From: Amanita rubescens
Taxonomy: Eukaryota > Basidiomycota > Agaricomycetes > Agaricales > Amanitaceae
Length of the DNA stretch: 64,000 bases
Assembly: GCA_015039365.1 (NCBI GenBank)
Contig: WION01000051.1
Location: 1 to 64,000 of the forward strand
Direction: 5' to 3'
Shown in pieces: positions 1 to 64,000 of this stretch (position 1 is its first letter; every line of letters begins with the position of its first letter). The position numbers were made by a program, and so were the translations under genes. The notes beneath the pieces were generated by a model that ran no database searches, was not told where the DNA came from, and worked only from the letters and a program-made list of their open reading frames with translations.

Positions 1-1
1 A

Positions 2-1820
2 TTCTCTGCCGAACAACAGCCCAGTGATGGTCATACACGCGACGAGCAGCTTGAAAAATATCAAATCCTCCTCAATCACGAACGCGAGCTGTTAGGCATG
101 GCGGATGATGCGCCAGATGATCCCACGGCTGATTCAAGCATGTGGGCCAAACGCCAGCCAACATCATTTGGCGTACAACCAGTTCGGCACCGCCAGTACC
201 GCCCAAAAACCCAAGCTGAACGGCAAACTGAGAAAATGAGGCGCGAGCGTATTAAAGAGAATGCCGAGGCCTTACAAGCAGAGGTCAAAGCCTTCCACAA
301 CCTGCGCGAAAAGATGGTAAAAGACCTTGCGGCAAAGTTCAGGAAGAAGGAAGCATACATCCGCGTCTTGCTTACCTCGTCGTCAACCTTGAAAAATACT
401 CGAAAGCCCAATCTCAAGAATGCGATACTTCACAAGAAAGTAATAGAGCTCAATGAAGGTTCGTCGTTTCACAATCCCGCTTTCTATCACCTTACTCAGT
501 AACTGCATATAGGCCGGGAAGAAGGAAACCGGCTGAAGCTGCTCGAAGTTCAAAAGATGATCAACGTCGAGCAGATAATGCAGGAAATGACGGAGGAGGA
601 GAAGAACGAGGTTTTGCAGGAGCTAGAAGACCACCGTGGGCTCAAGCACAAGGGCGCAAGGGCAACAAACTTATCTGCCGCCCAAGACATGCGGTTTACC
701 ATGCAACATTTATCACAGGAAGTACGTTTATAGTGTTCCGTTCCTTTTCTTCAGCTAATGAACATAAGGCTGATAATCTCGCTTCTCGGACCGGTGCCCA
801 TGCCTTTTTGTTCATTACCAGGGGGCACGTGCAGGACTTGGGTATGCCGGGTTGGTTAGCAACGGAAAACACCGAATCCTTCTTCTCGGACGTTCTCAAT
901 ACCGAGGCATGGAATTTACTGCGGAAATTTGAACACTGGGCTTGCTCGAACGACAGACGTACGCTGACTTCATTTTTATTCATTATATTCTTTCTAACAA
1001 TAAAATCCAGATGGAAGGAAAGCCGATTCGTGGCAGGGCCTGCGGACGCAATGTAGCAGCTATGTTCTCGGCGGCCTAAGTAAGTATTCGGTTGTTATCA
1101 TCTTTCTTGCTTTCTTATGGGAAATTAGAATACATAACCAACATGGACAACATAACCATGAACTACGTCAACTATGAAAAATCAATTGTCTCAAAGTACC
1201 AAGTCAAGCTCGTTGGTTGGCCAGACGGCGTCAAATTCACCAATCCCGCGAGTCTTACGAGCGTCGAAGACTTGCGAAAACTTCGACAAGCACTCAGAAC
1301 ACAAATATGCCATTGGGTGAAGCTTTCTGATCGTGACATGAGGCTTCACCGGGAATCAATCAATGAGCGAGAAACAGCCGGGGAATCTGTTGGCCGTAAG
1401 CGTAAGCGACGATGTGACAAAGGGAAACCGAGGAAGATGGTGGCTCTCGAGCCATCAGACGAGGGAGAGGATGGCGAGGATGGCGAGGAGGATGATTACG
1501 AGGCCGAGGATGATTACGAGGCCGAGGATGACGAGGACGGCTTGTCTTCTGGTCTGATGCCTTCTCGGAGCCGACAAACTCATCCCAAGGCCGGCGGCCG
1601 CAGTTGTGTTCCGAAGACAAAGCACAGGAAATTGGCCCTTGATGACCAAGAGGACGGTGAGAACGACGAGGAGCCGCATGGTTCCGCGGGTGCTGTGGCC
1701 TCAACTACTCGAAGAATGCAGACTCGTTCGGGTAAGGCCGGTGCCCCCCGGCGACGTGCACGCCAGTTCAAAAGCAAGGCCGTTGTTTCAGAGGAGGACG
1801 TGAATGATGAGGCAGTCTAA
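2..1820 (+). CDS. Uncharacterised fungal family protein, 5' truncated by window edge, five exons visible
   Basis: The reading frame is open from base 2, so the start lies outside the window. Inferred exons are 2-458, 513-721, 769-958, 1011-1079 and 1129-1820 (about 538 codons visible). All four introns are 47-54 nt with GT/AG ends. The second ends in AAG 12 nt after a CTAAT branch site, and the third has CTAAC. The joined frame stays open across all four junctions, which is the main support for the model. The protein has a coiled, charged N-terminal part, a central segment with TGAHAFLFITRGHV and PGWLATENTESFF, a NYVNYE...VGWPDGVKFTNPAS block, and a low-complexity acidic tail (EDDYEA repeats, about 1470-1540) followed by basic runs. 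From memory this matches a multicopy family of unnamed proteins in agaricomycetes. I know of no function. The acidic/basic tail would suit a nuclear protein (inference). Confidence 0.75.
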
Positions 1821-2139
1821 AGCCTTTTATATACCATTACACTATCTATGTTTTGCGTAATATAAATGTGGTCTATAAATAAATGTGGACTACTAACAAA
1901 CATTTGATTTGATGTGGCAACTTATAATATACGGGATGCACCGGAAGGGGTATTACATAATAAATATATACTGTCGTAGGCTAGTAAGACTGAAAAAAGC
2001 AAAGTCTGACATTTACAGTAACAGCAATTATTGAAAGTGAAGGGGAAAGCGCAGAATACGGCTAACTGGCCAAGGTGACTCAGTGAGTCACCACGGCTAA
2101 TTTGCCGGACTTTGCCGGCTTAACAGGTGAGTCAAACTT
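1821..2139. other. AT-rich intergenic stretch with a short dispersed repeat
   Basis: No gene is seen. Bases about 2020-2130 (imperfect hairpin AAGGTGACTCAGTGAGTCACC) recur in inverted orientation at about 51780-51890, including flanking CAATTATTGAAAGTG and GGCTAACTGG-like blocks. This is a small dispersed repeat of unknown class. Confidence 0.5.
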
Positions 2140-2771
2140 AGGTATTTTGCAAATATCTCAAGTTTGAGTTTATTTAGCTTCACCATTCTTATATGACCTG
2201 GATCACATGATTTTTCCGCATTTTTCAAGATTTTTTGCAGACTTTTCAAATTTCTCACATGAAGCGTCTGAAAAAGTATTTTGCAAATATCTCAAGTTTG
2301 GGCTTGTTTGGCTTTACCATTTTTGTATGACTGGAATCACATGATTTTTCTGCATTTTTTAAATATTTTTTGGGATTTTATTGTAGGTGTAGACAATTCC
2401 AAATAGTGCCAAATAGTGCCAAACTGACTGGCCATATGTATATAAGGCCCTGCCAATGTCGGCACTGGCCCCCGCTCTTGCTTGGGGGTGCTCGGACTGC
2501 TCGGACTCCACTCGGATTGCTCGGACTCCACTCGGACTCCGAGCTTCCCAGTCCGAGGACTGAGAGCCCAAGTCCGAGCTGAGCTCGGACTCCACTCGGA
2601 TTGAGCTCGGACTGAGCTCGGACTCGGACTTGAGGATTTGAGTGGCATCCCTGCCACTTCCTCAGTCCGAGGACTGAGCTCGGACTCCGAGCTCACTCCG
2701 AGTGGAGTCCTAGGACTGCTCGGATTGAGCTCGGACTCCGAGAATCTTAGGGGGGGGAGAGTAAAGCGCTC
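2140..2771 (+). repeat. Right-end fragment of a TIR element with CTCGGACT subterminal array
   Basis: In order: two copies of an AT-rich unit of about 120-130 bp (TTGCAAATATCTCAAGTTTG and CACATGATTTTTC motifs), a TATA-like GTATATAAGG near 2440, a dense direct/inverted array of CTCGGACT/AGTCCGAG from about 2485 to 2750, then a G-run and GAGAGTAAAGCGCTC. The same order of parts is found at 22150-22889, so this is one end of the same element family. No matching left end is seen nearby. Confidence 0.7.
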
Positions 2772-2831
2772 ATTCTTCCCTGTCCCTGATTTACCAAAGT
2801 TGGTTTTAATGTTAACCACATTTGATGACTC

Positions 2832-3248
2832 CACTCACATACTGTCCCAATGGTCACAAAACGCGGCGTGTATTCACTCGGCCGTGCTCGGGCCACATCC
2901 ATCAGCACCAAGGCATTTGTGAACGAGGAACAGCTCAAGTGCCTTCGCTGAGAATCGGTTGGGGGGGTTGTCAAAGGCCTTTTCCAACAAGTCGGTGTCG
3001 ATTTCATCCTTTTCCTGGTTCTCGCGCCGCGCCTTGACCATTAACGCAAGAAATTCCTTTCCTTTGGTAATATAGCCTCGGTAAGCCTCAAGAGTTCTCT
3101 GAGCCTTGCCATATGTTCAGCAGCTTTGCTGATTGAGCTCCACCAGCGTTCTGAGGTTGATAGAGGGGTCAGAAGAGGCTGGGGGCTGACTCTTCTTTTT
3201 CTTTCCTTTGCTGGAGCCGTGGCTGGACGTGTGCGAGGGTCCAGCCAT
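2832..3248 (-). pseudogene. Tyrosine-recombinase (Crypton)-like N-terminal fragment
   Basis: Read from ATG at 3248, the protein begins MAGPSHTSSHGSSKGKKKKS, a low-complexity basic start. After one in-frame TGA it continues TYGKAQRTLEAYRGY, GKEFLALMVKARRE, DTDLLEKAFDNPPNRFSAKA and LELFLVHKCLG. A second TGA precedes IHAAFCDHWDSM and a GTGAGT donor-like site. The helical pattern resembles the SAM-like N-terminal part of fungal tyrosine recombinases of Crypton type, recalled from agaricomycete proteins. The catalytic half with the R-H-R-Y residues is absent, because the sequence runs into the TIR element ending at 2771. It is a dead fragment. The family assignment is moderate and rests on no search. 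Confidence 0.45.
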
Positions 3249-3452
3249 CTTCGAACACGGTTGAGAGGAAAGAGTGGGAACCAAATTCTTACATTCCAAT
3301 AGCCGTCTCACCCTCATACATTTCAATTTACCATCTTATTATGAAATTCGGACAGACTTGAGTACTCAAGTGGCCTACAATCGTAGCTACGTGATTTCTT
3401 CACAATTACTCTGGGTAATCAATCATGTCTACATCATCCTCGCTATCTCTAT

Positions 3453-5216
3453 CTATACCACCAGCATCCACCTGACGCAGGATTGGGAAAAGAAGCTGGA
3501 GAGCATCGGCATTAGCTTCGAATGTGACACTAGTAGGTTTGTATTACGTACCGAATTAGATGATAGCGAAGGGTGCGCCAGGTGTTTGCCAATGCTGGGC
3601 AATGCCAGTAAGACAATGGCACTTGGAACCAATACTTGTTTCTCGTGCGGAAGCTCTGATGTTTCTGAGTCAAACGCAGTCAGTTCCCTTACATTGAGGA
3701 CTTGTGATAGCGTTGCGGCATGAAAAACTTGTGTTGAGATTGTTAGACGAACTGTTGGGAAGCTCGTCTCAGGTACGTGCTGATGGGGGCTTCCTTTGCT
3801 CGTCAAGACGGCGCTGGTGCGCTCTACCATCTCACTGTCCCCTGGAAATACAATTGACTGTGAAAAGGTGCTAATCAATCAGTGGTACTATATATCTGAA
3901 TAGTCATGACTTACGGTTATGAGCAAGCGAGTATAAGTGCCATGCCACACGTAGCGATCAAACTCCCGTGTGACGCCGGGGCCTGTGGCCCACGGAAACA
4001 GATGCTTGCATAAGTGGCCTAAGCGTCCGAGATCTGGGGTGCGTGGGACCCACAAAGATGTATCAGGGCCCAATTGCCCATCCGAGAGGGAGGTAATGGG
4101 CCTGACAAGGTGAATAACATCATGGACAGAAAGGAATGAGTCACCGACTTCCTGGGCAAGTGTGATGTACTGATGGCCAAAGCGGTGTTCTGGGTCATTT
4201 GCTAATTCATGCCACAAGTCGTGGCGCCACGATCCTAGGTATTGATCTAACTCCAGTAGCGGCATCTGCTCTGCCGCCTGAAGTAGTGAAGCACCAAGGT
4301 TAGTGCTTTTGATAATCTGCAGCGCTGTTGCAAGCCCGCAGCCATGTAGGCCACCCTAGTAACATAAATTAGTCAAATTCATGACTAATCAAAAGTAGAC
4401 GTACCCCACGTCCACCACCTTGGTTGCCAAAGCAATGATAACAAAATCCAATTGCCACGGCAAAGGGACAGTCCCACGGGCATATCGGGGGTCACATTAC
4501 TTGGGTAAATCCTAATCATATCTGAGTCATCAGGCGACTCGAGGAATTCCCTAGGCATAGAAGTCAGCACGTTATCCATCGCCGTAGACACGGAACACCA
4601 ATCCTACGCGTCACGTATCACATGTGTTGCCCCAAATATAAACGCAGACATATTTTCCGTGACAACGATGTCGATCAGATGGCTGCGGCATAACGTCGCA
4701 AGCTCCTCCTCAGCGCCAGCAGGTGCCTGCCAGTGGCAATTAGCATTCAGATAATGTTTATAAGGACTTGGAGTTGTAAATGTGCACCTGGTGTACATAG
4801 AATCCAAAGGCTTGCACAAGTTGTCGAAATGAGCCAGCCAGCTGCTGTGAAGCGGCTTGACATCCATGACCACGCTTCCGGGATGCCTGTGATGAGCTAT
4901 CAAAGACAAAAACTGGTACAACAGGAAACTTGAGGAGCCGCGCTAGTCGGTAAAACGCTCTGCACAAAGCCGTGTTCTCCGAGTCAGCTGAACTTTCATG
5001 GGCTGGCTGAGTCTGCTGCATCCAAGCCCTATTAAAAAGGATCAGTGATGTCTACTAATCTGAACTGATCAATTTTCACCTTGCGCTGATGCCGATTATG
5101 AGGCAGCGTAAGCCACGGCGGTCCAAGACGAACCCCTCCGCCATTGATATGTCCAAAAATGAACATGGGCTCGTTGCCTGCGCGAGGAGCTTGTGCAGGG
5201 ACAGGCATAGGTCAAC
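3453..5216 (-). pseudogene. XPG/FEN1-like (Rad2 family) nuclease remnant with altered active site
   Basis: Pieces in order on the minus strand: SMAEGFVLDRRGLRCLIIG (about 5150-5090, XPG N region), ENTALCRAFYRLARLLKFPV and VPVFVFD (about 4980-4900), QAPAGAEEELATLC and IDIVVTENMSAFIFGATHVI (about 4730-4610, XPG I region), GLHGCGLATALQIIKS (about 4360-4300), and then a tail to 3453. They alternate between frames through likely introns and indels. Family members have GIDAS, EAEAEL and TDD.DAF. Here these read GISAR, AGAEEEL and TENMSAF, so several metal-binding acidic residues are lost. The expected ATG at about 5215 is out of frame. I read it as a decayed member of the Rad2-like structure-specific endonuclease family common in agaricomycetes. 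It cannot be catalytically normal. Confidence 0.7.
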
Positions 5217-6599
5217 CCATTGTCGAAGAAACATGCAAGTGACTGTACAATACCTGCCATAAGTCTTGCATCGACATTGCACCGTTCTGACATCAACTGA
5301 GATTTGACTGTATTTAACTGCACTGATATGAGACAAGGGTGCTTTCTCACCAAAAATCCGCATAAATGCGGGAACAAATCATTTTTTCCTCAAACGAGGC
5401 AGCGGCCATTGGAAAGGATGGCCCACTCCATATCCAAGGAGACATCTGAAAAAATGGTGAGCTAATCCACTAACATTTGGCTGCCAATACTCACCAAAGC
5501 CTGGGATTTGTCAGTACTACCTTGGATGAGCCCCGACGCCCCAAGACATGCTGCGGGCATGTTGTCCGGACTTGGGGTGATTGCACATGTTTGGCTCTCA
5601 TTAAACGATCTGGTGGTTGGTAAACAATAAATCAAGAATTTCTGATTGGCTGACCTAACCAAGATCGCGTCGAAACGGTGTAACAACGAAAGTGGAGGTG
5701 CAGTGTGCAACCTCCAACGTTCCGATGCGGCCGTGCGAGTTCGGCAGCACCAAAGGGTGCTCGTCCACTTCGGTCGCACTCGTCGGGGCTCGGAAAGATC
5801 AACTCAAGTGAGGGGAAGTAAACTTTTTTTTATCAAACTAACTACGACAATATATGTACTGTAGACCTCGTGTAAGCTACGTGTGTCCGACCCGAAACGG
5901 AACTGTCGGAATGTGTCGGAATGTGTCGGAATGTGTCGGAACTGGCGGACGGTGGGGGAGACGTTCAGAATGCTGCGGAACGTGCTGCACAATGTAAACG
6001 GATTCCATCCGTTACAACGGGCTAAGCTTTGAATGTGCTGCAAAGTCAAGCAAAGTCCTTAGGCGCTGGTAGATTTAGCACTGCACCTGGATTTAGTCCT
6101 GGATTCAAGCAGATTTATTCCTAAAGGTGAGCAACGGCATCCAGCTAAGACTTCGCTCTCCTGGCTCCGGAGTCTGGTACCGAGTCCTTGACATCAACCC
6201 TACTGCCGCCGCTAAAACTGTGACTTTCCCTTTTTAGTACCAGTCACTTAACACCGAAGAGAAGGACAGACTCCAAGGAAATTCATGATAGTGTCTAGAG
6301 CAGTGCTAGGACAACTGATGGTAACGTGACGATAAAAAGCTGGAGGGAAGCAGGCTTGTACTAGTAGGGATCTCAGCTCAGTCTCTGTCTACATATTTTA
6401 CTTTACGCAATCTTTGATGCCAAGTCTTTTCCGCTTCCCTGAACTTTTCCTTTCAAAGAAAAACCAACTTGTATTCCAATCTAGATGTACAGGGCCAAAT
6501 TTTACACGGACTAGCATCATGGACCCGTCACCCTAGTGGAACAAATCCCACCAATGGACCAGGCTATGCATCATGTATGATAATACTCCTTTTTTTAAT
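5217..6599. other. Intergenic region without a supportable gene
   Basis: Only short unsupported open frames are present. A 10-bp tandem repeat lies at 5901-5940. Nothing else is recognised. Confidence 0.5.
5901..5940. repeat. 10-bp tandem repeat (ATGTGTCGGA)
   Basis: Three exact copies of ATGTGTCGGA follow one variant copy (ACTGTCGGA). A simple minisatellite. Confidence 0.85.
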
Positions 6600-7260
6600 C
6601 TACAGTTCGTTGTGGTCGCACAAGATATCATTGTCCAAATCGCTCGAAGAGCGGGGTGCATTAAAAGAGTAGAGCTTGCTGGTGATGGGGTTGACAACGC
6701 CCTCTGAAAGAACGTTAGGCAAATAATGTGACAAGTTCGAAGAATAGTACGTACTGGCCACCTTCAAGTTCTCCGATTTGAGCGCTGGTGCCAGAGCGCT
6801 TCTCGTCGGTCCAGTCAGCGCCGTGCAGTATCCTTGATGGTGTCGAGGATCATCTTGTCCTCGCTGAGCTTACCACCAAGACCATCTTGGTCGCCAAGTT
6901 GTGTCTTTCACGCCGAGACCTTCAAGATACCGTTGGCGTTTCAAACATGATTTCATTTGAGGAACACTGCGAGGAGCAGGAGGAATACGGTGAGTTCAAA
7001 CTTGCCAAGCAAGTTGTTGTTCTTTGTGAGTGAACGTTCACCCTCGAAGACTTGGATAAGGACAGTGGGTTGATTGTCGGCGGCCGTCGAGAAGCTAAAA
7101 TAGGTCGGCAAGGAACACAACATTGTTAATGTATGATGGCTACTCACTTAGGGATCAACTTCGTGAAGACGCCACTGGCAGTCTCAATACCGAGAGTAAG
7201 AGAGTTGACGCCGATAAGGGCGCATCTTGATAGCGTCGTCACAATGTAGTTCGTTCGCTG
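6600..7260 (-). pseudogene. ER HSP70 (BiP/Kar2-like) C-terminal remnant
   Basis: Minus-strand pieces match the substrate-binding half of ER-type HSP70: VNSLTLGIETASGVFTKLIP (about 7215-7150), a GTGAGT...TTTTAG intron-like gap, [20 protein letters not shown] and LLGKFELT (about 7090-6985), a frameshifted PPAPR..VPQ/NGILKVSA stretch, GGKLSEDKMILDTIKDTA (about 6880-6830), a second intron with CTAAC near 6720, GVVNPITSKLY, and a C-terminus CDHNEL followed by TAG at 6600-6602. The HNEL ending is one residue from the HDEL retrieval signal and marks the ER paralogue. Introns are kept, so this is not a retrocopy. The ATPase domain is missing and at least one frameshift breaks the frame. Confidence 0.75.
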
Positions 7261-7719
7261 CCCCGACATCATTTTCTCATGATCTACCTATCATTAGCAT
7301 CCCTACCAACAGGGAACACTGCCCTAGAACTCACATTGAAATATCCTAAGGCAATGGACACTCGATAAGCAGAGATAGGCATGGTGGGGACTGGTGGGGA
7401 TGGCATCGAAGCGCAGGTCCAACTCCGTGGGACCTTCAAACCTAATCAGGGTAAGCATACTGCGCGGCCATCGTTGTTGTCCCTGAGGAGGTTTGAGGGC
7501 ATGACGGCAGTATGGTAACACTAGTGGAAAGTGATCTCCCACGCACCTCGCTTGTTTAAGTGACAGCAACCGAGCCCTCTGCCCGCTTCTCACACCTCCG
7601 CGTTTTATCTTCGTCAGCTAAAGCCCATCATTCAGCCGAGTAAAACGGCTGGACTATGAGTACTTAGCCAAATTTTCATAAGAATGCCATTTTTGGCAAG
7701 TGCGAGTAAATTCCCACCC
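7261..7719. other. No gene recognised
   Basis: Only a short unsupported minus frame is seen at 7324-7593. A small hairpin (CAGCCGAGTAAAACGGCTGG) lies near 7634-7653. Confidence 0.4.
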
Positions 7720-8066
7720 ATGTTTGGTGCTATTTGGTTGTGTGAATTGGAAAATGATATGGGTATCATCAGATAGCATTTTTTCAGGAGATCAAGGGGA
7801 TGTTCCCACAGTTGTTTGGCCATGTTTTTTATGGGAAAATGATATGGGTATCATCAGATAGCATTTTTTTTTTACAAGGGGATGTTCCCACAGTTGTTTG
7901 GCCATGTTTTTATGGGAAAGATGATATGGGTATCATCAGACAACATTTTTTTCACAGATTTTGACAAGAGGGTTATTCCCACTGTTGTTTGGTAGTGTTT
8001 TGGATAGGAAAATGATATGGGTATCATCAGGCAGCATTTTTTTTTACAGATTTTGACAAGAGGGTT
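7720..8066. repeat. Tandem repeat, about 80-105 bp units, four degenerate copies
   Basis: Each unit carries AATGATATGGGTATCATCAG followed by an A/T run and a GTTCCCACAGTTGTTTGG-like block. Units are near 7745, 7840, 7920 and 8010. The ATGATATGGGTATCAT core is itself an imperfect palindrome. Confidence 0.8.
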
Positions 8067-8179
8067 GTGACAGACAAGCATGTGATCCCATACAGTGTGG
8101 GGGTGTATGAGATGAGAGCAGGTGACATGCCTATGTTAAAAATGCAAAGGTCATGTTGCACTCAGCATAGTTTGAGGGA

Positions 8180-8680
8180 TATTGTTTCACCTAATATGTA
8201 AGTTTCTCTGATCTCACACCCCATGGTTTGTCTTATCAACCACCTGCTATCCAGCCCTTGTACAAAGTCACAAGACTTTTTGGCAACCTTTCAATTTTCT
8301 CTCCCTCATATCTGAAGAAGTATTTGCAAATATCTTTGGTTTAGCTCTGTTTTGGAACATAATTCTTGCACCATCTTGATCACATGATTTTTCAGGATTT
8401 TTCAAGATTTTTTGGCAGCCTTTCAAATTTTCAACACAAAGCGTTTAAAACAGTATTTTGCAAATATCTTGTGTTTGGCCCTGTTTGGGAATGTAATTCT
8501 TGCACCACCATGATCACATGATTTTTCTGGATTTTTCAAGATTTTTTTGGCAGCCTTGAATTTTTCAACACGAAGCATTTAAAACAGTATTTTGCAAATA
8601 TCTTGAGTTTGGCATTGTTTAGCATGTTCATTTCCACACCACTCTGATCACACGATTTTTCTGCATTTTTCAGGATCCTC
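8180..8680 (+). repeat. AT-rich dispersed repeat, about 125-130-bp units
   Basis: Three to four tandem copies of a unit with TTGCAAATATCTTGAGTTTG and TCACATGATTTTTC. The copy here, with its flank (GTTTGTCTTATCAACCACCT), matches 46590-47130 in the same orientation. The unit also occurs at 2140-2370, 20730-20890 and 22150-22480 and inside both palindrome arms. Confidence 0.75.
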
Positions 8681-8973
8681 TGTTGTGACCCTCCCAATGT
8701 TTATCTTTGTTATGTGTGATCCCAAATCAAAAAAAGCGCCACAGAAAGATCTTGTTTTGGTGGAGATATGGCTGCTCATCGTGGCAGACAGTGAACACAC
8801 TAATTTTATTTGTGGCATGATTGGTACATACTATTTGCATTCTGACATTCCAAATACCTTCCTATGTGCCTAATAAGGACATACCAAAAAAAGCGCCACA
8901 GAAATAACCAGTATTGATGGAGATATTATCATTTGTTGCTCCTCACTGTTGTCAACAGTGAGCAAGACATGTT
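8681..8973. other. Spacer with a direct repeat
   Basis: CAAAAAAAGCGCCACAGAAA-like sequence occurs twice (about 8728 and 8884), each followed by a GATGGAGATAT-like block. No gene is seen. Confidence 0.5.
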
Positions 8974-11281
8974 GAGGTCTTTACCTTCCCCCACGCGTTC
9001 CTTGTAGACTCCTGAGGACTCCTGGCTCACTCCCAGGAATTCCCGGGAATTCCCGGGACTCCAGAGGGACTCCCACCTCCCTGGAAGACCCCTCATCCCA
9101 GCCAAAATGTACCAGGAGTGAGCTGGGACTCCTGGTAGACTCCCGGTAGACTCCTGGGACTCCTCTGGACTCCCTGTATGAGGAGTCCACAAGGAGTGTA
9201 AGGACTCCTTGTTTCATTCCTGTTTATGTGGTCATGTGACATGACCAGTTGGTCTGTGCGCAGGCCCACAGGTATATAAGGAGGGGGCATCTGGCACATA
9301 TCCCCCAGCACCCCCTCGAGAAAAGGGGAGATAAGATTAGATAGATAGATAGATGATAGGCAGCTTAAGTAATATGATGGCCTAGATAAGATAAGATAAA
9401 ATATAACAAAATTAAAAATTCCTTTTATAGAAGTGTGACATTATGTAATATGTGACTGTGACAAAAAAGATGCGCCTAGCTTTTGTGATTCAGAATATGC
9501 AACAATCATAATGCCAAATAAAGTCAAACATGAGATATTTGCAAAATACATTTTCAAACATAGCTTTGAAAAAAATCAAAAAAATCAAAAAAATTCTCAA
9601 AAATCCCAAAAAATCATGTGATCACATCTGTGCAAGAATTGCAGTGCCAAATGCTGCCAAACTCAAGATACTTGTAAAGTACTGTTTTGAACACCAGTCT
9701 TTTGAACCTGATCTGATTTTCTGATTGCCTGACTTGTGCTGGAACACTGGTTGTCTGATGGTGATGGTCTGACAGTGTCTGAAACACTGGTTGTCTGTTG
9801 TCTGATATTAACTGATGACATCTGATTGTCCAAGGCTGAATGAAATGAGGCTCCATCTTATAAGAGCTGAGCCCTGTGATGTTTTGTAACACAACTTTAA
9901 GATGGCAGCAATTTCCATGTACAAACACCATGCAAATAACAAAGATGATCAGGAAGAATGGGCCTTGGATTTGCTGCTTTGCATCCCATACCCTCCAAGT
10001 GTCCCAGCACCAGTCAGGCAATCAGGAATCAGACACCATCAGATGTCAGATTTTTGGCATGTTTTCTGATGCTACTCCAAACCATTGCACATTGAAGTCA
10101 CTGCAACTGACTTCCAGCACTTCCAGTCACTCATAGCCACCAGCAACCCCAACTTCCTAAAACTGACCAAACTTGATCATCACCAGACACCCCTCCTAAA
10201 TTGACTTTGCAGGTGGTCACACATGGAGTGGCAAAACCAAAAGACAAACAGACTTTTTGCATTCACATTTTAGCTTATTTAGTTTGGCATCATAATTCTT
10301 GCATGTCCTTGATCACATGGGACATTTTCAAGATTATTTTCAGACTTTACAATTTCCTCACACTCACATCTGAAAAGGTCTTTTGCAAACATTTCAAGTA
10401 CTTGGCATTATTTGGTCTTACAATAAGTCCTATATGACCTGGATCATATGAATTTTCAGGTTTTTATTGCAAGTATAAACATTGCCAAACAACATGCATG
10501 CCCACCTGAAATTTGGAAAGCAGCATGAAATTGCACATGAGTGTAAAGTACTGGTGATGTCAGTCTACTTACATAGGATGCAATAGGAATGGCTGGGAAT
10601 GAGTAGGAATCCTGATGGGTTAAGTTTCAATGAAGATATGACTCAGTTACATGTGTGCCTTCAATACACAGGCATGTGAACATTGAATGCCTTACTAGGT
10701 GGTTATGAGCAAATACTGAAAAGGATGATTAGCAGCAATTTTAACTGGTTCCTGCATATTACATCAACAAACAATCAGAGCAGGAAAAAAGTGGGCCACA
10801 GGTGGATGGTGATGATGATAGTGGTGGTGATGGTGTTGGTATTGATTGGCGCAGATGATGTTTTTAAATGGTTTGTACTAAGTTATTTAGATTCACTGTT
10901 ATGTAGCATTGTAGTGCAACAGATTTCTGTTGCCATTGTTACAGTAATGACAAGTGAGCAGGGAGTGAGCAGGACTCCGCAGGGACTCCTGTCCAGTCCT
11001 TGCAATTTTACTTACTACTTTTTTGCTTTGAACCAGGAGTGAGCAGGACTCCACAGGGACTCCTGGTCCACTCCTTGTGGGATGACTCCTGGCATTTTTC
11101 GCTTTTTTGCAGTCAATGAGGAGTGAACAGGGAGTGGACAAGGAGTCCACAAGGAGTCCTTGTCCACTCCTGGCATTTTATGTCAATTTATCAGGAGTCT
11201 ACAGGGAGTCCTGAGGAGTCCTGAGGAGTCCGGGAGTCCACAAGGAGTCCACAAGGACACGTGGGGGAGGGTAAAGTGTTG
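8974..11281 (+). mobile_element. Left arm copy of the TIR element
   Basis: It begins GAGGTCTTTACCTTCCCCCA and ends GGGGGAGGGTAAAGTGTTG, so the inner parts of the ends are inverted repeats (CTTTACCYTCCCCCACG). GACATGTT lies directly outside both ends (8966-8973 and 11282-11289), a possible 8-bp target duplication. Both ends carry GGACTCCT arrays. The middle holds AT-rich repeat units and a GGTGATGATGATAGTGGTGG stretch. Confidence 0.7.
9003..9215. repeat. Outer GGACTCCT subterminal array, left arm
   Basis: About 15-20 degenerate copies of GACTCCT/AGGAGTC in both orientations. The spacing is irregular, as in transposase-binding subterminal arrays. Confidence 0.75.
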
Positions 11282-11640
11282 GACATGTTGCATTCTGACA
11301 GAAACCACTTGGATTTTTTGCATTCTAACACAACACTTTACCCTCCCCCATGTGTCCTTGTGGACTCCTTGTGGACTCCCGGACTCCTCAGGACTCCCTG
11401 TAGACTCCTGATAAATTGACATAAAATGCCAGGAGTGGACAAGGACTCCTTGTGGACTCCTTGTTCACTCCCTGTTCACTCCTCATTGACTGCAAAAAAG
11501 CAAAAAATGCCAGGAGTCATCCCACAAGGAGTGGACCAGGAGTCCCTGTGGAGTCCTGCTCACTCCTGGTTCAAAGCAAAAAAGTAGTAAGTAAAATTGC
11601 AAGGACTGGACAGGAGTCCCTGTGGAGTCCTGCTCACTCC
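10958..11640. repeat. Inner GGACTCCT arrays of both arms around the spacer
   Basis: Arrays at about 10958-11245 and 11357-11640 are mirror images. The spacer 11282-11330 holds a direct repeat of TTGCATTCTGACA / TTGCATTCTAACA. Confidence 0.8.
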
Positions 11641-13648
11641 CTGCTCACTTGTCATTACTGTAACAATGGCAACAGAAATCTGTTGCACTACAATGCTACA
11701 TAACAGTGAATCTAAATAACTTAGTACAAACCATTTAAAAACATCATCTGCACCAATCAATACCAACACCATCACCACCACTATCATCATCACCATCCAC
11801 CTGTGGCCCACTTTTTTCCTGCTCTGATTGTTTGTCAATGTAATATGCAGGAACCAGTTAAAATTGCTGCTAATCATCCTTTTCAGTATTTGCTCATAAC
11901 CACCTAGTAAGGCATTCAATGTTCACATGCCTGTGTATTGGAGGCACACATGTAACTGAGTCATATCTTCATTGAAACTTAATCCATCAGGATTCCTACT
12001 CATTCCCAGCCATTCCTATTGCATCCTATGTAAGTAGACTGACATCACCAGTACTTTACACTCATGTGCAATTTCATGCTGCTTTCCAAATTTCAGGTGG
12101 GCATGCATGTTGTTTGGCAATGTTTATACTTGCAATAAAAACCTGAAAATTCATATGATCCAGGTCATATAGGACTTATTGTAAGACCAAATAATGCCAA
12201 GTACTTGAAATGTTTGCAAAAGACCTTTTCAGATGTGAGTGTGAGGAAATTGTAAAGTCTGAAAATAATCTTGAAAATGTCCCATGTGATCAAGGACATG
12301 CAAGAATTATGATGCCAAACTAAATAAGCTAAAATGTGAATGCAAAAAGTCTGTTTGTCTTTTGGTTTTGCCACTCCATGTGTGACCACCTGCAAAGTCA
12401 ATTTAGGAGGGGTGTCTGGTGATGATCAAGTTTGGTCAGTTTTAGGAAGTTGGGGTTGCTGGTGGCTATGAGTGACTGGAAGTGCTGGAAGTCAGTTGCA
12501 GTGACTTCAATGTGCAATGGTTTGGAGTAGCATCAGAAAACATGCCAAAAATCTGACATCTGATGGTGTCTGATTCCTGATTGCCTGACTGGTGCTGGGA
12601 CACTTGGAGGGTATGGGATGCAAAGCAGCAAATCCAAGGCCCATTCTTCCTGATCATCTTTGTTATGTGCATGGTGTTTGTACATGGAAATTGCTGCCAT
12701 CTTAAAGTTGTGTTACAAAACATCACAGGGCTCAGCTCTTATAAGATGGAGCCTCATTTCATTCAGCCTTGGAACTGGTTGTTTGATTGTCTGACAATCA
12801 GATGTCATCAGTTAATATCAGACAACAGACAACCAGTGTTTCAGACACTGTCAGATCATCACCATCAGACAACCAGTGTTCCAGCACAAGTCAGGCAATC
12901 AGAAAATCAGATCAGGTTCAAAAGACTGGTGTTCAAAACAGTACTTTGCAAGTATCTTGAGTTTGGCAGCATTTGGCACTGCAATTCTTGTACAGATGTG
13001 ATCACTTGATTTCTTGGGATTTTTGAGAATTTTTTTGATTTTTTTGATTTTTTTCAAAGCTATGTTTGAAAATGTATTTTGCAAATATCTCATGTTTGAC
13101 TTTATTTGGCATTATGATTGTTGCATATTCTGAATCACAAAAGCTAGGCGCATCTTTTTTGTCACAGTCACATATTACATAATGTCACACTTCTATAAAA
13201 GGAATTTTTAATTTTGTTATATTTTATCTTATCTTATCTAGGCCATCATATTACTTAAGCTGCCTATCATCTATCTATCTATCTAATCTTATCTCCACTA
13301 CCCCCCCTTTTCCCGAGGGGGTGCTGGGGGATATGTGCCAGATGTCCCCTCCTTATATACCTGTGGGCCTGCGCACAGACCAACTGGTCATGTCACATGA
13401 CCACATAAACAGGAATGAAACAAGGAGTCCTTACACTCCTTGTGGACTCCTCATACAGGGAGTCCAGAGGAGTCCCGGGAGTCTACCAGGAGTCTACCAG
13501 GAGTCCCAGCTCACTCCCGGTACATTTTGGCTGGGATGAGGGGTCTTCCAGGGAGGTGGGAGTCCCTCTGGAGTCCCGGGAATTCCCAGGAGTGAGCCAG
13601 GAGTCCTCAGGAGTCTACAAGGAACGCATGGGGGAAGGTAAAGACCTC
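11331..13648 (-). mobile_element. Right arm copy of the TIR element
   Basis: It begins CAACACTTTACCCTCCCCCA and ends GGGGGAAGGTAAAGACCTC. It is almost identical to the left arm in reverse. Its flanks (TTCTAACA and GTTTGACT) do not match, so it lacks its own target duplication. It abuts a truncated gene at 13652. Confidence 0.7.
13425..13625. repeat. Outer GGACTCCT subterminal array, right arm
   Basis: Mirror image of 9003-9215, with the same motif and similar spacing. Confidence 0.75.
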
Positions 13649-13651
13649 GTT

Positions 13652-13807
13652 TGACTTGAGTTTAAATCCATTCTGCATGTCCCATTCAAAATCCCGCTTG
13701 TATTCGAGATTAATCAGGGCACAGTTCCCCATCTTTCACACGTTATCGATGAGTCGGTTGTAGTCGCCAGAGGTGACGTGATCTAAGTAGAAGGTAGAGT
13801 TGGACAT
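13652..13807 (-). pseudogene. 5' end of an unknown gene cut by the palindrome
   Basis: From ATG at 13807 the frame reads MSNSTFYLDHVTSGDYNRLI, then one in-frame TGA, then KMGNCALINLEYKRDFEWDM and FKLKSNE, where it runs into the terminus of the right palindrome arm. A TATA box (TATATATAAG) lies about 40 nt upstream, so this looks like a true gene start. The protein is not recognised. Without the rest of the gene no function can be given. Confidence 0.45.
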
Positions 13808-13847
13808 GTTCGAGAAAGCAGATGAAGCGAGAGGATATGTGTCGCTA

Positions 13848-13858
13848 GCTTATATATA
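13848..13858 (-). promoter_or_regulatory. TATA box of the truncated gene at 13807
   Basis: On the minus strand TATATATAAG lies about 40 nt before the ATG, a plausible core promoter spacing. Confidence 0.45.
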
Positions 13859-14065
13859 CGGAAGGGTGACAGCAGGAGGACTTCACAGGAGAATTAAGAC
13901 AGTTGGCAGGAATACTGTAGAGAGACATGGTGAAGTGTTTGGCCCAAAACCCTATCTGTCATTGTCGCCAAGATGCTCCTGCGTAGGGGTCTTGGCGAAA
14001 AAGAGATGTGTGAAAAGTGCAGGAGTGAGGAACGGAAGGCCATCGTCCGCCAGAGAGGGGCAGTA

Positions 14066-15369
14066 TTATGATACCTTTCTCCTTTTCCTCAGGCGCTCGG
14101 CCGTCGACGGTGCAATGTCGACCAGGTTTTGTCCCAGAAGGACTGACAACTCCTCGTTGTCGTATGAACGGCGAAGTTCTGATAATCTAATTTTGGCCAG
14201 TTTGCGTTCCTCAGCGGTGCCAAAAGCAATAGTCATGGTGAGGTGGTGAAAAAGGATACGTGTTTGATTGCGGCGTGTGTCTTGGGAGGGATGGCATCTG
14301 ATCTTCGCAAAGGGAAAGTGGCGTAGGATGAGAAGGTCGTCAAGTCGGCGAATGCAGGAGAGCATGACGTATGGTGCCTCTGTCCCCCGGCAGTCCTTAA
14401 GGTCGATAATAGCTTTGTTGAGGGTCTGCCCTTGTGATTTGTGAGCAGTCATCACAAAAGCGTGAATCAAAGGAACTTTTGTTCTTTTGAAAGCCACAGT
14501 TTGTTTTGAATGTCGACCCAAATAGTGAATGTAAACGGTGTCAGGTATAATTGGGAATTTGTTGCATGCGAGTCCCGGCATTTCCATCGAATGAGCGGAA
14601 GGGATATGAACAATGCAACAATTCAGTATGCGATCACCATTAGGCAACTCCTGGAAGTATAGTTTCCTAACAGTACTGATGGAGCCGTTGATGACCCTGC
14701 CATTAAGATCTATGTTTGCTGTTATCATGACCGGCATTCCAATCGCCAGGGGGAGTCTTTTCATTCGACCAAAAGTTTTGCCTGAGTGAAGTAGGTCGAT
14801 TACTTGCGACAGAGATGGATCAGACATGGGCAATCCGTTTATCTCGTCGACAGCAAGGTACTCATGTAGTGGCAGACCGGTTTTTGCAGCATAGCCACGA
14901 GCCATTTTGATGTTGATTCTGTCTTTAGTCGTGTTGTCAGAGACAATGACAGGTGTTAGTTCATTGGGCTGTAAGTTCCAGTGAACAACATTATTCAGTG
15001 GAGAAACAATTCTTCTCTGCAGAATCTGATAATCAGAAATGTTGCAATCACCATTGTGAAGTCTGGTCAGCAGCTCCACGAAGCGCATGTTTTCTTCACC
15101 TGTCTGTCTGTTGATTTTTTCCAGGAGGACCACGGTAGAAATAGAAAGCCATAAGATCTTCCCTTTCACGTGTCGTTGAAAGTGATCGGAAGTGGATGCC
15201 CGCGTCGGGTCAACGTATGCTGACAGCCATGTTTCCTCCACAGGGGGGAGCTGGGCCAAATTGCCAGTGAAAATGATGTTTATCCCACTGAATGCAGCCG
15301 AGTTTCCGGTGGCGCGGGAGAGGGAGACACTAACAGTGTGAAGAAATTCACAACTGATCATAGAGATCG
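14066..15369 (-). pseudogene. Helitron/PIF1-type helicase, C-terminal part
   Basis: A long open frame of about 434 codons starts within the Walker B region (ISMISCEFLHTVSVSLSRAT). It contains INIIFTGNLAQLPPV (PIF1 motif III, normally GD where GN is seen here), LAIGMPVMITANI, and the C-terminal motif FVMTAHKSQGQTL followed by YVMLSCIRRLDDL. The Walker A half and the Rep domain are missing. Upstream sequence at 15370 changes abruptly to a region next to the Gag-like ORF. Agaricomycete Helitrons carry such a helicase fused to a Rep nuclease. A separate, non-contiguous Rep fragment lies at 57320-58215. It is probably a truncated Helitron gene, though a spliced upstream exon cannot be excluded because an AG precedes ATCTCTATG. 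Confidence 0.75.
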
Positions 15370-15758
15370 GTAAGTAGTACATTCCATGTACTAGACTGTG
15401 CTGCTCGCTAGGGACTTGTTACCCCTAGTTTCAACAGGTTATGGGCCCCGAAACCAGACGCCTTTGGCGCTATTGGTTGTGAAGCCAAGCAACGCACACT
15501 CTCAAGTCATTGACGGAGAGAAAAGGTAAAACAAAGGTAACTGGGCGAGGCGCCCAGTGTGGTTTTCATTTTCTTGTTAAATTAGTCACCGCACTTGGCT
15601 AACCCTTCTGGGAAGTGAGGGATAGACTCAGAGTCATCCGCTTACCTGGATTGTATACGCCCGGACCCAGGGCTAAGGGGACCCCGTTAATTACTCAGCG
15701 GTCTAAATTACGAGTATCCCTGTACAAGGGACAGTCTTGGATGACGTTAAAAACCGGC
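15370..15758. other. Junction region between helicase remnant and Gag-like ORF
   Basis: Holds small palindromes (TAGTACATTCCATGTACTA near 15374 and CTGGGCGAGGCGCCCAG near 15541). No gene is seen. I could not find a matching LTR on the other side of the gene pair. Confidence 0.4.
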
Positions 15759-17954
15759 CTAGATTGCCTTAAAAATCTCGCAGTGAAGTCCTTTATTATT
15801 TTTGTAACATTCAGGACATTTACAAGAAGGTGATTTATTACAAGGTAGATTATATGGATCTTGAAAATGTCCAATGTTTATAACATTAGCACGTCTACGA
15901 TTGTTTTCTTCTATTATGAATTCATCCAAGTTATATTGATTGTATAATTCAGAGAATGTTCCATAATTTGGAAGATTTTGAAGATTAGACATGTTTTGTC
16001 TGTATCTTTCATTTTCACGCATATTGGCATCAAAATTATATAAATTATGAAGATCAGTAGATCTTCTTGGTGTAGGGTTTACTATCGGTACATTTGATGG
16101 TATTACCGGTACAGTGTCAATAGTACGATTAGTTGGATAATCGTATAAATTGAAAAAATCTTCATAAGGCGTAATAGGCCTTGTTGGGATTTGAGATGAT
16201 GCCATAGATTCTGGAGCCGTATGGTAAACAGAATCTTGATCAGATTGGTAAAAGTAATTTAAATCTGATGAACTTACAGATTCTGGTCGGAGGGATACAG
16301 TGTCATGGTTAATTACCATCCCTCTCAACATATTTTGTAAGTGTTCTATAGTGCGTGCATTAGTATTCATTCTTCGAGCTTCCAAATTAGCTCGTCGAAC
16401 TTGATCCACATAATATTGTCTGGTATGTACATACCACCAACTTATTTGTTCATCATCAAAGGAACCAGGCATTGGTCCTTCAGGCTCCTCATCGGTATAA
16501 AGTCCTTCATACCCTGAAGAATTGGCCTCAGATTGATGTGATTCATTATCTGTTTGATATCCTTCATTATCGGTTTGATGATGGGATATACTAGAGGAAG
16601 CAAAGATAGGACTAGCAAGATCGTCCAAACTTTGAGTATCCTTAGTATCTGCAAATATTGCAGAATCAAAGATATCAGAGTAGTCCGTTGATTCAGTTCG
16701 TACTTTTTGTACATCTCTGGATACAGAATCTCCCGAATCTTCGGATATCTCATCAATTCTCCCCATGAAGTCGTCCGTGGGAATCGCACGAGTACCTTTG
16801 TACTTGTAAATCTTGGGGACAAATTCTTCATCAAAATCTGTCATTACCTGATCTCCAATTCTGGCAATCAGAGGTAAAGATGCTGATGTCGAAGATGCCA
16901 TAGCATGCCCAGAACCAAGTGTTGATTGAGCTGCTGTGCGAGCAGCAAGTTTATTCGCACGATTCTTTGCTTTAGCTGCCTTATTGCGTTCCCAATTTGG
17001 TCCTTTAGACTGATTAGGGACTTGACCAGCCCATTGGGGTCTAAAAGGAGTCTGAGATTGGCCAGGTGTATGTTTTGGTCCATTAGATGGTCCACCTGTC
17101 GAAGTATGTTGTGTTGGGTTTCTTCGATTTCCCATTGGTTTTCTTCCACCTCTGCCTCGAAAGGACTTTCCACGATATGGAGTCCAGGGGGTGCGAGGTT
17201 GTCCTTGTTGCAATTGTTGGCGTGCCATATTTGCAACTACTTGAGAGTTAGAATGTTTATTCCCTCTCGTGACAACAGAAGTATTGACATTGTTCCTGTT
17301 ACCTTTCCTTCGGGACCATTCCTCAGATATGAGATTAAGGAATTCATCTACAGTGTCATCATCTGCGGAATGTGCCAACAGATTTGCGACAAAGCTGTCC
17401 CATGAAGGAGGTAAGGCATGTAGGATCATCATAATTTGCATTTTGACGGTTAAGGTTACACCTTGATTTGACACTCTATTAATCAAGTCCATAAGATGCG
17501 GAACTTGAGTGTTTGGATTGGAATTCTCTTTGAGTTTCCAATCGACAATTTGTCTATAGAGTCCAAATGTAGCAGCCAGACCTTGTTTACCAAATTTATC
17601 CTTTAGAGATTTCCAAAGGACTTCGGCTTTATCATTTTTATCGTCAACAAGGTGTACAAGATTAGGTGCTAGTTTTAAGGTAATGTAACCTTTGGCTTTC
17701 ATATTGTCCTCTTTAAATTCGACGTATTCTTTGCGAATTTCTTTAAGGGTTTTTAACTGATCTGGCTTTATATCAGATGTCTTGATCGCCTCTTTTTCAG
17801 ATGGTTCAAGATCTCTGGGCCAATCAAGTTTAGGATCAATATGTGCACCAAGACCTTGACTGTTCAAGTACGCAGTCATAAGTCTTTCGAATGCAAGCCA
17901 ATTTGATCCAGTAAGAACAGGAACAATGGAGTTTATCGAATTGGAAGAAGACAT
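15759..17954 (-). CDS. Copia-type Gag-like protein, 731 aa, without pol
   Basis: ATG at 17954. The N-terminus has the copia Gag pattern (VPVLTGSNWLAFERLMTAYL, then ..GYITLKLAPNLVHLV..., ..LWKSLKDKFGK and MDLINRV...MILHALPPSWDSF; UBN2/gag-polypeptide region, about residues 10-215). A basic glycine/arginine stretch follows (YRGKSFRGRGGRKPMGNRR, about 265-285), then a long acidic serine-rich region (about 380-510). It ends with a Cys-rich CKCPECYKNNKGLHC. No canonical CX2CX4HX4C knuckle, protease, integrase or reverse transcriptase follows, because the next sequence is unrelated. The frame is fully open, unlike most remnants here. It may be a non-autonomous copia Gag or a domesticated Gag. The partner gene just upstream in the same orientation suggests a fixed pair (inference). 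Confidence 0.7.
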   Translation of the reverse strand: MSSSNSINSIVPVLTGSNWLAFERLMTAYLNSQGLGAHIDPKLDWPRDLEPSEKEAIKTSDIKPDQLKTLKEIRKEYVEFKEDNMKAKGYITLKLAPNLVHLVDDKNDKAEVLWKSLKDKFGKQGLAATFGLYRQIVDWKLKENSNPNTQVPHLMDLINRVSNQGVTLTVKMQIMMILHALPPSWDSFVANLLAHSADDDTVDEFLNLISEEWSRRKGNRNNVNTSVVTRGNKHSNSQVVANMARQQLQQGQPRTPWTPYRGKSFRGRGGRKPMGNRRNPTQHTSTGGPSNGPKHTPGQSQTPFRPQWAGQVPNQSKGPNWERNKAAKAKNRANKLAARTAAQSTLGSGHAMASSTSASLPLIARIGDQVMTDFDEEFVPKIYKYKGTRAIPTDDFMGRIDEISEDSGDSVSRDVQKVRTESTDYSDIFDSAIFADTKDTQSLDDLASPIFASSSISHHQTDNEGYQTDNESHQSEANSSGYEGLYTDEEPEGPMPGSFDDEQISWWYVHTRQYYVDQVRRANLEARRMNTNARTIEHLQNMLRGMVINHDTVSLRPESVSSSDLNYFYQSDQDSVYHTAPESMASSQIPTRPITPYEDFFNLYDYPTNRTIDTVPVIPSNVPIVNPTPRRSTDLHNLYNFDANMRENERYRQNMSNLQNLPNYGTFSELYNQYNLDEFIIEENNRRRANVINIGHFQDPYNLPCNKSPSCKCPECYKNNKGLHCEIFKAI

Positions 17955-18144
17955 TTTCTTACTTTGGTTAAGTTTGTTTAAAATCTAAGAAGATTTTTCG
18001 TAAGAAAAGGTTCAAATAATAAGGCATAAGAATATATGTGATGATGTAATTTCTGTCCTGATTTCTTAAGCTTAATGTCGTTTATGTCAAAAATGACAAG
18101 AATATAGTATTTTTTACTATCTAGTGTTAATACTAGAAAGTAAA

Positions 18145-19385
18145 CTAGGGAATATCTTTTTTACACGTCCTTTCAGGTATGTAATATCGAATTTCCGTCA
18201 CAGGGTTAGATGCGAATCTAGCCCTCTTATTGTCTCTATCATCGACAAGTTTGTCGAAAATAGATTCTTTAGGTAATTTTATGTGAGGAAAGTCCTTATA
18301 CCGTCCGGGAAGCCTTCCAGTTTCCTGCCATATTCCCATGTCATTACTATATTCGTCAACAACCCTTTTCACTTCGGTTCCCTCTTGATTTGAAGGAAAC
18401 ACTCCAGCCGCTCTGTTTTGGGCTCGAGTTTTAGATACGATATATCCCCAACTTGCAATGTTGGGGGCGCATCTACTCCAGGTAGGTGTTGTTGACTTTC
18501 GCCATCCTTTTTGTTCTGTATTACGTTTTAGTTGGGTCTTATATACGTTAAAAGGTGTATTTACCTTTCCTTTTTTGTATATTTGTGTAATCTCCTCCGG
18601 AAGAGGAATTCTGCCCCTTTCGTCAGATGCGATGCCAAGGAAATGTTGGCGGTACGCATCCGAATCCAAAGCATTAGGGATATTCGTCTTATTTTTCCAT
18701 TGACGATTACCCTTATGCCAGTCGTTTTTGGTGACTGGTCTGAATTGGACATGGGCATTGTTTGGTGGTCCATAGGACCACTCTTCCGGTTTAGCGTTGT
18801 GGATCCAAGGCGATCCACGATCTTTGTTATATCGCCAACCTTCGTTGACGATAACAGGTCGTCCTTGTGGACGAGAGACTGGCCCAACAGCCTTCGCGGC
18901 CTTGGCGTATGAGACTAGATTATCTTTATGAGATAAGTATTTCTAGAAGACTGACCTGTTGGGCTCCGCATTGATTTAGGAGCCGTCGGGACTCCTTTAT
19001 AGTCGAAGACGACTTTTTGTACACAGCGGTGTACATGATGTATCGCATCAGGATGCGAACAGTGGCAGCCTTTTGCTGCATGAGGCATATATGGGCGCGA
19101 GCCCATGGGAACAGGATACTTTTTATAGTTCCTATTAAGCCTCACAGCTTGAGGCGCAGAAGTCGGAACAGGTATACGTAATGAAGGTACCATTTCTGGT
19201 ACCTGTGCCTTTGCAGGCGGCGGCGAATTCTTTGGTAAGGCCCTAACGGGGGCCTGGAGATGCCGGGCGCCAGAGCCGGGCAAATTGTTCGGGATAGTCC
19301 GAGAGGGGACTGTCCTCGAAGAAATCGGAGTGCCAAGGGCACCGCCAGCAGAAGACAACGGCGAGAAAGAGTTTACAAATGACAT
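18145..19385 (-). CDS. Unknown protein, two exons, upstream partner of the Gag-like ORF
   Basis: Inferred exons are 19385-18956 and 18914-18145, joined over a 41-nt intron (GTCAGT...CTAG). The join keeps the frame open for about 399 aa. The start ATG follows an A/T-rich leader. The N-terminal half is Pro/Ser/Arg rich and has a Cys-His cluster (GCHCSHPDAIHHVHRC, about residue 105). The C-terminal half has GWRYNKDRGSPWIHNAKPEE, LGIASDERGRIPLPEEITQI and a basic end KRARFASN..CKKDIP. No family is recognised. The 190-bp gap to the Gag-like ATG has no ORF. Same-strand order and similar leaders hint that both belong to one element. Confidence 0.55.
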
Positions 19386-20435
19386 TTTTATATAAATTGA
19401 AAAAATTGATTTTAAAATTTTGCTGAAATCAGGAGGTTTAATCATCACATAGTTCTTTGGATAAGATCAAAAAGAAAGGAATGGGTGTTCAGAGCCTTCA
19501 GCCCTTACTAATCCCAGAAAACAGATAATTTGTACGCAAATTGGATGTTTCGGCACAAGTTTCGCACATCATTGTTTCTTCTTGTCATGCATGTTGAATT
19601 TGGTACTAATCGTTATGAAAGGTGTTATATTAACCAAGATCTATGTCACATTGGTATCCACTTCGATGTTTTTAGCATCTAATAACGCAGCATAATATTT
19701 GCGTGGGATATGATCCAATGTAGGTAAGAATAGCCAACCTAAGCGTCTGACAATAGATTAAAGACTCGGGGATCGGCCCTTGTCCCTTCTTAAACGATCA
19801 AATGATAACCGTTTAATCTCTGGAATAACCATGACGATAACGACTGCATTCCCAAATGCATGAGATAAGTCCATCACTTAGATGGTCTATGGGGTCTCAA
19901 TCCCCCACTAGACGTGTATGTACAAGTATTAAGAATTAATCTAGACACCGCTGGGTTACAGCTGAGTGTATTCTTAATCTAGAGAAGTCCCTAAGGGCTC
20001 ATTCTCGATAGGCAGAGTGTACGGTCCACAATGTGACCTCATCTCACCCCTTATACTAGAATCTATTATTACTTGTACATATATTAGGTATTTTACAGGA
20101 TCGAAAATCCTGATGATGGTATAGCGTGGTTCAATACGTCCAATCACATCACACTGCCCAAGCGGAATACAGTGTGGGACGTTACCCTTTTATACGGTAG
20201 GTAATAACCGGTGAAGTTCACACTTCACAAGTGAGCCAATTTCTATTGACGCAGTAATGGTCCTTTGTCGATAAATAGAAACATGACGCCTGTCCACATT
20301 TGCTTAAGCTCGTTGATAGATTTCTGTGAAGGTTCACAGGATGAGTCACCAGGCGTAAGATTGAGTGCGGAGTGCAGGGTAATGCCCCCAACATTGTCTG
20401 CAGCGATACCCATGTGAGATGTTATACGCAGTTTG
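19386..20435. other. 1-kb stretch with no open frame
   Basis: No ORF of 60 codons or more lies on either strand, unusual for this window. It could be the promoter/leader (or an old 5' LTR) of the gene pair. I found no copy of it near 15.4-15.8 kb. Confidence 0.4.
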
Positions 20436-22889
20436 CAGCAGTTAACACTGAGCCACCTATCCTAGTAGAATCCGAGCTGATTACGAGGAATACGAGTAGA
20501 GTCCAAGCCCATTCCGAGTAGGGTCCAAGGAGTACTAGTAATCCGAGTAGAATCCGAGCTGAGTCCGAGCCCAGTCCGAGTTGAGGTGAATCCGAGTGCA
20601 AACTCGGAGTGCACTCGGACTCCGAGCTCAGTCCGAGTGGAGTCCGAGTGGAGTCCGAGCTGAGTTCAAGTCAGACTCTGAACCCAATCTGAGCTTATTC
20701 TCAGTTGTTTATCATTGCAATAAAATTCCAAATAAATCCTGAAAAAATGCAGAAAAATCATGTGATCCAGGCCATATAGGAATTATGAGACCAAACACAC
20801 CCAAACTTGAGATATTTGCAAAATACTTCTTCAGATGTTCAGAGTGTAATCTTAGAAAATGAACAAAATTCATGATGTGATCAAGGACATGCAGAGTTGC
20901 TGGTGGTTAGTAAATGATGACCAGAGGTGTACACCTGTCATTCCCTACTGGTGGTTATGAATGGCTGTCAGTAGTAGAAGTCAGTTGCAGTGACTTGCAA
21001 TGGTCAGTACCAGTTGAGGTCTTACTCAGATGATCTGGTTGTGTACAGTGTCACAGTCAACTTCTACAATCCCACTGCCTGTTGACAACAGCAACCAATC
21101 ACCTAGTATGACATTGCAGACAGTTTTAGAGCTCATGAATAAATGATAACCTAGGGTTGGAGATTGTGAGGTGTTTGTATTGAAGTCAAGGAGAGAAGGG
21201 GGGTGGATATGAGTTCTTGGTAATTTAATGATGGTACATGATTATGAGTACTGGTTTTTAACACCATCAGGGAATGTCTGGGGTATACCCCTGTCGTTCC
21301 TTACTAGCCCTATCAGTTACACCATATTGATACTCAGTGTGTTATGATCATGTTTGGAACCTTTGCCTGCCCAGAAAGCTTCCACACCAGAAGCATCTAG
21401 AAAGCCCCACCTGGCACAGCTACTACTAGTAGTCCAGTAGTAACCACAGTCTGTTGGCATGGACTGAGACTGAATATCTTTCCTACCTGTGACTTGGAAA
21501 GCACTCAGTAGACATGAATAACCCACCACACTTTATCACCTGGCCAGAACATTGTTCCATGGAATCTTTGGATGGGGTGCAACCTGGTCCAGGTGGCTGG
21601 TTTTTGGACAGCTCTCTGTGAGCCTGTGATGGACTCAGGTTGTCTCTGTCTCTATCATTTTAGAATTTTATACCAGTAACCAGATTTCTGCCAGATTCCA
21701 TTGCTGCAAATACTCCATTTAATAGTGTTCCAGTTCCACATCAGATGAGCAGGATTTAGTGATTCAGATTTTATTGTATATTAACCTGGAACAAGTTGAG
21801 CATGACTCTGTGGTTGAATCTTTGAGATTGTCAAGCCAAATTATAATCTGAGAGGAGTTGAAAAAGCCAGTTTCTGGTGTTTATTACCACCAATCTCCTT
21901 TATTTTATGAGGGTACATGTCTGCACTTGTTTGAAGGATGCTATATTGGATAAAGACTCAACTATCATGGGAATATCAAATGGCACCCTCAGATAATTTC
22001 ACAAGAAGTTGGAAATCACTATTGCTGGTGAATCTGTTTCATGGATGTGGTAATTCATGCAGTGCCACAAGGGAAGGAGAGCAGGTACATACATACATTT
22101 AAAGATTGAAGCAGTATCAAATTTTCATGTTGATCTGCATAGCTACTCAGAACAATGGCCTTGTTTGGCTTCACAATTCTTCTATGACCAGTGGAATCTG
22201 GACCACATGATTTTTCTACATTTTTGAAATTTTCTCACTTGCATTGCAAAAGTGTTTTGCAAATATCTCAAGCTTGGTTTTGTTTGGCTTCACCATTCTT
22301 ATATGACCTGGATCACATGATTTTTCCGCATTTTTCAAGATTTTTTGCAGACTTTGCCATTTTTTACACAAAGCGTCTGAAAAAGTATTTTGCAAATATC
22401 TCAAGTTTGGCTTTGTTTGGTTTCATCATTTTTATATGACCTGAATCATGTGAATTTTCCGCATTTTTTACATATTTTTTGGGATTTTATTGGACATGTA
22501 AAGAATTCCAAATAGTACCAAATAGTGCCAAACATAATGGTCATATGTATATAGGGCCATGCCAATGTTGCCATTGCCCCCCCTGCTGCTCGGAATTGTG
22601 CACGAGAATTGAGCTTGGACTATTCGGACTTGACTCGTATTCCGAGTTGAGTCCGAGCTGGGCTAGCAGTAGGACTCTATATGGAACACTCGGACTGAGC
22701 TTGGATTCCGAGCTCAGTCCGAGCAGAGACAATCCTACTATATTCCGAGCTCAACTCGGATTCTACTTGGACTGAGCTCGGAGTGAGCTCGGAATACGAG
22801 TTCATGTTTTGGTGAGTCGTCTGCCATTTCTTTTGCTACTAGTAATCCTCGTAATCCGAGATTCTTAGGTGGCTCAGTGCTAAGTGCTC
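20436..22889. mobile_element. 2.45-kb non-autonomous TIR element with CTCGGACT arrays
   Basis: The ends are inverted repeats: AGCAGTTAACACTGAGCCAC at 20437 and, reversed, AGCACTTAGCACTGAGCCAC at 22888. Inside each end is a CTCGGACT/AGTCCGAG array (20463-20700 and 22590-22860), then AT-rich units (20730-20890 inverted, 22150-22480 direct). The middle (20890-22150) has no supportable gene. The CACTG core and dense subterminal motifs resemble CACTA (CMC) elements, but no clear 3-bp target duplication is seen. Confidence 0.65.
21268..21303. repeat. Minimal back-to-back hAT TIR palindrome
   Basis: CAGGGAATGTCTGGGGTA runs directly into TACCCCTGTCGTTCCTTA. These match the TIRs of the hAT element at 45322-46430 with nothing between them. 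Confidence 0.6.
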
Positions 22890-23221
22890 TAATTGTCTAA
22901 ACTTCAAGTTCCAATCACAAGAAACCACTTGCATCCACCTGCACTGAGTGCCCTACTATGGATCATTACCAGCCATCAGTTAACATGGCAAAAGTCTGAT
23001 CACATCTGATCACATCTGACACACTGATTGTCTGACTGCTGATTGTCTGATGCACACTTTTTAGACTATATGTAGGTTGTCTGATTTTCTGATTATCTGA
23101 CACAATAATTGTCTGACTGTCTGACTGTCTGAGAGATGCTGACAGACTAATTGGCTTACTGTCTGACTTGGACTAGGATAGTGCTGACATGGTGCCACTA
23201 ATTATCTGGTTGTCTGACTAT
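22890..23221. repeat. TGTCTGACTG-type degenerate tandem repeats (left of element A)
   Basis: Multiple GTCTGACT/ATTGTCTGA units. The array continues on the other side of element A at 29803-30000, so A inserted into it. Confidence 0.65.
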
Positions 23222-23544
23222 TGTCACGAGCCTTAGACAGGCTACACAACACAAGACTCAATTACTCCGGGGCTACTGCTGACCGTGTCAAGCAGCGAGG
23301 GCGTATACAAGAACCGTCGAGGTTCAGGGCAAAGGTAAGAAGGGGGCTCCGAGCTGTCCAAGGAAAGACTAGCTTGTTGCTTAGAGTATGTACTACAATA
23401 TACGCTACTTATACTACTCGGGGCGTAGGGTATGAGTCATAGGGTACAGGGTATGAGTCATACTATGTCATAGGGCGTAGGGTACATGAGTCAGTACATG
23501 CACGAAGCATGCGGCGTATCAAGGAGTAAAACAGGGGCTTGACA
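23222..23544 (-). repeat. 3' LTR of element A
   Basis: TGTCACG...CTTGACA in plus orientation, reading as identical to 29480-29802. Confidence 0.95.
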
Positions 23545-23898
23545 TAGCCTCCGTTTCAAGGTTCGGATTCCAGACGAACTGGAAGGGGATCCAAAAATTC
23601 GATGGTATGACAATTGGCACTCACGTTCTTCCTGATGCTCCTTCGTCTTTACCCGTTACCAGACCTGCGTCCAATGCCGACGGGAGGTTACTATCGAGTG
23701 CTAAGGTTAGGCCTTTCGACTTTCCACATAGGGGTCCGTCTCCAGGGTTCACCGAATACCCTATTGACATCTCGCGATTCCTCGTTTGAGGCGTCACCCA
23801 TGATCTTGCCTAGGCGCGTCCTCTCCCGATTCCTCGTTGTTTCTTTCTTTTTCTCTCCCTGTTCGTATTGGATCTTGTTGCTACAGGCATCAGTCACT

Positions 23899-26800
23899 TT
23901 AAACTGGTGTGGGTCCTTGCGACGAATTCGCTTCTTCGCGTGCGCTCTTCCAGCGTTGCCAGTTCCTTTCGAGTTTTCGTCGGTATTCTTCGTCGAAAGC
24001 CTTGTCATCCCACCCATAAAGGCGCGGATGTGGAATATAGAGGGGGAGGAGGTGCGGAGGTGTCGGCGTCGGCGGTCCAGAGGGGGTTGGAGACAGGGAT
24101 GATGGGGGAAGGAGGGGAAGGGGTTTGTTTTGTCGTAACGCTGAAGGGTTCTTCTTATAGTATTCCCTTATCGCCTTCTTCGCGTTCTCCATGTGTTCCT
24201 CGGGTTCCCAGGTGTTCTCTTCTTCGGGTAACCCTTTCCATTTTACCAGGAAACGTTTCCCTTGCCTCGTTTTTCTTACCCCTTTTACGGCTTCCACTTC
24301 GTATTCTTCACGTCCATTAATGATTTCCGGTGGCGGCCGTGGTTCGTTTTCCTTCTGCGCCGGGAATTGCGGTTCATGAACTGGTTTAAGTTTCGACTCG
24401 TGGAAGACGTCGTGTATCCCCCATGTCGGTGGTAATTCCAGTTTATACGCTGATTTCCCTACTTCGGAAATCACCTTGAAGGGTCCGTGGAACTTTGCGT
24501 CGAGCTTTTTTGATGTCCTTGTTGTTTTAATTTTGGACGCATCTAGATATACTCGATCTCCTGGTTGATACCGTCGGGATGGTTTGACGTGTTTATCGTG
24601 TTGTCTTTTCATCCTTTCGGCGGCTTGCTCCAAGTTCGCTTTCACCGTTTTCCATGTCTCTTTGAATTTTTCGATATATTCCGCAGCCGAGTGGTTCGTC
24701 GTTTCCGTTTTCCCTTCCGTTCCCTTGAATGGATTTCGTCCCGTTGTAATCATGAAAGGGGAAAACCCTGTCGCTGAATGTCGTCGATCGTTATGGCAGA
24801 ATTGAGCTATGGGGAGCCAATCTGTCCAATCGTCTTGTTTTTCGTTTACATACATTCGCAGGTATTCTTCCAATTCTTGATTTACTCGTTCTGTTTGTCC
24901 GTCCGTTTGTGGGTGATACGCCATTGAAGGGTTTGCTTCTATCCCTAATATTTGGTATAATCCTTTCATAAATCCGGATACGAATTGCGTTCCTCGATCC
25001 GATATGACCTTTTTTGGTAGTCCTTGTTCCTTGAATACATGTTCCCGATAAAGGTTTGCTACTCCTTGCGACGTTATCGTTGTATTGCATGGGATAAAGT
25101 AAGCCTTTTTCGAGAACCGGTCGACAATTACCAAGATCATATCTTTTCCCTTTGATGGTACTAATGGTCCGATGAGGTCCACGCTGATTACTGCCCATGG
25201 TTCTGACGGGATTTCGTTTGGCTGTAATGGCGCCGCTCGTGGTTGTCTATCGGGTTTATTGATCTGGCATTGATGACACGCTTTGATGTACGTTTCAATG
25301 TCCCGTTTCATATTAGGCCACCAGAATCCTCTTGTTGTTAATTCCAAGGTTTTTGCGACTCCTGGATGTCCTGCCGTTTTTACGTCATGGTTCGAACTGA
25401 TTACCCTTTCTCGGATTTCCGGTTTCGCTGGTACGTATATTCTTCCTTTCCATTCCCAGCATTGATCGAGAGTGTCGTATTTGAAATCCGGGTCCTTTTC
25501 TTTTATTCCTTTGATTACTTGTTTATCGAAATATCGACGATGTGTGTTACGAATTTCTTGTCGAATACTTAGCCATTCGTAACTTTCGTCATCTATTCTG
25601 ATTTCGATTTTTCCGAATATATCTTCTTTTAGGAGAATGATTCCTTCGTTATCGTTTTCTCCTTTCGGATGTCCGGCTCTTCTAGATAATATATCGGCTT
25701 TAGTATTTGTTTTCCCGGATCGATGTTTTATGACGAAATTATACTCTTGCAGATCCATGATCCATCGGGCTTGTCTCCTGTTCAGGTTTTGCGGTTTTCG
25801 GAAATATGTAAGGTTTTGATGATCTGTCAATACTTCCGTTACCGTTTCTGTTCCTTTTAGGTAATGAGCCCAATCGTAAAATCCTTGCATTACCGCTAGC
25901 ATTTCTTTATCATATACTTCGTAGTTTCTTTCTGCGTCGTTTAATGCTTTTGATATGAATGCTACGGGTTTCCAAATTCCGTCGTCGTCGAGTTGAGAAA
26001 GTATCGCCGCAATTGCAAAGTCCGATGCGTCCGTTTCCATTCGGAAGGGTCTTCCTGGTTTAGGGATGATGAGGACCCTTTCGGAGGCGATTTCCCTTTT
26101 TAGTCCTTCGAACGCTTCCTGTTGTAATTCCGTCCATAACCATTCAATTTTTCCCGTAAGTTTTGTTAATGCTTTCGCTATCTTCGCAAAACCTTTAATG
26201 AACCTTCGATAGAAGTTGACAAATCCGAGGAATTGTTGAAGTTCCCTTTTTGTTGTTGGCGTTGGCCATTCGGCTATTGCTTTCACTTTATTAGGGTCCA
26301 TCCGTATTCCTTTATTTGAAATGATCAATCCTAGGAATTCGATCTCTTCTTGCTCGAAGTAACATTTCTCCGCTTTTAGGGAAAGTTGGTGTTTTCGTAA
26401 TTTTTCGAGGATTCTCTTGACTTGTTCTTGATGTTCCTTCTTGTCTTTTGAGAATACTAGGATGTCATCCATATAGATTACGACCCATCCTTCGGCAATT
26501 TCTTCTCTAAAGATATCATTCATCATTGTTTGAAATGTTGCTGGTGAATTGGTTAATCCGAAGAACATTACTAGCGGTTCGAATAGTCCACGATTCGTTC
26601 GGAACGCGGCTTTCCATTCGTCTCCTTCTTTGATCCTGATGTTATTGTATCCCCATCTTACGTCCATCTTCGAGAAGTATTTTGCTTCCGATAATTTGTC
26701 AATTAATTCCGAGATTAACGGTAACGGATATCTATTTTTGATAGTCATTTCGTTTAATTTCCGATAATCTTGGACTGGTCGTAGTTTTCCGTCTTTCTTT

Positions 26801-27987
26801 TTTACGAAGAAGAATGGCGATGCCATGGGCGATTTACTTGGTTTGATCCTTCCCGTTTCTAATTGTTCTTTTAGGAATTCGTCCAATTGTTTTTGTTCTT
26901 CCGGGTTTAATGGGTATATTTTGCAATCCACCATTTTTGCTCCTGGTGTTAATTCGATCGCGTGGTCCCATGCTCTTCTTGGCGGTAATTGGTCGAATGT
27001 CTGTTTTTCGAATACTTCTTTGTAGTCGCGGTAGACTTCCGGTACTATTTCCTTCCAGGTCCTCTCGATTTGGTTGGCTCCTGCAATATCGGTTGCAAAG
27101 TTTGATTTTGCTCGTACTTTTATCCAAGGAAGGTCAACGTGTCGTATAAATTCGGGTCGATCAATATCAATGGCCAGTATTTTGTCTTCTTCTGGATTAT
27201 ATTGATCGATTTCGTCTTCTGGTTCTCTGACCCATGATTCGTCGTAACATTCTCCTGGACATTTTGAGAACTTTATTTGGGCCTTTCTCCATTCGATTTC
27301 TGGGTTATGATGTTCTAACCAATCGTGTCCGAGGAATACGTCTTTCTTTCCAATATTTACCACCGCTAGTTCTAGCGTTTCTTCATGGTCGTAAATTCTC
27401 ATTTTGATCGTGACCATGTCTGTTATCTTTCCTCCGACGTTTAATGTTCCGTCGGCGTTAGTGGCGGTTATCGCTCGTGGTAGTTTGGTTGTGTTGATTT
27501 TATGTTCCTCGACAAATTGTTTGGATATCGCAGACATCATGCATCCGCTGTCGATTAATGCTATGGTGTCGAAGCTTTCTTCTGTATCCAGGGTGGTGAG
27601 GATGATTCGTATATCCATTTCCCTGTGTCCTGATGCTCCGATCCATTGCGGTTCTCTGAGTTTTCTCAAATACCAAATTGCTTCTTCTTCTTCGAGATCA
27701 TTGATTTTATTGATTAATTCTTCATCAATTTGTTCTCTGAAGGTTTGGTGGGCGAATGTTCGTAATTGTGTAACTCCTTGTTCCGGGTATTTCCATAATT
27801 GTCTTATCATCCATGCGGACGATGAATTTCTGAGTTTACTTGTTTTGTCCCTTATCGATGTGTTTCGAATCTTTCCTTCCTTTTGTTTCACCTCGTATAT
27901 TATTGATTCAAGGGATACATATTCGGAAGGTACTAGAGATTCATAAATACATCGATCGGAGATCAACGAAGAGGGACTATCCTTCAT
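23899..27987 (-). CDS. Pol polyprotein of element A (PR-RT-RNaseH-INT-chromodomain), 1362 aa
   Basis: Domains in order: retropepsin with ALIDSGCMMSA (about residue 145); reverse transcriptase with KMDVRWGYNNIRI and VVIYMDDILVFS (YMDD about 505); RNase H starting METDASDFAIAAILS (about 650); integrase with the HHCC finger (HPGVAKTLEL...CHQCQ, about 885-930) and the core VISVDLIGPL, VISDRGTQF, TDGQTERVNQELE supplying D, D and E; and a C-terminal chromodomain (FLVKWKGLPEEENTWEPEEH, about 1250-1300) that in this group targets heterochromatin. Length is normal for a chromovirus. The ATG at 27987 overlaps the gag stop as ATGA. The pol frame is also open upstream into gag, allowing a -1 frameshift at 27999-28005. 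All catalytic residues I could check are present. Confidence 0.95.
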   Translation of the reverse strand: MKDSPSSLISDRCIYESLVPSEYVSLESIIYEVKQKEGKIRNTSIRDKTSKLRNSSSAWMIRQLWKYPEQGVTQLRTFAHQTFREQIDEELINKINDLEEEEAIWYLRKLREPQWIGASGHREMDIRIILTTLDTEESFDTIALIDSGCMMSAISKQFVEEHKINTTKLPRAITATNADGTLNVGGKITDMVTIKMRIYDHEETLELAVVNIGKKDVFLGHDWLEHHNPEIEWRKAQIKFSKCPGECYDESWVREPEDEIDQYNPEEDKILAIDIDRPEFIRHVDLPWIKVRAKSNFATDIAGANQIERTWKEIVPEVYRDYKEVFEKQTFDQLPPRRAWDHAIELTPGAKMVDCKIYPLNPEEQKQLDEFLKEQLETGRIKPSKSPMASPFFFVKKKDGKLRPVQDYRKLNEMTIKNRYPLPLISELIDKLSEAKYFSKMDVRWGYNNIRIKEGDEWKAAFRTNRGLFEPLVMFFGLTNSPATFQTMMNDIFREEIAEGWVVIYMDDILVFSKDKKEHQEQVKRILEKLRKHQLSLKAEKCYFEQEEIEFLGLIISNKGIRMDPNKVKAIAEWPTPTTKRELQQFLGFVNFYRRFIKGFAKIAKALTKLTGKIEWLWTELQQEAFEGLKREIASERVLIIPKPGRPFRMETDASDFAIAAILSQLDDDGIWKPVAFISKALNDAERNYEVYDKEMLAVMQGFYDWAHYLKGTETVTEVLTDHQNLTYFRKPQNLNRRQARWIMDLQEYNFVIKHRSGKTNTKADILSRRAGHPKGENDNEGIILLKEDIFGKIEIRIDDESYEWLSIRQEIRNTHRRYFDKQVIKGIKEKDPDFKYDTLDQCWEWKGRIYVPAKPEIRERVISSNHDVKTAGHPGVAKTLELTTRGFWWPNMKRDIETYIKACHQCQINKPDRQPRAAPLQPNEIPSEPWAVISVDLIGPLVPSKGKDMILVIVDRFSKKAYFIPCNTTITSQGVANLYREHVFKEQGLPKKVISDRGTQFVSGFMKGLYQILGIEANPSMAYHPQTDGQTERVNQELEEYLRMYVNEKQDDWTDWLPIAQFCHNDRRHSATGFSPFMITTGRNPFKGTEGKTETTNHSAAEYIEKFKETWKTVKANLEQAAERMKRQHDKHVKPSRRYQPGDRVYLDASKIKTTRTSKKLDAKFHGPFKVISEVGKSAYKLELPPTWGIHDVFHESKLKPVHEPQFPAQKENEPRPPPEIINGREEYEVEAVKGVRKTRQGKRFLVKWKGLPEEENTWEPEEHMENAKKAIREYYKKNPSALRQNKPLPLLPPSSLSPTPSGPPTPTPPHLLPLYIPHPRLYGWDDKAFDEEYRRKLERNWQRWKSAREEANSSQGPTPV

Positions 27988-29321
27988 TGATCTTTCACAA
28001 AACCCAATTTCTCTTTCATTTCCGTCTTTTCTTCTTCGGTCATTGATCCGAAGTAGTCTCCTACAGCTTGCCTTCTAATCACGGTTTTTCCTTTGCAGTA
28101 TTTTGTGATGTGACCGATTTTTCCACAATTATAACATTTTGGCGGAGGTCGGGTTGTTGGTGTTTGGTCGACATCCATTGCGTTTTCGTCTTTGACTTTA
28201 ACCGTGATCGTTTCTTTCTTCGGTTGGCTCGGTCCGGCTTGCGCGTTCGTCCTAGTTACTTTAAATTCTCTTTTGCCATAGTATCTTTCGGCTTCTCGGA
28301 ACTGTTTTTCTATTTCCGTGGCCCTGGTGTACCATGCTTGGAGTTGTCCTGGCGCGCTACCGTCTCCGGGATTTCCTAATTCAATTACTCTTCGGCCTAC
28401 TCCGACTTTGACACCTTTCTTGAATTGGTCGATTAAGGCGATTTCATCGAAGCCTGAGAGCTGGGCCCATCCTTTGAATTCGATAATATATTCTTCGATG
28501 GTTTTATCTCCTTGTTTTAATTCCCGTAATTTCTTTATTGCTTCGTCCCGGGTTTCCGTTGTGAGGAAGTATTGTCTTGCTTCTTCTGCGAATGTGTTCC
28601 AGTTTACAAAGGGGGGTTTATGAATGAAGACATATTCTTCCCATGCCGGATGTTCTGGGGTCGCTTCTTCTGCCGGTACCATTGTGCATGCCTGGTAATG
28701 GGTACAGGTTCGTCCCGGGTAGGTGTTTGCGAACCTGATCCTTTCTTCGTCGTTCTGGGCAATTTCTCCTATTTTTCCGTTTGCCCAGTTTGATGCTCGG
28801 TTTCCTTTCCCTTTCCGGATTCGTTGGATTGCATATGTGACCCGTGCGATGTCATCCGTTAACCTTACTTGGACGAAGTAATAATTCATCCTTCTGAGCC
28901 ATGAATCGATTTCCGCCGGTTCGCCTTCGTAATGTTCCGGTGGTTCTATCTTTAATTCCGGTGGTCGTGTCCTAAGCCTGTCGGCGTCTCTATCGGCTCG
29001 TTCTGCCGCACGTCGTTCTCGTCCGAGTTGTCTTTCAAACTCTTGTTGTTGCTGGGCTAGTTGTCGTTGGAAGTTTTCGTTTTGTACCCGTAGTTGTTCT
29101 ACAACAGTCGCAATACTTGCTCCCATTGCTGCTGCAGCAATAGTTGCGTCTTCGGTTTCCGTTGCGATTGTTTCTATTGTGGGTACGGCCGTTGTCGAGA
29201 TTGCTCCGGTGATATCTCCGTGTTCGTTGAAGGTTGGTTGGACAACCTGTATCCTGTTTCGTCTCATGATGTATGTGAATCCTGCCAGCGCGATCGCAGT
29301 GAGCGCAGCTGGTAGGGCCAT
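27984..29321 (-). CDS. Gag of element A, 445 aa
   Basis: ATG at 29321. A hydrophobic N-terminal stretch is followed by a coiled Gln/Arg/Glu segment (about residues 80-120) and a retrotransposon Gag core (PPEHYEGEPAEIDSWLRRMN; WNTFAEEARQYF, KLRELKQGDKTIEEYIIEF). A single CCHC knuckle CYNCGKIGHITKYC (about 395-408) provides nucleic-acid binding. The frame ends KLGFVKDQ-TGA. The GGT TTT codons of GF form the slippery heptamer for Pol expression. No break is seen. Confidence 0.93.
   Translation of the reverse strand: MALPAALTAIALAGFTYIMRRNRIQVVQPTFNEHGDITGAISTTAVPTIETIATETEDATIAAAAMGASIATVVEQLRVQNENFQRQLAQQQQEFERQLGRERRAAERADRDADRLRTRPPELKIEPPEHYEGEPAEIDSWLRRMNYYFVQVRLTDDIARVTYAIQRIRKGKGNRASNWANGKIGEIAQNDEERIRFANTYPGRTCTHYQACTMVPAEEATPEHPAWEEYVFIHKPPFVNWNTFAEEARQYFLTTETRDEAIKKLRELKQGDKTIEEYIIEFKGWAQLSGFDEIALIDQFKKGVKVGVGRRVIELGNPGDGSAPGQLQAWYTRATEIEKQFREAERYYGKREFKVTRTNAQAGPSQPKKETITVKVKDENAMDVDQTPTTRPPPKCYNCGKIGHITKYCKGKTVIRRQAVGDYFGSMTEEEKTEMKEKLGFVKDQ
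27999..28005 (-). promoter_or_regulatory. Candidate -1 frameshift heptamer G GGT TTT (element A)
   Basis: In gag register the codons are TTG GGT TTT GTG. Slipping back one base gives GGG TTT TGT GAA AGA TCA ATG, which is the open pol frame. The gag stop follows five codons later. Confidence 0.7.
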
Positions 29322-29465
29322 GATTTAGCGGGTGTTTGGGGTTGTGTAGAGTTGTTGATGTATTTGTGCAATATAAACTGCAACAAGGTAGAGGTATGTG
29401 AGGTGTGCTATCAGGGCGATAGCAAGGAAGATCCGTAGGAAATTCGTGGTGAGTGGTGTGAAGAA

Positions 29466-29477
29466 AAGCAACAAGCT
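29466..29477 (-). promoter_or_regulatory. Self-primer binding site of element A
   Basis: On the element strand AGCTTGTTGCTT starts 2 nt inside the 5' LTR edge. Its exact complement AAGCAACAAGCT begins at 29640 in the LTR, 31 nt after the TATA box (TATAAG, 29671-29666), where the RNA should start. Confidence 0.75.
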
Positions 29478-29479
29478 TA

Positions 29480-29802
29480 TGTCACGAGCCTTAGACAGGC
29501 TACACAACACAAGACTCAATTACTCCGGGGCTACTGCTGACCGTGTCAAGCAGCGAGGGCGTATACAAGAACCGTCGAGGTTCAGGGCAAAGGTAAGAAG
29601 GGGGCTCCGAGCTGTCCAAGGAAAGACTAGCTTGTTGCTTAGAGTATGTACTACAATATACGCTACTTATACTACTCGGGGCGTAGGGTATGAGTCATAG
29701 GGTACAGGGTATGAGTCATACTATGTCATAGGGCGTAGGGTACATGAGTCAGTACATGCACGAAGCATGCGGCGTATCAAGGAGTAAAACAGGGGCTTGA
29801 CA
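29480..29802 (-). repeat. 5' LTR of element A
   Basis: 323 bp with TATAAG at 29671-29666 (minus strand). Direct copies of GGGTATGAGTCATA-like motifs lie in the upstream (U3) part and are possible regulatory sites. Confidence 0.95.
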
Positions 29803-30093
29803 ACTATCTAAGAGGCACTGACAGATGCTGACACACTAATTATCTGACTGTCTGACTATCTAATAGGCACTGACAGATGCTGACACACTGATTATCTGAC
29901 CGTCTGACTGTCTGAGAGACACTATTTCATAAGTTGTCTCACTTGTCTGACTAATTGTCTGAGAGACACTTAAGCATCAGACAACATCAGACATGATCAG
30001 ACTTTTGCTGTGTTACTGCTGATGTACCTCTGATCACAAATACTAGTAGTGGCAAGTTATTGGTATGCCTGGGCCAGAAAGAAAGCCTGTTAG
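29803..30093. repeat. Tandem TGTCTGACTG repeats, 52-bp period
   Basis: ACTATCTAAKAGGCACTGAC recurs 52 bp apart (29803 and 29855), followed by degenerate copies. Continuation of 22890-23221. Confidence 0.7.
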
Positions 30094-30527
30094 TGTTACA
30101 AACGTACGTCATGGCCTATCTTTTTCTTACATATCTTATCACTTCCGTTATCCCTCCTACGTCACTGTTTGCATACGTGTTCCTTCTGGAACATTCATCG
30201 TTTATCATATGCTACTTCATTTTATCACATGCATGTCAATTATCACATGTAAACCGTTGCATTATCACATGTGACCGTTTCATTATCACATGCATTCCTA
30301 CTTACTATATTTGCGTATGTACCTTGTACTATATAAGACACGCAAATATACAACTAGACCTCAGTCTAGTTTTAACAGTCAAAATCTGTCTCGTTATCGT
30401 CTAAGCTCCCTTGAGGACTTATCTGATAACACTCTTATTCTTTGAACATTCTTAAGTGCCGGAACTCCCTTGAGGAACCTACAGTACCTGATAGGCTTGA
30501 CTTATTAGTGAACGAACAAATGTAACA
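30094..30527 (+). repeat. 5' LTR of element B
   Basis: 434 bp, TGTTACAAAC...ATGTAACA, with TATATAA at 30330-30336. Several TATCACATG repeats lie upstream of the TATA. Confidence 0.93.
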
Positions 30528-30528
30528 A

Positions 30529-30540
30529 TAAAACTAGACT
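30529..30540 (+). promoter_or_regulatory. Self-primer binding site of element B
   Basis: TAAAACTAGACT, 1 nt inside the LTR, is exactly complementary to AGTCTAGTTTTA at 30363-30374 in the LTR. That stretch starts 33 nt after the TATA box. Confidence 0.75.
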
Positions 30541-30588
30541 CCTCTCCGAGCATGATAGCTTTAACGCTCTCACCTCCCATCATTCACC

Positions 30589-32365
30589 ATTGCTCCACGA
30601 CAATCTAAAAGTACCCCTCTGAATAATGCCAAACGAAACCCCCTTGACCATCTCTATTATCTTGACAAACATTCCATTCATTGGGATAAACGAGAAAACA
30701 GCTGGTGTTATATCGCTTCAGGAAAACCCATACCAGGTCACCAGTTTTGGGTAAAACAAAAACTTGGAAGACCGCCAAATCAATCCTTCCCATTTGAAGG
30801 AGGATTATACCTAAACGAACACAAACTTGCCTTCCACGAAAGCAGTAAACGTTGGTACGCCACTGAATCGGAAACAGGAGAAGAACCGTACTTTATTAGA
30901 GATGAATATTTCGAAGGAGAACCCTTCGTAGGAGGAAAAGAGGAGTTATCACGAACCGCGCTACAACGTTGGAAGAAAGCGAACGAACCAGAAACCGTAA
31001 CCGCAAGTCAAGAAACTCCTGTCGCATCACCACAAGTCCATTACAGAGAAAGCGCTGAACCGTCAGGAGAGTCCGATAAAGAAGACGATAAAGACCCTTT
31101 TTCTGAACAAGAAAAAGAAGAAGAATCCCAGGATAAACTTGAATACGCACCTGGAACCGAAGACATTGTTATACCCACAGTCAAACAACGAGTTGAAGAT
31201 GAAACCTCAGCTCAACTCATTGCTTCCTTATCCCTTGTAACCGAATCAAAACTCGAAGCTACACGACCTGCACCATTACCCCCTGTTACTTTTCCATACT
31301 TGTCTACCCCACCAATCAATCCATTTCCCTCTAAGAAAGGAAAAGAACGAGATATGAGTGGATCTGGATCAGGACCCCGAACTGAACCAAGGTCAGATCT
31401 ACCGAAGATCAAACCTCCTAAACCATTTGAAGGAGATCGAAAATATCTCAATCCGTTCTTAGCAAAAGCCGAATTATTCATGAAAATGAATAAGATGACA
31501 GATGCCCAAGATGATACAGTTCATCATGTACCATATCGATGGCAATGCTCAACAATGGCGCGACAACAAAATAACTGAATACGACGCCGAAACAACAAAA
31601 TATGCCAATTATGATGCTTTTGTTAAAGAACTAAAGGAAGATTGGGGACAAGTAGATGAACCAGGACTAGCAATGCACAGATTACTCACATGGAGAAAAC
31701 TCCCGAAGCAATCAATTAATCAATATATCGCACGCGTCGATCGAGATCTTAATCTAGCCAAAGTCACCGATGATACGACAAAATGTCATCTCCTAGTTTT
31801 GGGATTACCAAACACCTTACGAGAAAAACTACGGCTAGGAGGTGCTCCGACGACCTATAAATCATTACGAACTCGTATCCTTGACATAGAAGTGGCGAAC
31901 ACGTTATTCTCCACTTTTGGCCAAGCTAAAGAACTTGACGACAAAATGGAAGTCGACGAGGCCGTATTAGAATTAAACCGACAAGCGCGACGAATGCAGA
32001 TTGCAGAAACCTCCATGGATTGGGTAAAAACCGCTGTATGTTATGGATGTGGAAAAATAGGACATTTAATCTCTGATTGCCCAAATCCCAAAAAGAAACG
32101 ACAAAACCTTGGGAATTCACGAAGAAAGGCAAAACCTAGAGGACAGTTTCGAGGAAAACCACACGGACGAAACAATGACAAAGGAAAAGGAAAAGGACAA
32201 AGAATCAGAGCGCTGGATGCAGATAGCGACGAAGACGACAATGGCTCGTCAAGTGAAGAATCCGACAGTGAAAACGAAGAAAACCAGAGAATCGCCGTCA
32301 TACGAGAAATGGCGAAAACATTACCATGCAGCGCCCGCCGAAAACTAAACAAAAAGGGTTTTTAG
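30589..32365 (+). pseudogene. Gag of element B (broken)
   Basis: The frame opens near 30565. The likely original start context now reads ACC ATT GCT at 30586-30594, so the ATG seems lost. About 230 residues of an unusual N-terminal extension (KPIPGHQFWVKQKLGRPP; acidic DKEDDKDPFSEQEKEEE) precede the Gag core. A single-base deletion near 31505 moves the frame, after which IQFIMYHIDGNAQQWRDNKI and FVKELKEDWGQVDEPGLA follow. One CCHC knuckle is present (CYGCGKIGHLISDC, about 32038-32080), then a basic stretch and an acidic Ser-rich tail. The frame ends KKGF-TAG at 32365, on the frameshift heptamer. Confidence 0.85.
32356..32362 (+). promoter_or_regulatory. Candidate -1 frameshift heptamer G GGT TTT with adjacent TAG (element B)
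   Basis: Codons are AAG GGT TTT TAG. A one-base slip gives GGG TTT TTA GGA and then the pol frame (interrupted at once by a TGA). The same heptamer sits next to UAG in barley yellow dwarf virus RNA, a well-known -1 site. Confidence 0.7.
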
Positions 32366-35300
32366 GATGAGACGACGATGAATCGGCGTCCACCGTCTCT
32401 GAAGACGAACAATTATGTATAAATGGTGTAACAGTATCATCTATGTCCAGAAATAAAATCACCATTCCCATTACCCAATGTTCGAATCTGAAAACCGCTG
32501 AAACCAAGGCCCTTATCGACTCAGGCGCGCAAGGAAAATTCGTCAATAGTTCACTCGTCGATTGGAACAAAATCACCCGCTTAAAGAAACCCATCCCAGT
32601 GTGAAATGTGGACGGAACAAATAACAAGTCTGGAGATATACGGTATAAAATCCAGATAAGCTATAACATCGAAGACAACCGGTTTAAAGACTGGTTTTAT
32701 GTCACACGACTAGGCGATCAATGACTGATACTAGGATTACCTTGGCTCCGAGAAATCAACCCCAGAATAGATTGGTCTGAAGGAACGGTTAGGTTCCCCG
32801 ATGGTAGGAAGATCAATCCGGAAGAAGAAACTACGTTTGATTATGACGAAGAAACCGAAATGTATCTTCGGTATATCCAAAAAGAAGAATTGGACGCAGA
32901 TGAAGACGAAGATCTCGAGACTGATCACCTTTGGATCCAAGCAAAAATGTCAGTGTCTCAAGCGCTCACACATGAACATGAAGACAAATCTACAAAAGTA
33001 GAATTACCCCCTGAATACGATAAATGGAGAAAAGTTTTTGATAAACAGACATCGGAACGATTTCCCATTTCATGACAATGGGATCATGTGATAGATCTAA
33101 AAGAAGGGTTTAAACCTAAAGTGGTGAAGAACTATCCATTATCAATCCATGAGGAACAGCTAATGAATAAATGGGTCAACGAACAACTCAAAAAAGGTTA
33201 TATTCGACCATCACAATCTCCGCAGGCGTCTCCTTTCTTTTACGTCGCTAAGAAAGAAAAAGGAGAGTTGAGACCCTGCCAAGATTATCGATACATCAAT
33301 AGCTGGATGAAACGGAATGCCTACCCCCTTCCTTTAGTATCCGACTTATTATTAAAACTACAAAAAGCGAAATATTTCTCCAAGTTAGACCTCCGATGGG
33401 GTTACAATAATGTGCGAATAAAGAAAGGTGACAATGGAAGGCCACATTCACGATGAACCATGGCCTCTTCGAACCTACCGTAATGCTTTTTGGATTATGC
33501 AATTCACCGTTGACATTTCAAATGATGATGAACGAATACTTCCGCAACATGATAGCCGAAGGATGGCTAGTCGTCTACATTGACGACATGTTGATATATG
33601 GAACAAACAAGGAAGAAATGAGGGAGCGCACTCAGCAAGTCTTGCAACGGCTAAAAGAAAATGATCTATTCCTGAAACTGGAAAAATGTAAATTCGTCGC
33701 CAAGGAAGTCGAATTCCTTGGGATGATCGTTAAAGAAGGAAAGATCATGATGGACCCCGTAAAACTTGCTGGAATCAGCAAATGGCCTGAACCAAAAACC
33801 GTTAAACAAATACGGTCATTTCTAGGGTTCGTGAATTTTTACAGGAAATTTATAGGAAACTATGCCAAAATAGTGGCTCCGCTCACGGAACTTACAAAGA
33901 AAACAGTTCCCTACTGATGGGATGCAGAGTGTCAGAAAGCATTTGACACGTTAAAGGAGAAATTCCTAGAAGAACCGGTTCTAGTTATGCCAGATCCGAC
34001 GAAACCGTTTTTGTTAGAGACCGATGCGTCAAATTGGGTGGTAGGAGCCGTCCTGAAACAACGGGGATCTGATGGAGAACTGCACCCATGCGGATTTATC
34101 AGTCATCAGTTAAGCGATACCGAACAAAGATACCAAGTATACGATCGCGAGTTATTAGCAATAAAGAAAGCATTTGAAACCTGGAGACACCTTCTTAAAG
34201 GAAGCCCACATACAATTATGATCCACTGTGATCATAAGAATTTATCATATTACAAACATCCGCAGAAGATGACTGCCAGACAATCACGCTGGTGGCAAGA
34301 AATCACGGAGTTTGATATCAAGTTAGAACACGTCCCTGGATCAAAACATATTCAGGCAGACGCTCTATCAAGACGCCCTGACCACATTAATGAAGAAGAA
34401 GCAAAAGCAAAAGAAATCCCACAAACCATGATCACCGATGACATGGTTATCGCCGCAATCAATGTATCTTGGGCAGATAAGATTACCGAATTATTGCCAC
34501 AAGATAAATTTGCTAAAGTTGTAATTGACGGTCTTAAACACGGAAAGCTACCCCTCCGATCAAAGTTTAATGACTGGAAGAACGACGACAACATCATTCG
34601 TTATCAAGGACGTGTTTATGTCCCTCAAAACGAAGAATTACAAAACGAAATAATCAAGTCGCATCACGACCCCGTAGTTATGGGTCACCCTGGATGATTA
34701 AAGACACTAGAGCTAATCCGCCGTGACTATTATTGGCCTGGAATGACAACAACTGTATCTAAATGGGTCGAAGGCTGTGCCTTATGTCAACAAATGAAGG
34801 TTAATACACATCCGATCACACTGGGTTTGATGCCTATTAAATCCCACGCCACACGCCCATTCGAACAAGTTTCAATGGACTTCATCACAGATCTGCCAAT
34901 TATCAACGGTTTTGATTCTGTTTTGACCGTGGTCGATCAAGGCTTAACAAAGGGCGTAATATTCATACCATGCAAAAAATCTTTTACCACTATGGATACC
35001 GCCAATTCTTACATTAACGATGTTTACAAACGTTACAGGTTACCGACAACCCTCATCTCCGATAGAGGACCACAATTTACCTCCAAAGTTTTCGAAGAAA
35101 TCTGCAAAATCTTCAGAATTGATCATAGAAAGTCGACCGCCTTTCATCCGCAAACTGACAGAGAATCGGAACGACTCAATCAAGAGCTAGAAACCTACCT
35201 CCGGTTATACTGCGTTGATCATCCAAAACAATGGAAAGATCACTTGCCACTAGCAGAATTCGCGCACAATCAACGCGTACATCAATCTACCAAGATGACG

Positions 35301-35717
35301 CCGTTTGAAATTATGTTTGGAATAGAACCTGTGGCTATCCCCACAGCATTCCCGCGAATCAACGTACCCGCCGCTGAAGACCGCTTCAAGGTCTTAACGC
35401 AAATACGAGACGAAGCTCTCGCCGCACACGAACTAGCTAGACAGCTAATGATGACTCAACATGTCAAAGGGAAATCTCCCACATTTAAAGAAGGAGATTT
35501 GGTATGGCTAGACTCACGAAACCTGAAAACAGGACAAATAAGAAAATTCTCACCTAGACGAGAAGGACCGTTCAAGATCGAGAAGATCTTAGGACCTGTC
35601 ACTGCTAAACTTGAACTTCCCCCAAGATGGAAGATTCACCCCGTTTTTCATGTTTCACTCCTTACTCCTTACCACAAGAATGAAACACATGGTCCAAACT
35701 TTACAAGACCAACCCCA
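32366..35717 (+). pseudogene. Pol of element B, upstream part (PR-RT-RNaseH-INT)
   Basis: Retropepsin KALIDSGAQGKFV (about 32512); RT with [13 protein letters not shown] (about 33390) and [12 protein letters not shown] (YIDD about 33580); RNase H starting LETDASNWVVGAVL (about 34017); integrase with HDPVVMGHPG, CALCQQMK, SMDFITDLP, LISDRGPQF and TDRESERLNQELE. It has six in-frame TGA codons (32368, 32602, 32722, 33073, 33915, 34695) and one single-base deletion near 33434 (GD-WKATF). No TAA or TAG occurs. Four or five of the TGAs stand where family members have arginine (for example VRNVDG, QRLILGLPW, GHPGRLK). The frame is cut at 35717 by element C. The last exon-like piece with the chromodomain is at 42457-42690. 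Confidence 0.9.
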
Positions 35718-36068
35718 TGTTACAATCATGTACTAGTATTACTCTTATGGACTATAGTTTACTTCATATGACTCACTATACCAGTCATATCACACAGCCC
35801 CCCATTATCACTTTTACTCACTCTGACTCATGTACAATACTACGTATGACTCAGTACCCACATATGACTCATACCTTAGGAGTATATAAACCCCAGTAGC
35901 TACGCTGTACTTCCCTAGCTTTAGCAATCTACTGCTACTCTGAATAACCCTCAGAGTCTGAACCTCTATTACCTTCCAACCTTTTGCTCACCGCTTAACC
36001 TTGGAACCTAATACGTTCTTCCACTTATACGCTGCCACTACCCAGCCTAAGTGTTGACCGCCGTTACA
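35718..36068 (+). repeat. 5' LTR of element C
   Basis: TGTTACAATC...GCCGTTACA with TATATAAA at 35883-35890. Confidence 0.93.
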
Positions 36069-36070
36069 CT

Positions 36071-36081
36071 TTGCTAAAGCT
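36071..36081 (+). promoter_or_regulatory. Self-primer binding site of element C
   Basis: TTGCTAAAGCT, 2 nt inside the LTR, is exactly complementary to AGCTTTAGCAA at 35917-35927 in the LTR. That stretch starts 34 nt after the TATA box. Confidence 0.78.
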
Positions 36082-36092
36082 CTCTCGAAAGG

Positions 36093-36739
36093 TTGCCCAG
36101 TGGCAATAGAAGTAGCACCATAGCTTATCAACAATACGAAGTCAATTCCGTTTGCATTGATACGGAAATAGTTGAAGAAACAAACCATTGTTTACACAAC
36201 CACCTATTCACATTCGAGCACGGGACCCTACACAGAGAGTCTCTAAGCAGCATAAGAAGAACAGCAGGGCTCACCTATATTGTTGGTAGTGCCTGTCTAG
36301 ACGACGAAATCTTCACAGAGTTACGAAGAAGACAAATCAATTTTAGTTATACGAATTTCGCACACTGGAAGCAGTACTTGGGACAGTTCCAAATAGAAGA
36401 AGCAATTGTCCTCGAGAAAGACGCGCAGCGTTTCCAGTCGTTGAACCCATCACCCCGACAGTTACCCCGTCTCTACATTCCTTCCCAGTCTCACGAATCA
36501 ATCAAGCAGTATTCACAGGTCACATCGTACGATCAGGGTCTGAATATCAGTTGTTATCAGAGCCTCCCCGTGATACCCCAGACGGAATGATATACAAATC
36601 GATTGAGACCGACACAATCACAGTTAAAGAAGAATATCAGACGCTTGAAGGAGTTTATTTTTGGCACATCACTGTAGAGAAGCACATTACCTCCAAGGAG
36701 ATAATTGTCCAATACCAAGGAGTCCAAGAAAATAATTAA
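36093..36739 (+). pseudogene. Leader ORF upstream of gag in element C, unknown
   Basis: Two overlapping frames (36093-36590 and about 36551-36739) join by a small shift near 36540 to give about 210 residues with GLTYIVGSACLDDEIFTELR, FAHWKQYLGQFQIEEAI, RQLPRLYIPSQSHES and YFWHITVEKHITSKEIIVQY. No family is recognised and no ATG start is obvious. It may correspond to the N-terminal extension that is fused to Gag in element B. It ends 3 bases before the gag start region. Confidence 0.45.
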
Positions 36740-36741
36740 CC

Positions 36742-37896
36742 GTGGCAACTATCAACGTAAAAGCGCCGAATCCCAGAACCGTAGAATGAGAAGCGTGGGA
36801 TAAATATTGGGCAGTAGAACGTGAAAACCCGTTTGTAGAAGATGCATATTTGCTCACAAGTAACAAACTTAAAGAGTGGGAGAAGTACAGACAGAACTAC
36901 ATCGACGAACACCTAGCAGAGGAACTATCAAAGATGTCGACATCAGATAAAGATGACTTGCCTAAATTATACAGGCAAATCACTCATGATCCCGGAGAAT
37001 ATGATGGGAACAGAGTTAAATTTGAAGAATGGTGGAGCAACATGCAACTCCACATGTTGGGATATGATAAACTCCCAGAGAAAGGAAAGATCGTTGCCAT
37101 ATTGACACAATGCGCCGAAGGGGAAGCAGCCTCATGGGCACAAGTGAAGAGAGAAGAAGTTATAAATAACAAATTAACATCATGGAGTCAATTCAAGAAA
37201 GATCTTGAAGCAAGGTTCTCCGATCCAACCAAGGAACAGAGAGCCCTTAACGAAATACACAACTTTGTGCAAGGAAAGCTCTCAGTACAATTGTATCTCG
37301 ATAAATTCAAACAGCTGAAAGTAAGATCCAAGATCTCAGATACAGATGCACTATATTTAGTCAAGAGAGGGTTGACCCCGGCCATCATGAATAAAGTTTA
37401 TGGGAATGATGATGATATTCCCACCGATTATAATGAGCTGTCCAAGAAACTCAGAAAGATTGGCACCAATTTAGACATCGCCCAAGGATATCAGCGATCA
37501 GCTCCAGGAGCAACCAATATTAATGGATCGAACAATCAAAACCCCAGATCTGATACCAAAACAGGATCAGGTACCACATTTGGCGGATCAGGAAAGCCAA
37601 TGGAAGTAGATCGAACAGGACCCCGATGCTATAATTGTGGAAAGTTTGGTCACATTGCCAAAGAATGCAAAGGGCCCAAACGAGAGAAAGGAGCATGTTT
37701 TGAATGCGGAAAGATGGATCATCGTGTAAACGACTGTCCTGTCAAGAAGAAGAAAGATGCAATCAAAGGAAAGACAAAGAAGGTCGAAGAAGAACCCAAA
37801 CAGGAAGATGAATCGAAGGAAGAGATAGAAGTCGAGGAGCAACCTGAAGGAGAGTATGAAGAAGAAGAAGTGGATTTTACGAACGGGGACGAGTAG
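36742..37896 (+). pseudogene. Gag of element C, one TGA
   Basis: The frame after the TAA at 36733 reads (T)VATINVKAPNPRTVE, TGA at 36787, [20 protein letters not shown] and onward. The expected ATG is GTG at 36742. The Gag core has [39 protein letters not shown] and [15 protein letters not shown]. Two CCHC knuckles follow ([14 protein letters not shown] and [14 protein letters not shown]), unlike the single knuckle in A and B. The tail is basic, then acidic, and ends DFTNGDE-TAG. The TGA stands between E and E in a charged stretch, consistent with an arginine codon CGA. Everything after it is open. Confidence 0.88.
37872..37878 (+). promoter_or_regulatory. Candidate -1 frameshift heptamer G GAT TTT (element C)
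   Basis: In gag register GTG GAT TTT ACG. It lies inside the only gag/pol overlap (about 37860-37893), and the -1 frame runs without a stop into pol. GGAUUUU is the -1 site of red clover necrotic mosaic virus. Confidence 0.65.
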
Positions 37897-40800
37897 GTGC
37901 CATACTCCCCCAAGATCAGTATTCACGGACAATAAAGAATATTTCATGTACCCCTAAGTTATTGAAATCAAAGATTAACTTATTAAAAAACCGTGAATGC
38001 GAGGCACATGTAACGATATCGCCAAGAACTATGAAGAAAGTTCCACATGTTGTAACAGTCAAAGGATTAATCCACATTGGGAATAGAAAGTGGGGAAAAT
38101 TCCACCCTGAAATCGATAACGGATGCCAAATAACATGCATAAGTCCAAAATTGGTCAGAAAGTTTGGCTTAAAAAGAACGAAACTTAATACACCAATACC
38201 AATGTCAAATGCAGATGGAACACCAAATCGACAAAAAGAAGCAATGCATGTAGCCAAATTGACAATGAAAATAGACTCCCATAAAGAAAACATGGAAGCT
38301 CTAATTTTAGATATCGGAGACAATGAGATGCTACTAGGACAAGATTGGTTGTTGGTACACAATCCAACAATCAATTGGCAGACACGAGAAGTAAAGTTTA
38401 GCAGATGCCCAAAGAAATGTGGCGCCATCATTAAGAAGATAATAGAACCAGAAAAAGATGAAGATGGGATCTTGAAAGGAATAATGCCCGATTATGTCAA
38501 ACCATATAAACACATGTTTGACAAAGTAAATTTCGATAAACTACCTATCAGAAGGGAATGGGACCACAAAATCAACCTATTACCGAATGCACCGAAAGAA
38601 ATCCCTGTGAAGAACTTCAGGCTGACACGAGAAGAAGAAAAAGCCGTAGATGAGTTCCTTGATGGAGAATTAAAAGTTGGAAAGATCCGCCCATCCAAGT
38701 CCCCATATGCAGCTGCTTGCTTTTTCATCTTGAAGAAGGATAAATCGAGAAGACTAGTGCAAGACTACCGAGGAATTAACAAATATACGATCAAAGATAA
38801 AACCCCCCTACCACAAATAGATGATCTAATCAACACACTAGCTGAAGGGAAAATCTTTACGAAAATGGATATTATATGGGGATACAACAATGTGAGAATC
38901 AAAGAAGGACATGAAGAACGAGCAGCCTTCCTAACCCCAAGAGGGTTGTTTGAACCCCTAGTTATGTATTTTGGGTTGACAAATTCCCCTGGAACGTTTA
39001 TGAGAATGATGTCAACAATCTTCCGAGATATGATCCGAGATAAGAAATGTGTTATCTACATGGACGACATTGTCTTCATCGGTAAAACAAAAGAAGAATT
39101 GCAACATCATACGATAGAAGGATTGAAAATCCTGGAAGAACATGACCTTTATGTGAAAGAAAAGAAATGTTATTGGGAAGTAACAGAGGTACCAATGCTT
39201 GGACATATTGTGGGAAATGGACAAGTACAAATGGAACCGAACAAAATTAAAGTTATCCTCGATTGGAAAGATCCAACATGCAAGAAAGATGTTCAGAAAT
39301 TCAATGGATTTTGCAACTTCTACCGAAGATACATAAAAAGATATTCTGATGTTGCAAAACCAATAACTAGATTAATGGGGAATAGACCATTCAAATGGGA
39401 AGACGAAGAACAAAAAGCCTTTAAACGAATGAAACAGTTAGTAGCATCAGAAGAAGTCATTACCTTACCGATTGCCGATGGAAAATACCGAGTAGAAGCA
39501 GATGCATCTGGATACGCAATAGGAGGAACCCTATCCCAATTACAGAATGGAAAATGGAGAACGGTTGCGCTCCTCTCACGATCAATGTCCGATGCCGAAT
39601 TACAATATGACATATACGACAAAGAATTACTAGCAATAGTATGCGCATTAAAGGAATGGCGACCCTATCTATTAGACGCAGCAGAACCATTTGAAGTATG
39701 GTCCAATCACAAAAATCTCTCCTATTTTAGGAAACCACAGAGATTAAATGGACGACAAGCCAGATGGTATCTAGAACTCCAAGACTACAATTTCGAAATC
39801 AAACATATACCTGGAAAAGCAAATACAAAAGCGGACATTTTGTCTCGTTTACCTTGGTATAAAAACGAAATACCAGAACAGAAAGACGTAACTCTATTAG
39901 ATAACACCCACTTCACCAAGAAAGTAACCACCCCAATACAATTGTTCATGGAAGAACAATTTTTGAAGGGAGGTGAAACCCTTTCAACCAAACAAATTGA
40001 AATAAAAACATCATTGGATAAATTAATCAAGACGTCTAAACGTAGAGAAACTGAAGTCCTAAAGAGACAAAAGGAGAAACCAAACCTATTTAAAGAACAT
40101 GATGGACTATTATTATATGAAAACAGAATCTATGTTCCAGACGAAAAGCTTAGAGAAAAAGTTTTTCAAACCTGTCATGACTCTCCAATAGCAGGACACC
40201 CCGGAATAACCAAAACAGAAGATTTAATTAAACGAACCTATTGGTGGCCTTCCCTTTCAAAGGATGTGAAAAAATATGTCAAGGGATGCGATCTATGCCA
40301 AAGAAACAAAGCATCACGACAACCAAAAGCGACAACCTTACACCCACATGACATTCCAAAAGAGCCTTGGGAAAGCATCTCAGTTGATATTGTAGGACCC
40401 CTGCCTGAATCAAAAGGGTATAATGCTATCTTGGCAATAATCGACAGGTTCTCAAAAATGATTAGATTAATTCCCACGACAACAGAATTATCCGCCGCCC
40501 AACTAGTAGAAACATACAAAGATCAAATTTGGAAAATTCATGGAATCCCTAAAAAGATCACAAGCGATAGAGGACCCCAGTTTGTGGCACAACTGATGAA
40601 AGATCTTTGCAGTGCTATAGGAACAAAACAAAACCTATCCACGGCATATCATCCCCAAACTGATGGACAAGTAGAACGATCCCATCAAGAAACCGAAACT
40701 TTCTTACGACATTATATAAACTATCTCCAAGAAGATTGGGCTGATTGGCTAAGTATAGCCGAATACCAATACAATGATAAAGTTCACTCAGCCACCGGTC

Positions 40801-41444
40801 ACTCCCCTTTCTTCCTTAATTACGGCAGGCACCCCTGGAAAGGAGAACCGACTATACCCAAAGAAGGGAATGCATCAATCAATGATTTCATCGAAAAACT
40901 CCAAAACATACAAGAAAATGCCGCTACTGCGATAAGAAAATCCCAAGAAAAAATGATACAAAATTATAACCTAAGAAAGAAATCACCCATAGATCATAAA
41001 GAAGGAGACAAGATATGGCTAGAAGCCACAAACATCAAAGACGCTAGACCGTCAAAGAAACTCTCTGCTAAACGATATGGACCATTTAAAATATTAGAAA
41101 AAATCGGACAAGCTGCATACAAAATAGAATTACCAGAAACATGGAAATTGATTCACCCTGTATTCCATGAATCTCTTCTCACACCATATACCATACCAAA
41201 GTTCCCGAGTCAAAAGAAACACCCCCCGCCACCCCCTGAGGTGATTGGAAACGAATTAGAATATGTCATTGAGAAAATTCTTGATTCCAGAAAACGCAAA
41301 CGTGGGAAGTCTTCTCATGTCGAATTTCTGATCAAATGGAAAGGCTATGACTCAGAACACAATGAATGGGTAACAAAGAAACATGTTCACGCACCAGAAC
41401 TTGTTGCAGAATTCCGAAAAAGGTATCCCCTGAAGGTATATTAA
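37879..41444 (+). CDS. Pol polyprotein of element C, open from the frameshift site
   Basis: The frame is open from about 37860 to the TAA ending at 41444. Its first ATG is about 38030, inside the protein, so expression as a Gag-Pol fusion is expected. Counting from 37962: retropepsin at about residue 50 ([13 protein letters not shown], where DSG or DTG is usual), RT ([29 protein letters not shown] about 365), RNase H ([14 protein letters not shown], about 510), integrase ([12 protein letters not shown]...CDLCQRN, about 745-775; [33 protein letters not shown]) and a chromodomain ([18 protein letters not shown], about 1115). There is no internal stop. The DNG protease triad is the one clear defect. 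Confidence 0.92.
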
Positions 41445-41548
41445 CCCCACCTTCAACCAAGGAAAGACAACAAGCTGCACTGGCACCATTCATTAAAAAA
41501 CCTCGCTTCTATTTCATCTCTGAAACATTCTCCTCCTTTTATCTCGCA

Positions 41549-42118
41549 ATGGCCACCAACCCCTCTGCCACCGCCACCCTCACCAAAACCCTCTCCGCCA
41601 GCACCTTCGTCTCCCACCTTCACACCATCATTGCTGAATATTTCGGCTTCTGTTCCAATGTCCGGATGGCAGCCACCTACGACATCCCCCTTACCACCAC
41701 CTCCGAGGAACGAGATGTCTTGAGACGTACGGCACAAATGGTAGCGGATGAGAACGCCCGGATCGACCTCGTCATTGAGGCCCTTAAAACAATCAAAACG
41801 TATAATGACAACTTCATCCGAGCCCACGACCCCGACCATCCCTCGATCTCCCGTAGCCGCTGGTGACTCCCACCAGGCAAGGTCTTCTCAAACCTCGTCG
41901 CCTGTAACAATTTCGCACTCGGCACCGCCCATGATCTTGACATCGACGAGCTCACCGACCTAGAGCTCCTAAACTTCGCAGATCAGGTATCTAGCACAAC
42001 CCCTAACTCCCCCGCATTTACCCAACTCTTACACGACATTTTTGGTAGTGATTCCGAGGAAGAAATCGTTGTGGACAACGATTCTTGGGAGGGAGATAAT
42101 GTTACGATCATGTACTAG
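41549..42118 (+). pseudogene. Third ORF of element C, unknown, one TGA, ends inside the 3' LTR
   Basis: ATG at 41549, 105 nt after the pol stop. It reads MATNPSATATLTKTLSASTF, SHLHTIIAEYFGFCSN, TTSEERDVLRRTAQMVADEN and RSRW, then TGA (41864), then LPPGKVFSNLVACNNFALG, an acidic DELTDLELLNFAD tail, and a stop at 42118, 18 bases into the LTR. About 190 codons. No motif is recognised. The TGA falls at a likely arginine (RWR). It sits where env-like or accessory ORFs lie in other LTR elements, but it has no signal peptide or membrane segment. Confidence 0.6.
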
Positions 42119-42451
42119 TATTACTCTTATGGACTATAGTTTACTTCATATGACTCACTATACCAGTCATATCACACAGCCCCCCCATTATCACTTTTAC
42201 TCACTCTGACTCATGTACAATACTACGTATGACTCAGTACCCACATATGACTCATACCTTAGGAGTATATAAACCCCAGTAGCTACACTGTACTTCCCTA
42301 GCTTTAGCAATCTACTGCTACTCCAAATAACCCTCAGAGTCTGAACCTCTATTACCTTCCAACCTTTCGCTCACCGCTTAACCTTGGAACCTAATACGTT
42401 CTTCCACTTATACGCTGCCACTACCCAACCTAAGTGTTGACCGCTGTTACA
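42100..42451 (+). repeat. 3' LTR of element C
   Basis: TGTTACGATC...GCTGTTACA, near-identical to 35718-36068 with one extra C and a few substitutions. Confidence 0.93.
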
Positions 42452-42456
42452 CCCTG

Positions 42457-42690
42457 GACCTTATAGATAACAAAGAAGAATACGAAATCGAGACAATTGT
42501 CTCGCACCGAAGAAAAGGAAACCAATGGCAATTTTTAGTCAAATGGAAAGGTTATCCGACATCTGACAATTCATGGGAAACCGAGGAAAACCTAGAACAC
42601 TCCAAGGAGACCTTAAACGAATATAAGGAACAACATGGAATCACAGCAATCATCCCCACTACTCGTAAACCACGAAAACGCCGCTCTTGA
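42457..42690 (+). pseudogene. Chromodomain end of element B Pol
   Basis: It continues B's pol frame after element C: DLIDNKEEYEIETIVSHRR, QWQFLVKWKGYPTSDNSWE, EENLEHSKETLNEYKEQHG, RKPRKRRS-TGA. The aromatic cage residues of a chromodomain (Y, W, W) are present. The stop may itself be a decayed CGA. Confidence 0.88.
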
Positions 42691-44815
42691 AACCATGTCC
42701 TCTCCCATTGACAACCTATCCGCCGCTGCTACTCCAGCCGCCACAACAGTCGTTGAGGAAACCATCCCTCCGACCCCTTCTAGAGAGGAATCACCTGCAC
42801 CATTGCCAATTCCTCCTCCCATCTGTATGTTACATTGCACATCTATCACTACGGAATGGTTCCCTATAATTCCTTCTGACGAGGAATTCATACCACGAAA
42901 TGAAGATTCTTTATCTTCTGATTCGTCCTATACCTTTCCACCATCAAACGCTTCTACGATAGAAGAGCTAATGCGAAACGTCACAGATATGGGGAACGCT
43001 ATCCTCCCTGATACCCCTGTGCCACCTGAGATGCAGGAAATGGTAACTCAAGTGTTCACCACCAGAGACCAGCTGGTCATCACCTATGCACGCAGACCAC
43101 GTCCTGACACTACCTCTGCCGATATCCGGATCCTACGAGAAGGATTACTCATGTTCAATACCACCGCCTTCACTTTGGGAATTCCTCCCATCGACGAAGA
43201 ACTTGTCAATAATTACTTTGAAAGAGCAAGAACCATCGCTGCCACCAATGCCACTACCGCCGCTGCCATTTCTGCTGCCACCAATGCTGTTGCCGCTGAA
43301 ATCGATACTGTCGCCGCTAACACCACTATCGATGACGAGATCAATGAAAGACTCGTCAATCCCATCTCAATCCCTATCGTCTTCCCAGAAGACACTCCAT
43401 CACTGAGACCCCTTTACACCCCATTAGATTTAATGAGGGAAACCCACGCTCGATCTATGAGCCCAGTGCCTAGACTCCCTGCTGAAGGACCTATTCCTAG
43501 GTTCTTGTTTCAGCATGCTTCCACCCTTGACGACAACTTCAACGTACCCGCACCTGACATTCCCGCTATAAATGTCATCTTGACGCACTACACCGTCCCC
43601 TCCTTCGTCGACCTGATTATTCGACGAGCCTTTTACCAAATCTGGACACTGTTTACGTCCTGGACTTTTGCCAACAATTATCTGTTCATCTTGAATAGAT
43701 ATGTTTGCCCCGATCTGATGGCCCTCGTTAACGTCATCATTAACCTCACCCGCCGGTTCCGAGAACTGCACCGCAACCGCTGGATCACCCTGATGATCTG
43801 GAACAATATCCACTGGTTCTGCGATTTATGAGGAGATGTATACCTCGAGGAAGCAGTCCGTCTTACCACCGCCAGACATCGACACCACTTTATCCAACCA
43901 ACACGACAACCTGCCTTAGACACTGGAATGGCCTGGATGCACGGACGCCCTGTATTTCCCTGCACTCCTGTCATCACTACGCTCAAACGTATTCGAACCC
44001 TTAGCGACCATCTCAACCCGATGTTGACCCCCGATGGTTGGGATATAACCATATTACGACAGCTACAAACGACGATTAACAATCTCGTATGGAGACATGA
44101 TCGTAATCCTAACAGACCCAATGCCAGTAATGAATATCAAGATGCCGCCATCATTGCACTTCAAACAGGACATACCATTGAAGGACGCGACGTCCCTATC
44201 CCTGAAAACCCAGTCCGCCGCACTATCTTCCATCTCCATGGACCTGATCCAAGTGCTGAGCGATTAGTATCATTCGAACCGAACAACTTAGCCTTCGACG
44301 GAGAAGATATTCCCGGAACTCAAGGCTGTTACATATGCGGAGCCTTGCATCATACTACCGAACACCATTGACGACGAGAAATACGCCGAGGACCAGAACA
44401 TGAGGAAACCCCTCCTCCCACTTATCCCGACGCTGTAACGCAACTGCCACCCACACTGTTTGAACAGATTCTGGAACAACGGGTCTCTACCACAGCATCT
44501 ACCTCCAGTGTTAATACCGCCCAACTCGAACAAGGTGAACCTTCTCCCCTTATCGCAAGAAGACAACGAGGAACAAACACTCGCCCCCCAGGTGATTGTT
44601 TTACTACTACCACCGGACCCCCACCATCACGACGAAACCTTGGAAACCGCCAAGGCCAATCTACACAAGGACAGTCAACATGACCTGTTGCCACCATGAC
44701 CGCCTCGAACACACGAGAAGAGCGACCGACTCTTCAAGAACGACTCACTGACAACCGCCACCGCCGCCGTCATCCCTGGCAAGGAAATGAGGACTCTTAC
44801 GTCTACCATATGTAG
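42635..44815 (+). pseudogene. Long third ORF of element B, unknown, with zinc-knuckle-like motif
   Basis: ATG at 42635, in the +1 frame and overlapping the pol end by 56 nt. The frame runs 727 codons to TAG at 44815, with three TGA codons (43829, 44369, 44681) and no TAA or TAG. It has a Pro/Ser/Thr-rich N-terminus, an Ala/Asn/Thr-rich helix (about residues 195-235), and a Trp/Phe-rich block (FYQIWTLFTSWTFANNYLFI ... RWITLMIWNNIHWFC, about 335-398). After about residue 550 comes CYICGALHHTTEHH (CX2CX4HX4H), like a retroviral knuckle with the last Cys replaced by His. The C-terminus is Arg/Gln-rich. No family is recognised. One idea is a second nucleic-acid-binding structural protein. It lies just before the 3' LTR, so it belongs to the element. 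Confidence 0.7.
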
Positions 44816-44826
44816 GAGAAGGGCTA

Positions 44827-45256
44827 TGTTACAAACATACATCATGGCCTATCTTTTTCTTATCTTATCACTTCCGTTATCCCTCCTACGTCACTATTTG
44901 CATACGCGTTCCTTCTGGAACATTCATTGTTTATCATATGCTACTTCATTTTATCACATGCATGTCAATTATCACATGTAAACCGTTGCATTATCACATG
45001 CGACCATTTCGTTATCACATGCATTCCTACTTACTATATTTGCGTATGTACCTTGTACTATATAAGACACGCAAATATACGACTAGACCTCAGTCTAGTT
45101 TTAACAGTCAAAATCTGTCTCGTTATCGTCTAAGCTCCCTTGAGGACTTATCCGATAACACTCTTATTCTTTGAACGTTCTTAAGTGCCGGAACTCCCTT
45201 GAGGAACCTATGGTACCTGATAGGCTTGACTTATTAGTGAACGAACAAACGTAACA
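44827..45256 (+). repeat. 3' LTR of element B
   Basis: 430 bp, TGTTACAAAC...ACGTAACA. It lacks the ACAT present in the 5' LTR. Confidence 0.93.
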
Positions 45257-45321
45257 GTTAGCATAAACAGCATAGTATAAAAGAAAATAGTAAGCATTCC
45301 ATAAGCATTATTGGTAACAAG

Positions 45322-46430
45322 TAGGGAATGGCAGGGGTAACCCCAGGGTTTTCAGAGCCCAACCCTTACCCTTACCCCCCAAAACCCTCACCCTTGGCCA
45401 GGGGTGGAGGGTTTACCCCTCAAAACCCTAGGGGTACACAAGGGGTTGCCCAAGGGTACAAGGGTACAAAAATACCCCAGGGTTTGACCCAAAGGGTTAT
45501 CAGTAGTGGTACTACTTCATTATCATATGGCACTGTGATATGTGACATATGTATCATGATATATATATAAGGTGCTAAAAGTGACCAACCAGGCTCTACT
45601 GCCACTGGTGACATGTTTCCCATTAGTACAATGTGCCCCAACCTTGGCAATGGGTGCCTTTTTTACAACACCTACATATGTGCTCTATAATTATTGAAGG
45701 CTCTATCTATGTATATATGTATCATTCAGGAGGTTGGCAATATTAAATACCCAATGATTTGACTCAACACCATAAGTCATTAGCCAAGCTCTAACAAATT
45801 GCCATTACCTGTCAACCTCTGACTAATATTAGGCATTGAATGTTAGGGACTCACGGCTATTATTTTGAAGTTACATATTGCAAAAGCAACTAACTACTTT
45901 GTATTGTAACAATGCTGTTGTCATACACACTTCCATTTATATTGATAGATATGTATGAGCATTCACTCATTGAATACTTCAATGACTAAGGTACATATCC
46001 TCCAAGTCAGTTTGAAGTCACATGGCTGTACAGACATACCCAATTATTCCATTCCCATTTGAAGAATGTCTAGGATTAGTGAGGGATTACATGCCATTGA
46101 ACATTACATTACATTAGTGTAGTAGGTGCTTTATTTCCCTTCATCTTCTTAATTTAACCATACTTACATGTATGCCCTTTGTTAGTGTTCTTTGTTTGTT
46201 CCTCATTGAAGATAAAACTATATTATTATCATTGAGCATAGCCAGTTTAATCTTATCTGGGTGCATATCATTCTTTTTGAAGTCTTTGGTGGCTGTGGTC
46301 CCAGGGGTATGAAGGGTTAATCCTTATAGGGAGGGGTTGGGAGGGGTAGACAGGCTCCAACCCTTACCCCTACCCTCCACCAAACCCTCCATGAAGGGTG
46401 AGGGGTTGCCCATACCCCTGCCATTCTCTA
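45322..46430. mobile_element. Non-autonomous hAT element, 1.1 kb
   Basis: The TIRs are TAGGGAATGGCAGGGGTA at the left and TACCCCTGCCATTCTCTA at the right. The 8-bp duplication GTAACAAG flanks both ends exactly (45314-45321 and 46431-46438). Subterminal regions carry many CCCTTACCC/AGGGGTT motifs in both orientations. No transposase ORF. The TAGGG terminus and 8-bp duplication are diagnostic of the hAT superfamily. Confidence 0.85.
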
Positions 46431-46451
46431 GTAACAAGTACCCTATTGGCC

Positions 46452-46488
46452 TAGGGAATGTCTGGGGGTATACCCCTGTCATTCCATA
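46452..46488. repeat. Minimal back-to-back hAT TIR palindrome
   Basis: TAGGGAATGTCTGGGGGTA joined directly to TACCCCTGTCATTCCATA, 37 bp in all. It is 21 bp from the full element and lacks a clear own duplication. Confidence 0.65.
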
Positions 46489-46569
46489 GTAACAAATGAT
46501 AAGATGACATTTATGTCTCTAATATCAGTCAGTCTCCTCAAACTTAAGACTATATTCTAGCCTTATTGT

Positions 46570-47361
46570 TTTACCTACTATGTAAGTTTATCTGACCCCA
46601 CATCTGGTTTGTCTTATCAACCACCTGCCACCCAGTGCTTGTACAAAGTCACACTACTCATGTCTGTCATTAGCAAACACCTAGTAGTACTAGCTTGATC
46701 ACAAGATTTTTCCAGAATTTTTGGCAACCTTTCAATTCTCTCCCTCATATCTAAAAGAAGTATTTGCAAATATCTTGAGTTTGGCTCTGTTTTGGAACAT
46801 AGTTCTTACACCACATTAATCACATGATTTTTCAGGATTTTTCAAGATTTTTTGGCACTTCAAATTTTCAACATGAAGTGTTTAAAACAGTATTTTGCAA
46901 ATATCTTGAGTTTGGCCTTGTTTTGGAACATAATTCTTGCGCCACCTTGATCACATGATTTTTCCGGATTTTTTAAGATTTTTTTGGCACCCTTTCAAAT
47001 TTTCAACACAAAGCATTTAAAACAGTATTTTGCAAATATCTTGAGTTTGGTATTGTTTGGCATGTTCATTTCCACACAGGTCTGATCACATGATTTTTCT
47101 GCATTTTTGACAATTTTTTCGATTTTTTCCCACGGTTACATTATGGTAGTATTACAAATGAGACTACAAAGACTACATAAAAAGAGTCCTATTTGAGTCT
47201 GTCAGACAGCCTCCAATGAGTCTTATTTGAGTCCATCGGACGGCCTCCGATTAAGTCTGATACCAGTCTGACCGAAAATCCAGTTTTCAAAAATTTGTAA
47301 TCTTAATGTAATAAATTCCAATCGGACTCCAATCGGAAAGGGGGGGGACCATAAAGACCTC
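46570..47361 (+). repeat. Right-end fragment of a TIR element with subterminal array
   Basis: The AT-rich units at 46680-47130 match 8280-8680 with their left flank. A degenerate array (AGTCTGA, ATCGGACTCC) then leads to a G-run and ACCATAAAGACCTC, matching the palindrome terminus GGTAAAGACCTC. Confidence 0.6.
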
Positions 47362-47745
47362 AATGAAATCAGCACCAAACACTGTCATACAACCACATTT
47401 AGAAAGCCACTGACCAAGGCTACACAATTGATTGACCCTGAGATTACATAATCATTTCCTTTTTAGGCAATTTGACCCTGAAAATAAATCAGTATGGATA
47501 TCTCAATGAAATTCCAAAAAATGGTAAACTTGCCTAATTTGGAAATTAGCTATCTTACCAAATAAGGCAAAAGTCTCAAACATGTACAAATGTATCCCCC
47601 ACCTTCCAGAAATGGCAATCTGGGTGTGGGAAATTGGACTTGTGGAATCTAGCTATAGCTGTCTTACCAAATAAGCCAAATGTCTCAAACATGTACAAAC
47701 ACCTTCACCTCCTTCCAAAAATGGCAATGGGTCAGTGTATGGGAA
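47362..47745. repeat. Direct repeat of about 110 bp, two copies
   Basis: Copies near 47530-47635 and 47640-47750 share TCTTACCAAATAAG, TCTCAAACATGTACAAA and a CCTTCC...AATGGCAAT block. A related inverted piece lies near 51920-51985. No gene. Confidence 0.55.
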
Positions 47746-48058
47746 AATGGACTTTGATGATGATAGTGGTGGTGATGGTGTTGGTATTGATTGGTGCAGA
47801 TGATGTTTTTAAATGATTTTGTAGTTATTTAGATTCACTGTTATGTATCATTATTGCCATTATTACAGTGATGACAAGTGAGCAGGGAGTGAGCAGGACT
47901 CCACAGGGACTCCTGTCCAGTCCTTGCAATTTTTACTTACTACTTTTTTGCTTTGAACACAATGAACTAACTGGATCTATTCAGCACCAAGGTACCCTAG
48001 AAACTTCAAATTCATTTCCCCATGGATCCCACCTGAAACCCAGGGAGGCAAAATGAGT
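47746..48058 (+). repeat. Fragment homologous to the palindrome arm
   Basis: GATGATGATAGTGGTGGTGA through CAGTCCTTGCAATTTTTACT matches about 10807-11037 of the left arm with deletions, then diverges. Confidence 0.65.
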
Positions 48059-48402
48059 GGATAAATGTGTGGATGGGTACTGTGGATTGGTGATATTCCT
48101 CAAAAGCATGATAAGCTACCTACAGACCCTCTTTTTGCAGTCAATGAGGAGTTCACAAGGAGTCCTTGTCGTTGGCTTGAAGGGCCCTCCTTCCAGAACC
48201 CCTTCCCCTGGAGAGGAACACCCATTCCCCGGATAAATGTGTGGATGGGTACTGTGGATTGGTGATATTCCTCAAAAGCATGATAAGCTACCTACAGACC
48301 CTCTTTTTGCAGTCAATGAGGAGTTCACAAGGAGTCCTTGTCGTTGGCTTGAAGGGCCCTCCTTCCAGAACCCCTTCCCCTGGAGAGGAACACCCATTCC
48401 CC
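48059..48402 (+). repeat. Perfect-looking tandem duplication, 172-bp period
   Basis: 48059-48230 and 48231-48402 read the same (GGATAAATGTGTGGATGGGT ... GAACACCCATTCCCC). It contains TTTTTGCAGTCAATGAGGAG, also found in the palindrome arm at about 11104. Confidence 0.85.
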
Positions 48403-48434
48403 TTCCCAGAGCTCTTGCTGGACCAGTCCTGACA

Positions 48435-50031
48435 TGGGGGACCTTATGAATTCCATGACTCCTGCAATCTTGGTCCCAACGACATGATACAGCTTGCTAT
48501 GGAGCAAGATGACAATTTGATTTTCTTGACAGGGAAGATTTCTGGTGATGAGGAATCCTATATAAATTTAGACTTGGAAAAAGATGCTGTTCATCACAAA
48601 TCAGTGCAAGTCGAAAAGGTGATTGACATCAATAGTGTTATATGGGTCACTCGTCACCCCCAGTTCTGCAATTCCATTAGCATCTTCACCAAGCCTGTCA
48701 TCAGAAGCAGGCCACCCATTTTCAAGCACAACCATGTCTTTGTCAAACTCCTACTGCCTCAATCTGAGGCTGACAGGTCGGTTCCTGGGGCCAGACAAGA
48801 ATGGGTCGAACAAAAGATCAAGCTTTGCAACATCCCCCATGTGTTCTTCAGAAAAATGGCTGGAGATTTGTGCAATTTGTATCTGGCATTTCCAAGGATG
48901 TATCATAAGCATCCTTATATCAACAGATTTGAATCTCTCATTCCACCGCATGTCCAGAACATCCTCTGGGAACAGGTGATAATTCCAGCCATGGAGCTTG
49001 CCACTCCAGACATCAGCCAACCATATGTGGGGCTGGATCAATCTCACCTAGCAATGAAAAGCTCCTCCAAGCAAATGGCTTCCTATCCATTCAGGCCACA
49101 TGAACTGTCCAAACTCCTCTTATTTATGGAAAACTTGGTAAGCTTGTTTGGATCGGTATTACAAATGGCAGTTTGACTTAAGCTCCTTAGATCGCAGACT
49201 CAGACAGTAAATTGGTTTGGTTTGGGTCCTTTTTTGTCCTTGAAGCCAAGGGCATCAAGGCCCTGACGAAAGAAATGGTTTCTAGTCATGATGGCAGCAC
49301 TTCAGTTATGCTGAAATATGTTTTGGACAATCTGAGAAAAGAGTTGAATTCTCTGGACTGGAATTACATGGCTGACCGAAGTAGGGGAGAACTCTTTGTT
49401 GACCTTGGCATCACATACCATCCCAAAGGCACTTCTCCACTTGTTGGCTTGTTTGTGGCAACTGGATCACCTAGAAGCCTCCTATGGTGCTGGAGGTTAT
49501 AATCTGGGCAACATGCACCACCATAATACGCTATCCCATTATGGCAGTTTGCAGGCAGAGATGTCTGTAGCCCAATCAGACCAGAGTCACATCATTTTTA
49601 GATCGTCCTACAATCTAGCCTATGAAGCTGTTAGGCAAGCGGACAATTCAAGGGAACTCTTCAAAGACACCGATGTTTGCTCCATCAGCGAGCATTTTAT
49701 GCAGGAGAAGAACCAGCTTATTTGTGTTTTTAAGGGGGCTGCTCAGACGAAATCTTATGGGTTGAGAGATGAATTCAGGCTAGGTTACTCAGCCCTTCAG
49801 CCCCTGGGTGACCATCTGGGAGAGACAGTAAGCACCTTCCATAGTAAACTATATCCCATTTTTCCAATTTTTGTATGGCAGATAAGAGACTTTGAATCAT
49901 CGACTCCATTCATATGGTTACCTTCCAAGACTTGGTTCGAATTTCTCTGGCATCAGTTGGAATCCCTTTTCCAATGCCAAATGCAGCTCTATCACCGTAA
50001 CCTCATATTCCTACAAATTACAGTGTCATGA
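48435..50031 (+). pseudogene. Uncharacterised agaricomycete family protein, frameshifted
   Basis: The first exon piece is open from about 48435 (PYEFHDSCNLGPNDMIQLAM) to 49137, with VIWVTRHPQFCNSISIFTKP, PPIFKHNHVFVKLLLPQSEA and ISQPYVGLD. A 53-nt intron (49138-49190) follows, then SKLVWFGSFFVLEAKGIKAL and LNSLDWNYMADRSRGELFVD. Near 49450 a one-base shift separates LVGL from LWQLDHLEASYGAGGY. The frame then runs MHHHNTLSHYGSLQAEM and IIFRSSYNLAYEAVRQADNS, a 54-nt in-frame intron (49828-49881), and FIWLPSKTWFEFLW to TGA at 50031. From memory this is a multicopy family of unknown function in agaricomycetes, with no known domain. The single frameshift makes this copy non-functional unless the sequence has an error there. 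Confidence 0.6.
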
Positions 50032-50342
50032 GCACCCTCTTTGCGTTTCTCATGCAATCCATTGTTTACCCCTCCCTTCATCCACCCCCAACTCAAGGAG
50101 TCTTTGACCAGCCTCAATTTTTCGCTGTTGGTTGGCTACAGCAGCAACTCCTCTGCACTTTACCCCACTTCTATGATATTGATCATCGGCCTTACCATAG
50201 CATTTTATTTCAATTTTCATCCTTGCATTCCCTGTGTAAGAATTTGACAACACAGGACAATATATCATCTGCTCCCCATGATCCAATGAATTGTGATTCA
50301 GAACAAATGATCATAACAGAAACACATAACATTGCAAAGAAC

Positions 50343-50734
50343 TGTTAAAATGTGACAAGGGTTGTTGCAACTCACTACAAATGTTGTAGTAGTTGTGTAA
50401 CCCTCTGATAGACTTAATACATGCTTTTTTGTTCACAAATGTGGTCTATAACAGTTGACGGCAGTGATATCAAGTCTATATCCAAGTGTAGTAGGTACTG
50501 TAGTTCCCTACATGTAAGGAAACCTGGACTGTTTGGTTCTATTTACTACTAATCCCACCAGGCATGAGTTTTAGGTGTCCACTATATCACATTTTGTCCA
50601 CAGACACAACTGCTATACCTACAAATTAACTTCTTATACACAAAACAAAGAATTCAGTAGAGTAATACTAATAAACAGCACTAAATATGAAGAATTTGAG
50701 CAATATCTGATGTGTAATCACTCAATATTCAACA
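50343..50734 (-). repeat. Solo copia LTR
   Basis: TGTTAAAATG...ATTCAACA in the plus strand (reverse orientation). Flanks AGAAC and AGAAT are a near-perfect 5-bp duplication. Confidence 0.8.
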
Positions 50735-52339
50735 AGAATGTATACAGTGCAGGAACAGCATGAAAAATAGAGTTCAGGAAATTGGTAGAGATATTAACTA
50801 CAATGAATAAGTTATACTGGTTGGATTCATAGAGCAAATAAAGTCACTTACATCAGCAAACCCAGGGGAGCACTTCAGGCATTCTGGATCACTCTGGAGT
50901 GTTCCTGAGTGCCTGGAGCAGCCTGGAGTGGCCCCCAGGTTCCACTGATGCAAGGCAAAATTGGCCTTGGACATGCCACATGAAGCAATGGCCCACATCA
51001 CCAAGTCCTGCTAGGGATGAACATGCTCTCATCCTGTGTGACCTCACCTGGCATCCATGACCAGAACACCTGGAGGGTCCTCAGTGCCTTCTGGACCCCT
51101 CCAATTACAGCATCCAGTTCATCTGGAGTGATCTGGTTGGGTGGTTGAATGTCTAAAACTGGTGGATGGATGTGTGTTTCAGATGCTGGTTTCTCCATAG
51201 ATGGCCCTGGCCCTGGAGAAGTTCCCCTAAGAAGTGGCAAGGGTGCACCTTTGCTTTGCTTTCTTGCATCTAGGACATTCCCCTGGCCACTCACATTGAA
51301 AAGGAGATGTCATGATTTGATATCTTTTGCACTAATAATGAAGTTTATAACCATGAATAAGTATGCAAAGGACTTACCTGTGGCTTTCCTATCCTGTGGC
51401 ACTCCAGGACCTTGAGCCTTTAAATATTGCTGGCAGGATGAACATAGGTTCAACCTGACTTAGATCATTGAAGAGCACCATTGTTCTGTCCTAGACACCA
51501 GAAATGAGAGACCAAGATCAAGGTGGAAAGTTCAATGAAAATCACTTTTAGACTATTGGCTCTGTCCAACCATTCCTGCTCTTCTAAACCGCTATCTTTT
51601 GCAGATCCTTTCATGAGATCTGCCAGCTTGATGACACTGTGGTAGAAATGTTCCTTGGTCACTTCCTAAAGCTGGTTAGACATCTAGACCTAGATGTTGA
51701 AGGACTGAATGTAATGCAACAAGCATGAGTGCACCTGAGCAGATTGTATGGTGGTTAGGAGCTAACAGTGGGTTAATTTCCCACACCTGTTAAGTTGGTT
51801 ACTTAGCCAGGGTGACATTGAGTCACCCTGGGCAGTTAGCCAGTATTCAGGGTGTGCAGCACACTTTCAATAATTATTGAAATTATATAGAGCAATTTTG
51901 CACCGTCCAGTTTTCCACACCTAAAAATGAGGCATTACCATTTCTGGAAAGTGGTGGAGATGTTTGTACATGTTTATAACATGGGAATTTGATCACAACT
52001 TAGGAACAAGGGCATAGTTACAGTTATTTGTGTTACAATCATGTACTAATATTACACTTATAGACTATAGTTTACTTTGTGTGGAAATCTTTCTCACGCT
52101 GTTACCACCACCACCTCTCCACAGAAAGACCAGCCCAGACACATCTAACAACCCCATGACCGTACAAGGATGCCCAGTGACAAGGGCATTCCCAAGACTC
52201 ACATGAGAGTCAATTTCACCACCATCACTGACAATCCAACAGCAACAAAGACAAACCAGATCCTCACACTTCTTGGGTGCATGGATGCGATGCTGCACAC
52301 TCTGCAGCTCTCCCCTACCTTTGAGAACCAGCCTAAAGA
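50735..52339. other. Spacer with LTR and repeat relics, no clear gene
   Basis: A minus-strand frame at 50998-51294 (Pro-rich, MSGQGNVLDARKQSKGAPLP) is not recognised. A hairpin (CCAGGGTGACATTGAGTCAC and its partner) sits at about 51797-51822 in a dispersed repeat shared with 2020-2130. Confidence 0.4.
52031..52079 (+). repeat. Relic of an element C-type LTR
   Basis: TGTTACAATCATGTACTAAT and TATAGACTATAGTTTACTTT match the first 50 bp of the element C LTR with several substitutions. The rest is gone. Confidence 0.6.
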
Positions 52340-52716
52340 TGTTAAAAATGTGCAAAGTGTTGATGCAACTCACTACAAATGTTGTAGTAGTTGTCTAGCC
52401 CTCTGATAGACTCAATACACACTTTAGACGTTCACAAATGCGGTCTATAACAATTGATAGCAGTGATATTAAGTCTATATCCAAGTGTAGGTACTGTAGT
52501 TCCCTACATGTAAGGAAACCTGGCCTGTTTGGTTCTATTTACTACCTATCCCATCAGGCGTGAGTTTAGGTGTCCACTATATCGCGTTTTGTCCACAGAC
52601 ACAACCGCTACACCTATAAACTAGCTCATTATACACAAAATAAAGAATATAGTATTGTAACACTAAATATAAAGCATTTGAGTGATATCTGATGTTTAAT
52701 CACTCAATATTCAACA
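52340..52716 (-). repeat. Solo copia LTR
   Basis: 377 bp flanked by the exact duplication AAAGA (52335-52339 and 52717-52721). Confidence 0.9.
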
Positions 52717-53085
52717 AAAGATGCCCTGCAAGCGGTTCAAGGCAGCAGCATGCTGGCCTCCCAAGGCTCTCTGGAGCTGAAGGATTTGGCTAAGCAGGGG
52801 TGTGTCACTTCTGCCAATACTGATGCTGTGATCAGAGTATTTTTTATTTTTTTATGTACCATTTCAATCAAGGGGGGCTGGCCTGAGATGCTGAGACCCA
52901 GGGTTGGGGTGGGGGGGTACCTGCTGGCGGCTTAAAAAAAAATTCCCAGTCATCTATTTTAGGTACTTTAGAGACATTGACAGCATGCTTCATGATGTCC
53001 ATAGCGACCTGATGAAGCATGGGGATGCCAATTTTTGCTGCTTCTTGCTCTGTACTTGCTATAGTATTGTATCTGCGAACTAATC
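52717..53085. other. No gene recognised
   Basis: Contains a run of T and a GGTTGGGGTGGGGGGG stretch. Nothing else. Confidence 0.4.
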
Positions 53086-54297
53086 ATGGCTCCAAAAGGA
53101 AAGGTATGGTTGCTATCATAAAATATAGCCCCAGAAATAGATAAGATTGATGGACAATGAACTTAGAAGGTAGTTTATGAAGAAGATTTCTGTGTCAAAT
53201 GCTCAGAGTGCCATGAAATGATTCAGGTAGGCTGGGCTGGCCCACCTGGTATCATCCAACATCAGGGGAAGAAATGATGTCAGGCTACAACAAAAGCAAA
53301 GGCTGCACTATTCTCGCTGGGTTTCTCCAGGAAGAACCACCAGTCAAGTCAGGGGAATGGAGCACCACTAGCCCCATCTGGGATCGGCAATCTACCAGGA
53401 ACACGTCAGATGATTATTACTACAATTGATCCAAACAAGAACGTACAATTGTCATGTTCATGCCACCCAGATGCAGCCCGGTTGCTGGCAAAGTTGCACA
53501 ATGTGGCCCAGCAACTCCCAAGCACTGATTGTGAAGCACTCGGGGCTATGAATGAACTTGTGGACTTCATGGGCCATCAAAACACACCTTGTCAGCCTTG
53601 ACACTCCAACCGATGATGTCTGGGAACTCACCAACCCAATTCTCAATCAGGCGTTGGGATTTGGGTGGTCACCAGCCAAATTACAGACACTTGTTGAACA
53701 GAATAGTGTCGGTACAATGGGATTATGCAATTTCATAGAATACTTACTCATTGAGAAGCACTCATACTTGCTTTTCCGACTTTTAGCCCCAGGAACATTG
53801 TTCCTGATTCAGAACAAGCTCATGGGCATCCTGAGCTTGAAGATAGTTCAGGTGAAACTGAAGATGAACCCATTCAATTGGACACCACCGGTCAGAATCA
53901 GACATGGCGCAGGACAGAACAATTGCAGGGGGAAGTGCTGCTACTGGTGCCACCCCTGCTCCTCCAACTCACGTCACTGGAAATTGGGAATTAATATGTC
54001 TCTTGACAAGAAACCTCAAGTCTTCAGTCAACAGGCAACCTGGATGCCTTTGTCCTGGATGCTGCACCTACATGAAGTGGACGACTGAGGCGGATTCAGG
54101 ACATGGCCTGGGTACATGCCTGCATTTGCAGCTCTGTCGTAAGTGAAGAAGAGATCAAAGAAAGCTCTGCCATGATTGAATGCGCACACTGTGGGTGTGA
54201 AACTAGGTATTTTCATCTTCATTGCACTGATCTTGAGTATGCACCAAAAAATTGGCATTGTGACAATCATAAATCATACAAACGTACTAGAAAATAG
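53086..54297 (+). pseudogene. Unknown gene with C-terminal PHD-like zinc finger, broken
   Basis: Inferred start ATG 53086. Exons 53086-53103, 53167-53226 and 53284 onward, with GT/AG introns, give MAPKGKKVVYEEDFCVKCSE then ATTKAKAALFSLGFSRKN. The frame stops near 53600 and continues in another frame (LVSLDTPTDDVWELTNPILN, GFGWSPAKLQTLVEQNSVG, NFIEYLLIEKHSYLLFRLLA). Further shifts lead to a Cys-rich end at 54090-54297: CICSSVV...ECAHCGCETRYFHLHC...NWHCDNH, the spacing of a C4HC3 PHD finger with the last Cys as His. PHD fingers read histone tails. The rest is unrecognised. At least two frameshifts make it a pseudogene. Confidence 0.5.
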
Positions 54298-54512
54298 CTA
54301 GTTACATATTTATTGTACGTATGTCTATCTCAAATTACGAAAACAAGTTTCTTGAGAGTTTCCTTTTATGTATGTTGGAACTTAGTTGGGTATGTTTTTT
54401 CCACGGGGAGGGGGGAGGGTGGTTGCATGTTGCTTAAAAAAAATCCTACCCTGGTCGATTTTTAGTGGACCAATCCCCCCTTGATTTCAATCTTCAAAAA
54501 AATGGGAAAATA
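54298..54512. other. Short spacer, no gene
   Basis: G-rich and A-rich simple stretches only. Confidence 0.5.
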
Positions 54513-54888
54513 TGTTAAAAATGCGCCAAGTGTTGTTGCAACTCACTACAAATGTTGTAGTAGTTGTGTAACCCTCTGATAGACTTAATACACACTGTAG
54601 ACGTTCACAAATGCAGTCTATAACAGTTGGTAGCAGTTATATCAAGTCTATATCCAAATGTAGGTACTGTAGTTCCTACATGTAAGGAAACCTGGCCTGT
54701 TTGGTTCTATTTACTACCTATCCCACCAGGTGTGAGTTTAGGTGTCCACTATATCATGTTTTGTCCGCAGACACAACTGCTACACCTATAAACCAACTTA
54801 TTATACACAAAACAAAGAGTGTAGTATAGTAACATTAAATATAAAGGATTTGAGCTATATCTGATGTTTAATCACTCAATATTCAACA
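54513..54888 (-). repeat. Solo copia LTR
   Basis: 376 bp flanked by the exact duplication AAATA (54508-54512 and 54889-54893). Confidence 0.9.
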
Positions 54889-57319
54889 AAATACTCTGCC
54901 CATCCTAATGCTGTGATAGGCAGAGTATTTTTCCACCTTTATTGTGGATTATCCCAAAATATCACTGTCCCAATCTTCAAAAGAATAGGAAATACTCCAC
55001 CAATCAACACTACAATCAGTGGAGTATTTTTATGTCCCAATGATAGGGTTATTACACTATATTCTAAGGGTTACAGGCATTTTTGGTGGGGTGGATGTAT
55101 CAAAGTCATCTGGACCCTGAAATGACCAGTCATGGAGATAGACCAATTTTGTATGACCATGACTGGAACGTTGTTCAACAAAGTGCGACCATGACTGCAG
55201 TCATGGTTGGTCATGTGACCTAACTTAGAAAGACTACCCAGGAGTCACAAATCAACAGCTCAATGATGCTCTGCCCTATATCCAACCAGTCTTCACAGAC
55301 ACAGGTTTCCCTGTTGAGGCCTTTGCAGGTGTTTGATGGAGGCACATATGCATAAATGGGGTTCCAACCCCTGAGAAAGGCCCTGTATACATGCTGGGTG
55401 ATATAGTGGCCCAGCTGACCCAAAACAACAAGTGGTCAAACCAACTCCACATGCCCATACAGCCAGCCCTATTGGATTTGCCCCCCATCCAAAATTGAAC
55501 CAGGTCGCAGGTCCACAGTGGTCCTGATGTTTGAGGATGATGATGGCAAAGCCCAACAGGAGGTCCTTAGACAAAAGAAGGCATTCCTCTTTGGCAAAAC
55601 CTGCACCATGCATGCATGCATGGACAGAGAAGAAGCCAATGAGGAACACACAGAAAGGGACTCTCCTTAGTCATTGCTCCAGTTAGTACATCAATGATGA
55701 TGCTCACTCAAAGAATTTTAAAGAGCACATCTGGGCTTACAACTGCACATTTGCTTTTACTTCCCTTAGGGTTATAACCCAAATGTGTTTTGCTGCTTAT
55801 TGCCTTCATAACAGGGTGGCTGAGTTTTTTTGCCTCCTTCATGGTGGTTGGCTTTTCAACCAGTGGTTGGTTGACATGTATGCATCACTCAACCAGAACA
55901 GGCTATTGTGGTTGTGCTTAAACCAAACTAAACTTTGGGTGCAACAGATGGCGATGTCAATCTTGCAGATTTAGGCCAGCATGTTTTTCCTCCCTTTTTT
56001 TTTTTTTTTTTAATAGAAAGGTGATTCCAATTGGGCAAGATGTAAACTAATACAAGAGGGGCAATATGACACAAGGCACTTAATGGGATAACGTGTGCCC
56101 CAGGGTGCATGTGTTAAAGTATTTAGTAGAAAAGGTTTGCAGTGGTTAACAAAAAGGAAAAAGAGATGTACAAATTGTAGCTATTTTTCCTAACAAAGTA
56201 AATCAGTGTACATCCTGAGGGACATGCTCAAAAGAGAATTGCTATGGTAGCAGGCTCTAATAAACTTAGTGGTTGGTCAAAGTTGGCACTGATGCCAAAT
56301 TGGTATTGTTGGCATCTCATTTTGGAGCAACACCAACATTGGTGATTTCGGTGTGGGGTTTCAGATATGGTCAAGGCTGTATGGTATTCTTGTTGAGGTG
56401 AGAAACACTTGGAGTGATGTAGTTGACATTGATGGCATCAATGGGTAGAACCACCAGTGTTGTTTTTTCAAGAAGTGCAAGCAAGGGCTTCAGGGTTGCT
56501 GAGGGACAGCTGTGTGGGCTCCTCAACCATTTCAATGGTTGTCATGGGTAAGGGAGGCAAGGAGGGGGTAATGGAGCATAGTAGCCAGAGGCTGTGAGGG
56601 GTTATTCAAAAGCTTGGCTGCTTTCTTTGCCTTTTGCTTCTGTGATCGGGTTAGTGGTTCCACTTCAGTGGCAGTGGTAGTCGCTGCAGCAGATGTAGCA
56701 TCATCATTGACAACAGGCACCATCAATGTGGGAGGGGAAAAAGTCATCAAGATAGGGGGGAGAGTAGGTAAGGGAGGGAGGGAGGGAGGGAGGGAGGGAG
56801 GGAGGGGATTGGGGCCTTAACCTTCCTCAAATTCTTTGGTCTGTTTGATGGACAGTCGCACGAAGTCAAGAGTGTGATTTCATGTATCAAGGGTACAGAT
56901 TTCCCACAGTCATAAAGATTGGCTATGGGGTAGGGGAGCAAGTTGGTCAAGCATTTGAGGCAGGACTTCGAGAAGCTATAAAAGTGAGGTAGACGGCATC
57001 TGTGTCAGGCAAGTCTGGGGTGCAAGTGATGTCACAGCCGTCAAGGCACCATTTGTGGATCCATATGGTGGTTTTGGAAGCAACCACAAGGCTAACAGAC
57101 AGGGCAATTTGGACCCAGTCAGGATGATTAAGCATTTGATATTGGGGGTTTCGATGGCATGTTGACAAAATGGAGTGTTAAGCGTGATGAGCACTTTGGA
57201 CGTGCTCGAGAGGTTGTCAAGCATGGTCTGCAAGATTGTTCTTCCCTCATCATATATTATAGGTGGCCCTTGCCACATGCAGCAACAATTCCAAGACTCA
57301 ATGACTATTGCTTGCTTCT
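54889..57319. other. Spacer with unrecognised fragments
   Basis: Minus-strand frames at 55293-55649 and about 56532-57280 (TRSQKQKAKKAAKLLNNPS; TMLDNLSSTSKVLITLNTPF) are not recognised and are interrupted. A short palindrome GACCATGACTGCAGTCATGG lies near 55187. Simple repeats are listed separately. Confidence 0.35.
56771..56808. repeat. (GGGA)n microsatellite
   Basis: Eight or nine uninterrupted GGGA units. Confidence 0.95.
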
Positions 57320-58215
57320 TTCAGAAGGTTGATTTATTGTAATGACTAATCCAAAATGGCCTGAAATTACAAGGGAACTGCGACCAGGTGAAAGAAACAC
57401 CATATGATTGCCCTGACTTGATTGCTTGGGTTTTCCACTTGAAGAAGAAGGCTATCTTGCATGATATCATAACCAATGGCATCATGGGCAAAGTTGCTGC
57501 AACTGTCAAGGCATGCATGGTGCATGGGCCATGCAGTATTGCAAACCCAAGAGCACCTTGCATTGGAAAATGCACAAACTGATAACCTACTTGAATATGA
57601 AGATGGATGTACCCATGCTATAAGTGCCCTAACGATGGCCAAGCATATGAAGCTCCAGGTTACATGGTTGACGACAACTCTTGGCTGGTCCCTTATTGTC
57701 CATACCTGTCTGCAAAGTATGATTGCCATATCAATGTGGAGTGTGCTGTCTCCCTTGGCAGTTTGTGGTATGTATGATAAATGCAAAATTCCAAGTCTAT
57801 CTGACTTACTTTGCCAATTATACAGCTATGCATTCAAGTATATGCAAAAAGGCTGTGATATGGCAACATTTGAGCTACAACAGCACATGATTGGTCACTG
57901 AATGTTGTTCGCTTGCAGGTTCACCTTCCTGGACAACATGTGGTTGTATTTAACCCAGAAGACAGCATTCAAACAGTAATGGACAGGGCCTGCAGGGGCT
58001 GAGAAGACCACTCTTAAAGCCTTCTTCACTGCAAATGCTGATCTTGGGCTTCTTGGGCAAGAAGAGGCAATGAAATACACTGATGAAAAAGCTTTGCATT
58101 AGGGTGGATGGATATTCTTTGTCACACCCACAAGTGGTGAAAGGTTCTATCTACCTCTGAACATTGCTTACTGTTGTGAAGGGACCAAAATCCCTTGGTG
58201 ACTTGCAAACTTACA
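57320..58215 (+). pseudogene. Helitron Rep domain remnant (Helitron_like_N)
   Basis: Pieces in order: FIVMTNPKWPEITREL (about 57330), DCPDLIAWVFHLKKKAILHD and TNGIMGKVAATV (57405-57510), then KACMVHGPCSIANPRAPC (57508-57565). Next come YMVDDNSWLVPYCPYLSAKY with DCHINVECAVSLGS (about 57660-57765) and YAFKYMQKGCDMATFELQQ (57826-57890). Last are VVRLQVHLPGQHVVVFNPED (57907) and FFVTPTSGERFYLPLNIAY (58115-58170). This order is that of the Rep region upstream of the helicase in fungal Helitrons. The segment between KVAAT and KACMVHG, which should hold the HUH motif, is deleted, and the frame shifts repeatedly. The expected catalytic tyrosine pair region is degraded, so it is dead. Confidence 0.75.
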
Positions 58216-58220
58216 GAGGG

Positions 58221-58395
58221 TGTTAAAAATGCGCCAAGTGTTGTTGCAACTGACTACAAATGTTGTAGTAGTTGTCTAGCCCTCTGATAGACTCAATACA
58301 CGCTTTAGACGTTCACAAATGCGGTCTATAACAATTGATAGCAGTGATATTAAGTCTATATCCAAGTGTAGGTACTGTAGTTCCCTACATGTAAG
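58221..58395 (-). repeat. Partial copia LTR, inverted relative to the adjacent pol
   Basis: Matches the first 175 bp of the reverse-oriented LTR copies and breaks off after CTACATGTAAG, directly next to copia pol sequence of the opposite orientation. Confidence 0.85.
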
Positions 58396-61300
58396 ATAAT
58401 GCATTTGGGACTTCTGCTGACCATCGTTTTGACTGGAATACAGACTCGGGGGCCACTTCTCATATGACCCCACATAGACATTGGTTCAAAACCTACACCA
58501 AAATGCGAAAAGAGGTTAGGTTGGCAGATCATACTGTGATATATACAGAGGGAGTTGGGTCTGTTGTATTTAAACCAGTTATAGATGGAAAACCAGCTAG
58601 AGAGGTTGAATTTGCTAGAGTGTTACATGTACCGGACTTACAGAATAATCTTTTCTCTGTCTTATACCTTACACAACATAGAGGGTTTAATGTACATATC
58701 TCAAAGTCTATAATGAAATTTGAAAAAGATGGTCATATACCTTTTGTTGCCAAAGTGGGAGATGATAATGTTGGTTATCTTGCTGGTGAGACCATTGTAG
58801 ACCAAGAGTATGTTAAATCGGCTGTTGCATCGTCCACTCTGCCTCTGGACTTGACTTTGTGGCATAGGAGGCTAGCACACCATGGGTATGAGAGTGTCAA
58901 GAGTATGGTTCGTGACAGCATGGTTGAGGGACTTACCATGATGTCTAATGACAAGCCTGATCCGATCTGTGAGTCATGTCTGGCAGGGAAAATGCATGCC
59001 AATCCATTCCCTTCTTCGAAAAATCGGTCAACAAAGCTATTGCAGCTTGTACACACTGATGTACACAAAGTGGGTGCTACTATACATTCTGGCTATCAAT
59101 ATTGGGTTACATTCATTGATGACTATTCTCGACTTCGTATTGTACTCCCTATAAAGACGAAAGACATGGTGTTTGATGCATTTAAACAATTCAAAGCTTA
59201 TGCTGAGAATCAAACTGGTCATAAAATTAAAACATTGAGGGATGATAAGGGGGAGTACATGTCAAACGCATTTTTGCGATTTACAGATGAATGTGGGATT
59301 GCCAGGCAACACACAGTGCGAAATAGGCCACAGCAGAATGGTGTAGCAGAGCGTGCAAATAGGACCTTGTCAGAAAGGATCACGGCTATGTTAGAAGAGT
59401 CTGGTTTGTCTAACAAATTTTGGGGAGAGTGTTTGGCAGCACTCGTTCATGTTTGGAACAGATGTCCAACATCTGCAGTTGCTAAGAAAACCCCATTTGA
59501 GTTATGGCATGGCAAGAAGCCTGATGTTAGTCATCTAAGGATTTGGGGGTGCACTGCTTATGTGCATGTGCAAAAGGATAAACGTATTGCTCTTGGATCA
59601 CATATGGAAAAGTGCATATTCATTGGGTATCCTGATGGTTATAAGGGTTGGAAATTCTACAATCCTATTACAAAGAAAACAATCATTTCGGAAAGAGCAG
59701 AGTTTGATGAACGTTACATGCTTGGCTCACACTCTCTCTGTTCAACAACCTCAGGAAACTAGAAATGAAATGAATGACACACATACAGAGCAACGTTACA
59801 TTCCAATACCAGCTATACAGGTGGAAGCTGATGATGATGATGATGACAGCATACAGGTGCCATTGCCGGAGCGACAGGAGCAGCAGCAGGAGGAGGAAGA
59901 GCAGCCACAGGAGGAACAAGATGTGCAACCAGAGGCTGAAGCTGAAGCTGAACAGGAAGAAAGGCCAGTTACTCCACCACCACGACCAGTACCAGTTGAG
60001 CCAGAGGTCCCATTAGCACAGAGACGTGAAAGACGAAATGTGCAACCTCCTGGTGAATGGTGGAAGGTGAAACCTCGTGTCTTGAGGTATAATGATGATG
60101 ATGAGGGGGAAGAAGATGCTGAATGTGTTCATACATCATCATTAACTGGAAATGAACCTAACAGCTATGCTGAAGCGATGGCTGGCCCAGATGCACAGAG
60201 GTGGCATGAGGCTGCTTTGGAGGAAATAAATGCACAATTGAACAATGGGACATGGGTGTTGGAAAAGCTGCCTCCTGGAAAGAAAGCAATTGGTTCCAAA
60301 TGGGTGTTTCGCATAAAAAGGAATGCAGATGGCACTGTAGAGTGATTCAAAGCCAGGATTGTTGCTAAAGGTTACAATCAACGACCTGGATTTGATTACA
60401 TGGAAATATTTGCCCCAACTATGCGTCAGGCCACTATTCGCCTTATCCTAGCACTGGCAGCAATAGATGACTTGCATTTGCGCTCTGTAGACATCTCTCA
60501 TGCATTTATTAATGGAGATATTGATGCTGATGTCTACATGATGCAGCCAGAAGGATTTGAAGAACTTGGATCAAATTATGTGTGCAAATTAAACAAGTCT
60601 ATCTATGGGTTAAAACAAGCTGCCAGGTTATGGAATGAGAAGTTGCATTCTGCCCTTCTTGACATGGGATTCAATAGAATCTGCTCAGATCCAGCTCTGT
60701 ATATATATCAGAGAGATGATGTCTGGATCACAATGCCAGTGTATGTGGATGATATTACACTTGCTTCCAACTCTCAGGCTGCCTTGGACAAGGTAGTCAG
60801 TGATTTGTCCAAGTCCTTCAACTTGAAGGACTTGGGAGAGACATCGTACTTGCTTGGAGTTGCTATTAGGAGGGATAGAGCGAACAGAAAGATCTATCTT
60901 TCACAAAAGCAGTACATTATGGACATCTTGAAGCGATTTGGCATGGAGAATTGCAGTACAGTGGACACACCAATGAATCCTGGTTTGAAGCTTTTACAAG
61001 ATCAGTGCCCTAAAAGCAATGAGGAGATGAAGGAAATGAAAGACATTCCTTATATCAATCAGTGCAGTGGGCTCAGTCATGTATTTGGCCATGATGACAA
61101 GACCAGATATTGCAGAACCTGCAAGTGTTTTGGCTCGCTTTAACAATAATCCTGGAGTGGCACATTGGAAGGCAGTCAAACACTTGTTGAGATACTTAGC
61201 TGGGACACTGGAAATGGAATTGGAGCTTGGGCCTATCCTGATTGCAACGAACTCATCAGAGCATATGCTGATGCTGATCATGGTGGTAACAAAGACAATG

Positions 61301-61719
61301 GAAAGTCCACTACTGGATATATCATCAAAGTGGGATCTGGAGCTGTCAATTGGAGTAGCAAGTTGCAACCTATTGTGGCACTCTCTACTACAGAAGCTGA
61401 ATATGTCGCAGCATGTGCTGCTGGGAAGGAAATCAGGTGGATGCAGAAGTTGTTGGAAGAGATGGGATATATGGTGCCTAAGCCTACAAAGCTGTTCATG
61501 GACAATCAGTCAGCTATCAGTGTAGCAAAGAACCCAGAACATCATGGGCGCATGAAGCATCTAGACTTGTGCTTCTACTGGCTTCAAGATAAAGTGGAGC
61601 AGGGATTTATTGAGCCTGTCTACTTGCAAACAGATCAAATGCCAGCCGACTTGTTAACAAAGGCATTGCCCAGAGTCAAAGTGATGTTTCTTCGAAAACT
61701 TATGGGTCTTGTGATATGA
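58396..61719 (+). pseudogene. Ty1/copia Pol (PR end-INT-RT-RNaseH), broken
   Basis: It starts with the protease active site NTDSGATSHMT (about 58440). GAG-pre-integrase follows (LDLTLWHRRLAHHGYESV...CESCLAGKMHANPFPS), then integrase (LVHTDVHKVG, VTFIDDYSRL, HTVRNRPQQNGVAERANRTL), a Gln/Glu-rich hinge (59820-59960), RT (SKWVFRIKRNADG, FKARIVAKGYNQRPGFDY, YVDDITLAS near 60745) and RNase H (AYADADHGGNKDNGKSTTGY, LSTTEAEYVAACAAGKEI, ADLLTKALPRVK). Breaks: frameshifts near 59745, 61065 and 61180, and a TGA at 60343 (VE-stop-FKARIVAKG, arginine in most relatives). Gag and most of the protease are missing. The 5' side is replaced by the inverted LTR piece. A purine tract TCAGGAGGAAG precedes the 3' LTR at 61807. 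Confidence 0.92.
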
Positions 61720-61806
61720 AGGCTAGTAGGATTAGGGGGAAGGTGAAGGATGGATAGGTTTGGGGGGAAGCTTAGATGAGTGGAGTGATGTATAATCAGG
61801 AGGAAG

Positions 61807-62183
61807 TGTTGAATATTGAGTGATTAAACATCAGATATCACTCAAATGCTTTATATTTAGTGTTACAATACTATATTCTTTATTTTGTGTATAATGAGCT
61901 AGTTTATAGGTGCAGCGGTTGTGTCTGTGGACAAAACGCGATATAGTGGACACCTAAACTCACGCCTGATGGGATAGGTAGTAAATAGAACCAAACAGGC
62001 CAGGTTTCCTTACATGTAGGGAACTACAGTACCTACACTTGGATATAGACTTAATATCACTGCTATCAATTGTTATAGACCGCATTTGTGAACGTCTAAA
62101 GCGTGTATTGAGTCTATCAGAGGGCTAGACAACTACTACAACATTTGTAGTCAGTTGCAACAACACTTGGCGCATTTTTAACA
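61807..62183 (+). repeat. 3' LTR of the broken copia element
   Basis: 377 bp, TGTTGAATATTG...TTTTTAACA, in the same orientation as pol. The reverse complement matches the solo copies at 52340 and 54513. Confidence 0.9.
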
Positions 62184-64000
62184 GGTTTGGACCTCCCATT
62201 GGTCCTGGATGCACTTAGCTGGGGTGATGAAGAGTGCATCTCAAATGGAAAAATTAGGTATGCAAGAACTACGCTGCTTGGTAGTCTGCAATTGCCAATG
62301 ATATTGAAGAGATGGCATAATCCACCTGATGATAAGCACGATAAGGGACAAAGAGCAGCTGGTGCTCATGATACTTTGGAGAGTTTTGCTATACAGAATG
62401 TGTTTCAAAGAAAATAATGTTGAATATTGAGTGATTAGACATCAGATATCGCTCAAATCCTTTATATTTAGTGTTACTATACTATATTCTTTATTTTGTG
62501 TATAATGAGTTAGTTTATAGGTGTAGCGGTTGTGTCTGTGGACAAAATGCGATATAGTGGACACCTAAACTCAAGCCTGATGGGATAGGTAGTAAATAGA
62601 ACCAAATAGGCTATTATAGACCGCATTTGTGAACGTCTAAAGCATGTATTGAGTCTATCAGAGGGCTAGACAACTACTACAACATTTGTAGTGAGTTGCA
62701 ACTACACTTGGCGCATTTTTAACAGTACATGTGTGTGTGGAAAGGTTATGAGGTTGCCTGACTTTTGAGTAGTACATTCTGAATATAATGGCCCAGCAGT
62801 GTCAATACAGCCAACAGGTGTGGGCTGTTTATCTAAAGGCTTGTGGGATGTCAGCAAGGGCATTTGATACATGCTATTGGAGTCTCTATGAGTCATTGAT
62901 GGGTGTTAGATGCTTATGGAAAACTCTCTAAGGATGCTATGAGTAAAGTCCAAGATGTTGTGAAGGAGTATCCATGGAGCATTTCTCATGATAATGTCAA
63001 TCTACCTATGTGTGTGTTTTCACAACAACTACATAATCAAAGCCATTTCATTAGTGGAACTGCTGGAACAATGTGGCAGCTTCCAGTACATGCAAATTTA
63101 CCTGATGGTGCAAGCCAGAGATTCAATCAATACACAGCTGAACACTCAGAGAGATTGTTTGATATTGGAAAAATGTTATATCAAGCTGTAGATGATCGCA
63201 TGGAAGCATGGTTTGCTTATCACATATGCTCCTTTTTGCTGAACAGTCCAAGCTGGCTTTTTCAATGGCTACAAGTATAAAGATAGTCTTTCACTTGCTG
63301 AGCCTCCACCTACACATCAACTGGCAAATGGAGCAGACAATGTGGTGAAGCAACACATTCTTGGAACATGCACATTGAATGGAGGAAGCTAGCTATGATG
63401 GTACTATGAAAGTTATGGAAGAGTTTCTCCACCAATTAGGCCTTGGCTCACTTGAGAATATGAAAAAGATTGGGGAAGAGGTTTTTATTCCTTGGCTTAG
63501 TGATCAATTGACTGTTGATTGACTGAGAGGGATGTGGAACTATCACCATGCAGATCATAATTCATTTGACAGATTGGATTTTATGTTGCCTGCATTTGGC
63601 TGGTTCCATGATTATGACATTTGTGAACTCTTTGCATAAACAATATCTTATGACTTCATCAACAATTGGTAGTCTTAGGCAAGCTTTTGATGTGCTCCAT
63701 CACAAAGGTTTAGTTGTACAATCCACAAAGGGTCCATTTTGGCATAACCTTGATGAAGCAATACATCACATTGCTGAAGCACATTTTCATGCATGTTGGC
63801 TGGAAGTTGGTAATGTGACTGATCTCAAAGATTTGAAGCAAAAGAACCCAGATGAATTGAAGGCAATGTCCATGATAATATTGGAAACACATGCCTCACA
63901 AAGGGCACTAGTTGACATGCAGGACTCTAGGACTACTGCAGAACAAGATCTTGTGCAAATTCAGTGGACTCTGTGGAACAAAGATGTTCTACCATATATT
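62184..64000 (+). pseudogene. DUF6589-type protein remnant, interrupted by a copia LTR and cut by window edge
   Basis: Before the LTR at 62418: LPLVLDALSWGDEECISNGK, IRYARTTLLGSLQLPMILKR. After it: LDAYGKLSKDAMSKVQDVVK, YPWSISHDNVNLPMCVFSQQ (about 62905-63020). Then FIPWLSDQLTVD-stop-LRGMWNYHHADHNSFDRLDF (63485-63585, the stop is a TGA where R is expected) and FMLPAFGWFH. After a frameshift near 63612: IMTFVNSLHKQYL, IGSLRQAFDVLHHKGLVVQS, TKGPFWHNLDEAIHHIAEAH and QIQWTLWNKDVLPYI to the window end. From memory this motif order is that of the large agaricomycete family annotated DUF6589, whose function is unknown. It has two or more frameshifts, one stop and an LTR insertion, so it is dead. Confidence 0.7.
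62418..62724 (+). repeat. Internally deleted copia LTR inside the DUF6589 remnant
   Basis: TGTTGAATATTG...TTTTTAACA, about 307 bp. About 70 bp are missing between AACCAAATAGGC and TATTATAGACC. The flanks (AATAA, GTACA) do not match. Confidence 0.85.

Follow-up and report, generated by a model that had tools for sequence, protein, structure and literature searches.

Most LTR elements are primed by tRNA, and so is Ty3 of Saccharomyces cerevisiae, the element with the nearest solved structure by sequence (7q5b), which uses tRNA-iMet, unlike the self-priming that we propose here for three elements named A, B and C. In the closest described systems, known to us through excerpts of the papers cited, Tf1 takes the first 11 nt of its RNA as primer, RNase H cutting between nt 11 and nt 12 (PMC7175516, PMC10085805), and adopts a "pretzel" fold with two flanking duplexes (PMC10085805). 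The same excerpts present self-priming as a common feature of Tf1/sushi chromoviruses (PMC10085805), or as likely common among them (PMC6317226), and as shown for Tj1 (PMC4600332). It has been proposed for Tcn1 of Cryptococcus neoformans, with a possible novel priming for Tcn2-5 (PMC7175516), and is predicted for most plant Tcn1-clade elements (PMC6317226); for SM-Tcn1, a moss-related relative, neither tRNA priming nor self-priming is reported as found (PMC2864245). The mechanism itself is already in this literature, to which A, B and C add new elements.

The window, a stretch of 64,000 nt from Amanita rubescens, is part of a 240-kb contig in an assembly of 75.7 Mb. A, B and C are chromodomain Ty3/gypsy elements; A is on the minus strand; B and the element nested in it, C, are on the plus strand (Table 1). 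Gag, RNase H, integrase, SH3_Tf2-1 and the chromodomain were detected in all three, and protease and RT domains additionally in A and C, in which gag and pol are separate frames. The chromodomain (PF00385) follows the integrase in A pol and C pol. In B the insertion of C has separated it from the rest, and the coding region is split into several ORFs.

Like A, B and C, Tf1/Tf2 of Schizosaccharomyces pombe and the Tf1/sushi elements (Tj1, Tosmo1-3 and Tcry1) are chromodomain Ty3/gypsy elements whose predicted RNA start carries a primer of 11-13 nt, the complement of a primer binding site (PBS) just inside the 5' LTR. The present elements differ from them in the separate gag and pol frames of A and C, in family-specific primer letters and in their basidiomycete-like relatives, as judged by the names of a few matches (the relatives of A pol that carry names, a minority of the 120 listed matches, are Agaricomycetes, e.g., Armillaria, Trametes and Lyophyllum, which by themselves would point to a host of that kind). 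Their grouping with Tf1/sushi is based on SH3_Tf2-1, the chromodomain and the primer layout. Tcn1 is likewise a basidiomycete chromovirus, compared here by its published description.

Table 1. Features of elements A, B and C (window positions; primers, PBSs and the role of the U3 arm are predictions).
Feature	Position	Strand	Remarks
A 5' LTR	29480-29802	(-)	323 nt, TGTCAAG...GTGACA; TSD ATAGT (5 bp)
A 3' LTR	23222-23544	(-)	323 nt, 0 differences vs 5' LTR
A predicted self-primer AAGCAACAAGCT	29640-29629	(-)	predicted RNA nt 1-12; 3' LTR copy 23371-23382
A PBS (predicted) AGCTTGTTGCTT	29477-29466	(-)	2 nt past 5' LTR end
A gag ORF	27984-29321	(-)	445 aa; Retrotrans_gag
A pol ORF	23899-27987	(-)	1362 aa; protease, RT, RNase H, integrase, SH3_Tf2-1, chromodomain
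B 5' LTR	30094-30527	(+)	TSD GTTAG
B 3' LTR	44827-45256	(+)	14 differences vs 5' LTR, all transitions
B U3 arm AACTAGAC	30352-30359	(+)	complement of primer nt 2-9; role putative
B predicted self-primer AGTCTAGTTTTA	30363-30374	(+)	3' LTR copy 45092-45103
B PBS (predicted) TAAAACTAGACT	30529-30540	(+)	1 nt past LTR end (2 nt if taken as 11 nt)
B gag/pol remnants	31502-35771	(+)	several ORFs (gag, RNase H, integrase, SH3_Tf2-1); the final one continues into the C LTR at 35718
B chromodomain	42454-42630	(+)	PF00385, 2e-16; beyond C, far side
C 5' LTR	35718-36068	(+)	inside B; flanks CCCCA/CCCTG, no exact TSD
C 3' LTR	42100-42451	(+)	7 differences vs 5' LTR, all transitions
C predicted self-primer AGCTTTAGCAA	35917-35927	(+)	3' LTR copy 42300-42310
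C PBS (predicted) TTGCTAAAGCT	36071-36081	(+)	2 nt past 5' LTR end
C gag ORF	36850-37896	(+)	
C pol ORF	37962-41444	(+)	with chromodomain

The LTRs of A are identical, and A is thus young. The transition-only LTR differences of B and C fall mostly at CpG sites (11 of 14 in B, 4 of 7 in C), which suggests methylation-linked decay; both flanks of C could be derived from CCCCG via CpG loss. Between integrase and 3' LTR, B also carries ORFs of 398 aa (42635-43831) and 147 aa (43928-44371) that have no Pfam match at the cut-off and lie in an additional stretch, about 2 kb long, on the 3' side. D, a family described below, is also long, at about 7.8 kb from LTR to LTR.

The first-pass annotation of this DNA described three chromoviruses in which a sequence lying 1-2 nt inside the 5' LTR is an exact complement of a stretch of the element's own LTR. 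The chromodomains bear out the classification, and the complementarity was confirmed to the base, over 12 nt in A, 12 nt in B and 11 nt in C. The distances given there from a TATA box to the start of pairing (31, 33 and 34 nt) are each correct, and the full sets of TATA starts relative to that point are -31 and -20 in A, -57, -33, -31 and -16 in B, and -34 and -32 in C. In all three the first paired nucleotide is an A preceded by a pyrimidine. The twelfth pair of B falls inside the gap between LTR and PBS, so that A, B and C obey one rule: an LTR ending in ACA, 2 nt, then the PBS. Trimming of two nucleotides by integrase would account for this gap.

More chromoviruses were reached through matches to PF24626 (150 scored of 422 candidates). 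A complementary pair of 11-13 nt was found directly at the expected place in three of four fetched 5' regions, those of families H (L115), D (L116) and F (L118); the fourth (L117) fell outside the 5' LTR, and the stretch upstream of it (L119) is D-type. The H query also met family G, which is shorter, with a distance of about 2.9 kb between LTRs at several sites (contigs C358, C13, C25 and C62), and is probably non-autonomous. Its PBS region is about 85% like that of H, and in the G copy L120 primer and PBS are identical to those of H; since G retains both, the pair seems sufficient in cis.

Scans of prokaryote assemblies gave nine chromovirus contigs (L121-L129); being eukaryote-type chromoviruses filed under bacterial or archaeal assemblies, they are contamination of those assemblies. 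The contig L128, which begins inside a 5' LTR and encodes a pol 41% identical, has a 12-nt pair with different letters (CAGTCTCGACAA), a TATA at -31 and a PBS 2 nt past TGACA. It was the one true case in a looser pair scan of the nine contigs. Matches in L122 (10 nt) and L129 were taken as chance since no LTR end precedes them, and direct repeats in L126, considered as LTRs, proved to be repeated gag. The other six contigs gave no pair; among the eight contigs besides L128, no more than one or two include a PBS region, and none was shown to contain both primer and PBS. Scans of viral contigs found no relative.

Across families the layout is constant: LTR end, 1-2 nt, PBS, and a TATA box some 28-34 nt before the primer. 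The 2-nt spacing of A, B and C recurs in D, F, H, G and L128. LTR ends were verified by 3' LTRs for A, B and C (in the window) and D (via L130), were taken for H from matches that mostly end at query 437-440, and were placed for F, G and L128 by the ACA motif. The eight elements represent six primer types, D and F having a common primer and H and G another. When each PBS was compared with every LTR, it matched LTRs of its own primer type over 11-13 nt and those of other types over 3-7 nt. The earlier claim that primer and PBS co-vary holds between families. The search proposed there for compensatory changes within a family revealed none in the genome copies of A, B and C, because both sites are almost invariant there.

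This near-invariance was seen with queries of 231-241 nt spanning primer and PBS that were run against the genome (101 candidates in A, 311 in B and 23 in C, of which 40, 40 and 23 were scored), from which 30, 30 and 23 loci were read; the B copies compared are the best-matching members of a larger family. A PBS is present in 28 of 30 A loci, with 12/12 pairing in all 28, and in 30 of 30 B loci, with 12/12 pairing in 29; the exception (L064) has an A to G change that leaves 11 pairs and a G-U. For C, internal sequence is present in 5 of 23 loci, all with 11/11 pairing, and the other 18 have nothing internal after the LTR. L091 was considered as a divergent C copy and rejected, being a broken LTR. 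Among 27 distinct A copies, in a column count that leaves out L025 and L036, 119 of 361 columns vary and none of the 24 in primer and PBS does (P 4.6e-5). The corresponding figures for 29 distinct B copies are 91 of 381 and 1 of 24 (P 0.010), and the single variable column lies in the PBS, with none in the primer.

The positions, the exact and element-specific complementarity, its conservation and the lack of a canonical tRNA site argue strongly that A, B and C prime reverse transcription in the manner of Tf1, the primer being the initial 11-12 nt of the element's own RNA. We consider this very probable, and the Tf1-type self-priming suggested by the first-pass annotation is supported, all of its predictions that sequence can address having been borne out. 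The RNA start, cleavage, priming and rewriting are taken over from Tf1. Transcription would begin at the A that opens the LTR stretch, about 31-34 nt past the TATA, and the RNA 5' end would fold back on the PBS next to the 5' LTR. The RNase H of the element, a domain present in A, B and C and a candidate for primer cleavage, would cut where the paired stretch ends on its 3' side, and from the 3' OH so released RT would extend into U5. During later plus-strand synthesis the primer would be copied back into the PBS, so that within this proposal the two sites stay matched and a primer change in the LTR rewrites the PBS.

A host tRNA could instead prime at the site by its 3' end or an internal fragment, the LTR match being incidental; tRNA priming is, after all, usual for LTR elements. 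This is very unlikely here. The first 30 nt after the LTR contain no TGG in A, B, C, D, F or H, and over the first 40 nt it is absent from A, B, D, F and H and occurs in C only at offset 32. Our tRNA set was partial (23 fetched places, 19 of them confirmed by ARAGORN and covering Gly, Asn, Arg, Thr, Ile, Phe, Ala, Ser and Leu); initiator Met and others are absent from it, so the exclusion of a tRNA is not full, and the elements compared with it were A, B, C, D, F and H. Within it, the longest exact complement of a tRNA in the first 30 nt after the LTR is 7-9 nt, against 11-13 nt for the element's own LTR, and the best ungapped match of a PBS to a tRNA 3' end is 10/18, so that none surpassed the LTR stretch. 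It also speaks against an incidental match that elements whose PBSs differ find their partner only in LTRs that carry their own type of primer. Chance complementarity is scarcely credible. When the 25 nt after the LTR were shuffled by dinucleotides, the observed run was reached once in 5000 trials for A, H and G and never in 5000 for B, C, D, F and L128; with a longer LTR stretch the counts were 0/3000 for A and B and 3/3000 for C. The single success for A and the three for C are what chance has in its favor. However, the pair is in the same place in every element, so that even at about 1 in 1000 each the joint chance for three is negligible, and a blind scan met real families repeatedly, its other matches being single and fitting the 10.8 per shuffled set.

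It is also conceivable that the two stretches pair to form an RNA structure with a function in packaging, dimerisation or translation and not in priming. In predicted folds of the RNA from the primer onward, the pairs close the entire leader of A, B, C, D and H, the minimum-energy structures keeping all primer-PBS pairs at pair probabilities of 0.93-0.97; the F leader has 0 of 13 such pairs at minimum energy and a pair probability of 0.33. Such a role would leave unexplained the fixed place of the PBS 1-2 nt from the LTR end, the position of its partner at the expected RNA start and the lack of any other recognisable primer site, and we regard it as highly improbable. The extra duplexes of the Tf1 pretzel are not above chance overall; the U5-end duplex exceeds it nominally in A and D only. 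Shuffle P values for the U5-end duplex are 0.025 in A, 0.229 in B, 0.506 in C, 0.022 in D, 0.681 in F, 0.456 in H, 0.751 in G and 0.995 in L128, those for the post-PBS duplex range from 0.067 to 0.895 across all elements, and Fisher tests over six families give 0.052 and 0.54 for the two.

In A, B and C a second copy of the primer lies in the 3' LTR. Upstream of the primer in B, D, F, H and G, U3 contains an arm that is an exact complement of the primer or its first part over 8, 7, 8, 10 and 8 nt, respectively (shuffle P 0.014, 0.046, 0.076, 0.001 and 0.009). The same test found no arm in A (4 nt, P 0.52) or C (5 nt, P 0.31). By duplex energy, over 10000 shuffles, P is 0.023 for B, 0.155 for D, 0.030 for F, 0.009 for H, 0.007 for G and 0.0003 for L128. 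The last, the sole new case met after the arm had been noticed, has a 13-bp hairpin with one G-U that reaches primer nt 10, its longest exact run being 6 nt. The arm thus occurs in four of the six primer types (B, D/F, H/G and L128). Combined over A, B, C, D, H and L128, the Fisher P is 1e-4 upstream of the primer and 0.48 for the 60 nt downstream. The B arm is retained in 30 of 30 loci; in D/F, the count of hairpin variants covers only mismatch-free matches among those listed and has no bearing on arm conservation.

If the RNA starts at the primer, the 5' primer copy lacks the arm because transcription begins downstream of it. In predicted folds the primer is paired more in its 3' than in its 5' copy in B (0.74/0.38), D (0.71/0.31), F (0.72/0.53), H (0.67/0.53) and C (0.58/0.44), with the order reversed in A (0.49/0.57). 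We tentatively suggest that in many self-priming chromoviruses the arm may fold only the 3' copy into a hairpin. Such a mask would keep that copy off the PBS, so that only the 5' end could serve as primer, which would explain how an element avoids priming from the wrong end. The idea arose post hoc, the evidence for it is suggestive, and it is rather unlikely to be right as it stands; a promoter palindrome is the plain alternative. An RNA start further upstream, with arm and primer forming a 5' hairpin, was rejected: the H arm lies upstream of the TATA and so cannot be in the RNA 5' end. Our literature searches, of openly licensed papers, found no description of the arm and no paper on the avoidance of wrong-end priming.

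For a mechanism whose study has centred on fission yeast, this single fungal genome contributes five or more primer sequences. Each primer type amounts to a natural compensatory exchange of primer and PBS, and the constant layout yields exact predictions of RNA starts and cleavage sites.

Some of the loci read represent one and the same place. Contig C330 has B and C at the same spacing as the window, and L077-L079 have one flank in common; C330 and C585 therefore repeat the window region. The recurring B-C nest may represent separate haplotypes or a duplication in the assembly. Elsewhere in the window, Ty1/copia remnants (Retrotran_gag_2, RVT_2 and gag_pre-integrs) occur at 14066-17954 and 58464-61719.
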